Origin: Deltaproteobacteria bacterium
GTDB taxonomy: Bacteria; Myxococcota_A; JAADFL01
Length of the DNA stretch: 41,033 nucleotides
NCBI GenBank assembly: GCA_013152945.1
Contig: JAADFL010000092.1
Coordinates: 1 to 41,033 of the forward strand
Reading direction: 5' to 3'
Below the pieces are notes generated by a model. That model searched no databases. It was given only the letters and a program-made list of their open reading frames with translations, and was not told the DNA's origin. Every line of letters begins with the position of its first letter. Within the stretch, counting starts at the first letter, position 1. Below are positions 1 through 41,033 of the stretch, piece after piece. The position numbers and the translations under genes are program-made.

Positions 1-1
1 T

Positions 2-63
2 TGGTACCAATGATTCCTGGGGCGTTGCCCCAGGCTATTTTATTTCGCCCCTTTGGGGCTTTT
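2..63. repeat. Dispersed hairpin repeat, copy 1
   Basis: This copy has two adjacent hairpins. The first is CCTGGGGC (16-23), loop GTT, GCCCCAGG (27-34). The second is GCCCC (47-51), loop TTT, GGGGC (55-59), followed by T residues. A second, shorter copy of the first part lies at 249-280. The first 31 bases of the two copies differ at only a few positions. Repeats of this appearance occur in many Planctomycete, Verrucomicrobial and deltaproteobacterial genomes (from memory). The second hairpin with its T run could also work as a terminator. Confidence 0.6.
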
Positions 64-116
64 GGGGAATTGGTTTTATTTGATTTAATTGGAAATGCTG
101 TTATTTCATGAAGTAG

Positions 117-136
117 GGGCGGTTCGCGAACCGCCC
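117..136. repeat. 20-bp perfect palindrome
   Basis: A GC-rich perfect inverted repeat centred on TTCGCGAA is flanked by GGGC and GCCC. It lies in the repeat mosaic away from any gene, so it is more likely a piece of a dispersed repeat than an operator. Confidence 0.5.
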
Positions 137-248
137 ATGCGAGATCCAATCCAAACGATTTGTTTTTTTATCTCCTGGACCAGGCCGGCTTTCCACCGCC
201 CTCACCCCCTTTTGTCCCCCTCTCCCGCAGAGCGGGCAAGGGGGATCG

Positions 249-280
249 TTTGGTACCAATAATTCCTGGGGCGTTGCCCA
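249..280. repeat. Dispersed hairpin repeat, copy 2 (truncated)
   Basis: This is a direct repeat of positions 2-30 (GGTACCAAT, then ATTCCTGGGGCGTTGCCC). It diverges after GCCC and lacks the closing arm of the hairpin. Confidence 0.6.
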
Positions 281-450
281 TGGAATTGTTGCGAACAGCC
301 TGAATCCGTATGGGACGAATCCCCGTCCTACTGACATTTTAGTTCGGCTACCACAGATCCGGCCTAGAGGCTTGCAAAGCTGCAAGGATTTCGTTTATTA
401 GCTTTCACCAACGGCCTTGCGCACCTGCCGCAGGCCCTGGAGGAGCGACC

Positions 451-1098
451 ATGAGCTGTCATTGGCTGGACCCGAGGTACTTCCAAGAGCTGGCCCGCAT
501 GGATCCGGCCGAGGTATGTGCCAGGACAGGGACCAAGTACTGCCATGATTCGGCTGTGTACCTGCTGCAAATGCTGGGTCGCATTGCTGTGGTAACCCCG
601 GGCCGGGCGACCGCGCTGTGGCGCGGACCTGATGGGGCCGAAGCGCCTATGACAACAGAGCTGGCCTTGTCCGCCTTATTCTACCTGCTGAAGTGCCCGG
701 CTGGCCTACAGCCGGCCTCGGAGTGGGTGTCCGAGAAGGAGCTTAAAGGCGGTCTTTACCTCTTCCAAGGCACTCACGAGCTTCCCTTGTCCTTATTGGC
801 CGAGGCCTTCGGCAGGGACAGCCGCGCCCTCCTGAAGGCCGGGCAAACGCTCGGGGGTTCCAGGGTGGAGGTTGGAGACGTTGCAGTGCAGGTCCCGGCC
901 TTGCCCAAGTTGCCGATTAGGATCGTGGTGTGGTTAGAGGACGACGAGTTCCCTGCCTCTGCCAAGATGCTTTTTCCAGCCAACGCGGACAAGACCCTGC
1001 CCCTGGACATACTGTACGGACTTGCTTGCGATGTGTGCAGGTTGATCACCACCAACCGCTTACAAAAGGACGATACCAACTCTCCCCACCCAGGTTGA
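451..1098 (+). CDS. DUF3786 domain protein
   Basis: A 215-residue cytoplasmic protein with no signal peptide or membrane segment. It matches my recollection of the DUF3786 family (roughly 180-200 residues, bacteria and archaea): an early D-S-A motif before a hydrophobic helix, a central 'W.S..EL.GG..F..' segment (around residues 90-110), then an LPK.P..I..W..DDEFPA..K.LF stretch with L..DI near the end. The family's function is unknown; some members are linked to iron-sulphur or corrinoid proteins. The ATG follows GGAGGAGCGACC, a strong ribosome site. The stop TGA and the last residues (SPHPG) fall inside the dispersed motif at 1090-1102, so the natural C-terminus may have been changed by a repeat. 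It stands alone among repeats. Confidence 0.75.
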   Translation: MSCHWLDPRYFQELARMDPAEVCARTGTKYCHDSAVYLLQMLGRIAVVTPGRATALWRGPDGAEAPMTTELALSALFYLLKCPAGLQPASEWVSEKELKGGLYLFQGTHELPLSLLAEAFGRDSRALLKAGQTLGGSRVEVGDVAVQVPALPKLPIRIVVWLEDDEFPASAKMLFPANADKTLPLDILYGLACDVCRLITTNRLQKDDTNSPHPG

Positions 1099-1102
1099 TT
1101 TT
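1090..1102 (-). repeat. AAAATCAACCTGG dispersed motif, copy 1
   Basis: The minus strand reads AAAATCAACCTGG followed by GTGGGGAG. The same 13-mer occurs at 4759-4771, 26544-26556 and 29564-29576. This copy supplies the TGA stop codon of the DUF3786 gene. Confidence 0.6.
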
Positions 1103-1448
1103 CAGGGCATCAAAAACGTGCTGTAATTTCAAGAAGTTTCGCGCAGGCAGAAAGTCCGTTAACGTACAAGCACCGGTCACTCGCGTCATGGTCAATCTAT
1201 ACAAGACAATTTAGGTATGTTTGATTTCTGTACCAATTGCGATTTCGGATTTCGGATTTCAAAATCGTGATTTGAAATTTGGGATTTATGTTTTGAGCTA
1301 CGAGCTACAAGCCATAAGCTTACACTTGTGGCTCAAATCTCATGTATTATCGCAGGAGTACCTGCCTCCGTCCCCTATGGCTTGCCCGTCCCCTATGGCT
1401 TGCCCTATAGCTTGGTGCCCCCTATGCCTGAATGGCTGTAACCCATTG
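1099..1448. other. Intergenic stretch with short tandem repeats
   Basis: No gene is supported. The stretch contains a tandem GATTTCGGATTTC run near 1240 and a tandem TCCCCTATGGCTTGCCC unit near 1371-1405. I see no clear terminator for the minus-strand gene ending at 1449. The forward open frame here is the opposite-strand shadow of the CoA-transferase gene. Confidence 0.5.
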
Positions 1449-3320
1449 TCAAAAGTCTATCCTGTAACTGATGATTCCTTCACTGCGCTTTTTCTCGATC
1501 TTAAGGCCTATTTTTTCCAGCACGTGCTGCATCTTCATGTTATCTGGCAACACCTCAGCGGTAAAACCTGCTATCCCATTCCTTTTTGCAACCAGCACCA
1601 GGTGTTTCAACAGCAGCGAGCCAACGCCTCTCCCCTGCCAGTCATCGCGTACTACCAGGGCTGCCTCCGCCCGGTTGGTCGCAGGATCCAGGTAGTAGCA
1701 ACCCAGGGCGATCGCTTCCTCGCCGTACGGAGCGGGAATTGCCGCAACGTAAGACACCTCGGTTCTGTGATCTATGTACACGAAATCTTGAATCTGCTTT
1801 CTCGGAACCCATGGCATCCTGCACATGAACCTGTAGTAAATCGTCTGCTGGGAAAGCTTGTAGAAAAGGTCCCTCATCCTGGGCTCGTCCGTGGGATGGA
1901 TCGGCCTGATGAGCAGCCTTTTGCCATCTCCAAGAGTCGTGGTTGTGCGCATCTCCTGGGGACCTATGTGAATCTTGCCCTCCTTGTCAGCCAGCTCGGC
2001 CCTGATGTACTTTGCGTCTATGGCAGCCCTTAAAAGCTCTGCCCTGAACTTGGGATGAGCAATGCTTATTAGTGCAATCGCCCTCTCCTGCACGTTTTTT
2101 CCGTGAAGGAACGCGACTCCGTATTCTGTCACCACGTAATGCACATCGCCTCTTGTGGTGACCACACCGGCGCCAGGCGAAAGCATGGGAACTATCCTGG
2201 ATACGGTGCCATTCTTAGCGGTTGATGGCAGGGCTATTATGGCCCTGCCCCCCTTTGACCTGGCAGCCCCCCTGTTGAAATCCAGTTGTCCCCCTATTCC
2301 GGAGAAAAATCTTGTGCCCAGTGAATCGGCGCAGACCTGTCCGGTCAGGTCCACTTCCAGTGCCACGTTTATGGCCACCATCTTGTGCTGTTGAGAAATA
2401 ATGAACGGGTCGTTCACGTATTCCGTGGGTTTGAATGCGAACTTGGCATTCTGGTCCACGTAGTCATATAGCCTCCCTGTACCCATGGCAAAGGAAAGGA
2501 CTATCTTGTCTCTGTCCAGGGTCTTTCTACGGCCTGTGACCGCACCGCTCTCTATGAGGTCTATCACGCCGTCGGTGAGCATTTCTGTATGTATACCCAG
2601 GTCCTTGCGATTTTTGAGGTATGCGAGGCATGCCTGGGGTATCCTGCCTATCCCAAGTTCCAGGGTGGATTCGTCTTCTATCAGCGAGGATACGTGCAAG
2701 GCTATCTTTTCAGTGACCTTGTCGGCAGCAGGGGGCTCTGTCTCCAGGATAGGGTGATCGGCAGGCACCAGCAAATCTATGTCCCGCCGTACTTCCAGGA
2801 AGCTGTCACCAAAAGTCCTGGGCATGTTCGGATTGACCTCTGCAATCACCAGGTTTGCAGCCTCCACTGCACTCTTGACTATGTCTACGGATATTCCAAG
2901 GCTGCACAGTCCGTGCTCGTCAGGAGGCGAAACCTGGATGAGAGCCACGTCCAACGGAAGCCTGCCCGACTCGAACAACCCTGGAATCTCGGACAGGAAT
3001 ATCGGCGTGTAATCGCCCAGCCCCTCCTGTATGAGCTCGCGCACGTTCTGGGCTATGAAAAAGCTGTTGACCCTGAAGTTCTCTGTCAGCTCTTTCTGTG
3101 CGTAAGGGGCGTCTCCAAGGGTCAGCAGGTGCACCACCTCTGTATCTGCAAGCTGGCGAGCCCTCTTTGTCATGGCCTTGACCAGGCTCTCGGGCTGGGC
3201 ACAGCCTGTTCCGACAAACACCCTTTGCCCGGGTCTGATTCTGGAGACCGCCTCTGCTGGGACCACGACTATATCGTTGTACTTTTCCTTCCAGTACGGG
3301 TCGAAACCTGAGCCTGCCAC
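1449..3320 (-). CDS. Acetyl-CoA hydrolase/transferase fused to GNAT acetyltransferase
   Basis: A 623-residue cytoplasmic fusion. Residues about 10-440 are a class I CoA-transferase of the acetyl-CoA hydrolase/4-hydroxybutyrate CoA-transferase type. Visible motifs are SPPDEHG (131-137), LGIGRIPQA (222-230) and GIHTEML, whose Glu246 is the likely nucleophile that carries CoA. Residues about 465-623 are a GNAT domain with the acetyl-CoA loop VRDDWQGRGVGSLLLKHL. The family moves CoA between acyl groups and acetate or hydrolyses acetyl-CoA. The GNAT half may acetylate and regulate a partner enzyme (inference; the fusion recurs in deltaproteobacteria). GTG is chosen as start because GGAGG lies 9-10 bases upstream. 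It may work with the acetoacetate-CoA ligase and thiolase elsewhere in the window. Confidence 0.9.
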   Translation of the reverse strand: MAGSGFDPYWKEKYNDIVVVPAEAVSRIRPGQRVFVGTGCAQPESLVKAMTKRARQLADTEVVHLLTLGDAPYAQKELTENFRVNSFFIAQNVRELIQEGLGDYTPIFLSEIPGLFESGRLPLDVALIQVSPPDEHGLCSLGISVDIVKSAVEAANLVIAEVNPNMPRTFGDSFLEVRRDIDLLVPADHPILETEPPAADKVTEKIALHVSSLIEDESTLELGIGRIPQACLAYLKNRKDLGIHTEMLTDGVIDLIESGAVTGRRKTLDRDKIVLSFAMGTGRLYDYVDQNAKFAFKPTEYVNDPFIISQQHKMVAINVALEVDLTGQVCADSLGTRFFSGIGGQLDFNRGAARSKGGRAIIALPSTAKNGTVSRIVPMLSPGAGVVTTRGDVHYVVTEYGVAFLHGKNVQERAIALISIAHPKFRAELLRAAIDAKYIRAELADKEGKIHIGPQEMRTTTTLGDGKRLLIRPIHPTDEPRMRDLFYKLSQQTIYYRFMCRMPWVPRKQIQDFVYIDHRTEVSYVAAIPAPYGEEAIALGCYYLDPATNRAEAALVVRDDWQGRGVGSLLLKHLVLVAKRNGIAGFTAEVLPDNMKMQHVLEKIGLKIEKKRSEGIISYRIDF

Positions 3321-3452
3321 GATTTTCAGCCTCCCTTGTAATTGAACCAGCCTATGAACTCGACCAAATCCCTGTTCGGTGGATAGTCAAAAGAGCATAT
3401 GACGGCTGTGTCCCCATCATACCCATTACATATATAGATGCCTGTCGGCTGG

Positions 3453-4589
3453 TCATCGGCAGGCATCCAGAAACTCCATCAACACCGGCGTGATTAGCTG
3501 GTCGTTCGGATCTCCTATTGCCTGGTTTACTTCCGAGTGGCTGAGCGTTGGCGTGTGCAAAAGCTTGGTGCGGCATCCGGCTTTGTTCAGCAACTCAACG
3601 AACTGCTCGCTCATCTGGACGCGGGAGTCCTGCCCGCGGGTTACCACAAAGAAATCGGGAATGCCCTTGCCGGCGTGAACATGGTTCATTGGCGATGCAT
3701 CGTCCCACACGGCGGGGTCGTTGCCGAAGGCGTTGCGATACATCATCTCAGTTTTTTTGTTCTCGTTCTCTATTCGTTCCCGGACATCGTAACCTGCTGT
3801 GTCCAAAGATACGGTACAACGGATATCGTGCAGGTCCATATCATGCTCTTTGAAAAACTGTTCGTTCGTGGAAAGGGCAGATACAATGGCTGCGCCTGCC
3901 GAGTGCCCCATTAAAACCATTCGGTTCGCATCTCCGCCGTACTCGGCGACATGCTCGCGCAGCCATGCCACGGCTGCAGCCACATCCTGGTTGTGGACAG
4001 GGTACTTTATCCGGCCGGGATCGAGTTGTGCCGGGTCTGACGGAATGTCCTTGGGTGAAAGCCTGTAATTTACGCTTGCCAGCACCCAGCCCGAGCCGTT
4101 GAACAAGGTTATCTTGGCCTGTAGTTGGTTTTTCTTGTCACCGATTGTCCAGCCACCACCATGGACCCAAACCATAACAGGGGCAGGCCTACAACCAGGG
4201 TCCAGTACAGGCTCGTACAGGTCCAGGGACAACAGGTTTGGATCCACTCCCTGGGCTTCGAGGTACTGTTTGTCGAGATGCTTTACCGTTCCGCCGGCCT
4301 GCTTGCAGTCCGGCCTGGAATCAGAGCCTGTGTCGGTATCTGCATCCGTATCAATGTCGGTATCCGTATCAGTGTCGGTATCCGTATCAGTGTCGGTGTC
4401 TGCATCAGTGTCGATATCCGTATCCAGGTCTGAGTCTGTATCGATATCCGTATCGGTGTCTGTATCAATGTCTGTGTCGGTATCCGGCCCCTTGGATGTA
4501 TTCCCTGACCCGCACGCCAAAAAACCGAATACCAGGCAGGTTGATATCAAAAGAGACACAATTGATATTCCTCTCTCGATTACTTGCAT
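3453..4589 (-). CDS. Lipoprotein alpha/beta hydrolase (carboxylesterase-like) with Asp-Thr spacer
   Basis: A 378-residue exported lipoprotein. It has a type II signal peptide with lipobox GFLAC (Cys26), then an Asp-Thr tract (residues about 36-87), then an alpha/beta-hydrolase domain of the HSL/BD-FAE type. Motifs are HGGGW (143-147, oxyanion hole), GHSAG with nucleophile Ser230, a GQDSRV segment with the acid and LSHSEVN with the catalytic His, so the triad looks complete. It probably hydrolyses ester bonds outside the cytoplasmic membrane; the substrate is unknown. I chose the ATG at 4589 because AGGTG lies 6 bases upstream; a GTG three codons earlier is possible. The gene lies 132 bases upstream of the CoA-transferase fusion on the same strand, but the two are functionally unrelated. 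Confidence 0.85.
4329..4484 (-). repeat. Hexanucleotide (GAYACN)n tract encoding an Asp-Thr spacer
   Basis: About 26 consecutive six-base units encode alternating Asp and Thr, with occasional Ile, Ala, Ser or Leu replacing Thr. Because the unit is six bases long, slippage changes spacer length without a frameshift. The tract follows the lipidated Cys of the esterase lipoprotein. Confidence 0.9.
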
Positions 4590-4758
4590 TCTCTTCACCT
4601 GTTCCCGGAAAGAAATAAGTTTACTTCATTGTCCCGGCCTTGTTGTCCCGGCCTTGTTGTGGCTGCAAGTCGGGAACGAAATACATAATACTATCAAAAC
4701 AACCGGGTACGGAAAAGGTTTCGGCCAAAGATAAAAAAAAGCTCCGGCTCCGGTGGTT

Positions 4759-4771
4759 CCAGGTTGATTTT
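4759..4771 (-). repeat. AAAATCAACCTGG dispersed motif, copy 2
   Basis: The minus strand reads AAAATCAACCTGG followed by AACCACCGG. It is intergenic, between the phospholipase-like and esterase genes. A tandem 15-base TGTCCCGGCCTTGT-type duplication lies nearby at about 4628-4657. Confidence 0.55.
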
Positions 4772-4842
4772 TTCATGCCCACCCGGTCCGGCGGTGTCCC
4801 GGGAAGGCAACTTCAGACAAGGTAATTCAAGGAAAATACGTT

Positions 4843-5835
4843 TTATCTATTTCCACGTCTTGTTTTTCTTTTACCGGCAGGCACTATGAACTTTAAAGGA
4901 TCTGGAGGCTCCAGTTGGTTTTCCAGGCCTGCTTCAAGAGCATCTCGAAAAGCCATTGAAAGGCCCTTTATATTGAGCCTTAAAAAAATTTTCCGCCTGC
5001 TCCATCGCCTCAATGTGCGCCTTATTCTTTTGGCTTCCAAGATAGCGTGGCCTCCGGTGGGATCAGCCCTCATGGCGATAGACCTCTGTGGTGATGCCAG
5101 CGCTTCAAGCCCGAGGCCTACGCTCTTGTCCATGTAGTAGGAAATGTCCGGCCTTGTGAGATGAATCACGTCGAGTGAATAGCCAAGCCTTTTCATGCCG
5201 TTTCGCCAACCAGTGCTGCGTTGGAGCCTGGCAAGTCCCTGTATAATGCGCTGATTTGCAAAGAAGGGAAACAGGGTGTCGCTGAAGGCCTGTTTGTGAA
5301 GGTTGTCAAGAGATGTATTGGCCATTTTGGAAAGGCGCTTTACTTGTTTGAAGGCCCGGTGAGGCATGTGAGTATCAAAGCCGGCTTCGAAAAAGGCATG
5401 GCCGGCTCCAACGATCCTGAAATTTTCGACCAGCAAAAGCGGGATGAACAGGTTGTGGCAGACAACGTCTGATGCAAGGTGAACCCTGCAACCAAGGGCG
5501 AATGCCCTTTCCTTTGGAGATGACGCCTTTGCCTCGAGCTTTGCCTCGAGTTTCCAGTTGTGGCTGTTTTTCGAATATCCCTTTATATTCTTGGCAAGTT
5601 GAAAATCGCATGCCAGCAATCCATAGAGGAATGCATCGGGAAACGCAGTCAGCAGAGTGGACAGAGACATGGGAAGGGAAGAGAGTTGACTAAGTATCTT
5701 GAGGCCTATTTCTATGTGTGTACCTGGTGCCCATGCCATGGCCTCGAAGGGGAAGAGCAGGATGACCAATACCGACAAAGTTGCACCAATCAATACGAGC
5801 ATCAAAGTGTTCTCTTTCCCTTGCCGGACCTGCAC
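4843..5835 (-). CDS. Zinc-dependent phospholipase C family protein, exported
   Basis: A 330-residue protein with a signal peptide ending AMA (32-34), so the predicted mature N-terminus is Trp35. In clostridial and Bacillus zinc phospholipases C the mature N-terminal Trp is itself a zinc ligand. The other expected ligands are present: His40 (PGTH), Asp67 (FPDAF), His92 (SHNW), the HxxxDxxxH pair at His119/Asp123/His127, and a later HxxxE (GHAFFE). The metal site therefore looks complete. Expected role is hydrolysis of a phospholipid or other phosphodiester in the periplasm or outside the cell; the substrate is unknown. The GTG start at 5835 keeps a basic N-terminal region (Arg4, Lys7); the ATG at 5802 would give a signal peptide with no positive charge. 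It diverges from the lamin-tail lipoprotein gene at 6022. Confidence 0.8.
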   Translation of the reverse strand: MQVRQGKENTLMLVLIGATLSVLVILLFPFEAMAWAPGTHIEIGLKILSQLSSLPMSLSTLLTAFPDAFLYGLLACDFQLAKNIKGYSKNSHNWKLEAKLEAKASSPKERAFALGCRVHLASDVVCHNLFIPLLLVENFRIVGAGHAFFEAGFDTHMPHRAFKQVKRLSKMANTSLDNLHKQAFSDTLFPFFANQRIIQGLARLQRSTGWRNGMKRLGYSLDVIHLTRPDISYYMDKSVGLGLEALASPQRSIAMRADPTGGHAILEAKRIRRTLRRWSRRKIFLRLNIKGLSMAFRDALEAGLENQLEPPDPLKFIVPAGKRKTRRGNR

Positions 5836-6021
5836 AAGATTTCCAAGCCCTAAATCCTACCCGGACTTTATACAATATTCGGGCTCAACGTGCCACAACT
5901 TGAAAACATTCGTACAAGCTGGTAAACGGGAGGCACAAGTTTTGTTTGCACCAGGGATCAAATTTGGTACCTCACGTATTTTGAAATTCCTTTTCGCTTT
6001 TTTGGGGAGGTATTCGGCGCA

Positions 6022-8190
6022 ATGAAAATTTCTATTAAAAAGGTGTTATTTCTTGTCTGGTTGCTCATTGGACAGGTCGTAATGGTTTCCTGTTCCAGTG
6101 ACACAGGATCATCTGGCAGAGATGCAGATACCGATACCGACACCGATACAGACATCGATACTGATACCGACACCGATACTGATACCGACACCGATACTGA
6201 TACCGACACCGATACCGACACCGGTACCGATGCAGATACCGACACCGATACAGACACCGATACCGATACAGACACCGATACAGACATCGATACCGATACA
6301 GACATCGATACCGATACCGACACCGATACCGACGCCGACACCGACACCGATGCCGACATCGATATAGATACCGACACCGACACAGATACCGATACAGATA
6401 CCGACCCGCATGTGGTGGTGACTGACGGGAAAGTTCCCAGGGGAACGAGGAGATATCCAGTAACGATACTTGCTGATTCCAATATCTTCAGTGAAGGCAT
6501 GGTCGAGATTGCAATCCAGGGTAATGGGCAAGGTAATGTGGATATCGATATACGGCATATAGCCGTCAAGTCAGGTGATGAGTTGCAGGTGTTCCTGGAT
6601 GTCCATGAAGATGCCTTGCTGGGCAAGCGACAGGTGGAGATAACTCCCAGACCTTTTTGTAAGTTGAAGGTTCAAATAGAGATCGTCGAGAGTCTTGAGG
6701 CGCAACATCCGATAATTGCAGAGGTGCTGGCAAAAACACGTTCGAACGACATAAATAGGGAGTACATGGAGATATACAACCCTACTTCAGAGAACCTTGA
6801 CCTGGACGGGTACTCGATAGAGACTCCTTATGCGACTCACATCATTGACAAGGCAAACGGAAGAACCGGCATGAAGCCAGGACAACGATTGGTGCTTGGT
6901 TCCAGCACTGACCCCAAGATAAACGGTTATGCAAAGGTGGAATATGCATGGGACCAGGGCTTTGAATTGCCCCACAAGGGTGACGGCGCGATTTCACTGT
7001 CGGATCCCGGTGGCAACACAGTGGACAGAATGTTTTTTTATGAGATGTCAAAGGTCGGGGGCGTGGCAACAGAGAGACAAACCGGCCGCTCTTTTACCGG
7101 AGGTGTTCAGACTGCAGTAGTGCCCGTAGCATTCCTGGAGCCGCTGGGTTATTACCAGGATGACCTCGGGACCCCGCACAAGCCGGATAGTATCGAAATA
7201 CCAAGAGAAGCAATCGACTTGCAGGATCCGGCCACTGGCAGGCTTGACGGATCGGATGAAGTCTGCACACATGAGGTAATGCTTCAGGCAGGCAGGATAT
7301 TTGAAATAGTCGGTGACGTGGACAGGGTGTCTGGAGATTGCAATCTGTTCCTGTCCTTGATTGACGACACTACAGGCCTTCCTGTATTGCCGAGAGACTT
7401 CAAAGACGAAATCACCATGGACTACAGGTTGATACTGTCGCCAAGTTACGACCTTGCCGGTACGGTCCAGGTTTCAGCAGATCCTGACTATCCTTTTGAG
7501 CCTGGTTCGTACGAGCTGTCCATCCATGCCATGGACACCCTGGTTGCTTCGCCGGGCAAATTGCTGCTCCTTGAAGGTGATTCAGCGGACGTATCTGTTA
7601 CAGGCGCATTCTCGGCCGATCCTGATTCGCCTGACATTACCTTTTCACAGGGTGAACTCGTTTTCGTATCTGATGACGAATCCGTGGCCCAGGTGGACCA
7701 GGATGGAAAGGTCACTGCAAAGGCAGTAGGAGCGACATCGATACAAGTATCCTATGGGACAGGGAGTGACGAGGTATCTCTTGTGGTTCCGGTGCAAGTG
7801 GCTCCTACCGGAGAAAACGATACCTGCACCAGTGCGATTCCCCTGGTTCCCGGCGCAGAGCCGCTTGCTGGTTCCACCTTCAATGCTTCGGACGACTATG
7901 ATGCCCAGGGGTGCATGTTCAACAAGTTTGCTCCGGAAGTCGTGTATTCCCTTCATACCGAGACAAAAGCCGATTTCAGGATAACTGTCGAGCCTGCAAT
8001 GGACTATGATCCCGCCGTGTACGTAATGTCTGATTGCGATATACCCAGGGTCGAGGCATGCACAAAGCTCCAGGGAAGTTCTGAAACGGAGAACCTGGAT
8101 ATTTCCATGCCTGCAGGGGCCACGTGGTACGTGGTGGTTGAAGACGAGGTAACTGCGGGAAAGTTCTGGATATCAGTTGGAGCCATCTAG
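6022..8190 (+). CDS. Lipoprotein with long Asp-Thr spacer, lamin-tail and Big2 domains
   Basis: A 722-residue surface lipoprotein. The signal peptide ends at lipobox VMVSC (Cys24). Residues 34-128 are an almost pure Asp-Thr repeat. A beta-rich segment follows (about 130-225), then a lamin-tail domain (about 232-345: IIAEVLAK, EYMEIYNPT, LDGYSIET, GQRLVLGSS). Next come another beta region, a Big2-like Ig domain (about 510-595: ADVSVTGAF, DESVAQVDQDGKVTAKAVG) and a C-terminal PPC-like beta domain (about 600-722). Lamin-tail and Big2 modules are typical of secreted nucleases, hydrolases and adhesins, and no catalytic domain is visible here, so a binding or scaffold role is inferred. The ATG follows GGGGAGG at about 11 bases. 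The long tract probably holds the domains away from the membrane. Confidence 0.8.
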   Translation: MKISIKKVLFLVWLLIGQVVMVSCSSDTGSSGRDADTDTDTDTDIDTDTDTDTDTDTDTDTDTDTDTGTDADTDTDTDTDTDTDTDTDIDTDTDIDTDTDTDTDADTDTDADIDIDTDTDTDTDTDTDPHVVVTDGKVPRGTRRYPVTILADSNIFSEGMVEIAIQGNGQGNVDIDIRHIAVKSGDELQVFLDVHEDALLGKRQVEITPRPFCKLKVQIEIVESLEAQHPIIAEVLAKTRSNDINREYMEIYNPTSENLDLDGYSIETPYATHIIDKANGRTGMKPGQRLVLGSSTDPKINGYAKVEYAWDQGFELPHKGDGAISLSDPGGNTVDRMFFYEMSKVGGVATERQTGRSFTGGVQTAVVPVAFLEPLGYYQDDLGTPHKPDSIEIPREAIDLQDPATGRLDGSDEVCTHEVMLQAGRIFEIVGDVDRVSGDCNLFLSLIDDTTGLPVLPRDFKDEITMDYRLILSPSYDLAGTVQVSADPDYPFEPGSYELSIHAMDTLVASPGKLLLLEGDSADVSVTGAFSADPDSPDITFSQGELVFVSDDESVAQVDQDGKVTAKAVGATSIQVSYGTGSDEVSLVVPVQVAPTGENDTCTSAIPLVPGAEPLAGSTFNASDDYDAQGCMFNKFAPEVVYSLHTETKADFRITVEPAMDYDPAVYVMSDCDIPRVEACTKLQGSSETENLDISMPAGATWYVVVEDEVTAGKFWISVGAI
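6121..6405 (+). repeat. 285-bp hexanucleotide (GAYACN)n array encoding Asp-Thr
   Basis: This is the longest of four such tracts in the window. It encodes residues 34-128 of the lamin-tail lipoprotein. Third positions vary (GAT/GAC, ACC/ACA/ACT), and Ala, Ile or Gly sometimes replaces Thr. The array is therefore old or selected at protein level rather than a recent expansion of one unit. Confidence 0.95.
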
Positions 8191-8720
8191 AGTTCAAAAT
8201 AACAAGTTCAACATTGGCAGCTTTGTAAAAGGCCGGAACATGAACTATGCATCCCATGAAATTTCAAAAGAAACACCCGAAAAAACACGAAATTTGTTGT
8301 TCCATGAAGTAAACCTCGAATTTTTGCCAAGCCATGGACGTTTTACAGCGAAAATACCTCTGCCGTGGTTTTCATTGGTGTTTCCCAATGTGGAATTCTG
8401 TTTCAAGAGCCTTTGATTATTCAAATTCTTTTCAAATTCATCTCTAATGAATGGGTCCCTCACGATTTTCGAAATACAACAGGAGCATTAAATAGACACT
8501 AACGTAAAATAACATTATAAATCATGCAGAATCGAGAACGTTTGACATAATGGGGCATTTGTTGGTAAGAAGACCCAGATTTATTTGAATTGAGCTGGGG
8601 GTGCAAGCAACAGATAATATCGGGCAGTTATTAAAGTAGCACCCGCACCAGTGATATCATGTATGTTCGATGTAACATGTATTCTAGAGGATTGTCAGTG
8701 TTCCCGGTAGGGAGGTGGCC
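8191..8720. other. Intergenic region upstream of the hisD-like gene
   Basis: No gene is supported. The left part holds the 119-bp palindromic element (8216-8334). The right part is AT-rich and precedes the hisD-like gene. It contains an imperfect operator-like inverted repeat, ATGTT (8663-8667), 6-base loop, AACAT (8674-8678). It ends in the ribosome site GGGAGG at 8710-8715. No convincing -35/-10 pair is visible, although a TTGACA lies near 8541. Confidence 0.45.
8216..8334. mobile_element. 119-bp palindromic (MITE-like) dispersed element, copy 1
   Basis: The left arm (8216-8249) and right arm (8288-8334) are imperfect inverted repeats separated by 38 bases. A second element at 16574-16692 has exactly the same length and layout, and its left arm agrees at 27 of 34 positions. 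A right-arm-only relative lies at 10171-10217. No transposase is encoded, so this fits a non-autonomous miniature element or a large REP/BIME-type palindrome. Confidence 0.65.
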
Positions 8721-10160
8721 ATGAGGGTTGTAAAGAGCAAGGATATCGATTCAGGTCTGTTCCAGCGTTATTCACCTGAAGAATCGAACAGGGTAAAGGC
8801 GATCATTGCCGGAGTCAGGAGGAGCGGCGATCGAGCCTTGAGGGATTTTTGCAGGGAGTTCGATGATGCGGTAATCGACGAGATAAAAGTGCGTAAAGAG
8901 GAGATAAAGGGTGCTTACGATCTGATTGAGGCAGGTGTTATGGAGGCTATAAAGGTGGCTGTGTCCAGTGCAGCCAAGATAGCCCAAAAGCAACTCAAAT
9001 CCATCAAAGGCTTTTCATTGAAAGATAAGGGCCTGACCTTTGAAATGAGAGTGAATAGTATTCGACGGGTTGGTTGTTATGTTCCGGGCGGAGCCAGGCC
9101 CTTGCCGTCTACGGCGGTGATGCTTGTTACCCCGGCAAAAGCAGCAGGTGTCGAAGAGATTGTCTTGTGTACGCCCCCAAAAAAAGATGGATGCATCGAT
9201 CCGACAGTGATGGTTGCGGCGGACATGGCCGGTGTTACGGAGATATACAGAGTGGGAGGTGCCCAGAGCATTGCCGCCATGGCCTATGGAACCGAATCCA
9301 TCAAACCCGTCGACATGATAGTCGGTCCTGGAAACAGGTACGTCCAGGCAGCCAAGCGCGAGGTTTTCGGCAGGGTTGGAGTGGAATTCCTGACCGGTCC
9401 GAGCGAGATCTGTATCGTGGCGGATTCCTCTGCAAACGATGAAATCGTTGCCCTCGATTTGATAGCCCAGGCCGAACATGATCGGGATGCACGTATCATT
9501 CTGCTCACGGATAACGAAAGATTGGCCAGGTTCGTAGCTGAAAGGCTGGAAGAGCTGGCGGAAGAGATAGGAACCCGGGAAATACTTAGGCGTTCAGTCG
9601 ACAAGGGGCAGGCCATTGTGCTCGGCAGCCTTGATGAGGCCCCTGAAATTGCGAATAAACTGGCCCCGGAGCACCTGGTGCTGATGACTCGCAAGGGTAA
9701 ACGTTTTATCGAACAGTTCAAGGTATTCGGGACCATGTTTCTGGGCAGGTATGCCTCGGTGGCTGTAGGTGATTACCTGATAGGTCCCAATTATACGTTG
9801 CCGACCCAGGGCGGAGCCAGGTATTCGGGCGGACTTTCAGCACTTAGCTTTCTTCGTTTGTCAAATGTAGTTCAGGTTACAAAGGAAGGTTACGACAGGT
9901 TGTCCTATCCTGCGCAGAACCTGGCCAGGGTTGAAGGCTTCGATGGCCATTGGCGTTCGATAATGGCCAGGGCCAGTCAGGCGGCGAGGAAAAGGGCTGG
10001 TATGGACAAGCCCAGGGTATCCCCTGCCAAGACAAAGAAAGAAAAGAAAAAGACCAGGCGTGCCGGAAAACGGGCCATAAAGGCATTGAAAGGCGCCATT
10101 CCAAAGGGTAAAAAATTGCGCGCCTCGAATGCAATCAAGGGTTTCAAGCGGGGAGGATGA
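8721..10160 (+). CDS. hisD: Histidinol dehydrogenase family protein with Lys-rich C-terminal tail
   Basis: A 479-residue cytoplasmic NAD-dependent dehydrogenase homologous to HisD, which oxidises histidinol to histidine in two steps. Zinc ligands Gln250, His253, Asp351 and His410 and the catalytic Glu317-His318 pair (APEHL) are present, as is VGPGNRYVQAAKR. Two things are odd. The His that follows GPN in E. coli HisD (His367, GTNHVLPT) is Tyr358 here (GPNYTLPT). The protein also continues about 60 residues beyond the HisD fold as a tail rich in Lys, Arg and Ala (about 420-479). No other his gene is nearby. It may be a true HisD or a paralogue acting on another amino alcohol. The ATG at 8721 follows GGGAGG at 5 bases; the GTG at 8715 overlaps that site and was rejected. 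Confidence 0.85.
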   Translation: MRVVKSKDIDSGLFQRYSPEESNRVKAIIAGVRRSGDRALRDFCREFDDAVIDEIKVRKEEIKGAYDLIEAGVMEAIKVAVSSAAKIAQKQLKSIKGFSLKDKGLTFEMRVNSIRRVGCYVPGGARPLPSTAVMLVTPAKAAGVEEIVLCTPPKKDGCIDPTVMVAADMAGVTEIYRVGGAQSIAAMAYGTESIKPVDMIVGPGNRYVQAAKREVFGRVGVEFLTGPSEICIVADSSANDEIVALDLIAQAEHDRDARIILLTDNERLARFVAERLEELAEEIGTREILRRSVDKGQAIVLGSLDEAPEIANKLAPEHLVLMTRKGKRFIEQFKVFGTMFLGRYASVAVGDYLIGPNYTLPTQGGARYSGGLSALSFLRLSNVVQVTKEGYDRLSYPAQNLARVEGFDGHWRSIMARASQAARKRAGMDKPRVSPAKTKKEKKKTRRAGKRAIKALKGAIPKGKKLRASNAIKGFKRGG

Positions 10161-10170
10161 TCCGGCATAT

Positions 10171-10217
10171 CGAAACGCACTGTTCTATGAAGTTTCTCTC
10201 GACTTTTTGCAAAGCCG
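10171..10217. repeat. Right arm of the 119-bp palindromic element (partial copy)
   Basis: The sequence CGAAACGCACTGTTCTATGAAG matches 16646 onward with two differences in the first 22 bases. The following ACTTTTTGCAAAGCCG matches the arm end at both other copies. The left arm is not recognisable, because the hisD-like coding end occupies that place. It lies between the converging hisD-like and acetoacetate-CoA ligase genes. Confidence 0.55.
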
Positions 10218-10244
10218 TAAAACAAGGCGCCGGTGTCACGGGCT

Positions 10245-12194
<1,950 letters not shown>

Positions 12195-12330
12195 GGCTTG
12201 TTCCTCCTCTTTGTTTCCTATGCCGTTTCAACCAAGGGGTACTAGCAAAATAGAAAAGTTACTTCAAGATTTCGTGATTTGTGCTGTTTTTTCAACTCCC
12301 GGTTGTAGTATTCGAGTGGAATTATAATGG

Positions 12331-12918
12331 TTACCGGTCATCATGTTTATGAGCATGTTCATGAACATCTTCCTCAGAATGATCATGTCCGTGTTCGTGA
12401 GAATGCCCGTGTTGAAAACCTGCTTCACCATGGTCGTGCGGTATTCCACGCAAATGCAGGAGGAGGTGATCTGCGCCATCCTCGGACTCGACCCACCCGT
12501 CGTTGGCATCCTCCTTTGAATCTAGAGTCCTGATATACGGCTTGATATCGAGCAAAGGCGTTGAGTCGAACATGTCCATGGGTGACGTGTATATGCGGTT
12601 GCCCTGTACCCTTATCACCTTTACTATTGAAAGACCTATCGGGTTCGGGCGAGCGGGCGACCTGGATGCAAAGAGTCCTACCTCTCTGCCATGTGCCCAT
12701 GGCGGATGGGCTTTTGTTGGATCGTTCTTCACCGTGACTTTATCCAGATATGCCAGCACATAAATGTACCGAAATGAATCTAGGTCGTCCAGCGCTCCCG
12801 AGAGTTCCTCGTCCACCTGGATAAAGAAATCGCCTTCCCCTGTTTCCAAGGGTTGGTAAGGGGCCCATTCTTTGTACGGTGTATGTATGGTTCCTATGGA
12901 CTTGAGGTTCAATTTCAT
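12331..12918 (-). CDS. trmO: TrmO/TsaA-like tRNA methyltransferase with His-rich metal-binding tail
   Basis: A 195-residue cytoplasmic protein. Residues about 1-140 are a TsaA domain: IGTIHTPYKEW near the start, LDSFRYIYVLAYLDKV, the signature SRSPARPNPIGLSIVKV, and a DSTPLLDIKPYI segment. E. coli TrmO methylates the t6A modification at position 37 of tRNA-Thr using S-adenosylmethionine. After the domain comes a tail of about 35 residues with 12 His plus Asp and Glu (HGHSHEHGHDH and similar), which would bind nickel, zinc or copper. The tail is absent from E. coli TrmO. The domain is short and lacks the long C-terminal part of the E. coli enzyme, so substrate may differ. The start at 12918 is chosen because GGAGG lies 7 bases upstream; a longer frame to 12951 lacks a ribosome site. 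Confidence 0.8.
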   Translation of the reverse strand: MKLNLKSIGTIHTPYKEWAPYQPLETGEGDFFIQVDEELSGALDDLDSFRYIYVLAYLDKVTVKNDPTKAHPPWAHGREVGLFASRSPARPNPIGLSIVKVIRVQGNRIYTSPMDMFDSTPLLDIKPYIRTLDSKEDANDGWVESEDGADHLLLHLRGIPHDHGEAGFQHGHSHEHGHDHSEEDVHEHAHKHDDR

Positions 12919-13099
12919 TTCAGCACCTCCAGGGTGTGCAAAATAGGCCAAAGCGTAAAAAGACTCAAGAGGCTGCTTGACAAAATATTTCTTGATAAGA
13001 TGTTTTCTTGTTTTTCAAGTACCCGGAATCATCCAACCCGTTGACCAACCCTTCAGCCTGTGTTAGCTCAACCGCACGTGACTTTGTTGGAGGAATACG

Positions 13100-14254
13100 A
13101 TGGACATCAGGGAAATGGCTCTACCCCAGGATCTCGAAATGCTGGTTTCCACAGTCAGGAGGCTTGCCAGGGACAAGATTGCTCCCATCGCATCCGAACT
13201 GGACGAACGAGGGGAGTTTTCAAGAAGAGTAGAGACTATGCTTTGGGACATGGGACTCTTGACCATAATGCTGCCTGTCGAGCACGGGGGACTCCCTGAG
13301 AACAAGGACCTCGCACTCTGCTTGTGCGTCGAGGAGGTCGCAAAGGTATGCGCCTCGTCGGCCCTTATGATGATAATCCAGGCAGTCGGCAGTTTCCCCT
13401 TGCTCCATGCCGGCTCGGACGAGTTGAAGAGGAAATACCTGCCTTCCCTTACCTCTGATTCGCGCACCCTCATGGCATATCTCGTAACCGAACCCGGAGC
13501 AGGGTCCGATGTATCCGCTATTCGCACGACAGCGGTCCGTGACGGCGATGACTGGGTGCTCGACGGCGTTAAGTGTTTTGCAACAAATGGGGGCGTAGCC
13601 GGCCTGTATTCCGTCTTGGCACGAACAGGCCCGCAGCGAACCAAGGGCTTGACCTTTTTTCTGGTGGATCGGGATACACCGGGCCTGTCTATCGGCAGAA
13701 AGGAAAACAAACTTGGACAAAGGTCGACAAACACGACCGAGGTGATATTGGAAGGGGTCCGGGTTCCTTCTTCCAACATGCTGGGACGGGAGGGACAAGG
13801 CTTTCTTTGGGCCATGAAGGACTTCGACATGTCCAGGCCGGCTATTGCGGCCCAGGCCTTGGGCATAGCCGAGGGTGCTCTGGAGCAGATGTTGTCTTAT
13901 GCAAAGGACCGCAAGACGTTCGGCAAGCCCATTGGTGAACATCAAATGATACAGGCCATTCTTGCCGGGGCGGCTGCGGACATCGAGGCGGGCAGGGGCT
14001 TGGTCTATCGCGCCGCAAGGCGTTATGACATGGGATTGGACAACAGCAAGCTGGCATCAATGGCAAAGTTTTTCTGCGGAGATGCGGCCATGAAGATAGC
14101 CACTGATGCGGTCCAGGTGTTCGGCGGGTACGGTTACACCAAGGATTATCCTGTTGAGAGGATGTTCAGGGATGCCAAGTTGACGCAAATCTTCGAGGGC
14201 ACGAACCAGATACAGAGATTAGTCGTGGCAAGAAAATTACTCAAGGAGGCGTAA
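13100..14254 (+). CDS. Acyl-CoA dehydrogenase (short-chain type)
   Basis: A 384-residue cytoplasmic FAD enzyme of standard length that oxidises acyl-CoA to trans-2-enoyl-CoA and passes electrons to electron-transfer flavoprotein. Motifs: [12 protein letters not shown] (128-139, flavin and substrate loop), [34 protein letters not shown], and IFEGTNQIQ, whose Glu366 is the catalytic base in short- and medium-chain enzymes. The ATG follows GGAGGAATACG. The stop TAA overlaps the thiolase ATG by one base, so the two are translationally coupled. With the thiolase it likely serves butyryl-CoA or branched-chain acyl-CoA breakdown; the enoyl-CoA hydratase and 3-hydroxyacyl-CoA dehydrogenase needed between them are not in the window. 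Confidence 0.93.
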
Positions 14255-15450
14255 TGAGCGAAAGACTTTCGGATATCGTTTGTATCGGCGCTGCAAGGAC
14301 TCCTACCGGTTCTTTCGGGGGTTCGTTGAGGGACCTTCCCGCGTACGACATCGGCGGGGCTGCGATAAAGGAAGCAATGAACCGGGCGGGTGTTGAAGGT
14401 AAGCAGGTGAGCGAGGTCATTTACGGGTGCTGTCGCCAGGCAGGAGTCAGGACAAACCCTGCAAGGACCGCCGCCATAAGGGCCCAAATACCGTACTATG
14501 TACCGGCCAACACGGTAAACATGGCATGTCCTTCAGGAATGAAGGCCACCATACTTGCAAGCCAGGCATTGAGGCTTGGTGATGCTGAAATCATAGTCAG
14601 CGGCGGAATGGAATCTATGAGCAGGATTCCTTACTTTATCGAGAATGCAAGGTGGGAGCCTTTCAAGCTGGGTGACAAGAAGATAACGGACGGATGGAAC
14701 GACAATATCGATCCGACTACAGGCCAGGGTATGGGAATCACGGCCGAGAACGTATCAGAGAAGTACGGCATATCAAGGCAGGAGCAAGATGAGTTTTCTC
14801 TCCTGTCGCAGACCAGAGTGAAACAGGCCCAGGAAAGCGGCTGGTTCGACCAGGAGCTGTTTCCAATCGAGGTGCCTGCGAAAAAGAAGAAGCCTGCTTT
14901 TACCCTTGATAAAGATGAAACCAACAGGCCTGACAGTACACTCGAAAAACTATCCAGGTTGAGGCCGGTTTTCAAGGAAGGCGGCGTGGTTACAGCCGGC
15001 AATTCGTGCGGTATGTCCGACGGCGCATCGGCCTTGGTCATGACCACGCGGGAAAAGGCTATGGCAATCAATGCAAGGCCGCTTTTCTCGATATTGGGTT
15101 ATGCCAGCGCTGCTGTCGAGAACCACCTGATGGGGGAGGGACCTGGTGTCTCGATTCCAAGAGCCCTCGAAAAAGCGGGCCTGTCCCTGGGCGACGTGGA
15201 TCTCGTGGAGATCAACGAGGCATTTGCGGCACAGGTATTGGCAAATTTGAAAGTGCTCGAGCTGGACGTCGAAAAAGTCAACATAGCAGGGGGAGCCATA
15301 GCCCTCGGCCACCCCGTAGGTTCTTCAGGATCCAGGATCCTGGTGACCCTTTACTACCAGATGAAGCGAACAGGCGGAGAGCTGGGAGTTGCGGGAATAT
15401 GCGGGGGAACAGGTGTCACGTGCGCCATGGTCATAAAGAGGGAACTATAA
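14254..15450 (+). CDS. Acetyl-CoA C-acetyltransferase (thiolase)
   Basis: A 398-residue cytoplasmic thiolase that interconverts acetoacetyl-CoA plus CoA with two acetyl-CoA. The acyl-accepting Cys92 sits in MACPSGMKA, His353 in GGAIALGHPVGSSG, and the base Cys383 in CGGTGVT. All three are in their expected places and the length is normal. The start overlaps the acyl-CoA dehydrogenase stop (TAATG), with GGAGG just upstream. It forms a two-gene operon with that gene and is the natural consumer of the acetoacetyl-CoA made by the ligase at 10245-12194. Confidence 0.95.
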   Translation: MSERLSDIVCIGAARTPTGSFGGSLRDLPAYDIGGAAIKEAMNRAGVEGKQVSEVIYGCCRQAGVRTNPARTAAIRAQIPYYVPANTVNMACPSGMKATILASQALRLGDAEIIVSGGMESMSRIPYFIENARWEPFKLGDKKITDGWNDNIDPTTGQGMGITAENVSEKYGISRQEQDEFSLLSQTRVKQAQESGWFDQELFPIEVPAKKKKPAFTLDKDETNRPDSTLEKLSRLRPVFKEGGVVTAGNSCGMSDGASALVMTTREKAMAINARPLFSILGYASAAVENHLMGEGPGVSIPRALEKAGLSLGDVDLVEINEAFAAQVLANLKVLELDVEKVNIAGGAIALGHPVGSSGSRILVTLYYQMKRTGGELGVAGICGGTGVTCAMVIKREL

Positions 15451-15675
15451 TTTATTATTTTTTTTATTGCATGGTTGTCGGCACGGACTTTTATTGACAC
15501 GGACTTGACACCGCTATTTTCCTGCAATAGCTTTTTGTTTGAAAAGTGGAAGCAATCGCTTTAGTATTCAATCTTGGCAACAAGAGGTTCCCGGGATTTG
15601 GAATATTACAGTAGAAATGCCATTGCAAGGAAAGCATCGAGTGGAACGCAAAGACAGAAAAAAGGAGTTTTGAAA

Positions 15676-16506
15676 ATGAAGGTTTTAAGAGGTCACTTGT
15701 ATACTGTTACGATACGGGCAAGCTTATTTTTTGTTTTCATGTTGGCTGTCGCCTCGTGCGGCTCGGTTAGAAATTCAGGTGATACGGATACGGATGTAGA
15801 CACGGACACGGATACGGACACTGACACGGATATGGATACGGATACTGACACTGATACTGATACGGACACGGATACTACTCCAAAAGAACTTTCAATAAAA
15901 GATATACAGGACACCTCGAGCAAGGCGCACCCCAAGGAAGGCACGATAGTCAAGGTTAACGGCGTGGTAACAGTGGAGTCCGTGGTTTCAAAGGGACACA
16001 AGGCATATTTCATCGAGATGCCGAAAGGAGGGACTTACTCCGGAATATACGTATTCGGCGCATCCGATACACCCGATGTAACAAGGGGAGACGTTGTAAC
16101 AGTGACGGGAGAATACAAGGAGTTTTACGGTCGAACCGAGATAGATGCATCGAGTGTGGAAAAAACCGGCACTGATGCTGTTCCGGAAGCCGAAGTTGTT
16201 GTGCCTGCGGACGTTGCTACCACCGGATCAAAGTCCGAATCCTACGAGGGAGTCCTTGTCAAAGTTGAAAACGTCGAAGTAACAGAGACGCCTGTTATGG
16301 GATCGGACGGCAAGGACCATGGCGACTGGAGGGTGACCGGTGATCTGATTATCGGCCATTTATGGGATTATGCTTACAACAACAAGGATAAGGATCTACG
16401 CAAGGTGGGTGACAAGTTTGCTTCGATTACCGGGATCCTGGACTTTACCTTTGATGAATTTCGGCTTGAACCCAGGGATGACGCAGACCTTGACGGACCT
16501 AAATGA
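15676..16506 (+). CDS. OB-fold lipoprotein (YhcR-type) with Asp-Thr spacer
   Basis: A 276-residue exported lipoprotein. The lipobox AVASC (Cys28) is followed by an Asp-Thr tract (about 36-67) and then by two OB-like beta domains (about 70-160 and 165-270). The first has the pattern GTIVKVNGVVT, AYFIEM, GIYVFG, RGDVVTVTGEYKEFYGRTEI, which resembles the OB-fold modules found beside secreted nucleases and phosphatases such as Bacillus YhcR. No catalytic residues are visible. A nucleic-acid or nucleotide binding role on the cell surface is inferred from the fold and from the 5'-nucleotidase-like gene directly downstream. The ATG at 15676 has AAAGGAG upstream; a longer frame from 15574 would bury the signal peptide. 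Confidence 0.75.
   Translation: MKVLRGHLYTVTIRASLFFVFMLAVASCGSVRNSGDTDTDVDTDTDTDTDTDMDTDTDTDTDTDTDTTPKELSIKDIQDTSSKAHPKEGTIVKVNGVVTVESVVSKGHKAYFIEMPKGGTYSGIYVFGASDTPDVTRGDVVTVTGEYKEFYGRTEIDASSVEKTGTDAVPEAEVVVPADVATTGSKSESYEGVLVKVENVEVTETPVMGSDGKDHGDWRVTGDLIIGHLWDYAYNNKDKDLRKVGDKFASITGILDFTFDEFRLEPRDDADLDGPK
15781..15876 (+). repeat. Hexanucleotide tract encoding an Asp-Thr spacer
   Basis: Sixteen six-base units of GAYACN type (with GTA and ATG variants) encode residues 36-67 of the OB-fold lipoprotein. Placement directly after the lipidated Cys is the same as in the lipoproteins at 3453 and 6022. Confidence 0.9.
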
Positions 16507-16573
16507 TGCGGCAACGGGGTATGCTGGAAAAACATATTTCATTTCACCCTGTTTACTGCGGACAACTATTATC

Positions 16574-16692
16574 GACAGCTTCGTAAAAAGTCGGAGCATG
16601 AATCATGGATGTTATGATTTTAATTAGAAAGACTGTCAATAAGATCGAAACGTACTATTCTATGAAGCCCTGCCCGACCTTTTACAAAACCA
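16574..16692. mobile_element. 119-bp palindromic (MITE-like) dispersed element, copy 2
   Basis: This copy has the same length and layout as 8216-8334: left arm 16574-16607, 38-base centre, right arm 16646-16692. The right arm contains TTCTATGAAG, and its ATG at 16662 is the best start of the 5'-nucleotidase-like gene. The other in-frame ATGs (16605 and 16614) are also inside the element, and no ATG, GTG or TTG follows in frame before the lipobox. Confidence 0.7.
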
Positions 16693-18584
16693 TAATTGTT
16701 TCTTTTCTTGTAATAACACCAGGCCTGCTTTCTTCATGCCGAGAGGCGGGAGAACAGTACAACCTGGCCGGCCAGGATGTAAGGCTGACTATTATACATA
16801 CATCGGATATACACTCGAGAATATTGCCCTACTCGATGGAGCCCGCATATACCGATGTATCCCTGGGTCTGGATCCGAGGCTCGGACCGTACGGCGGGGC
16901 GGAACGCATAGCACAAATAGTAGATGAACAAAGAGCCAAGGCAGGCAGGTGTTTGTACGTGGATACAGGTGACGTGTTTCAGGGCGCTCCGGTATTCAAT
17001 AGGTACAAAGGTGCTGTGGAGGTTCAATTTCTGAGCCAGCTTGGTGTTGATGTAATGGTTGTAGGCAACGAATTCGACTTGGGAGTAAACAACCTGGCAG
17101 CCCAGATGAACCAGTACAAGAACTTTCCACTGCTCGCGGCCAACTATGTCTTTCCACCCACGTCAGAGGGATTGTCCAACCTGCGTAACCTTGTAGACCC
17201 GTACAAGGTCTTCGACATCGATGGCCTGCTGGTTGGAGTAATAGGCATGGGCGACATAGGTTCGATCACCAGCCTTGAGGATCGTAAGAATTCAAGCGGA
17301 TTCTTTGCCCTTGACACGTATCAGACCGTGCAGAATTACGTGGATCTGTTGAGGTCCAGGGTAAATCTCGTGATCGTAGCTTCACACATGGGTCTTCAAG
17401 ACGATATAGACATGATAAGACACACCAGGGACATAGACCTCGTGCTGGGAGGACATCTACACATAGTTCTGAATCCTCCCATGGTGCTGCCCAATGCAGA
17501 CGGAAAAAGCACCATTCTCATGCATTCCGGCGCTTTCGGCAAGTATGTGGGGCGTCTGGATCTTGTAATTAGAGTTTCAGCGCAAGGACCGGGCAAGAGC
17601 CGGGTACTTGCTTTCAAGCACAAGCTTTTCCCGGTGGAGCAATACTCTGCAATCGAAGGCATTACCGACCAGCAATCGTGTTACCAGGCCGGCGGCGACA
17701 AGTGGCTCCCTCCGTCAGGCTGGGATAAAGGGGCCTGCCTCGAAAGGAATGCTACCGACGGTGATATGCGAAGGCTTCTCGAATACTATAGCCTGGATAT
17801 GCTCAAAAAGGAAAACTATGACAGGCCTGTCGCCTTTGCGCTGGAAAAGCTGAAGCGTTTCGGCGCATCCGGAGGTGATTCTGCACTGGGAAATTTGGTG
17901 GCTGAATCACTTCAAAGACGGTACCTGGTCGAAACTGATTTCGGATTGACGAATTCCCTTGGAATAAGGACGGACATCGACCAGGGGCCGGTAACCGTGG
18001 AAGCCATGTACAACGTATTTCCATTCGAGAACACCATAGTATCAATGTTCCTGTCAGGATCAGAGATTCAGGAGATGTTGGACTTTGTTGCAAGGAAGAG
18101 TGCCGCCAGGGGCTGCTCGGCCCAGGCGCAGGTGTCCGGAGTTTGCTTTACCATGAACTGCGCCCTTGAAAAGGCCGAGGACATCAGGTTTCCAAAGAAC
18201 GGTGAACCATGCTTCGACAAAAAAGGAAACCCTTTAGGGACGCCGCTCGATCAAAGAGATACTTATGAAGTGGCTGTCAATGACTATATTGCCGGCGGAG
18301 GCAGTGGATTCCGGGTTCTAAAGGCGAATAACACCAAGGTATATACCGGGATTTCCATGCGGGATGCGGTCATAGACTATTTCAATAGTTTTCCCATGTG
18401 CGGTAAAGATAAAAACGGCGATGGGAAATACTCACTGGATGAACTCGAGAAACCTGTCCAGGACTGGATCCAGGCCCAGCCTGAAAGTCAGAGGGATCGA
18501 TTAATCGACGACATGGCGCATGTTCCTTGTGTAACCGGCAGGTCCGACGGCCGTATCAGGGCTGTTACATCAGCCAAGGAGTGA
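16662..18584 (+). CDS. 5'-nucleotidase (UshA/YhcR-like) lipoprotein, catalytic His missing
   Basis: A 640-residue exported protein with lipobox LLSSC (Cys26). Residues about 40-300 are a calcineurin-type metallophosphatase: HTSDIHS (Asp49, His51), DTGD (Asp104), SHMG (His242), GGHLH (His265, His267). The third block should read GNHE but reads GNEFDLG (Asn136-Glu137): the bridging Asn is kept and the catalytic His is absent. Residues about 370-590 are the 5'-nucleotidase C-terminal substrate domain (LGNLVAESL, NSLGIRTDI, VFPFEN, GGGSGF). An EF-hand-like DKNGDGKYSLDE loop lies near 590. The family hydrolyses nucleotides or cyclic nucleotides outside the cytoplasm; this copy may be slow, altered or only binding. 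ATGs at 16605 and 16614 are alternatives. It lies between two OB-fold lipoprotein genes. Confidence 0.82.
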   Translation: MKPCPTFYKTIIVSFLVITPGLLSSCREAGEQYNLAGQDVRLTIIHTSDIHSRILPYSMEPAYTDVSLGLDPRLGPYGGAERIAQIVDEQRAKAGRCLYVDTGDVFQGAPVFNRYKGAVEVQFLSQLGVDVMVVGNEFDLGVNNLAAQMNQYKNFPLLAANYVFPPTSEGLSNLRNLVDPYKVFDIDGLLVGVIGMGDIGSITSLEDRKNSSGFFALDTYQTVQNYVDLLRSRVNLVIVASHMGLQDDIDMIRHTRDIDLVLGGHLHIVLNPPMVLPNADGKSTILMHSGAFGKYVGRLDLVIRVSAQGPGKSRVLAFKHKLFPVEQYSAIEGITDQQSCYQAGGDKWLPPSGWDKGACLERNATDGDMRRLLEYYSLDMLKKENYDRPVAFALEKLKRFGASGGDSALGNLVAESLQRRYLVETDFGLTNSLGIRTDIDQGPVTVEAMYNVFPFENTIVSMFLSGSEIQEMLDFVARKSAARGCSAQAQVSGVCFTMNCALEKAEDIRFPKNGEPCFDKKGNPLGTPLDQRDTYEVAVNDYIAGGGSGFRVLKANNTKVYTGISMRDAVIDYFNSFPMCGKDKNGDGKYSLDELEKPVQDWIQAQPESQRDRLIDDMAHVPCVTGRSDGRIRAVTSAKE

Positions 18585-18589
18585 AGACC

Positions 18590-20023
18590 ATGTCCAGTCG
18601 AACAACAATATTGATCCTTACAACAATGCTTGTCTTGTCTTCGGGGTGCGAGGAGTCTCTGTTCAACGAAATAGACTCGCCTGATTCGAGCAAGCTCAAG
18701 GTACTTTCGTCGTTTGCAGTCACGCTTCAAAGGGATGGAGGCCTCGGAACCGATGATAAACCGCTCCCTGCAGGCAATGAACCGACAGCCTTCACCTTGT
18801 CGGCGGCCGCCCTGCTTACGGATGGTTCGGTGCTCACATCTTTTAACCGTAAAGTCGCGATATCCGTCGAGCCCGGCAAGCTTTCAGCAGATTCACCGAA
18901 AGAGGCGAAATTCGTCAACGGGATTCTCAAAGAAGTGAATGTTTCAGTTCTCCAGGCCTTTGGACCCACGAGGATATGGGTCGAAGACACATTGGGTACA
19001 AGCGGCAGCTATGTTACGGGCGTGAGCGAGGGAATAATATTCAGCCCGGCGACGATACAATCAGTCCAGGAGTGTGATCGTGACAATGATCCTGTCTGCA
19101 ACGGGAAATCACCCAATTTTTTCCCTTCTCCGCTGAGGGATAAGTTCGTCAAGATGTACAGAAGCCGAAAATGCGGAGATCTCGTGGTAACGAACGTTAC
19201 GTCCGAAGGCTTTTTCGTAACTGATACATCCCAGGGTGAGTGTCCCGGCGCCGGGAACCAGGAACATGCCTTTGGTCATATATATGTATACAACCATTCC
19301 AGGCCGGAAGGGTTGCAGCGTGGTGACCGTCTGTGGTCGCTGGCAGGAAATGTGAGCGAGTTCTTCGGCCTCACCGAATTGGGATTCCCGACCTGGGAAA
19401 AGAAACCTTGTAACGAGAGAGTGGAGGGAGATACCTGGTACGAATGCAGGGGCGTGGTATCGAACAGTTCGCCGGACAACCCGGAAGATTATGCAGGTGG
19501 CGGGGGATATGTCGATTGTCCGCCTGGAAAGAAATGCTGTCCTCCGGACGAAATGCTGTTGGATATGGAAACGCCGGAATGCTCCGGTTCTGTATGCTAT
19601 GAAGCCGAGTGTGTGCCGTTCAATTGCAAAGGAACATCCTGTGGGCCGGGACAGGTATGCATGAAAGGGCGCTGTGAGGACAATCCCTATCTGCCTCCAC
19701 CGGTAATAGTGGAACCATCCAGGGTAAAGTCTCACTGGGAAATGGAAAAGCTCGAGGGCGCACTTGTGAAAATCGAAAATGTTGTTATTCAGCCTATCGA
19801 TTCCTCTGATTACGATCAATATGGTCAATGGAAGGTGATGATGTCGGATGGAAAAACCAAGATCACAATCGTAAGCCGTGAAACGGTCCCGAGCTTTCAT
19901 CCCGAACAGGAAACAGGCGCCTGCATCGACATAACGGGAAATCTTCGTTTCCACAGTGTTCCAAGGTGGCTTATCTATCCGCGTGACGATGTGGACATAC
20001 AAGAGGCAAAGGGCTGTCAATAA
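18590..20023 (+). CDS. OB-fold lipoprotein with Cys-rich insert
   Basis: A 477-residue lipoprotein with lipobox LSSGC (Cys20). An Ig-like beta domain (about 30-140) is followed by a first OB-like domain (about 145-265: GDLVVTNVTSEGFFVTD, RGDRLWSLAGNVSEFFGLTEL) similar to the domain in the lipoprotein at 15676. A Cys-rich segment (about 290-370: CPPGKKCCPP, CKGTSCGPGQVC) comes next, then a second OB-like domain (about 380-470: EGALVKIENVVI, ITGNLRF, PRDDVDI). No catalytic site is seen. The ATG at 18590 follows AAGGAGTGAAGACC, five bases after the nucleotidase stop, so the genes are in one operon. It probably binds nucleic acid or nucleotides, or docks the nucleotidase (inference). Confidence 0.75.
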   Translation: MSSRTTILILTTMLVLSSGCEESLFNEIDSPDSSKLKVLSSFAVTLQRDGGLGTDDKPLPAGNEPTAFTLSAAALLTDGSVLTSFNRKVAISVEPGKLSADSPKEAKFVNGILKEVNVSVLQAFGPTRIWVEDTLGTSGSYVTGVSEGIIFSPATIQSVQECDRDNDPVCNGKSPNFFPSPLRDKFVKMYRSRKCGDLVVTNVTSEGFFVTDTSQGECPGAGNQEHAFGHIYVYNHSRPEGLQRGDRLWSLAGNVSEFFGLTELGFPTWEKKPCNERVEGDTWYECRGVVSNSSPDNPEDYAGGGGYVDCPPGKKCCPPDEMLLDMETPECSGSVCYEAECVPFNCKGTSCGPGQVCMKGRCEDNPYLPPPVIVEPSRVKSHWEMEKLEGALVKIENVVIQPIDSSDYDQYGQWKVMMSDGKTKITIVSRETVPSFHPEQETGACIDITGNLRFHSVPRWLIYPRDDVDIQEAKGCQ

Positions 20024-20042
20024 TCAGTAAGGGAGTTATCAA

Positions 20043-21593
20043 ATGCAGACTCGTCCCTTGACAAGAATGTGGATATTTTCGTTTTTTGTTCTGTGTTATT
20101 TCCTGCCGCACATGGCTGTTGCCGGCGACTTCATGGACGTGAGGCTTTCATTCAAGTTCTTTGATGACGATTTTCTCCATGATTCAAAGGACGGCAGCCC
20201 GGGTATAGAGTTCGGAAGGGACGATTACTTGCTGCCAAGCGAGGCCTTTGGGAGCAAGTACACGGGAAGGGAAACCCAGGCCAGGCTGGTTCTGTACAAG
20301 AAGCTCGATGATCTCTGGCCGCGTCTTGTTACGGAAGCCGCCATCGTGTTGCGTTACAACGTGTTCGTCCCGGAAAGTGGAAAGGCATCCAATGCCGCTG
20401 TTGGCGTGGAGGATGACGGCTCGTACATCAGAGTTGCATATGCTTTCGATGATAGTAAGAAACCGCCGAGCCTGGCATTGGTGTTGTTTCCGTTCAGCTC
20501 CGACCGGTTCAGGCTGGGATATACCTATGACATCACTTGGGGCGGTCCTGATGCCTTCATAGAGGCGCAACGGGTGAGGCCTACCACGGGAGCCAAGCTC
20601 GAATACAAGAATGGTGAGAACTATGCTTTTGTGGGAGCCAAGTCAACAGAGGTGAACGTCAAACGTATCGGCCAGGGAGAAATTTCCACACCCGAGGTCA
20701 GGTGGGGCGGCCTGGCAGGCGGCGGGTACGATATCCTTGATATGGTCTTGCTGGAAGCAGGATGCGGGTATTTCAACAGGGGTGCTTTCACGCGGGAAAA
20801 TCCGGTCATGGGCAAGCCCATGCATTCATGGGGAATATCCGCCCGGGCAACTTATCATCTTGGTCAAAAGGTAGGACTTCCGGTCGACTTCAGGTTGTAC
20901 AGGAACAACCCGGAGGCCATCGAAGAGGCTGTCAAACCTGAAAAGCAAGCGTCGTTCGGCCTGATGGCCGGAATAGAGTACACGCACTTGGAACAGGTCC
21001 TGATCGACCCGGTCGTGTCCGGCGGAACTTCATGGCAGCCGGCTAATGCAGGCAACATTTTCATGAGGTTGAGACTTTGGAATTTCAGGGTCACCCTGGA
21101 CATGGTCTATAGGGATGTGGCCTTCCTTCAGTTCGATCAACCCAGTTTCGAAACCGAAACCGACTTTCATCCGGACTTCAAGCTGAAGCCCGAGCTTTTT
21201 GCTGTGGCCGGCGTGGATTACCATTTCGAGAGCATTCATGTGACACCGGGTCTGCTCCTGTCATACCAGAGACCTGCCAGTGTAAGCCTTCCGTCATTGA
21301 AAACGGAAGGAATGCAACCAATCGAAAAACCCACCGTGGTCGTCAGAAACCGGGGTGATTGGGATATCCTTCCCGCCGGTGACAGTGTGACCGCCATCTT
21401 GTCCAGCAAGCTGACTCTCAAGGTGCAATTGTCGAGCATGCTCACGGTTCTTGCAGAAGCATATCTGGCTATAGACAACAACAAGACACGCTATACATTG
21501 AAAGGCGGTGATTCCAATCCGGCGACGTGGACCAGGATTTACCAGGATCCTTACATATTCGGAGCAGGAATTATCTTTTTCGCCAAATTTTGA
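20043..21593 (+). CDS. Outer-membrane beta-barrel protein
   Basis: A 516-residue exported protein. A Sec signal peptide (MQTRPLTRMW start, cleavage near AVAG at about 28) is followed by alternating amphipathic beta strands throughout. It ends in IFFAKF, with the C-terminal Phe typical of proteins inserted by the Bam complex. It resembles porin or carboxyl-gated channel architectures, but no subfamily is recognised. The ATG has GGGAG upstream and lies 19 bases after the OB-fold lipoprotein stop. As the last gene of the lipoprotein and nucleotidase operon, it may carry the breakdown products across the outer membrane (inference). Its 3' end overlaps the oppositely directed protease gene by 23 bases. 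Confidence 0.8.
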   Translation: MQTRPLTRMWIFSFFVLCYFLPHMAVAGDFMDVRLSFKFFDDDFLHDSKDGSPGIEFGRDDYLLPSEAFGSKYTGRETQARLVLYKKLDDLWPRLVTEAAIVLRYNVFVPESGKASNAAVGVEDDGSYIRVAYAFDDSKKPPSLALVLFPFSSDRFRLGYTYDITWGGPDAFIEAQRVRPTTGAKLEYKNGENYAFVGAKSTEVNVKRIGQGEISTPEVRWGGLAGGGYDILDMVLLEAGCGYFNRGAFTRENPVMGKPMHSWGISARATYHLGQKVGLPVDFRLYRNNPEAIEEAVKPEKQASFGLMAGIEYTHLEQVLIDPVVSGGTSWQPANAGNIFMRLRLWNFRVTLDMVYRDVAFLQFDQPSFETETDFHPDFKLKPELFAVAGVDYHFESIHVTPGLLLSYQRPASVSLPSLKTEGMQPIEKPTVVVRNRGDWDILPAGDSVTAILSSKLTLKVQLSSMLTVLAEAYLAIDNNKTRYTLKGGDSNPATWTRIYQDPYIFGAGIIFFAKF

Positions 21594-23670
21594 ACAATCC
21601 CAGGACCAGTCCGAAGAACAACAGTCCCGCAATGTTCGAAGAAGAATTACCGGCAGCGGAACATCCACTGCCTGAACCCGGATGAGAATCGGAATCTGTG
21701 TCCGTGTCCGCGTCCGTGTCTACATCGGTATCTCCACCAGCCTTCCTGCACACGTCGTTTTGACACATGAACCCGTTTGGACAAGCAATCATGTCGCATC
21801 TTCTGGTACAGACCTTGTCCATGCAAAGGCCGCTCTGGCATTCTGCACCATTGGAACAGGCCTGTCCGAAATCCTTGCCCCCGTTGGGAAGACAGAGATC
21901 GCCGCGGTAAGTGCTCTCGCATGTCCACGAATCAGGACAGCCCACCATCTCGCAAGACCTGGTGCAGAAGTTTTCGTTGTCCTTTGAATAACAGATGCCG
22001 GATTCACATTGCTGGTCTGAAAGACAGTTTTCTCCAAGCCCCTTCTTTTTCGGGCCTGTGTCCGTGCCCGTATCCGTATCCGTGTCCGTGTCCGTGTCCG
22101 TGTCGGCATCTGTATCCGCATCGGCATCTGTATCCATATCAACATCCGTATCAACATCCGTATCGACATCCGTATCAGCATCCCCTGATGCGTGAAAACA
22201 AAACTGGCCTGCAGATACCTTGACACAATCAAAGCCTGCCGGACAGCCTATCATGTCACACTTTTGGGAGCAGTATAAAAAGGCTCCATTGGCAATGCAC
22301 TCCCCGGTTTTGCAATCAATTGCCTTGGTGCATGATTCACCCAGTGACTTGTCACCACGCGGCAGGCAGTGCGCAGTATCAATGTCGAAACAAAACTGGT
22401 CCTTGGGGCAATCCGAGTCATTGTTACATGTCCTGAAGCACTTGTGATAATCGCAATAAAGGCCGTTTTCACAGTCGGATGTCGAATCACATGGTTCACC
22501 TTCCTTGGCCTTGGGACCGGTCGACGGATAACACGTGCCATCGTCTGAACCTGCAAACGGCCTGCATTCGTACCCTGCCGGGCACTTGTCGTTGGAGGCG
22601 GTGCAATTCATGCTGCAGAACTTGCCGTTCGTTGAACTGTTGCAGATGCCGCTGGCGCAGTCGGCACCAGAATCACAATCATCGCCGAAGGGCTTGTCAT
22701 GGTTTCCACTGTCAAACCAGCAGTAATACGATCCGCCGGGCGTACCGCACCTATATCCGTTTGGGCATGGATTCGAGGCTGAGCAGGATCTTGAACACAT
22801 GGACCGCTGGGCGTCGGCAATGCACTTTCCCGACTTGCATTGGTCATCGGAATAACATCTTTCTCCAAAATCGAGTTCAGTCGCCGGCTTGATGTAATTC
22901 CCGAGAAAATTCCAGTTGGGAGCCGTTTGTCCGTAATACGCGTACCGCACACAGGATTGTTCGGACGTGGAAGCAGTGCCCAGCACGGTTGGTTCGCCGT
23001 GTAACATATATAGAGCCGGGCCGCCGGAGTCGCCGGAGCAGATGCCGGTGGAACCCTTGCCGTTGACCTCGATGTATGCGCTGGGCATTGCCGTCACCTG
23101 TAATGTCGTCCAGTACCGGTATGTGTTTTGTTGTGCATTCGGGTTGGTTATTCCATAGCCCACGGCCTGAAGATAGTTGCCTGAAAGATCGAGACTCTCG
23201 GTATTTACGGCAAGCGGAGTCACCCATGTAGGCACGTCTTTCTGTAACAATACCACGGCCACATCGTGGTCACCCCACTGGCTGCCCGAGTAACTCGGGT
23301 TGGCATGCCACTCGGTGGCGCTCGATGACCAGCGGGCACTCGAATAATCTTCACCGATGAAGAAGGTAACATCCTGGATATTCGATTCCTTTACGCAATG
23401 GGACGCAGTGAGAACCACGTTGGCTCCGACGACCGTGCCGGTGCAGGCCGCGCCGTACCCGCCGCCCATGTACATCTGCAAGGCGCCGATAGCTGCCTTT
23501 TGTCCCTCCGTAAGCTGTACAACCGACGAGTCGAAGTTGGTCGAGCCGTTTACAATGGCACCTTGTTTCCAGGCCAACCTGCCTTGGTCCGGCCCGCAAG
23601 CCATGAAAAATGTAATGGCAGTTAGGGCTGAAAGCTTGATGAAGCGGGATTTGACTCTGTTTCTTTGCAT
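21571..23670 (-). CDS. Trypsin-fold serine protease with Cys-rich repeats, Asp-Thr spacers and MYXO-CTERM-like tail
   Basis: A 699-residue exported protein. The lipobox-like FFMAC (Cys25) is followed by IVNG (39-42), an activation-type N-terminus. The S1 protease triad is His91 (TASHC), Asp136 (HDVAVV) and Ser215 (GDSGGP). Residue 209, which sets specificity in chymotrypsin numbering (189), is Gly rather than Asp, so Arg/Lys cleavage is unlikely. Five or more Cys-rich modules follow (C.SD.QC.SG.C..., about 270-640), broken by a 42-residue Asp-Thr tract and a shorter one near the end. The tail is GSGCSAAG, a hydrophobic helix and WRKR, like the MYXO-CTERM sorting signal. ATG 23670 is chosen because GGAGG lies 10 bases upstream. 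The 22-base gap after the secreted-protein gene suggests co-transcription. Confidence 0.88.
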   Translation of the reverse strand: MQRNRVKSRFIKLSALTAITFFMACGPDQGRLAWKQGAIVNGSTNFDSSVVQLTEGQKAAIGALQMYMGGGYGAACTGTVVGANVVLTASHCVKESNIQDVTFFIGEDYSSARWSSSATEWHANPSYSGSQWGDHDVAVVLLQKDVPTWVTPLAVNTESLDLSGNYLQAVGYGITNPNAQQNTYRYWTTLQVTAMPSAYIEVNGKGSTGICSGDSGGPALYMLHGEPTVLGTASTSEQSCVRYAYYGQTAPNWNFLGNYIKPATELDFGERCYSDDQCKSGKCIADAQRSMCSRSCSASNPCPNGYRCGTPGGSYYCWFDSGNHDKPFGDDCDSGADCASGICNSSTNGKFCSMNCTASNDKCPAGYECRPFAGSDDGTCYPSTGPKAKEGEPCDSTSDCENGLYCDYHKCFRTCNNDSDCPKDQFCFDIDTAHCLPRGDKSLGESCTKAIDCKTGECIANGAFLYCSQKCDMIGCPAGFDCVKVSAGQFCFHASGDADTDVDTDVDTDVDMDTDADADTDADTDTDTDTDTDTGTDTGPKKKGLGENCLSDQQCESGICYSKDNENFCTRSCEMVGCPDSWTCESTYRGDLCLPNGGKDFGQACSNGAECQSGLCMDKVCTRRCDMIACPNGFMCQNDVCRKAGGDTDVDTDADTDTDSDSHPGSGSGCSAAGNSSSNIAGLLFFGLVLGLFKIWRKR
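22057..22182 (-). repeat. Hexanucleotide tract encoding Asp-Thr, in a protease linker
   Basis: Forty-two residues of Asp-Thr with Val, Ala and Met variants, between Cys-rich modules of the protease. A shorter related tract (GGDTDVDTDAD) lies just before the C-terminal sorting signal at about 21675-21735. Here the spacer is internal and not next to a lipid anchor. Confidence 0.9.
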
Positions 23671-23692
23671 TTTTGAGATTCCTCCATGAAAA

Positions 23693-24403
23693 CTAGTTAT
23701 TGTCTCTTGCTCTTGGTTTGTCACCAACCGCTTGCCTGACTTGGTTGATTAAATCTTCCAACTTCAATTCTGCAGGAGCCATCCTGTATCTATTCCCCTG
23801 AGGTGATACTTTTCCAACTGTGTACACGCCGTCATTATCTTTTTTATCGTCCCCGGCCGTGGTCGTTGATGCAGGAGATGATTTTGCAGGGGATGATATA
23901 AATATAGCGCCTGAAAGCTCGTGGATTGCAAAGAAATCGTTTGTGCCTGTGCTCTTTTTTTCAATCCGGTAGATTCCCTGCGCCATGCCTCTGGTGACAT
24001 AGACCGTGCTGTTTTTTTCCCGGGTTTCAATGTTTCGGATCTTTTTAAGGAAAAGGACATAGCTTTTACCGATTTCGAGTTTTCCACTGCCTGGAACAGC
24101 CATGCCGATCTTACCAAGAATCCCACCCAATTTTCTGACCAAAACAGGGCCGTCATGTATCTTGCCGGATATTACTTGTTTAACTTCAAGCCTGTAATCG
24201 GTATATATTCTTTTTTGATCCTTGCCCCAGAAACTTCGGGCGGTTTGTATACGGCAAATAACTACAGCGTCGGACCCCAGCACAAGATCCGCCAGGGTAA
24301 GTGGAATCATGACTGCCGCATTGCCTGCAGCAGATGAAATGAAAATTATTATGAATATTGCAGCCAGAGACCTGCGAATAACCTTGATTATTATTTCCAC
24401 CAT
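23693..24403 (-). CDS. Secreted protein of unknown function upstream of the protease
   Basis: A 236-residue protein with a signal peptide (basic start, hydrophobic stretch about 12-25, cleavage near AAGNAA). The mature part opens IPLTLADLVLGSDAVV and continues with a beta-rich segment (SFWGKDQKRIYTDYRLEV, VISGKIHDGPVLVRKLGG). Short secreted proteins with this 'LADLV..SD.VV' opening occur in myxobacteria (from memory), but I know no function. The C-terminal third has a Ser/Thr/Ala linker (SSPASTTTAGDD) and a charged helix. The ATG at 24403 follows AAAGGGCGCAACAAC; the frame extends to 24529 but would bury the signal peptide. It probably forms an operon with the protease and could be its partner or inhibitor (inference). 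Confidence 0.65.
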   Translation of the reverse strand: MVEIIIKVIRRSLAAIFIIIFISSAAGNAAVMIPLTLADLVLGSDAVVICRIQTARSFWGKDQKRIYTDYRLEVKQVISGKIHDGPVLVRKLGGILGKIGMAVPGSGKLEIGKSYVLFLKKIRNIETREKNSTVYVTRGMAQGIYRIEKKSTGTNDFFAIHELSGAIFISSPAKSSPASTTTAGDDKKDNDGVYTVGKVSPQGNRYRMAPAELKLEDLINQVRQAVGDKPRARDNN

Positions 24404-24559
24404 GTTGTTGCGCCCTTTCCTCTGGCAAAAGACTTGTAGAAAATATTCCCGCTTTTTTATGTGACGGTCAAGGTGTAAGAGGCGATTTTTAGGTGTATAT
24501 ACTACAGCGCTTAAAAAACATGCATCCAAAACCTGATTTTTTATGCTATTATTTGATAC

Positions 24560-26200
24560 ATGAATGCCGGATCAAATAGGGCGGATAAGAAATATTTAAA
24601 AATAAGATATTTAAAAAACTGCATATTGCTCGGCTCGTTGCTGTTCGGATTTTTTTTGTTCCCGTGTACGCAGGGATGCGGGGATGAACCTGCGGACAAG
24701 CGCCTGGACGGTAAAGAAGAGTTTCGGGAACCGAAAGAATTTTCAGGCATGGATAAAGAAATGCATAAAGAGCATGCAGTGGAATTACACGAGGCCTTTG
24801 AGGCCGGGAGGGATGCAGATTCAATCGAGTCCTATGGTGATGCGGATTCTGTGGAAACACATGATCAAATATTCGAAGAAGTGGCGGATTCATTATATGA
24901 AACCGATGAAGGTGCAGCAGAATCAATAAAAGGAGAACAGGACACGGAAAGCCATGAGATAGAACCGAGATGCAGACAAAACGATGATCCGTTGAAATTC
25001 TTGTCTATAGACAAAGACCTTGTTCCTGGTGGCGACCTGCAAAAGAGTACGGCCCAATCACGGCTGGATTCTGATTGCATGGCAATTGGATTTTCGTTCG
25101 TTGCTGCAAAGGGTATGACACTGGAAGCAAAGTTGACGCCCCTTGGGGGCGCCCGATTTGCCCCCAGGCTGCAGGTGTTCGATACATTTGCAATCTCAAA
25201 GAGAGGGCCGGCCGCCATTCTTGCCCAGGATATGTCTGCGCCCGGCCATGCTGCAGATGTGTCTTTCCAGGTTCCATGGTCGGGGGAGCATGTACTGGTT
25301 GTCTCATCTGCCGATCTTCATGGCCATGGAACTTTTGCAATCGAGGTTCACTGCACGGACGGATGTTCCCTTTCCGCCACCAGGTATCCCATTGTCCTGC
25401 TTCACGGCATTGCTGGATGGAAAGGCGGGCTGTTGAACGTGGTCGATTACTTCTTCGAGGTTCAGGATACCCTGATAAAAGACGGATACGATGTTTATGC
25501 ACCGGTTTCGGCTTCTTTTAACGATCAAAACGTAAGAGCCGTGCAATTCGCGGGTCAAATCGACGATATATTGGCTTCCACCGGCGCAGTAAAGGTCAAC
25601 CTGGTGGCGCACAGCCAAGGAGGCCTGGACGGTAGGTACATCATCAGTTCCATGGGTTACGGGGATCGTGTGTCGGCATTGGTGACCGTCTCCACTCCAC
25701 ACAAAGGGACATCCATCGCCGATGCAATCATGGGCCTGGTTCCGGGTCTTGCCCAGGATATGATAGCGCCTGTTGTGGACTTCATCGGAAAACTACTTGG
25801 CACAGGTGACGAGCAGGATATTAAGGCGGCCATGAAAGTTCTTACAACAGATTATGTCCGGAACGTGTTCAACCCGGCCAATCCGGATGATCCGAGGGTG
25901 TTGTATTTCAGTTTTGCCGGCCATACGTGCGGCAAAGCGGATATCATCTGCCAGGTACGAAATAACGGTGAATCGGTTGATCCGATCCTGATAGCCTCTT
26001 TCAGGATAATGCAGATTCTGGAAGGAGACAACGACGGGCTGGTAGGAGTGGAGAGCGCCAAGTACGGCAATTTTCTCGGCCTGCTTTCTGCTGACCACTG
26101 GGACGAGATAGGACAGCTTGCCGATGTGGTCAATCTTTCTTTCAACCACAAGAAATTCTACGAGGATATAGCGGCAATGCTTGCAAAAATGGGTTTCTAG
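24560..26200 (+). CDS. Triacylglycerol lipase (bacterial family I type) on an acidic spacer, exported
   Basis: A 546-residue exported protein with a signal peptide and candidate lipidation Cys40 (TQGC; Cys36 is less likely). An acidic, repeat-poor spacer (about 42-135, rich in Glu and Asp) and a PPC-like beta domain (about 140-270) lead to a true-lipase domain (about 275-546). Motifs: PIVLLHGIAG (oxyanion loop), VAHSQGGLDGRY with nucleophile Ser352, DNDGLVG with Asp492, and ADHWDEI with His513. Asp516 in DHWDE matches the calcium site of Pseudomonas LipA. It should hydrolyse long-chain triglycerides or esters outside the cell. No dedicated foldase gene is nearby. ATG 24560 has only a weak ribosome site. 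It diverges from the secreted-protein gene, with 156 bases between the starts. Confidence 0.85.
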   Translation: MNAGSNRADKKYLKIRYLKNCILLGSLLFGFFLFPCTQGCGDEPADKRLDGKEEFREPKEFSGMDKEMHKEHAVELHEAFEAGRDADSIESYGDADSVETHDQIFEEVADSLYETDEGAAESIKGEQDTESHEIEPRCRQNDDPLKFLSIDKDLVPGGDLQKSTAQSRLDSDCMAIGFSFVAAKGMTLEAKLTPLGGARFAPRLQVFDTFAISKRGPAAILAQDMSAPGHAADVSFQVPWSGEHVLVVSSADLHGHGTFAIEVHCTDGCSLSATRYPIVLLHGIAGWKGGLLNVVDYFFEVQDTLIKDGYDVYAPVSASFNDQNVRAVQFAGQIDDILASTGAVKVNLVAHSQGGLDGRYIISSMGYGDRVSALVTVSTPHKGTSIADAIMGLVPGLAQDMIAPVVDFIGKLLGTGDEQDIKAAMKVLTTDYVRNVFNPANPDDPRVLYFSFAGHTCGKADIICQVRNNGESVDPILIASFRIMQILEGDNDGLVGVESAKYGNFLGLLSADHWDEIGQLADVVNLSFNHKKFYEDIAAMLAKMGF

Positions 26201-26218
26201 GGGAACCTGGCCGGCTTA

Positions 26219-26257
26219 GCGCGTGTGTCCAGTCCCCGCGCGCGTGTGTCCAGTCCC
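26219..26257. repeat. Two tandem copies of an 18-bp GCGCGTGTGTCCAGTCCC unit
   Basis: The copies are at 26219-26236 and 26240-26257 with a 21-base period and perfect identity. They lie just after the lipase stop codon. Confidence 0.8.
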
Positions 26258-26328
26258 AGGTTAATGATGGGTCTAATAAATTTGTTCAATTATATCATCC
26301 AATTGTGTGGGGTCCGGAAAACGGGTCT

Positions 26329-26368
26329 CGCACATCCCATTACCTTGGGTTATTGATGTGCGCTTTTT
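26329..26368 (+). terminator. Probable intrinsic terminator after the lipase gene
   Basis: An 8-bp perfect stem, CGCACATC (26329-26336) with GATGTGCG (26355-26362), has an 18-base loop and is followed by CTTTTT. It lies about 130 bases after the lipase stop, so the lipase transcript would end here and the thiamine operon would need its own promoter. Confidence 0.45.
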
Positions 26369-26543
26369 AAAGCACCGGGTAATCGTACAAAGGGCCGCAA
26401 TCCGGCAAAAGCGCAATGTCCAGGCAGGCCCATGGCCGAGATAGAGAGCTTGTGCATAATTGTCCAGGCAAGCGTTATGGTCGACAGCGCTATTTGGCAA
26501 AGGCTACAACGCAAGGTTATTGCAGGGGAATTACAGGGCCGTT

Positions 26544-26556
26544 AAAATCAACCTGG
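26544..26556 (+). repeat. AAAATCAACCTGG dispersed motif, copy 3
   Basis: The motif continues GTGGGGAA, matching the flank of copy 1 (GTGGGGAG on the minus strand). It is about 130 bases upstream of thiG. Confidence 0.6.
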
Positions 26557-26684
26557 GTGGGGAAACAAAGGGAAACAAAAATCCCACCTTACTCCCCCCT
26601 GGCTCTTAAGAGCTGTATCTGTTCGTTCTTCCTTGACCCGCAATCCCGGGGGACCTACACTTTGTTGCTGCTGGAGGGCTCTAA

Positions 26685-27491
26685 ATGGTTGCTCTTGAGA
26701 AAACCGGAAAATCCGCAGATAAGCTCGAAATAGCAGGCAGGAGCTTTGAATCCAGGCTGCTGGTCGGGACCGGCAAATTCAATGACAACAATGTCATGGC
26801 GGCTGCCATTAAAGAGTCGGGAACCGGGATTGTTACCGTGGCATTAAGGAGAGTGGATTTAAAGAGCCGGGCCCCGGACATGCTCTCCTTCATAGACCCG
26901 GAAAAATACCTCGTGTTGCCCAATACCTCGGGCGCCTCAAATGCAGAAGAGGCGTTGAGGCTGGCAAGGTTGGCCAGGGCGGCGGGTCTGCCCCCCTGGG
27001 TCAAGCTTGAGGTAACTCCGGATCCGAGGACGCTGCTCCCGGACCCGATAGAGACATTGAAGGCTTGCGAGATGCTCGTTCAGGAGGGGTTTGTCGTCCT
27101 CCCGTACATAAACGCGGATCCAGTGCTTGCAAAGAGATTGGAAGAAACAGGTGCATCCACTGTCATGCCGCTTGGCGCCCCCATAGGTACTGCCAGGGGC
27201 ATTCGCACCAGGGACCAGGTTGAAATGATAATAGACGCCGCTACCATCCCGGTCGTAGTGGATGCCGGGCTTGGTGCGCCGTCTCACGTGAGCGAGGCAA
27301 TGGAGATGGGCGCCGACGCGGTTCTTGTAAATACGGCCATTGCAGTTGCAAAGGACCCGGTCCGGATGGCAAGGGCCTTCAGGCTTGGTGTTGAGGCAGG
27401 CAGGCAGGCATTTCTTTCCGGGCTTGCTCCAAGGCTGGATCATGCAGAGGCCAGCAGCCCACTGACGGGATTTCTGGAAGGTGAGGAATAG
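26685..27491 (+). CDS. thiG: Thiazole synthase ThiG
   Basis: A 268-residue cytoplasmic TIM-barrel enzyme of normal size. It builds the thiazole phosphate ring of thiamine from deoxyxylulose phosphate, dehydroglycine and the sulphur on ThiS thiocarboxylate. Motifs: [10 protein letters not shown] (23-32), [25 protein letters not shown] with the Lys that forms the Schiff base, [22 protein letters not shown] and [12 protein letters not shown]. The ATG has GGAGGG ten bases upstream. It opens the operon thiG-thiH-thiS-tenI; thiH starts five bases after its stop. Confidence 0.97.
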
Positions 27492-27496
27492 GAAAA

Positions 27497-28612
27497 TTGA
27501 GCCTGGCCGGTATTTTGGATGATTTGGCTGTTTCAGAGCTCATGGACATTTCGAAAGGAGCAACCCGGCAAGATGTGACCAGGGTCTTGGGTTTGACCAG
27601 GCCTTTGAACATGCAGGATCTGGCAGTCCTGTTGTCCCCTGCAGCAGCAAGACGCCTCGAGGATTTGGCTGGCAAGTCGAGAATGCTGACCCTCAGGCAT
27701 TTTGGGCGCGTAATGTCCATGTACGCGCCGCTCTATCTCTCGAACGAGTGCGCCCAAGATTGCCTTTACTGCGGTTTTCGGGCGCCAAACAAGATAGTGC
27801 GACGAACACTTGCCACAAATGAAGCAATACGGGAAGCTATGTTTATAAGGGAGAGGGGCATAAGGCACCTGCTTTTGGTGTCAGGCGAACATCCAGGGGT
27901 GTGGGACACGGAACAGCTCGAAGACTTGATAAGAGAGCTCGGCCCGCTCTTTCCATCGCTTTCCATAGAAGTAAAGCCCCTGGCTCTGGCTGATTACTTG
28001 CGGCTTAAAAGGGCCGGCCTTGACGGGCTAACACTTTACCAGGAGACATACGATCGCGGGCTTTACGACCATGTTCATAAAAAAGGCAGGAAGAAGAACT
28101 ACGATGCCAGGCTGGAGGCGGTAGAGGATGGGGCAAGGGCGGGACTGAAGAGAATAGGTCTTGGCGCACTGCTCGGACTCGGTAATTGGAAAAGAGAGGT
28201 ACTGGCGCTTGTGGCGCATGTCAGGTACATGGAGAGGAAATACTGGCGGACATTCTTTGCCGTGAGCTTGCCGAGAATGAGGTACGCCCAAGGCGCAATG
28301 AACGTGCCGCATGCATTATCCGATCGCGATCTGGCCCAGGTGGCATGCGCCCTTAGAATCGCTCTGCCGAGGACCGGCCTTGTCCTGTCCACCAGGGAGC
28401 CTCCAGGATTGCGCGATGGTTTGGCGCGGCTCGGCATTACGCAGATGAGTGCAGGCTCCAGGACCGAGCCGGGGGGGTACATGCACCCAAACGCTGCAGG
28501 CGAGCAGTTCCAGGTCGAGGACCACAGGTCGCCTGCAGAAGTTGCAAAGGCTCTAAAGGCTCAGGGTTATGACCCTGTATTCAAGGACTGGGACAGCGTG
28601 CTCAATGCGTGA
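27497..28612 (+). CDS. thiH: 2-iminoacetate synthase ThiH (radical SAM)
   Basis: A 371-residue cytoplasmic radical-SAM enzyme that cleaves tyrosine to dehydroglycine (2-iminoacetate) and p-cresol for ThiG. The cluster motif CxxxCxxC is in SNECAQDCLYCGF. SGEHPG, KPLALADY and YQETYDRGLYDHVHKKGRKKNYDARLEA are all typical of ThiH (as short blocks in order). Start: TTG at 27497, with AGGAATAGGA upstream, aligns with the N-terminus of E. coli ThiH; the ATG at 27543 would remove a helix. The use of ThiH rather than oxygen-dependent ThiO suits a low-oxygen life. Its last eight bases overlap the thiS start. Confidence 0.96.
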   Translation: MSLAGILDDLAVSELMDISKGATRQDVTRVLGLTRPLNMQDLAVLLSPAAARRLEDLAGKSRMLTLRHFGRVMSMYAPLYLSNECAQDCLYCGFRAPNKIVRRTLATNEAIREAMFIRERGIRHLLLVSGEHPGVWDTEQLEDLIRELGPLFPSLSIEVKPLALADYLRLKRAGLDGLTLYQETYDRGLYDHVHKKGRKKNYDARLEAVEDGARAGLKRIGLGALLGLGNWKREVLALVAHVRYMERKYWRTFFAVSLPRMRYAQGAMNVPHALSDRDLAQVACALRIALPRTGLVLSTREPPGLRDGLARLGITQMSAGSRTEPGGYMHPNAAGEQFQVEDHRSPAEVAKALKAQGYDPVFKDWDSVLNA

Positions 28613-28805
28613 CATAATTCTGAACGGCGAGAAAAGAAGAGTGGCTGCAAGGACAGTGTCCGAGTTGCTCGAGGAACTTTCCTTGTCTTCGAGATTCATG
28701 GTTATCGAGATCAACAAGGCAGCCGTATCCAGGAGCGAGTACTCCTCTACAAATTTGTCGGACGGTGACAGGATCGAGATTGTCTCCCCAATCGGCGGAG
28801 GTTGA
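28605..28805 (+). CDS. thiS: Sulphur carrier protein ThiS
   Basis: A 66-residue ubiquitin-like protein starting MRDIILNGEK and ending SPIGGG. The terminal Gly-Gly is adenylated and thiocarboxylated, and the carrier hands sulphur to ThiG. The internal pattern (V.ELLEELSL, MVIEINKAAVSR, L.DGDRIEIV) is characteristic. The ATG overlaps the thiH stop by 8 bases (translational coupling). No thiF, the activating enzyme, is in the window. Confidence 0.93.
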   Translation: MRDIILNGEKRRVAARTVSELLEELSLSSRFMVIEINKAAVSRSEYSSTNLSDGDRIEIVSPIGGG

Positions 28806-28824
28806 ACCTGGAACGATAAATGGG

Positions 28825-29472
28825 ATGAAGTCTTCAAATTTTGTATCCACGGTACCCCGTCTTATAGTGATCGTTCCCTATATGGGGCACGAAGAGACAA
28901 AGTCAATTGCAGGCCGCCTGATAGGCGCCGGATGCCCTGGAATCCTTTTTATGGCACCTGATTTGAGCGGTGGTCCTATGTTGGAACTGGCGGGGTACAT
29001 GGTAGAAAGGGCGCTTGAAACAAGGACTCGAATTTTTGTCTCGGACAGGGCTGACGTTGCATCGCTTGCAGGTGCGATGGGTGTGCATTTGCCGTCTTCG
29101 GGACTTGAGCCCGGTGATGCCAGATTGGTCTTCAAGGAAAGGGTATTGATTGGTGTTTCGTGCCACTCGGTTGAAGATATCGAGAGGGCGGAGAATAATG
29201 GAGCAGACTATGCCTCTCTCTCGCCTGTGTTCAGAACAACAAGTCACCCGGAGAGAAAGCCGTTGGGCCTGGGCTTGTTGGCCAGGGCGGTCTCGAGTGT
29301 CGGTATCCCTGTAATGGCCCTGGGTGGAATCACCATCGACAATATTGAGCAAGTCCTTTTGACAGGTGTTCATGGCGTGGCCGTGCTGAGTCATGTCGTT
29401 CATTCCCCTGATCCCGTGGAAAGGCTCGGCCTTTTGCTCGAGAACATGCGAAAAGTCCATAAACAGCAATAG
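28825..29472 (+). CDS. Thiazole tautomerase TenI-like protein (ThiE/TenI family)
   Basis: A 215-residue TIM-barrel protein. It aligns better with TenI than with thiamine phosphate synthase ThiE. The phosphate loop region reads VHLPSSGL.P..AR, like Bacillus TenI VQLPSGSFSP, where ThiE has IGQED. The catalytic His of TenI is kept (His114 in SCHS), with GADYASLSPVF and ALGGITIDN following. However the Q-x-R-E-K block near residue 42, used by ThiE, is replaced by LFMAPDLSGG. TenI converts the ThiG product to the aromatic carboxythiazole, which suits its place directly after thiG-thiH-thiS. A ThiE role cannot be excluded. The ATG at 28825 has GGAACG upstream and lies 19 bases after thiS; an earlier in-frame GTG (28765) overlaps thiS and was not chosen. 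Confidence 0.8.
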   Translation: MKSSNFVSTVPRLIVIVPYMGHEETKSIAGRLIGAGCPGILFMAPDLSGGPMLELAGYMVERALETRTRIFVSDRADVASLAGAMGVHLPSSGLEPGDARLVFKERVLIGVSCHSVEDIERAENNGADYASLSPVFRTTSHPERKPLGLGLLARAVSSVGIPVMALGGITIDNIEQVLLTGVHGVAVLSHVVHSPDPVERLGLLLENMRKVHKQQ

Positions 29473-29519
29473 ATGGTCAGTTTCTAATTTTAACTTACAT
29501 GACCAGACGGACTTTTATT

Positions 29520-29544
29520 GCCTGTTGCAGGCTCTTGTTATTTC
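29520..29544 (+). terminator. Weak hairpin after the thiamine operon
   Basis: A 5-bp stem, GCCTG (29520-29524), loop TTG, CAGGC (29528-29532), is followed by TCTTGTTATTT. It is placed well, 48 bases after the tenI-like stop, but the T run is interrupted. Confidence 0.3.
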
Positions 29545-29563
29545 ACGTGATTTTGAGGCAAGG

Positions 29564-29576
29564 AAAATCAACCTGG
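29564..29576 (+). repeat. AAAATCAACCTGG dispersed motif, copy 4
   Basis: The motif continues GTGAGTTTT. It lies between the converging tenI-like and SGNH genes. Confidence 0.6.
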
Positions 29577-29594
29577 GTGAGTTTTCGCTGATTG

Positions 29595-31076
29595 TCAATT
29601 GCCGGTGTCTGAAATCATGTTTTTTCGCAACATCTTGTCCAATGCCCCGAACAACTCCCTTGCTGCCACCTCATTGCCGAGTTCGTTCCAGTGGGTGTTT
29701 TGCAGGCAATAGGTCCTGTGTCCCTTTTTTTCAGCATCAAGGAGTCCTGGAGTTAGATCCACAAAGCTTGCGCCTGTCTTTCCTGCAAGCTTTTTCAATA
29801 TTTCCTGTGCCTTGAACAATTCGTCCCGCCCAACGGACCGGCCTCGTGCGACGTCTCCAAGCAGTAATGGGTCCACCTGGACCTGGTCCGGCGCCACTGC
29901 CAGCATAACAGGCACTCCAGCTTCCCTGATGAGCCTTTCAAGCCTGTCGAGAACCGGTCTCGCTCTCTTTTCCAGGTCTTTTGAAGCTATCCAGGCCAGC
30001 CGGTGTCTCTCCAACCTGATGAAAGACTTTCTTGGCAATACGGGTGGTGTCCAATCACGCTCATTTTTTCCCTTTTGGGCGTTGCTGTTTTCTCTTTCGC
30101 TGATGCTTACCTTTAGCCATGCCAATGCTCTCGTAACGAGCCTGTCTATCAATAGGTCACCCGGTTCGAACAGGGTTTGCCTTGATGGAGGTTCTAGGTC
30201 ATTTCCTGCAAACAGCATGAGTACCAACAAGTCAGGGGAAAACCTCTTTATCTCGGTATTGTACAGGGAATAATAAGTATCAATCGATCCGCATGCCACG
30301 GAGAAGTTGTACACCTCGATGTTCAAATCCGGCCTGGAAGCCCTCAACTTTTTTTCAAGGAGCGTAAAGACATTCCTATCATATTTAACCACGCCGACAC
30401 CGAATGAGTCGGAGATTGCGGCGATCCTAAAACTGGATGAAGCTTTGTCTTCCTGGAATTGTGTGTCATTGAATCCAAGGCTGTTCACCATGTATGGTCC
30501 GGGCGTGTAGGGCGTCAACTTGAATGCCCGGATCAGTTTTTCAGGCTCTCCACTCAATGCCACTGTCCATGGTGAGGGGCTAAAGGCGCTCCATATTCTA
30601 AGTAGGGCCTCTATGCCCAGTATCGCAAGCGAGGTATACAACAGGATGACTTCCACGGCATGGGCCGACCCTGACAGCCTCGGCGTGTACAGCCTCCATG
30701 CGGTCCATAACCCGGCACAACCAGTTCCGGCGGCAAGCAGCAGCCCCAGCTTGAAACCTGATGCCTGGTGAGAAACGAAGATTGATGCAAAGTACGCGAA
30801 AAACACGGATGACAGTAATACGCCCAATATCGACCAGGACCAGGGAGACGCGGTCTTGGGCGCTTTTTTTCTGGCAGCCAGAAACACAGCAACCCAGATC
30901 GCAGATGAAACAGTGGATACTACAGCGCTCGAAAGTGCCCATGGCCTTGAATCAAAGGTAAGCGGCGCCGGGGTAGCGGACACTGCATGAAACACGCCGA
31001 GAAATGCCTGTACAAGGAGAATCGCTGCCGTCGCGATGGGCCAGAAGTTGCCAAGGGCTCTAAATAACCCTTTCAA
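29595..31076 (-). CDS. Membrane protein with SGNH/GDSL hydrolase-like domain
   Basis: A 493-residue protein with five predicted membrane helices (about 11-35, 46-67, 81-101, 108-128, 139-160) and a C-terminal SGNH-type domain facing outside. It shows N.LGFND, then AAISDSFGVG with Ser224 as nucleophile (usually GDSF, here SDSF), YNFSVACGS, LFAGNDL and NTHWNELG with His462. The Asp that normally sits two residues before that His is Asn460. Such proteins trim or acylate surface polysaccharides (compare AlgX/DHHW families), so a cell-envelope glycan role is inferred. Activity may be reduced by the Asp-to-Asn change. The ATG overlaps the stop of the TMTC-like gene by four bases (ATGA), so the two are coupled. 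Confidence 0.75.
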   Translation of the reverse strand: MKGLFRALGNFWPIATAAILLVQAFLGVFHAVSATPAPLTFDSRPWALSSAVVSTVSSAIWVAVFLAARKKAPKTASPWSWSILGVLLSSVFFAYFASIFVSHQASGFKLGLLLAAGTGCAGLWTAWRLYTPRLSGSAHAVEVILLYTSLAILGIEALLRIWSAFSPSPWTVALSGEPEKLIRAFKLTPYTPGPYMVNSLGFNDTQFQEDKASSSFRIAAISDSFGVGVVKYDRNVFTLLEKKLRASRPDLNIEVYNFSVACGSIDTYYSLYNTEIKRFSPDLLVLMLFAGNDLEPPSRQTLFEPGDLLIDRLVTRALAWLKVSISERENSNAQKGKNERDWTPPVLPRKSFIRLERHRLAWIASKDLEKRARPVLDRLERLIREAGVPVMLAVAPDQVQVDPLLLGDVARGRSVGRDELFKAQEILKKLAGKTGASFVDLTPGLLDAEKKGHRTYCLQNTHWNELGNEVAARELFGALDKMLRKNMISDTGN

Positions 31077-32893
31077 TGGTTTTTCTCCATTTGCGCGGAT
31101 TTCAACAAGGAACGCACGCTCTTGAAGTTTTTTTGTATGGCCCTGTCCAAGGGCCTGAGTTCAAGGGCATGTTTGATCTCGTTAAAGGCACGTTTGAGCT
31201 TGTGGGCCTTAAGCAGGGCAATGCCAAGATCGTTGTGGAACCAGGCTTTGCCCGGGTCCAATCTCACAGCCTCTTCGAGTTCCGCCAGGGCGGGTGTGTT
31301 CTTTCCCATCTTTGAAAGGAGCCTGCCGTACAGGTAGTGACACCTGGCTGAACCTGGCGCAAGAACCTTGGCCCTCCTGTAAATATCGAGTGCCTTGCCG
31401 GGCCGGCCCAGTTCCTCCAGCCAGGCTCCGTAATCCAGGAGCAATGCAACATCGTTCGGCCTGTTTCTGGATGCAGCCTCTATGTGTTTAATCGCATCTT
31501 CGAGGTCTCCTTTCTCCTTAAGGTACCTTGCAAACCTCTCCTGCACGTCGGCCCTGCAGTAATGGGCGGACCCGGGCATGAGCCGTAGCATATGCGAGAA
31601 TAGTATCTTCGAGTTTCTCCAGGTGCCGGCCTGCTCGAAGCTGGCCCATGAAAGCAATGCCACGGCGGCGAGTGACAGACTCACTCCTGTTCTCAAGGCA
31701 AGGCCGGCCCTGGCTCTGACAAACCAGAAAGCAAAGACTATGCTCGGCACCAGTGCCTGGAGGACGCCGTAACGGTCAGCCGGATAGTGGGGATGCTCGG
31801 TGAAGCCCATGACAGGCAAAAGAAGTGCGAGATGAGCAAGCCACGCGTACCACAGTCCTTTCGACTTCGACCGGAACAGGAACAAGAGCAAGGTAACGCC
31901 CAGCGCAAAGGCGGCACTTGAGATAAACAGCGGTGAAAAAGGATCGAAATCAATGAGGTCCACGTAGAAGGGGGTCAAATGGAACGGGATGAGAGGTTTG
32001 AAGACATAGTATGTCACAATGTACATTGCTTGGCTCAATCTTTCCCAGATGCCGAATTTCGACAGGCCGACCGCCCCTGTCCACAAACCTGCGCCCTTTA
32101 ACCTGGCGGCAAGGGTGATTCCTCCAACAACGACGGCTTCGAGGAAAAATACCGATTTCAAGACCAATCCCGATCGTTTTTCAAGGTAAAGGCTCTTCTT
32201 GCTTTTTTTGATTGCGTCTATCAGAAAGATTGCCAGGAAAACACTTATTCCAATGGGATGGGAAAGCAGGGAAAAAAGGTATAACAGGGCGGAAGAGATA
32301 GAAAGAAACATCTTTCTTCTCCTTTCCCCGGCCTTGGTCTGCTTGATATACAGCAGTAAGGCCCATAACAGGAAGAAGACAGCCTGGCAGTATCCTCTCT
32401 CGTTTGCCCATGCCACCATCTCCACACGTAATGGATGACATGCCCACAATAGGGCGCCGATCATGGATGCAAAGTAGATTTTCCATGGTTTTGAATCCGG
32501 CCCGGCAGTGTTCGAGGCTGAATGACCGGCAATATCCAGAAGTTCCAGGATGAGCAAGAAGAGCAATCCTGCCGACAAGCTGAAGAGCAACAGGTTGCCA
32601 AGGTGGAAGGCCCATGGGGCGAGACCTGAAATGTCGTAGGTGATCAGCCAGCCGACAAGTGTGAGCGGCATGTACCTCATTGTGAGATCCACGTTGGTAA
32701 AGGCCCATAGCAATGTGTCCCAGTTCAGTCCGACGAGGTGAGTGTTACGATAGATACTGATATCATCGTCCCACATCACGAACTTGAACCCAATTGTCTG
32801 GACGTGGAGAAGGAAGACAAGAAGGGTGACCAGGATGAAGCCTGCGATCCTCAATTTTGCGCCTGGATCATTCGTTTGCGGCATTGACACCAT
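31073..32893 (-). CDS. TMTC-like GT-C membrane glycosyltransferase with TPR repeats
   Basis: A 606-residue multi-pass membrane protein (about ten helices) with a C-terminal TPR domain (about 430-600). The first loop has VMWDDDISIYRN (Asp42-44), then the pattern RYMPLTLVGWLITYD and GLAPWAFHLGNLLL, as in eukaryotic TMTC O-mannosyltransferases and bacterial TPR/GT-C proteins. The acidic loop is the usual catalytic site of polyprenyl-phosphate-sugar dependent GT-C enzymes. TPR repeats (LLDYGAWLEELGRPGKALDIYRRA in parts, HYLYGRLLSKMGK, FHNDLGIALLKAHK) would bind the acceptor or partner. Transfer of a sugar to an exported protein or glycan is inferred. The start at 32893 has AAAGGAACAACGG upstream; it overlaps the GNAT gene by 26 bases and the SGNH gene by 4. 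Confidence 0.75.
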   Translation of the reverse strand: MVSMPQTNDPGAKLRIAGFILVTLLVFLLHVQTIGFKFVMWDDDISIYRNTHLVGLNWDTLLWAFTNVDLTMRYMPLTLVGWLITYDISGLAPWAFHLGNLLLFSLSAGLLFLLILELLDIAGHSASNTAGPDSKPWKIYFASMIGALLWACHPLRVEMVAWANERGYCQAVFFLLWALLLYIKQTKAGERRRKMFLSISSALLYLFSLLSHPIGISVFLAIFLIDAIKKSKKSLYLEKRSGLVLKSVFFLEAVVVGGITLAARLKGAGLWTGAVGLSKFGIWERLSQAMYIVTYYVFKPLIPFHLTPFYVDLIDFDPFSPLFISSAAFALGVTLLLFLFRSKSKGLWYAWLAHLALLLPVMGFTEHPHYPADRYGVLQALVPSIVFAFWFVRARAGLALRTGVSLSLAAVALLSWASFEQAGTWRNSKILFSHMLRLMPGSAHYCRADVQERFARYLKEKGDLEDAIKHIEAASRNRPNDVALLLDYGAWLEELGRPGKALDIYRRAKVLAPGSARCHYLYGRLLSKMGKNTPALAELEEAVRLDPGKAWFHNDLGIALLKAHKLKRAFNEIKHALELRPLDRAIQKNFKSVRSLLKSAQMEKNH

Positions 32894-33425
32894 CCGTTGT
32901 TCCTTTTAATTTGATGGAAAATACCTCGAAATCCACCCAACCGCCGTTTACGAATCTGTGGGCCGTATATATCCCGGTTTGCTCGAAGCCGGCACGTTTG
33001 AGGACTGTCTTGGAGGCAATGTTGTCAGGATGCACGACGGCATGGACTTCATCGATTGAATCCTTACCGGCCATGTCGTCGAGGAGTTCAGACAAGGCCC
33101 TTGTGACCAGTCGCTTGCCCCTGGCGTTTTGTTCAGCCACCACGTACCCGATCTCGGCGTGTCGAGCCGATTCATCAACGCTTATGGTGACGACCCCGGC
33201 GGGTCTCGAGTTTTCGTCGCACAACATCAACCAGGTTAATTCTTTTGATGCGTAACCGTGCTTTTCGAAGGCATGCTCGATGTCGGCCGGGTCGAGCTTG
33301 GTCGGCGTATCGTACTCGGAAAGGATAAGAGGGTCGGAAAACCAAGAGGCAAGGATGGGCAAGTCTTTCTTGCTTACCGGTCTCAACATTTTTCGACTGC
33401 TAACCAACTGCTTCGATTGAGTCAT
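32868..33425 (-). CDS. GNAT family N-acetyltransferase (RimJ/RimL-like)
   Basis: A 185-residue cytoplasmic acetyltransferase. LRPVSKKDLPILASWF opens the fold; EIGYVVAEQNARGKRLVTRAL is the acetyl-CoA loop (given as short blocks: EIGYVV, QNARGKRL). Then come HAVVHPDNIASKTVLKRAGFEQTG and WVDFEVFSI, all typical of RimJ/RimL-type enzymes. It acetylates an amine on a protein, antibiotic or amino sugar; the substrate is unknown. In this context acetylation of an amino sugar for surface glycan synthesis is possible. The ATG at 33425 follows GGTTGGTGGAA; a TTG-initiated form from 33476 would add 17 residues. It is the first gene of a coupled three-gene operon (GNAT, TMTC-like, SGNH). Confidence 0.85.
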   Translation of the reverse strand: MTQSKQLVSSRKMLRPVSKKDLPILASWFSDPLILSEYDTPTKLDPADIEHAFEKHGYASKELTWLMLCDENSRPAGVVTISVDESARHAEIGYVVAEQNARGKRLVTRALSELLDDMAGKDSIDEVHAVVHPDNIASKTVLKRAGFEQTGIYTAHRFVNGGWVDFEVFSIKLKGTTDGVNAANE

Positions 33426-33664
33426 TTCCACCAACCACTCGAGGCGTCCACCGATTATTCGGACCGTCGGTTTCAAGATTGCCCCAGGAAAGGCATATTC
33501 GCAAGTTGCCGGATTTCGTTTGTCTCTCCGGGCAAGATCTGTTTTGACAAGACGCCAATGGTTCTAATGCCCGTCCACAACAGAATTCGGATTTCGTAAA
33601 TTCAAGGACATGCAGAATAAACTGAAAAAAGATATTAGAAAATGCATGGATCGAATCTAAATTA

Positions 33665-35677
33665 CTACCTGAGCGATTTCGATCTGTAGGCAGTCGAGGC
33701 CAGACCTAATAGAAACAAGAGGATAAACGAGTACGGCGGTTTGGAACTCTGTACAGCAGAGCAGCCGCCTGACGATGATTTCTCGCCGCTGGTATCTTCT
33801 TCCCTGGATATTGTTATATTACATTCGCTGAAACCTCCTGCATCAACATTACAGGTGTTGCTGCCTTCAAGACCGTTCGTTGTCGAAGCTTTCAGGACAT
33901 GTTCGCCAGGCGATGCCTCAAGTTGATAATAACCCAAGTCATCCGTGTACACCGGAGGCACGCCGTCGGTCGTCACTGTTGCTCCTGCCACGGTCTTTAC
34001 GCCTTCACCCATTGATCCGGGCTCTGCTTGTTCGAGAACAACGCCGAAGATTTTTCCCTCATTATCATTGATGTCACGGCAATGTCCTTCATTATTACAG
34101 ATCTTGTCATCAGGGCAGCGGCCGCAACTCGTTCCCTTGCATGCCGGGGAAGGACCGCATTCCCTGTCCTTGCAAGCACTTGTGCATTCGTCCTTGTCGA
34201 CGCATTTGCCGTCGTTGTTGCATGATTGGTCTTGTTTACATTGGCCGCAACTCTCATGACACCTTTGATCCAAACCACACTCACGGCCCAGGCAGTCGGG
34301 TCGGCATATGCACTTACCTTGAGCGTCACATTCGTAACCGTTTTGGCACTCGCCGCAGCTCTTTTGGCATACGGGATCCAGACCACATTCACGATCCGTG
34401 CAATCAGGCAAGCAACCGCACACGCCGGCCCTGTTACAGGTTTGACCGGTCTTGCACTCGCCGCAACTTTGTCCGCATAATGGATCGGGTCCGCACTCGC
34501 GGCCGAGGCAATTCGGTATACAATCACAGACTCCGGCCTGGTTGCACGTGTAACCGGCTTGACACTCGCCGCAACTTTGTCCGCACAACGGATCGGGTCC
34601 GCACTCGCGGCCCAGGCAATTCGGTGTGCAATCACAGACCCCGGCCTGGTTACATGTGTAACCGGCCTTACATTCACCACAACTCTTGCCGCATAGAGGA
34701 TCGGGTCCGCACTCACGGCCCAGGCAATTCGGTTGACATTCACAGGTTCCGGCCTGGTTGCACGTGTAGCCGGCTTGACACTCACCGCAACTTTGTCCGC
34801 ATGATGGATCGGGCCCGCATTCGCGGCCTGAACAATCCGGCACACAACCCGAAGGCTCCAACCCGATTGAACACCAGGCGGTTCCTCCGGCCTGTACCTG
34901 GCATGTTCTCTGGTTATCCTTGAAGTTATCCGCTGATGCAGTGACCGTATATGTGCCGGACGGCAATGTGAACGACCAGTTCGCATCCGGCGAGGAGGCA
35001 ACCACAAAAGCGTGTCCCGGGATGCTTACGTTTGCTCCCGGTATACGTTCTGACATGTCTGAATAGCCCTGGCCTCTGTCAACGAAAACCACCCCTCTCA
35101 ATTCACCGTCCTGGTTTTCGTCCTTTATTGCATCACGTTTTATCGCTACGAAACTGCTGGAAAGTGTACGTAAATTGTGAACGCATCCGTACGAGCACCC
35201 TCGACATTCATATGTCCACAAACTGCCCCATGGGTCGCCCTTTTCGTAGATCACTATGTGTCCGGAGGTATTGCTGCTGTTCCTGTACACGAATGCATCG
35301 CCGGGTAGGGCTGCGTCCCTGGATACCTGACTCCAGTGCGTGTTGTCATACCTAAAGTTGGCCGTGGAATAGGGATGCTTGTCTGTATCCACCGGACTGG
35401 AGCTGGGCACTTGCCAGACCTTTGCGGCAAAACCAGAGCAGTCCGCTCCGTATTTTCCGGAATGCGTACAATTTGGGCAGGACCCCGAACAGGATCCCTT
35501 CTGTGTTCCATCCGTGCGCCAGCAGCCGTGTCCCCACCAGTACGAATATCCCGTTCCTGATTTTGCCAGGTCGAGAATCTCCTGCCTGGTCATTTGGGAT
35601 AAGGCGGCTTTTGCCGAACCCGCCCACGGTGCGGGCAAGGCCGTTGCCATGGCTATGATGACTATTACTCGTCTCAT
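33665..35677 (-). CDS. NlpC/P60-like exported protein with Cys-rich tandem repeats and MYXO-CTERM-like tail
   Basis: A 670-residue exported protein with a Sec signal peptide (cleavage near SAKA, 25). Residues about 30-185 look like a CHAP/NlpC-P60 cysteine peptidase: YGADCSGF with Cys80, SGHIVIYE with His140. An Ig-like carboxypeptidase regulatory domain follows (about 190-275). Then come seven Cys-rich repeats of 36-40 residues (278-533, pattern C.P.C.GRECG.DP.CG.SCGEC..G..C...G.C) and a second regulatory-like domain (about 545-630). The tail is SGGCSAV, hydrophobic helix, YRSKSLR, like MYXO-CTERM. It may cut peptidoglycan stems or link the wall and surface. ATG 35677 is chosen because GGGAG precedes it and because it overlaps the NHL stop as ATGA; the ATG at 35689 lacks a ribosome site. 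Confidence 0.83.
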   Translation of the reverse strand: MRRVIVIIAMATALPAPWAGSAKAALSQMTRQEILDLAKSGTGYSYWWGHGCWRTDGTQKGSCSGSCPNCTHSGKYGADCSGFAAKVWQVPSSSPVDTDKHPYSTANFRYDNTHWSQVSRDAALPGDAFVYRNSSNTSGHIVIYEKGDPWGSLWTYECRGCSYGCVHNLRTLSSSFVAIKRDAIKDENQDGELRGVVFVDRGQGYSDMSERIPGANVSIPGHAFVVASSPDANWSFTLPSGTYTVTASADNFKDNQRTCQVQAGGTAWCSIGLEPSGCVPDCSGRECGPDPSCGQSCGECQAGYTCNQAGTCECQPNCLGRECGPDPLCGKSCGECKAGYTCNQAGVCDCTPNCLGRECGPDPLCGQSCGECQAGYTCNQAGVCDCIPNCLGRECGPDPLCGQSCGECKTGQTCNRAGVCGCLPDCTDRECGLDPVCQKSCGECQNGYECDAQGKCICRPDCLGRECGLDQRCHESCGQCKQDQSCNNDGKCVDKDECTSACKDRECGPSPACKGTSCGRCPDDKICNNEGHCRDINDNEGKIFGVVLEQAEPGSMGEGVKTVAGATVTTDGVPPVYTDDLGYYQLEASPGEHVLKASTTNGLEGSNTCNVDAGGFSECNITISREEDTSGEKSSSGGCSAVQSSKPPYSFILLFLLGLASTAYRSKSLR
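34079..34846 (-). repeat. Seven tandem ~108-bp repeats encoding Cys-rich modules
   Basis: Units of 36 residues (one of 40) each carry about eight Cys and the core GRECGPDP.CG.SCGEC. Units 2-4 are nearly identical at the DNA level, while units 1 and 5-7 are more diverged. This suggests recent duplication in the middle of the array. Confidence 0.9.
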
Positions 35678-36792
35678 GGTATCTCCCATCTTGTCAAAAC
35701 AATCCCGTTGCTTGAGAAAAGTAATTGGTAAATACTTCCATCAGGTCCAATCCTGATTGATTTGAACTGTTCTTCATCCACGTCTCGGCCGGGTGCCGGC
35801 AACGATAGCCTGGTTATCTCTTTACCCGTACGGTCCAGGACCACTACCACGTTATGCACGCCCCTGACCCGGTAGGGCGGCGCATCGTCGATGTCCATAA
35901 GCCTTGCAGCAAGGAAGATTCTCGGGATCCTATCTGTTGCGAGTTCCACCAGAAAAGAAATCCTGCTCGCAAAGGTTACGGAGGCAACCGACTCTTCGCC
36001 CGGATTATCAGTTGATCTGATCTGTAACACCACTCCCCTTGGATGCTCGATGCGTGCCAGGATGTTCATGGATCCGTCCAGGGAAGGCCTGCCAAGTATG
36101 GAAGGCCTGTTAGGATCGGGTACTCCGTGCGCATCTGCAATCCTGACCAACCTCGCATGTTCGTCCTCGACCCAAATCCCATTGTCCTTGACGAACAGGC
36201 CGGTGACACCACCACCCTCGGGTACGCCCTTTCCTTCAATCGGCAGACTTGAAACAAGGTTCCCGTCCGGTTCGAGGACATCCACCTTCTTGCCTGCCAA
36301 CCTGTCCAGCAAGGCGATGTCCCCACTGCTTGTCACGGCAATGTCCTGGAAAGTATCCGATCCTATTGATATTGTTTTGTCGGCTTTGTGGTCTTTAACA
36401 TGGATCATCCTCTTATTGACTTGGTCCAATATGAAGATACCGCCGTCAGGCGCTACAAAGAAGCTCATCGGGCCTTCGGGTGCGCCGTTTTCCGGTAACT
36501 TGTGACCGACATCTTCAGGGCCGGAGCCCCAGGCAGCCTTGAAGATCACTTCTTTGTCCGTGTTTTTCCTGCTCTGCTTTGCTAAAGCACTCGCAGGCGG
36601 GTTGCCTGTTCTTTTTTGCCGGAATTTATTTTGATTGGCTTTTGTAGATATTGGGCTTCTCCTATCTGTTGGCTGCATGTCTTTTCGGGAAGATTCCCTT
36701 GGGAAAAAAATGAGGATTATCGCAATCAACGCCAATACGCTGACAATGAATAGAGATTTTAGGCCTTGATTTTTTTGATTACCTGTCGTCAT
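35674..36792 (-). CDS. Membrane-anchored NHL-type beta-propeller protein
   Basis: A 372-residue protein with one N-terminal membrane helix (about 11-30) and a soluble part outside the membrane. A basic, Pro-rich linker (about 32-85) leads to blades of NHL or SMP-30 type: GGIFILDQVNKRMIHV, GDIALLDRLAGKKVDVLEPDG, GIWVEDEHARLVRIADAHG, IYQLLFSSNGIVLTRW (as short fragments). No active site is recognised; a scaffold or sensor for a partner is inferred. Its stop overlaps the ATG of the NlpC/P60-like gene (ATGA), so the two are coupled and may act together at the wall. ATG 36792 has only a weak ribosome site. It lies 124 bases after the STT3 gene on the same strand. Confidence 0.7.
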   Translation of the reverse strand: MTTGNQKNQGLKSLFIVSVLALIAIILIFFPRESSRKDMQPTDRRSPISTKANQNKFRQKRTGNPPASALAKQSRKNTDKEVIFKAAWGSGPEDVGHKLPENGAPEGPMSFFVAPDGGIFILDQVNKRMIHVKDHKADKTISIGSDTFQDIAVTSSGDIALLDRLAGKKVDVLEPDGNLVSSLPIEGKGVPEGGGVTGLFVKDNGIWVEDEHARLVRIADAHGVPDPNRPSILGRPSLDGSMNILARIEHPRGVVLQIRSTDNPGEESVASVTFASRISFLVELATDRIPRIFLAARLMDIDDAPPYRVRGVHNVVVVLDRTGKEITRLSLPAPGRDVDEEQFKSIRIGPDGSIYQLLFSSNGIVLTRWEIP

Positions 36793-36916
36793 GTCGAAAG
36801 ATATGATAGCACATAGCGGCTGACATGTTAATATAGTTCAAGCGGCATTTAAGGCCGTTATTTTAGGTCGATTCCGGCGAAGAACAATTAGGCAGGGAAA
36901 TAGATTGTCCGAGCAG

Positions 36917-39193
36917 TCATTGTTCATATAGGTGTGGTACGTTGTCTTTGCCGATATCGAACTCTATCCATTTTTTTTGTACAAGCACCTTGTAACGGCC
37001 AAGGCAATAACCACCCCTCTTGTCGTTCCAGGTCGGATACGGGACCTTTATGGACCATTTCCCATCCACGCCGGCCCTGGTAATGCGCAAGTAAGAAAAT
37101 TTTCTTCCTCCGGGCAAGATGATTTTAGCTTTCAAGAGTATTGCCGATTTCGGTATTGTTGTTCCATCAAGCGTGTAACCCGGGACCCTTTCGAAGAGTT
37201 TGACCAACTTGCCTGTTCCGGGTCCGGGTCTTAGGGGCGGTCCTGCTTCGTCTATCATCCTGAATCGGCCCAGGCCCGGATATATATTATCTTTGAACCT
37301 GGATCTCGTTCCATCGAAATTGGATAACCTGGCCCAAATGGTGGAATAGTAATTAGGTGTCATTGCATTTCCGGTTTTTCCTTGCTCAAGCAGTTGGTCA
37401 TCACTTGTTGTTTTATCTATTGTTCCAGGGAAAAGATAGGTGCGTGGATTTTCTCCGATCAGGGATGCATAGAACCCGGCGTTGATCCCGAGGGGTTCCA
37501 CAAACCAGTATTTTATTTCATCCAATTCACTGTCGTCCTCATCTCTTGCGTGGAGCATGATCCTGGCAGCTCTTGTGATTCCCCTGCGAATATCGACGGT
37601 TGCAAAAGAGTTGGCCACAGTGGCCAGGTTACACCGGTAGTTCAACACATTGCCGAGGTTCCACGGAGCCATGGCCCCGAATTCGGGTTTTTCCGCGTTT
37701 TTTCGGACCAGACCGGCAAAGTTTCTGGCACATAACTCGCTTGCGCCTGAAGACGGTCCTTGCCCGCCTCTTACGCCGTCCATGTAAGGCTTGATACAGG
37801 GCAAGAGAAGCAAAAGTACCAGGACGGTGAAGATCCGTTGCCTGCTTCTACGACTTATGGCGGAATGTTTGGCAACGATGTAATTCGCGGTTACAAGGGC
37901 ATAGAAAGGAGATAATATCTCTGTAAAACGTTGTTGTACCAATGTCAGAGCCAAGAAGATCGATGTTACCCAAAACAGCAGGCTCCATCTACCCTGGTCG
38001 CCCTTGTTCATGGCGACTGCCGGCCCGGTGAAAGCTTTTTTAGCTATTTCGAAAAGGGCAAAAGGAAATACGGCGAACAGGAGGCCCGAATACACTTCTA
38101 TTGCATTCATGGGGTTGGATAACAATGGCGCGGATTCACTAAGTCTGGATATCAATGGATCGGTCGCAAATAGCATGGAGAGGTAGTTAGCGGAATTTCC
38201 GCCGCCATGGAGACACAACAATGCTGGTATATGAAAAATCAACCCGAGGCCAAAAACCAGAACCATGTAAGTTGCTCTTTTCATTGTTACGGCGGATTTT
38301 GCCAGGATATGCACGGTAAATGCCGTGCCTGCCAAGCCTGTACACCACAGCACAGCCTGAAAAGACAACAGGCTCGGACCGAAGGCCCTTTGTGGAGGGA
38401 AAAAGACGAGCCAGACCAGGAGCCCCAGTGCAGCAATGGAATGTGTAATGCCGATTTGTTTCGGATTCAGCATTACCCAGGTAGGTTTCAGACCTTCTGT
38501 TTTTTTTCCAAGGTCATGTACGGCCTTGCCGGGATTCACGGCCAAGGGAATCACCAATCCCGCCAGCACGGGAAACAGGTACAACCAGGGAACAGCAGGA
38601 ATGGAAAAAAATGCGAGGAAAGATATGGCACCGCCGGCCAGGACATAGAACCATCTTTTTTTCTCTGTAGTCGCCTTGGCCGCTCTTTGAAGAAACAACA
38701 AGTATGCCAACAAGAGGACTGCTGAAATACTATGATGATCCACTCTGGCCAGGAGCGTCACTCCTGCATGGGCCGGAAGCACGGCCAGTAGTCCTGCCGA
38801 AAGCAATGCAATTTTTGTGTCATTGAAAAGATCCATTGCCAGCATGAACAACAATAGAATCGCCAATATTCCGAGAAGCGGCACTGCAAGAGACATGGCG
38901 ACATCTTTGTCCAAGAAACCCTTGGACAGCTCAACAACACCCGCCATGATTAAATCGAATCCCGGAGGCCATGGCACTGCTGCGCCTTGCGGATAATCAA
39001 GGTATGGATCCACTGAAAATGCAATTTCCTTGTGTTCCAATATCAGGGAAACACGCCTCGCATGGTAGTATGGATCCGTCCCATAAAACCTTACCTGCTT
39101 GCCAAAGAACGCTGTTCTTATGTCTACCGAGCGGAAAGCCAAGCCGAGCAGAAGAATAGCGGCCAGGATGAAGATTTGAGATTTCTTGCTCAA
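36917..39193 (-). CDS. STT3-type oligosaccharyltransferase (PglB/AglB family)
   Basis: A 758-residue multi-pass membrane GT-C enzyme. It has the STT3 signatures: GTDPYYHARR (Asp40, first external loop), YPQGAAVPWPPGFD, and ARVDHHSISAVL (Asp152-His-His). An SRLSES loop (TIXE-like Glu) sits near the middle. The domain after about residue 455 starts with MAPWNLGNVLNY where the WWDYG motif is expected; the second Trp, the spacing and the Gly are kept, but the Asp is Asn and Tyr is Leu. The family moves lipid-linked glycans to Asn (or, in some bacteria, Ser/Thr) of exported proteins. The start is TTG at 39193, overlapping the GT2 stop (TTGA) with AGAGGA upstream. No flippase or pgl sugar genes are in the window. 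Confidence 0.88.
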   Translation of the reverse strand: MSKKSQIFILAAILLLGLAFRSVDIRTAFFGKQVRFYGTDPYYHARRVSLILEHKEIAFSVDPYLDYPQGAAVPWPPGFDLIMAGVVELSKGFLDKDVAMSLAVPLLGILAILLLFMLAMDLFNDTKIALLSAGLLAVLPAHAGVTLLARVDHHSISAVLLLAYLLFLQRAAKATTEKKRWFYVLAGGAISFLAFFSIPAVPWLYLFPVLAGLVIPLAVNPGKAVHDLGKKTEGLKPTWVMLNPKQIGITHSIAALGLLVWLVFFPPQRAFGPSLLSFQAVLWCTGLAGTAFTVHILAKSAVTMKRATYMVLVFGLGLIFHIPALLCLHGGGNSANYLSMLFATDPLISRLSESAPLLSNPMNAIEVYSGLLFAVFPFALFEIAKKAFTGPAVAMNKGDQGRWSLLFWVTSIFLALTLVQQRFTEILSPFYALVTANYIVAKHSAISRRSRQRIFTVLVLLLLLPCIKPYMDGVRGGQGPSSGASELCARNFAGLVRKNAEKPEFGAMAPWNLGNVLNYRCNLATVANSFATVDIRRGITRAARIMLHARDEDDSELDEIKYWFVEPLGINAGFYASLIGENPRTYLFPGTIDKTTSDDQLLEQGKTGNAMTPNYYSTIWARLSNFDGTRSRFKDNIYPGLGRFRMIDEAGPPLRPGPGTGKLVKLFERVPGYTLDGTTIPKSAILLKAKIILPGGRKFSYLRITRAGVDGKWSIKVPYPTWNDKRGGYCLGRYKVLVQKKWIEFDIGKDNVPHLYEQ

Positions 39194-40401
39194 TCCCTGT
39201 CATCCTCTGGTCGTTTACTGACATACCCGCCAGGCACAGCTGTCAACAACAGGCGCAAGATTATGCTGAAGAGTATGAGCAGCATTCCCAGGAGCACCAA
39301 GCCCATTCCAACCACCGGCTTGAGCCAATGTCCCAGTACTATTCCTGTTTGCAGGTACCCGATCAATGGTTTCCAATTTACCAAGACAGCGCATAGAACC
39401 AGTATCAGGCCTATCCAACCCGTAGCCTTGACCGGGCCGGGCCTCAATAACAGGGAGCCCCACATGGAATTCCTGTGGGGTGGTCTGCCGTATAAAACTG
39501 AAAAAAGCGTATTTCCGTACATGCCAAGGAAGATCATACTCGTTCCAAGGACCAGGAGGGCTTCGATGGTTGCAAGCCGGTAAATCATCCAATCAGGTTC
39601 GGTCCCGGTCTTCACGAATAATAAGACAGGTTCGATACCGAGCAAGATTGCAAGCACCAGGAGAATTGTCCCGCCGAGACCCAAAAGCTTCAACGGATTG
39701 TATCTGCTGGCGGTACCCAAGATTATTGCAAGGAAACGCCATCCGTCCCATACCGCCGACAGTTTGCTCTCGCCGGTTCTTTGCTCATAGGGAGCCGGAA
39801 CCTCGACAATCTTGAGACCTTCGTGCAAGGCTCTCGTGGACATGGCCGGTGTCAAGTGGAGGCCATCCGGTAGTTCCCTGAACCATGGGATGGCATCCTT
39901 CCTGAATACCCTCTGCCCGCTTGCAGCATCAGTGATCCTGGTAGTAGTCAGCCAGGATAGCAGTGTGGCAAAGAACTTGTTCCCCATCTTTCGTACACTC
40001 GGCATCTTGGAGTTACTACTCATTCTTGAAGCTATGACGATATGCGCATTTTCCGTAGCCAGTTTGTCCACGAGGCTTGGTAGAAAACTTGGCGGATTGG
40101 TTCCATCTGCATCAAGGAATGCAACAAGATCACCTTTTGCCTTTGCCACGCCTGTTTTGAGTGCTGCACCATAACCAAGGTTTCTGGGATGTCGAATCAG
40201 TCGTACTTCGGAAAAGCCTGATACGATTTCTGCTGTCTTGTCGTCCGAGCCATCATCGATTACCATAACTTCCGCATCCAATCCCAGGTTGGTAAACTCA
40301 CCGGAACGGATAAGCTCGAGGCATTTTTCGAGAACGGACCCAATTGCGTCCTGTTCGTTGTATGCTGGAATTATTATTGAAATTTTTTCAGCTTTTCCCA
40401 T
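39190..40401 (-). CDS. GT2 polyprenyl-phosphate sugar synthase (DPM1-like) with C-terminal membrane region
   Basis: A 403-residue enzyme. The GT2 catalytic domain (about 5-245) shows IPAYNEQDAIGSVL, VIDDGSDDKTAEI, NLGYGAALKTG, FLDADGTNPP with the metal-binding Asp97-x-Asp99, DAASGQRVFRKDA and YEQRTGESKLS. This is the dolichol- or undecaprenyl-phosphate-mannose/glucose synthase pattern. Four predicted membrane helices follow (about 250-395). It would make the polyprenyl-phosphate sugar that GT-C enzymes such as STT3 or the TMTC-like protein use. The gene overlaps STT3 by four bases with translational coupling. ATG 40401 has a weak ribosome site. Confidence 0.88.
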   Translation of the reverse strand: MGKAEKISIIIPAYNEQDAIGSVLEKCLELIRSGEFTNLGLDAEVMVIDDGSDDKTAEIVSGFSEVRLIRHPRNLGYGAALKTGVAKAKGDLVAFLDADGTNPPSFLPSLVDKLATENAHIVIASRMSSNSKMPSVRKMGNKFFATLLSWLTTTRITDAASGQRVFRKDAIPWFRELPDGLHLTPAMSTRALHEGLKIVEVPAPYEQRTGESKLSAVWDGWRFLAIILGTASRYNPLKLLGLGGTILLVLAILLGIEPVLLFVKTGTEPDWMIYRLATIEALLVLGTSMIFLGMYGNTLFSVLYGRPPHRNSMWGSLLLRPGPVKATGWIGLILVLCAVLVNWKPLIGYLQTGIVLGHWLKPVVGMGLVLLGMLLILFSIILRLLLTAVPGGYVSKRPEDDRD

Positions 40402-40722
40402 AAGGGCAAGGTTAGCCGGGCTACCAAAGGCCAGTCAAGCATTGTTCTTCATTCCTTTTTCTCTGTTTCTTTTTTCTCCGACCGAGGTTGGGGAGAGGGG
40501 GGAGCGGGAACAACGCGCCGGCATACGCAATACATGGTAAAAATTGGCAGGTGTGAGCAAAGAAGGAGCTACTAATTCCTTATTCATGCCTGGAGGTATG
40601 TATCTATTATTATTTTTTCTGGCCTTTGGGCGGCCTTTTTATGTTTTTTTAGTCCGCCGGGTTCAGTAATCCATGGCGCCGATCTTGACGCCTTGATTTC
40701 AAAACATACTTGCCTCTGTTCA
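40402..40722. other. Intergenic region with a short GC hairpin
   Basis: No gene is supported. It contains a GGTTGGGGAGAGGGGGGAGCGGG purine tract (40487-40509) that resembles the repeat debris at the left end of the window. There is also a hairpin, GGCC..GGCC (40621-40635), followed on the plus strand by TTTTTATGTTTTTTT. No plus-strand gene precedes it, so it is probably not used as a terminator. Confidence 0.5.
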
Positions 40723-41033
40723 TCACCCGGATTCGTCAGGCCCAAGACAATTCACTTTCGCAAATATCCGCATCTTGTACGTGCCATGAGGAAACTTCAC
40801 TTTCTTATCACCGGATCGCCACCTGGACAGACTCTCCCTGTACATACTATAGAACTTCTTCAATGCAACGAGCTCCTGCTTCCTCTCCTCCGGGTCTTTA
40901 CATGCTATCCGCGGATTCAAATCCCGCCTCTTTGCCATGCTTTTCGCCCCTTCACTTGTCCGGAGCCGCTTCAACCTCCGCACTCCAACGAACTTCCGCC
41001 CCTGTCTTTGCATGGCAGCCCTGACTTCCCTCT
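40723..41033 (-). CDS. C-terminal part of a Y1 (REP-associated) transposase, running off the window
   Basis: The minus-strand frame is open to the window edge and ends TGA at 40723. At least 102 codons are visible; the ATG at 41013 is internal, since six open codons precede it. The sequence has the pattern FVGVRR, LNPRIACKDPEERKQEL, FYSMYRESLSRWRSGDKKVKFPHGTYKM, ending with a Cys (given as short blocks). That layout matches my recollection of the C-terminal extension of Y1 transposases found in deltaproteobacteria and Planctomycetes. The N-terminal HUH and catalytic Tyr lie outside the window, so the call rests on the tail alone. A complete copy could mobilise REP-like palindromes. Confidence 0.45.
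   Translation of the reverse strand, partial: REVRAAMQRQGRKFVGVRRLKRLRTSEGAKSMAKRRDLNPRIACKDPEERKQELVALKKFYSMYRESLSRWRSGDKKVKFPHGTYKMRIFAKVNCLGPDESG

What the first reader, a model, noticed from the sequence alone, without database searches (positions are those of the whole stretch)
4329..22182. One hexanucleotide-encoded Asp-Thr spacer in four unrelated exported proteins
The esterase (3453), lamin-tail protein (6022), OB-fold lipoprotein (15676) and serine protease (21571) share no catalytic domain, yet all carry (GAYACN)n tracts encoding Asp-Thr. In the three lipoproteins the tract directly follows the lipidated Cys. In the protease it is an internal linker and precedes the C-terminal sorting signal. 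Six-base units allow length change without a frameshift, and silent third-position variation suggests selection on the protein. This could be a lineage-specific surface spacer: a calcium-binding or extended stalk, and a dense Thr target for O-glycosylation.
Basis: partly seen in the sequence, partly recalled or inferred. Interest (0 to 1): 0.75.

Follow-up and report, generated by a model that had tools for sequence, protein, structure and literature searches.

The report
Asp-Thr repeat spacer in exported proteins
This bacterium, probably a relative of the myxobacteria, puts the same acidic Asp-Thr repeat, of very variable length, between the membrane anchor and the working part of perhaps a hundred or more otherwise unrelated exported proteins, most likely as an adjustable stalk; the same part is reused in several other families of its phylum.

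Summary
The window has 31 (GAYACN)4 matches against 0.00 expected; the whole 4.84-Mb genome has 1,764 against 4 for the reversed pattern. In 1.24 Mb sampled, all 100 maximal runs lie in an ORF in the Asp-Thr frame, in 42 ORFs. None of 369 genes without a signal-like N-terminus has one, and 36 of 38 testable tract ORFs have one. Tracts sit just behind a lipidated-type Cys, between modules, or just before a MYXO-CTERM anchor. Selection is on the protein: D positions are 97.6% D, T positions 85% T (rest mostly I, A, V, S, M), while silent third bases are close to freely variable. Between two congeneric relatives, tract length differs in 15 of 15 matched comparisons, by an even number of residues in 14. 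The same OB-fold domain carries (DT)n here and mixed DG/DT/DS, (DPDT)n or thrombospondin-3 repeats in relatives. Best reading: an interchangeable, length-tolerant, acidic extended spacer, analogous to but unrelated to staphylococcal Ser-Asp stalks. It is not confined to this species: at least five families of the phylum use it. Calcium binding and O-glycosylation are untested.

The parts
4329..4484 (-). Asp-Thr tract (52 aa) of the esterase lipoprotein, starting 10 residues after lipobox Cys29
3453..4598 (-). alpha/beta-hydrolase (BD-FAE / Abhydrolase_3) lipoprotein carrying the tract
   Evidence: PF20434 1.8e-25, PF07859 1.5e-20
6121..6408 (+). Asp-Thr tract (96 aa) of the lamin-tail lipoprotein, starting 10 residues after Cys24
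6022..8190 (+). LTD (lamin tail domain) plus Big_2 lipoprotein carrying the tract
   Evidence: PF00932 1.7e-11, PF02368 3.3e-8
15781..15876 (+). Asp-Thr tract (32 aa) of the OB-fold lipoprotein, starting 8 residues after Cys62 of the ORF
15877..16506 (+). OB-fold-like domain (ExeM/NucH-type N-terminal region) behind the tract; homologues in relatives carry other acidic spacers
22069..22182 (-). Internal Asp-Thr/Asp-Val/Asp-Ala tract (38 aa) of the trypsin-like protease, between Cys-rich modules
21685..21732 (-). Second tract (16 aa) of the protease, next to its C-terminal anchor
21574..21675 (-). MYXO-CTERM sorting signal of the protease (GSGCSAAG + hydrophobic helix + KIWRKR)
   Evidence: TIGR03901 22.8 bits, over the curated cut-off of 20
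21571..23727 (-). Trypsin-family protease with Cys-rich repeats carrying both tracts
   Evidence: PF00089 4.6e-18

Best explanation
The tract is a modular, acidic, extended or disordered spacer. It is placed between a membrane anchor (N-terminal lipidated Cys, or C-terminal MYXO-CTERM) and the folded cargo of many unrelated exported proteins, and sometimes between cargo modules. An Asp at every second residue alternates with a small or beta-branched uncharged residue (Thr, Ile, Val, Ala, Ser), which disfavours folding and keeps the chain extended by charge repulsion, so the cargo stands off from the membrane or its surface layer. Reach is set by length: 16 to about 140 residues, or roughly 5 to 50 nm if fully extended. 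Length changes by gain or loss of six-base units in frame and seems weakly constrained. Shown: presence, frame, export context, Asp constraint, silent saturation, length variation, exchangeability with other spacers. Inferred: extended conformation, surface location, stand-off function.
For: All 100 runs lie in the Asp-Thr frame, in 42 ORFs. Signal-like N-terminus in 36 of 38 tract ORFs against 345 of 714 other genes (p 2.7e-9); lipobox 30 of 38 against 110 of 714 (p 1e-16); 0 of 369 no-signal genes carry a tract. Typical placement is 6-20 residues after Cys, or next to a MYXO-CTERM. Cargo domains are unrelated: hydrolase, LTD, trypsin, PhoD, FGE-sulfatase, ASH/Ig, MopE, beta-helix. Non-D at D positions 2.4% against non-T at T positions 15.3%, p 7e-44; adjacent-unit differences per base of GAYACN are 0.009, 0.042, 0.483, 0.140, 0.211, 0.639. 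In congeners position is kept while length changes, e.g. 134/82, 84/54, 28/40 residues. The same OB-fold domain sits behind DT, DG/DT/DS, DPDT or TSP3 spacers in relatives. A single-sequence AlphaFold model gives no helix or strand in the tract, pLDDT about 32-47 (weak).
Against: Some tracts lie far from any anchor, between modules, so anchor stand-off is not the only use. Signal detection was a regular-expression and hydropathy heuristic, not SignalP. The AlphaFold model is poor overall (mean pLDDT 47). Nothing here shows surface exposure or an extended conformation. The preference for Thr over Ser or Gly is not needed for a mere spacer.
Confidence: 0.75

Rival explanations
1. O-glycosylation platform: the Thr residues are densely glycosylated, as the Ser of staphylococcal Ser-Asp repeats are by SdgA/SdgB, giving a protease-resistant mucin-like rod.
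For: SD repeats of Clf/Sdr proteins are heavily glycosylated and thereby protected from proteolysis (PMC3794999). In genome G243, Thr or Ser fills 96% of T positions and Ser outnumbers Ala and Ile, which single transitions would favour. The window encodes an STT3/AglB-like oligosaccharyltransferase and a family-2 glycosyltransferase.
Against: In the window's own genome about 12% of T positions are Ile, Val, Ala or Met and only 2% Ser. STT3/AglB enzymes glycosylate Asn (established knowledge), which the tract lacks. No SdgA/SdgB-type enzyme was sought.
Confidence: 0.25
2. Calcium-dependent rod: the Asp ladder binds Ca2+ and stiffens the spacer, as in thrombospondin type 3 repeats.
For: Asp is nearly invariant; Asn never appears at D positions in the own genome although one transition away. 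In relatives the same OB-fold domain is preceded by TSP3 repeats (PF02412, 8e-13).
Against: TSP3 and EF-hand loops need Gly and spaced Asp/Asn/Cys (established knowledge), absent here; Pfam finds no TSP_3 in the window's tract proteins. Charge alone also explains Asp conservation.
Confidence: 0.2
3. N-terminal sorting signal: acidic residues after the lipidated Cys route the protein to the outer membrane or the surface, like the Bacteroidetes lipoprotein export signal, or as disordered linkers do in Lol sorting.
For: About half of the lipoprotein tracts start within 20 residues of Cys. K-(D/E)2 near Cys exports lipoproteins in Bacteroidetes (PMC5080379); disordered linkers govern Lol trafficking in E. 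coli (PMC12826056).
Against: The same tract lies internally and next to C-terminal MYXO-CTERM anchors. Lengths of tens to over 100 residues exceed any such signal. Most lipoproteins of the genome lack it and are not clearly acidic there (p 0.2).
Confidence: 0.12
4. Neutral microsatellite: a hexanucleotide repeat that expands by slippage and is merely tolerated in exported linkers.
For: Length differs in 15 of 15 congeneric comparisons. One tract carries a 2-bp deletion that breaks its gene. Some other families have pure GACACG/GACACC arrays, sometimes not in the Asp-Thr frame.
Against: 100 of 100 runs are in one frame of six and none outside an ORF. First and second codon bases are conserved while third bases vary; D is kept far better than T. 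Neighbouring hexamers are no more alike than shuffled in the own genome (209 against 215) and less alike in G243 (99 against 194, sd 10).
Confidence: 0.03

Closest known systems
Ser-Asp dipeptide repeat (SDR) stalk of staphylococcal Clf/Sdr proteins
   Same: Long acidic Asp-hydroxy-residue dipeptide repeat between an anchor and a functional domain
   Different: Thr (with Ile/Val/Ala) instead of Ser; used in perhaps a hundred or more unrelated proteins, not one adhesin family; lipid or MYXO-CTERM anchors, not LPXTG; no known SdgA/SdgB
Disordered linkers of Gram-negative lipoproteins (Pal, RcsF, NlpD, LpoB)
   Same: Sits behind the lipidated Cys and can act as a length-dependent spacer (PMC12826056)
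   Different: Those linkers differ in sequence from protein to protein; here one dipeptide is shared genome-wide
Thrombospondin type 3 repeats (PF02412)
   Same: Asp-rich spacer; occupies the equivalent place before the same OB-fold domain in relatives
   Different: Has Gly/Cys-containing calcium-binding loops; the Asp-Thr tract has none
Intrinsically disordered region before MYXO-CTERM (e.g. TraA)
   Same: Low-complexity region just before a C-terminal sorting signal, as in the window protease (PMC11980579)
   Different: Here it is an Asp-Thr repeat, shared with N-terminally anchored lipoproteins
Bacteroidetes lipoprotein export signal K-(D/E)2
   Same: Acidic residues near the lipidated Cys
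   Different: Short and position-critical, whereas this tract is long and starts 8 or more residues downstream

Membership tests
Staphylococcal Clf/Sdr (MSCRAMM) proteins | Whole-protein match over the curated cut-off | tested here: not met
   matches of 19-60 bits lie only within the repeat, against cut-offs of 999-2500
Staphylococcal Clf/Sdr (MSCRAMM) proteins | Ser-Asp dipeptide repeat | tested here: not met
   85% Thr, 2% Ser at the second position; Ser richer (6%) in G243
Bacterial lipoproteins | Lipobox with Cys after an N-terminal hydrophobic segment | tested here: met
   esterase, lamin-tail and OB-fold proteins and 30 of 38 tract ORFs (heuristic, not SignalP)
Bacterial lipoproteins | Lipidation and membrane location | not testable with these tools
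   needs labelling or fractionation
MYXO-CTERM (TIGR03901), window protease | C-terminal motif over the curated cut-off | tested here: met
   22.8 bits against 20; 0 of 14 control genomes over the cut-off
Thrombospondin type 3 repeat | PF02412 match | tested here: not met
   none in the own-genome tract proteins scanned; present in relatives' homologues
O-glycosylated repeat | Glycans on Thr/Ser | not testable with these tools
   needs mass spectrometry
Bacteroidetes LES | Short K-(D/E)2 or Q-A-(D/E)2 near Cys | tested here: not met
   in the window lipoproteins the first residues after Cys ([25 protein letters not shown]) hold no such motif and the tract follows them

The most novel reading that the evidence does not exclude
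A phylum-level, genome-wide 'standard stalk': one dipeptide spacer, plugged into very many unrelated exported proteins at either type of anchor, whose reach changes quickly by in-frame six-base steps while codon choice keeps neighbouring units unlike (as in G243), and whose stiffness is set by calcium, making it functionally equivalent to thrombospondin-3 repeats used in the same place by relatives.
Probability: 0.2. Interest if true: 0.65.

Novelty: new variant of a known kind. Interest (0 to 1): 0.5.

Why it matters
Acidic dipeptide stalks and disordered lipoprotein linkers are known singly, but one identical low-complexity spacer shared by a large share of a genome's lipoproteins is unusual. 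It offers a natural length series for asking how linker length sets surface display and sorting. I found no paper describing it in the searches made, and the Pfam and NCBIfam scans gave no model for it. It also marks exported proteins in uncultured members of the phylum and probably explains some contig breaks in their assemblies.

Tried and rejected
The esterase domain has no close homologue in 15 relatives. The NCBIfam MSCRAMM hits are composition matches. A general acidic bias after Cys in tract-free lipoproteins was not significant. A repeat-peptide search of solved structures found nothing significant. The single-sequence AlphaFold model is too poor to settle conformation. A rough script for MYXO-CTERM loci read only one strand and was redone.

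Full report
Observation. The four tracts exist at the stated places and are not chance: 31 matches to (GAYACN)4 in the window against 0.00 in 100 dinucleotide-preserving shuffles. The whole genome, G000, has 1,764 matches against 4 for the same pattern read backwards.

Genome-wide anatomy. I took 1.24 Mb of the genome: parts of contigs C1-C32, C80-C100 and C150-C169, and the window. It holds 100 maximal runs of at least four units, 880 units in all. Every run lies in an ORF in the Asp-Thr frame. The runs fall in 42 ORFs, which extrapolates to roughly 120-155 genes in the genome. Among 38 ORFs whose start is inside the contig, 36 have a signal-like N-terminus and 30 a lipobox. Among 714 other genes the figures are 345 and 110 (Fisher p 2.7e-9 and 1e-16). 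None of 369 genes without a signal carries a tract. The two exceptions are a fragment at a contig end (L109) and an ORF whose N-terminus looks truncated (L082). The signal test is a heuristic that over-calls signals in the control genes, so the contrast is conservative.

Placement. In about half of the lipoproteins the tract starts within 20 residues of the Cys, after a short Gly/Ser-rich stretch. In others it follows a Cys-rich module. In several it lies near a C-terminal anchor: the window protease (MYXO-CTERM, 22.8 bits, cut-off 20), L059, L066, L106 and L171. Relatives show the same in L187, L192, L196 and L197. Cargo domains are unrelated: alpha/beta-hydrolase, lamin tail, trypsin, PhoD phosphatase, FGE-sulfatase, ASH/Ig repeats, purple acid phosphatase, beta-helix.

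Selection. In 1,335 units, the Asp position is non-Asp in 2.4% and the Thr position non-Thr in 15.3%, although Asp codons have more non-synonymous neighbours (p 7e-44). Thr is replaced by Ile, Ala, Val, Ser, Met and Leu, never by Pro, Lys or Arg. Adjacent units differ at the six bases of GAYACN with frequencies 0.009, 0.042, 0.483, 0.140, 0.211 and 0.639. So the protein is kept and the DNA is not. In G243 neighbouring hexamers are identical only 99 times against 194 (sd 10) in shuffles, with no run longer than three. In the own genome they are as alike as shuffled, 209 against 215. Recent single-hexamer slippage therefore leaves little trace. Excess identity at lags of 2, 4 and 6 units (own) and 3 units (G243) suggests duplication of longer blocks. 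Short-read assembly may hide long perfect arrays, so the depletion should be rechecked on long reads.

Length. Between congeners G243 and G364, fifteen matched comparisons were made; identity over the aligned protein is mostly 75-93%. The tract is in the same place in all, but its length differs in all 15, by an even number of residues in 14. Examples are 134/82, 84/54, 28/40, 62/50 and 97/105. The odd case is a pair with ambiguous partners (two G243 genes match one G364 gene).

Distribution. No other genome of the same class appeared among the relatives offered. In 377 genomes of the phylum, 123 have at least one DNA match. Counts are very uneven: 1,811 and 1,708 in two f41 genomes and hundreds in f22, f12 and f15, but zero in most. 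Low counts of pure GACACG or GACACC arrays in some families (G011, G332, G167) are not in a clear Asp-Thr coding frame, so DNA counts alone overstate the spread. In f12, f15, f22 and f41 the examples read are mostly lipoproteins with the tract behind the Cys. Distribution outside the phylum was not tested.

Exchange of spacers. The window's OB-fold domain has homologues in 14 of 15 relatives tested. Where the N-terminal side was read, the domain follows a lipobox Cys plus a DG/DT/DS mix (G243, G364), (DPDT)n (G028), or thrombospondin type 3 repeats (f22 and other genomes; PF02412 8e-13). The domain is kept and the spacer is swapped. This is the best direct evidence that the tract is a spacer, and it makes calcium binding worth testing.

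Interpretation. The tract works like the Ser-Asp stalk of staphylococcal adhesins and like disordered lipoprotein linkers, which can act as length-dependent spacers (PMC12826056). It is a member of neither family: the MSCRAMM models match only by composition and far below cut-off. Glycosylation, which protects Ser-Asp repeats (PMC3794999), is possible but unproven, and the own genome's tolerance of Ile, Val and Ala argues against a strict requirement. A sorting-signal role is weakened by internal and C-terminal tracts. A neutral microsatellite is effectively excluded.

Limits. No experiment bears on conformation, calcium, glycans or location.

Noticed in passing
L105:14858-17084 (-): A tract gene is split by a 2-bp deletion inside its Asp-Thr tract; signal peptide and cargo are in different frames. 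It could be a pseudogene, an assembly error or a phase-variable state.
   Followed up: partly
window 36917-39193 (-) and 39190-40401 (-): STT3/AglB-like oligosaccharyltransferase (best NCBIfam match is the archaeal TIGR04154, below cut-off) next to a family-2 glycosyltransferase.
   Followed up: partly
window 31073-32893 (-): Multi-spanning membrane protein with C-terminal TPR repeats, resembling (from memory only) TMTC-type glycosyltransferases; Pfam sees only the TPRs.
   Followed up: partly
window 33665-35689 (-): Protein with about seven 36-residue Cys-rich repeats (108-bp DNA repeats) and a C-terminal anchor-like motif resembling JDVT-CTERM/MYXO-CTERM (below cut-off).
   Followed up: no
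L037, L044, L046, L048, L051, L077, L088, L109, L110 ends: Tracts lie within 300 bp of the end of nine fetched contig stretches, so they probably fragment short-read assemblies and are under-counted.
   Followed up: partly
L185 (G363:C5): A lipoprotein of another family with Asp-Tyr repeats (DYDYDY) in the same place, hinting at further Asp-X dipeptide spacers.
   Followed up: no
window 24560-26200 (+): Lipase-like lipoprotein whose Cys is followed by a long Glu/Asp-rich non-repetitive region, another acidic spacer type.
   Followed up: no

Follow-up and report, generated by a model that had tools for sequence, protein, structure and literature searches.

A conserved nucleotidase, OB-fold lipoprotein and porin gene set of Myxococcota, tentatively an outer-membrane nucleotide salvage module

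The window analyzed here is a 41,033-nucleotide stretch of DNA from a Deltaproteobacteria bacterium (contig JAADFL010000092.1). Between positions 15676 and 21593 it carries four open reading frames, all on the forward strand and separated, from first to last, by gaps of 98, 5, and 19 bases (Table 1). They encode an OB lipoprotein (LP1), a nucleotidase lipoprotein (NUC), a second lipoprotein with Ig-like and OB domains (LP3), and a porin-like outer-membrane protein (BARREL). An earlier sequence-only reading had described this gene order and tight spacing and had interpreted the four genes as a split version of the Bacillus nuclease YhcR, devoted to capturing and processing extracellular DNA or nucleotides and taking up the products. 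The observation itself was confirmed by the ORF list, coordinates included, and the interpretation as a whole is partly supported by the results described below. Translation of NUC may instead start from an ATG inside the ORF, some 57 bases further on, giving a more usual signal peptide. A scan for sigma-70-type promoters was uninformative, with 6 sites found and 5.9 expected.

Table 1. Genes, domains and motifs of the locus, in window coordinates
Feature	Position	Strand	Basis or remark
LP1	15676..16506	+	ATG at 15676, inside TTG-started ORF 15574-16506
LP1 OB domain	15949..16161 (aa 92-162)	+	Pfam PF01336, E 4.1e-4, below curated cut-off
NUC	16605..18584	+	ORF
NUC metallophosphoesterase domain	16788..17465 (aa 62-287)	+	PF00149
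GN-E site in NUC	17064..17072	+	GGC AAC GAA; His codon of GNHE absent, in frame
NUC 5_nucleotid_C substrate-binding domain	17868..18323 (aa 422-573)	+	PF02872
GGSG motif of NUC	18297..18308	+	Ser versus Asp of GGDG in the related nucleotidases compared
LP3	18590..20023	+	ATG at 18590, inside ORF 18527-20023
LP3 Ig-like domain (predicted)	18698..19048 (aa 37-153)	+	VIA Z up to 10.2, e.g., 5euv_A, intimin 1f00
LP3 first OB domain (predicted)	19049..19408 (about aa 154-273)	+	VIA: p205 HIN 8idx_A, Z 8.0, rmsd 2.2, 79 aligned; hhalign to LP1
LP3 second OB domain (predicted)	19685..20020 (aa 366-477)	+	VIA: human CST complex 8d0b chain C, Z 11.6, rmsd 2.1, 94 aligned
BARREL	20043..21593	+	ORF

Scans seeded with NUC showed LP3 and BARREL downstream in 61 of the 65 loci whose sequence continues for 4 kb or more beyond NUC. 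The exceptions are L071 and L093, which keep LP3 without BARREL, and L126 and L134, which lack both; the gene directly after NUC in L126 is another one of lipoprotein-like character. Across 377 Myxococcota genomes LP3 was found in 118, BARREL in 128, and both in 116, where 40 joint occurrences would be expected (the Fisher value of 2.9e-80 is too strong given the relatedness of the genomes). A chance neighborhood is ruled out by these figures. The core occurs in about one-third of the sampled genomes, in genera that include the culturable Myxococcus, Corallococcus, Nannocystis, and Polyangium.

The conserved unit is NUC-LP3-BARREL. Relatives were compared in a set of 40 loci (L031-L070, picked for spread over families from the 117 further genomes in which LP3 was matched) and a set of 80 (L071-L150); 14 contigs of the first recur in the second, so that the two sets are not independent. 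A second OB lipoprotein comparable to LP1 adjoins the module in only 10 of the 40, which places LP1 outside the core as an accessory present in a minority. Conservation across Myxococcota holds for the last three genes of the four-gene neighborhood, and for LP1 in a minority. When flanking genes were clustered over 41 loci, no family recurred beyond single lineages, and the largest cluster covered 10/41 and was divergently transcribed, so the module is taken to end at BARREL. Nor did any recognized nuclease gene recur beside the module in this analysis, which compared the flanking genes by clustering alone.

Judging from its sequence, NUC is a lipoprotein of the UshA/CD73 5'-nucleotidase family, in keeping with the nucleotidase-like lipoprotein of the earlier reading. 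Both Pfam domains, Metallophos (E 3.3e-9) and 5_nucleotid_C (E 5.3e-30), score over their cut-offs, and the lipobox Cys (C45) is invariant in 24/24 aligned nucleotidases. The family profile matches Thermus 5'-nucleotidase 2z1a at 6.8e-79; in the PDB, 5'-nucleotidases rank best, followed by NAD nucleotidase and cyclic-nucleotide phosphodiesterases. The window protein keeps the metal-site motifs DIH (D-x-H), GD, SHMG (H), and GGHLH (GHxH), and the alignment shows that F474, Y561, N450, and R455 of the substrate site are retained. F474 and Y561 align with the base-stacking aromatics of CD73, and N450 and R455 lie on the phosphate side. Hydrolysis of 5'-nucleotides by NUC is a putative activity, and UshA-family enzymes also accept other phosphomonoesters.

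Two features of NUC are previously unreported. One is the motif GGSG, which is common to the whole family (41/41 and 80/80, together 121/121), whereas the comparison enzymes (2z1a, the venom 5'-nucleotidase, and two paralogues of the same genome) have GGDG; its Ser aligns with the ribose-binding Asp of CD73. The other is confined to the window copy, which is without the catalytic His of GNHE and so may hydrolyze nothing; NHE or NHD is present in 40/40 and 80/80 relatives. Three other UshA-family genes of the same genome retain GNHE and could supply the missing activity.

That GN-E is seen in the window NUC alone would suit a module decaying in this one genome, where loss of the codon inactivates NUC before the rest drifts, or else an assembly or consensus error. 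We consider either of these possible but on balance doubtful: all four reading frames are intact, the remaining metal-site motifs are kept, leaving no second lesion, and a clean 3-base loss is atypical of assembly artefacts. The module of this genome may only bind its ligand, may have an altered chemistry, or may be decaying.

OB folds are supported in both flanking lipoproteins, so that the sequence-only reading passed the two checks it had set itself, on these folds and on conservation of the neighborhood in relatives. LP1 consists of a signal peptide and Cys, an Asp-Thr repeat linker, and an OB pair, of which aa 94-205 match the OB part of the NCBIfam ExeM/NucH family (NF033681) at E 6.2e-16, alongside the PF01336 hit. 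LP3 is predicted to fold as an Ig-like domain followed by two OB domains. The OB folds of the LP3 model are supported by VIA structure alignments to Ten1 and RPA14 chains and by alignment of LP1 with LP3 (hhalign probability 98.7 over 198 columns). LP3 reached the ExeM/NucH OB profile through two relatives only (1.2e-7 and 0.0053) and through this alignment with LP1; a Foldseek search with LP3 returned nothing at E <= 0.001. Ten1 and RPA14 act largely as protein partners, and since OB folds serve as protein-protein domains too, the fold alone is no demonstration of nucleic-acid binding, which is a putative property of LP3 and LP1.

The lipobox Cys of LP3 (C20) is invariant in 31/31 aligned proteins. 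In M. xanthus, according to the accessible text of PMC3222651, Lys at position +2 of lipoproteins marks inner-membrane retention. Lys at +2 occurs in 0/24 NUC and 0/31 LP3 proteins, so there is no sign of inner-membrane retention for either.

BARREL (516 aa, with a signal peptide) is modeled as a single-chain beta barrel (pLDDT 83.1) and aligns with maltoporin 1mpr_A (VIA Z 20.0, rmsd 4.2, 350 aligned). The model supports a porin of maltoporin/OprD fold, in line with the beta barrel originally noted at the end of the unit. Neither LP3 nor BARREL has a Pfam match at E <= 0.01 or a Pfam family of its own; the one weak match of BARREL is to Opacity (E 0.014), and at E <= 0.01 the 35 BARREL members gave no porin family, with Phage_OMP in 2/35. 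The specificity of a porin is not readable from its fold. At the positions inferred from strand alternation to face inward, 11 conserved Lys/Arg stand against 6 conserved Asp/Glu.

Pfam and NCBIfam searches showed that a nuclease catalytic domain is absent from all four proteins, and no linked nuclease gene was found. Because YhcR and ExeM carry such a domain, the label of a split YhcR was overstated. YhcR also has a nucleotidase domain. Searching the same genome for ExeM/NucH returned only the OB part of LP1, and Endonuclease_NS had no match in it; a lipobox-bearing Endonuclease_1 protein (L157:1491-2639) is encoded there, unlinked to the module. Complete ExeM/NucH nucleases occur in 10/377 genomes, none of which carries the module, and a link between the two was rejected for want of co-occurrence in this genome and the 377. 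In one relative, the module adjoins the gene of a long protein that combines OB repeats with Lamin Tail Domains. The portion of PMC6085458 available gives the Lamin Tail Domain as the other non-catalytic domain of ExeM and reports that nuclease activity is almost abolished in ExeM without its OB-containing region.

Candidate counterparts exist in M. xanthus. The outer-membrane fraction in PMC3222651, as far as the accessible text goes, contains MXAN2659 (barrel, 17 peptides), MXAN2660 (lipoprotein, 6 peptides), and the nucleotidases MXAN2470 and MXAN5361, and the available part of PMC9548883 names MXAN_2661 as a hydrolase of vesicles that is upregulated during predation. The run MXAN_2661-2659 would be consistent with NUC, LP3, and BARREL. 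MXAN5361 is unlikely to be the module NUC: in the excerpted text of PMC9109919 the hsfBA operon occupies mxan_5362-5365, and visual inspection of the surroundings of the L135 module revealed no recognizable hsfBA genes.

We tentatively propose, with confidence just short of even, that these genes form an outer-membrane nucleotide salvage module. NUC, as a lipid-anchored UshA/CD73-type phosphohydrolase, would take phosphate off nucleotides; LP3, joined by LP1 where present, would hold (oligo)nucleotide substrate with its lipid-anchored OB pairs or dock NUC at the pore; and BARREL, as a TonB-independent porin, would allow nucleosides, phosphate, or small nucleotides to cross the outer membrane. 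We infer the substrate, interactions, transport direction, and membrane side of this scheme alongside the observed gene order, conservation, predicted folds, and lipid-anchor motifs. It draws on the two nucleotidase domains, the 5'-nucleotidases as best PDB matches and the kept substrate-site residues, on the linkage in 61/65 loci, the 116 shared genomes and the lack of +2 Lys, and on the Ten1/RPA14 matches and the basic excess in a porin-like barrel, as well as on the dependence of ExeM on its OB-containing region and the lipobox Endonuclease_1 of this genome. The missing GNHE His, the lack of a linked nuclease or of any co-occurring ExeM/NucH, the protein-protein roles of OB folds, the empty Foldseek search with LP3, the broad substrates of UshA enzymes, and the silence of the fold on porin specificity weigh against it.

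An alternative is general phosphorus scavenging. Here NUC would free phosphate from a range of phosphomonoesters or from UDP-sugars, BARREL would pass phosphate or other anions, and LP1 and LP3 would use their OB pairs as a scaffold for enzyme and porin, binding no nucleic acid. The substrates of 5'-nucleotidases are mostly broad in the available text of PMC8475336, and the matches to Ten1 and RPA14, the inward Lys/Arg, and the lack of a recurring neighboring nuclease all agree with such a role. We nevertheless regard it as somewhat unlikely, given that NUC keeps the residues aligned with base-stacking aromatics and that the closest curated relatives of LP1 are OB parts of secreted nucleases.

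The kinship of the OB pairs with those of ExeM/NucH argues for a surface device. Its OB lipoproteins would catch extracellular DNA fragments released by secreted nucleases encoded elsewhere, NUC would remove phosphate from the (deoxy)nucleotides, and the porin would import the products. The Lamin Tail Domain neighbor and the unlinked Endonuclease_1 fit this picture, and GGSG, at the position aligned with the ribose-binding Asp of CD73, could favor deoxyribose. Against it, no linked nuclease was found, and every module genome among the 377 lacks a complete ExeM/NucH; we regard this device, with its putative DNA substrate, as improbable. Extracellular DNA capture, as originally suggested, is possible, nucleotides or other phosphomonoesters being as likely as DNA for the substrate. 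A bolder version, and a longer shot, is a dedicated myxobacterial surface machine for prey deoxynucleotides: OB-pair lipoproteins would gather short stretches of DNA at a porin of a new family, GGSG would relax ribose recognition so that dNMPs yield deoxynucleosides for import, and in the class-level lineage of the window the enzyme would have turned into a non-hydrolytic nucleotide binder. Export or remodeling of an envelope polymer or glycan, with an AlgE-like BARREL and NUC acting on a non-nucleotide phosphate ester, is very improbable. In its favor, the Foldseek search with BARREL has AlgE near the top of its matches (E 5.2e-8); against it, VIA ranks maltoporin/OprD-type porins above AlgE (Z 20.0 versus 17.0) and no flanking family recurs past single lineages.

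If true, the salvage module would shed light on the way in which predators among bacteria regain purines, pyrimidines, and phosphorus after their prey has lysed. Two of its three core proteins, LP3 and the porin, are without a curated family, and the GGSG change poses a concrete biochemical question. No description of this gene set was found in the literature searched, where subscription journals are mostly missing, and the accessible part of PMC2887360 holds nothing specific on the nucleotidase.

Among known systems, ExeM/NucH resembles the module in its OB pair, which shows homology to LP1 and, less strongly, to LP3; unlike it and Bacillus YhcR, the module is without a nuclease domain, places OB and nucleotidase domains on separate lipoproteins, and adds a porin. 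BARREL shares its overall fold with maltoporin, ScrY, and OprD/Occ porins (Z 16-20) but differs in its low identity to them (~7-13%), its lack of a Pfam porin family match, and its genetic tie to a nucleotidase, and unlike TonB-dependent transporters of the SusC type it is modeled without a plug domain, the first strand beginning at residue 31. In Haemophilus, the porin OmpP2 has a role in nucleotide salvage. The module is like Haemophilus NadN and e(P4)/Hel in that there, according to the available text of PMC10694654, a UshA-family enzyme and an outer-membrane-anchored phosphatase make nucleosides for uptake; it is unlike them in that no OB lipoprotein is known there and the genes are not one conserved operon. 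With UshA and CD73, NUC shares both domains, the D-x-H, GD, H, and GHxH motifs, and the substrate-site N/R and aromatics, and it is set apart from the enzymes compared by GGSG, by its lipid anchor, by the GNHE His missing from the window copy, and by its operon with LP3 and a porin.

The conserved core of the locus comprises NUC, a nucleotidase lipoprotein of the UshA/CD73 type, LP3, a lipoprotein with one Ig-like and two OB domains, and BARREL, a porin-like barrel. Among 377 Myxococcota genomes, scans seeded with LP3 and with the barrel gave matches in 118 and 128, respectively, and both occurred together in 116, versus 40 expected under independence. The three genes kept the same order and strand in all 40 relative regions fetched. 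Since these regions had been selected by their LP3 match, a separate test was seeded on NUC, using 80 loci from named records with hosts that include Myxococcus, Corallococcus, Pyxidicoccus, Hyalangium, Nannocystis, and Polyangium. LP3 was found downstream in 77 of these loci and the barrel in 68; where at least 4 kb remained downstream, both were present in 61 of 65 loci. LP1, an OB-pair lipoprotein that the sequence-only reading had counted within the unit, is accessory to the module, because in the first set only 11 of 41 loci (window counted) have an LP1-like second OB-pair lipoprotein, either upstream of NUC or in the stretch from NUC to BARREL, as do 9 of the 80 NUC-seeded loci. A full module was also seen on a contig labelled Klebsiella pneumoniae (L137), a label that is probably wrong.

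The window is one entire contig of a 4.84-Mb genome (218 contigs, completeness 94%), the single representative of its class in the genome sample. Successive gaps between the four genes are 98, 5, and 19 bases. Besides Asp-Thr linkers and repeats rich in Cys, the convergent trypsin-like protease has a hydrophobic tail at its C-terminus, ending in Arg/Lys, which we take to resemble a MYXO-CTERM sorting tag.

Features of the locus, the LP3 domains, and proteins from two other regions
Feature	Position	Strand	Observation
LP1	15676-16506	+	ORF
NUC	16605-18584	+	ORF
LP3	18590-20023	+	ORF
BARREL	20043-21593	+	ORF
Trypsin-like protease gene	21571-23727	-	convergent with BARREL; 3' overlap of 23 bases
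Protein of 278 aa	23693-24529	-	secreted-looking; no Pfam match
DTDTD (Asp-Thr) repeat linkers	15783-15885, about 21670-22170		recurring among secreted proteins of the window
LP3 Ig-like domain	aa 37-153		predicted structure; best matches GH2-enzyme Ig-like domains, Z about 10
LP3 first OB domain	about aa 154-273		predicted structure; best match p205 HIN, Z 8.0, rmsd 2.2, 79 aligned
LP3 second OB domain	aa 366-477		predicted structure; best match Ten1 chain of CST, Z 11.6, rmsd 2.1, 94 aligned
OB-repeat lipoprotein with Lamin Tail Domains	L054:8172-11609	-	beside module; both non-catalytic domain kinds of ExeM
Endonuclease_1 (EndA-type) protein	L157:1491-2639 (G000:C95)		own genome; lipobox; possible surface nuclease

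The domain search assigned NUC a calcineurin-type phosphoesterase and a 5'-nucleotidase C-terminal domain, and its family profile matched the Thermus 5'-nucleotidase (6.8e-79) and animal 5'-nucleotidases (about 1e-65 to 1e-70) in the PDB. The catalytic motif NHE or NHD is kept in all relatives (40/40 and 80/80). The window reads GGC AAC GAA at 17064-17072, that is GN-E, with the single codon of the catalytic His absent in frame and the remaining metal-site motifs intact; each of three further UshA-family genes in the genome has GNHE. That this copy is decaying, or that the missing codon is an artefact, is possible but on the less probable side, a question that stands outside the sum of the four functional readings. 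On the alignments, the Ser of GGSG is a trait of the NUC family (41/41, window and 40 relatives, and 80/80). The PDB relatives shown and two own-genome paralogues have GGDG at this site, the Asp presumably being the ribose-contacting one by CD73 numbering, and the Ser may alter sugar recognition.

In LP1 the signal peptide is followed by an Asp-Thr repeat linker and then by an OB pair; family searches showed this pair to be a relative of the N-terminal region in ExeM/NucH nucleases. For LP3, family searches gave no match, nor did an initial Foldseek pass at E <= 0.001; its domains were delimited in a predicted structure (mean pLDDT 79.6). A profile comparison between LP1 and LP3 gave a probability of 98.7, with an alignment of 198 columns that takes in both OB domains.

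The lipobox Cys is invariant in the aligned NUC (24/24) and LP3 (31/31) proteins, none of which has Lys at +2; according to PMC3222651, 8 out of 12 M. xanthus lipoproteins of the inner membrane carry Lys there. Together these features point to likely anchoring of NUC and LP3 in the outer membrane, whichever side they face.

The BARREL model (pLDDT 83.1) is a barrel without a plug. Its best structural match is maltoporin, with Z 20.0, rmsd 4.2, and 350 residues aligned, followed by OprD/Occ, MOMP, ScrY, and AlgE barrels (Z 16-18). Positions predicted to face inward by strand alternation, rather than from coordinates, include 11 conserved Lys/Arg and 6 conserved Asp/Glu; at one additional site the window has Gln in place of the acidic residue typical of the family. 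The strongly conserved segment DRFRLGYxYDxSWGG, after strand 143-149, could be a constriction loop. Tandem barrel genes occur in G036, G066, G106 (region L043), G163, G226, and G258, all of family f19; in L042, the region of G258, both adjoin a single nucleotidase and LP3.

Nucleotide salvage at the outer membrane is the most likely reading of the module, tentatively held. General scavenging of phosphomonoesters ranks second and appears rather unlikely. Action on extracellular DNA is less probable still: OB pairs of the ExeM/NucH kind, the Lamin Tail Domain in the adjoining OB lipoprotein of L054, the unlinked lipobox-bearing Endonuclease_1 protein of the same genome, and the crucial dependence of ExeM activity on its OB-containing region (PMC6085458) speak for nucleic acid, but no nuclease gene is linked, and the 10 of 377 genomes that encode a complete ExeM/NucH nuclease all lack the module. 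A search of the window's own genome for such a complete nuclease found none. Weighing these points, we therefore favored nucleotide salvage. Polymer export by the module is very improbable.

A literature search found no description of the NUC-LP3-BARREL set, the LP3 family, or the porin family. The enzyme family of NUC is already known, as is the OB pair, from secreted nucleases. Nucleotide salvage by NadN/Hel in Haemophilus has a porin part. It proceeds via outer-membrane-anchored and periplasmic nucleotide phosphatases, as described in PMC10694654.
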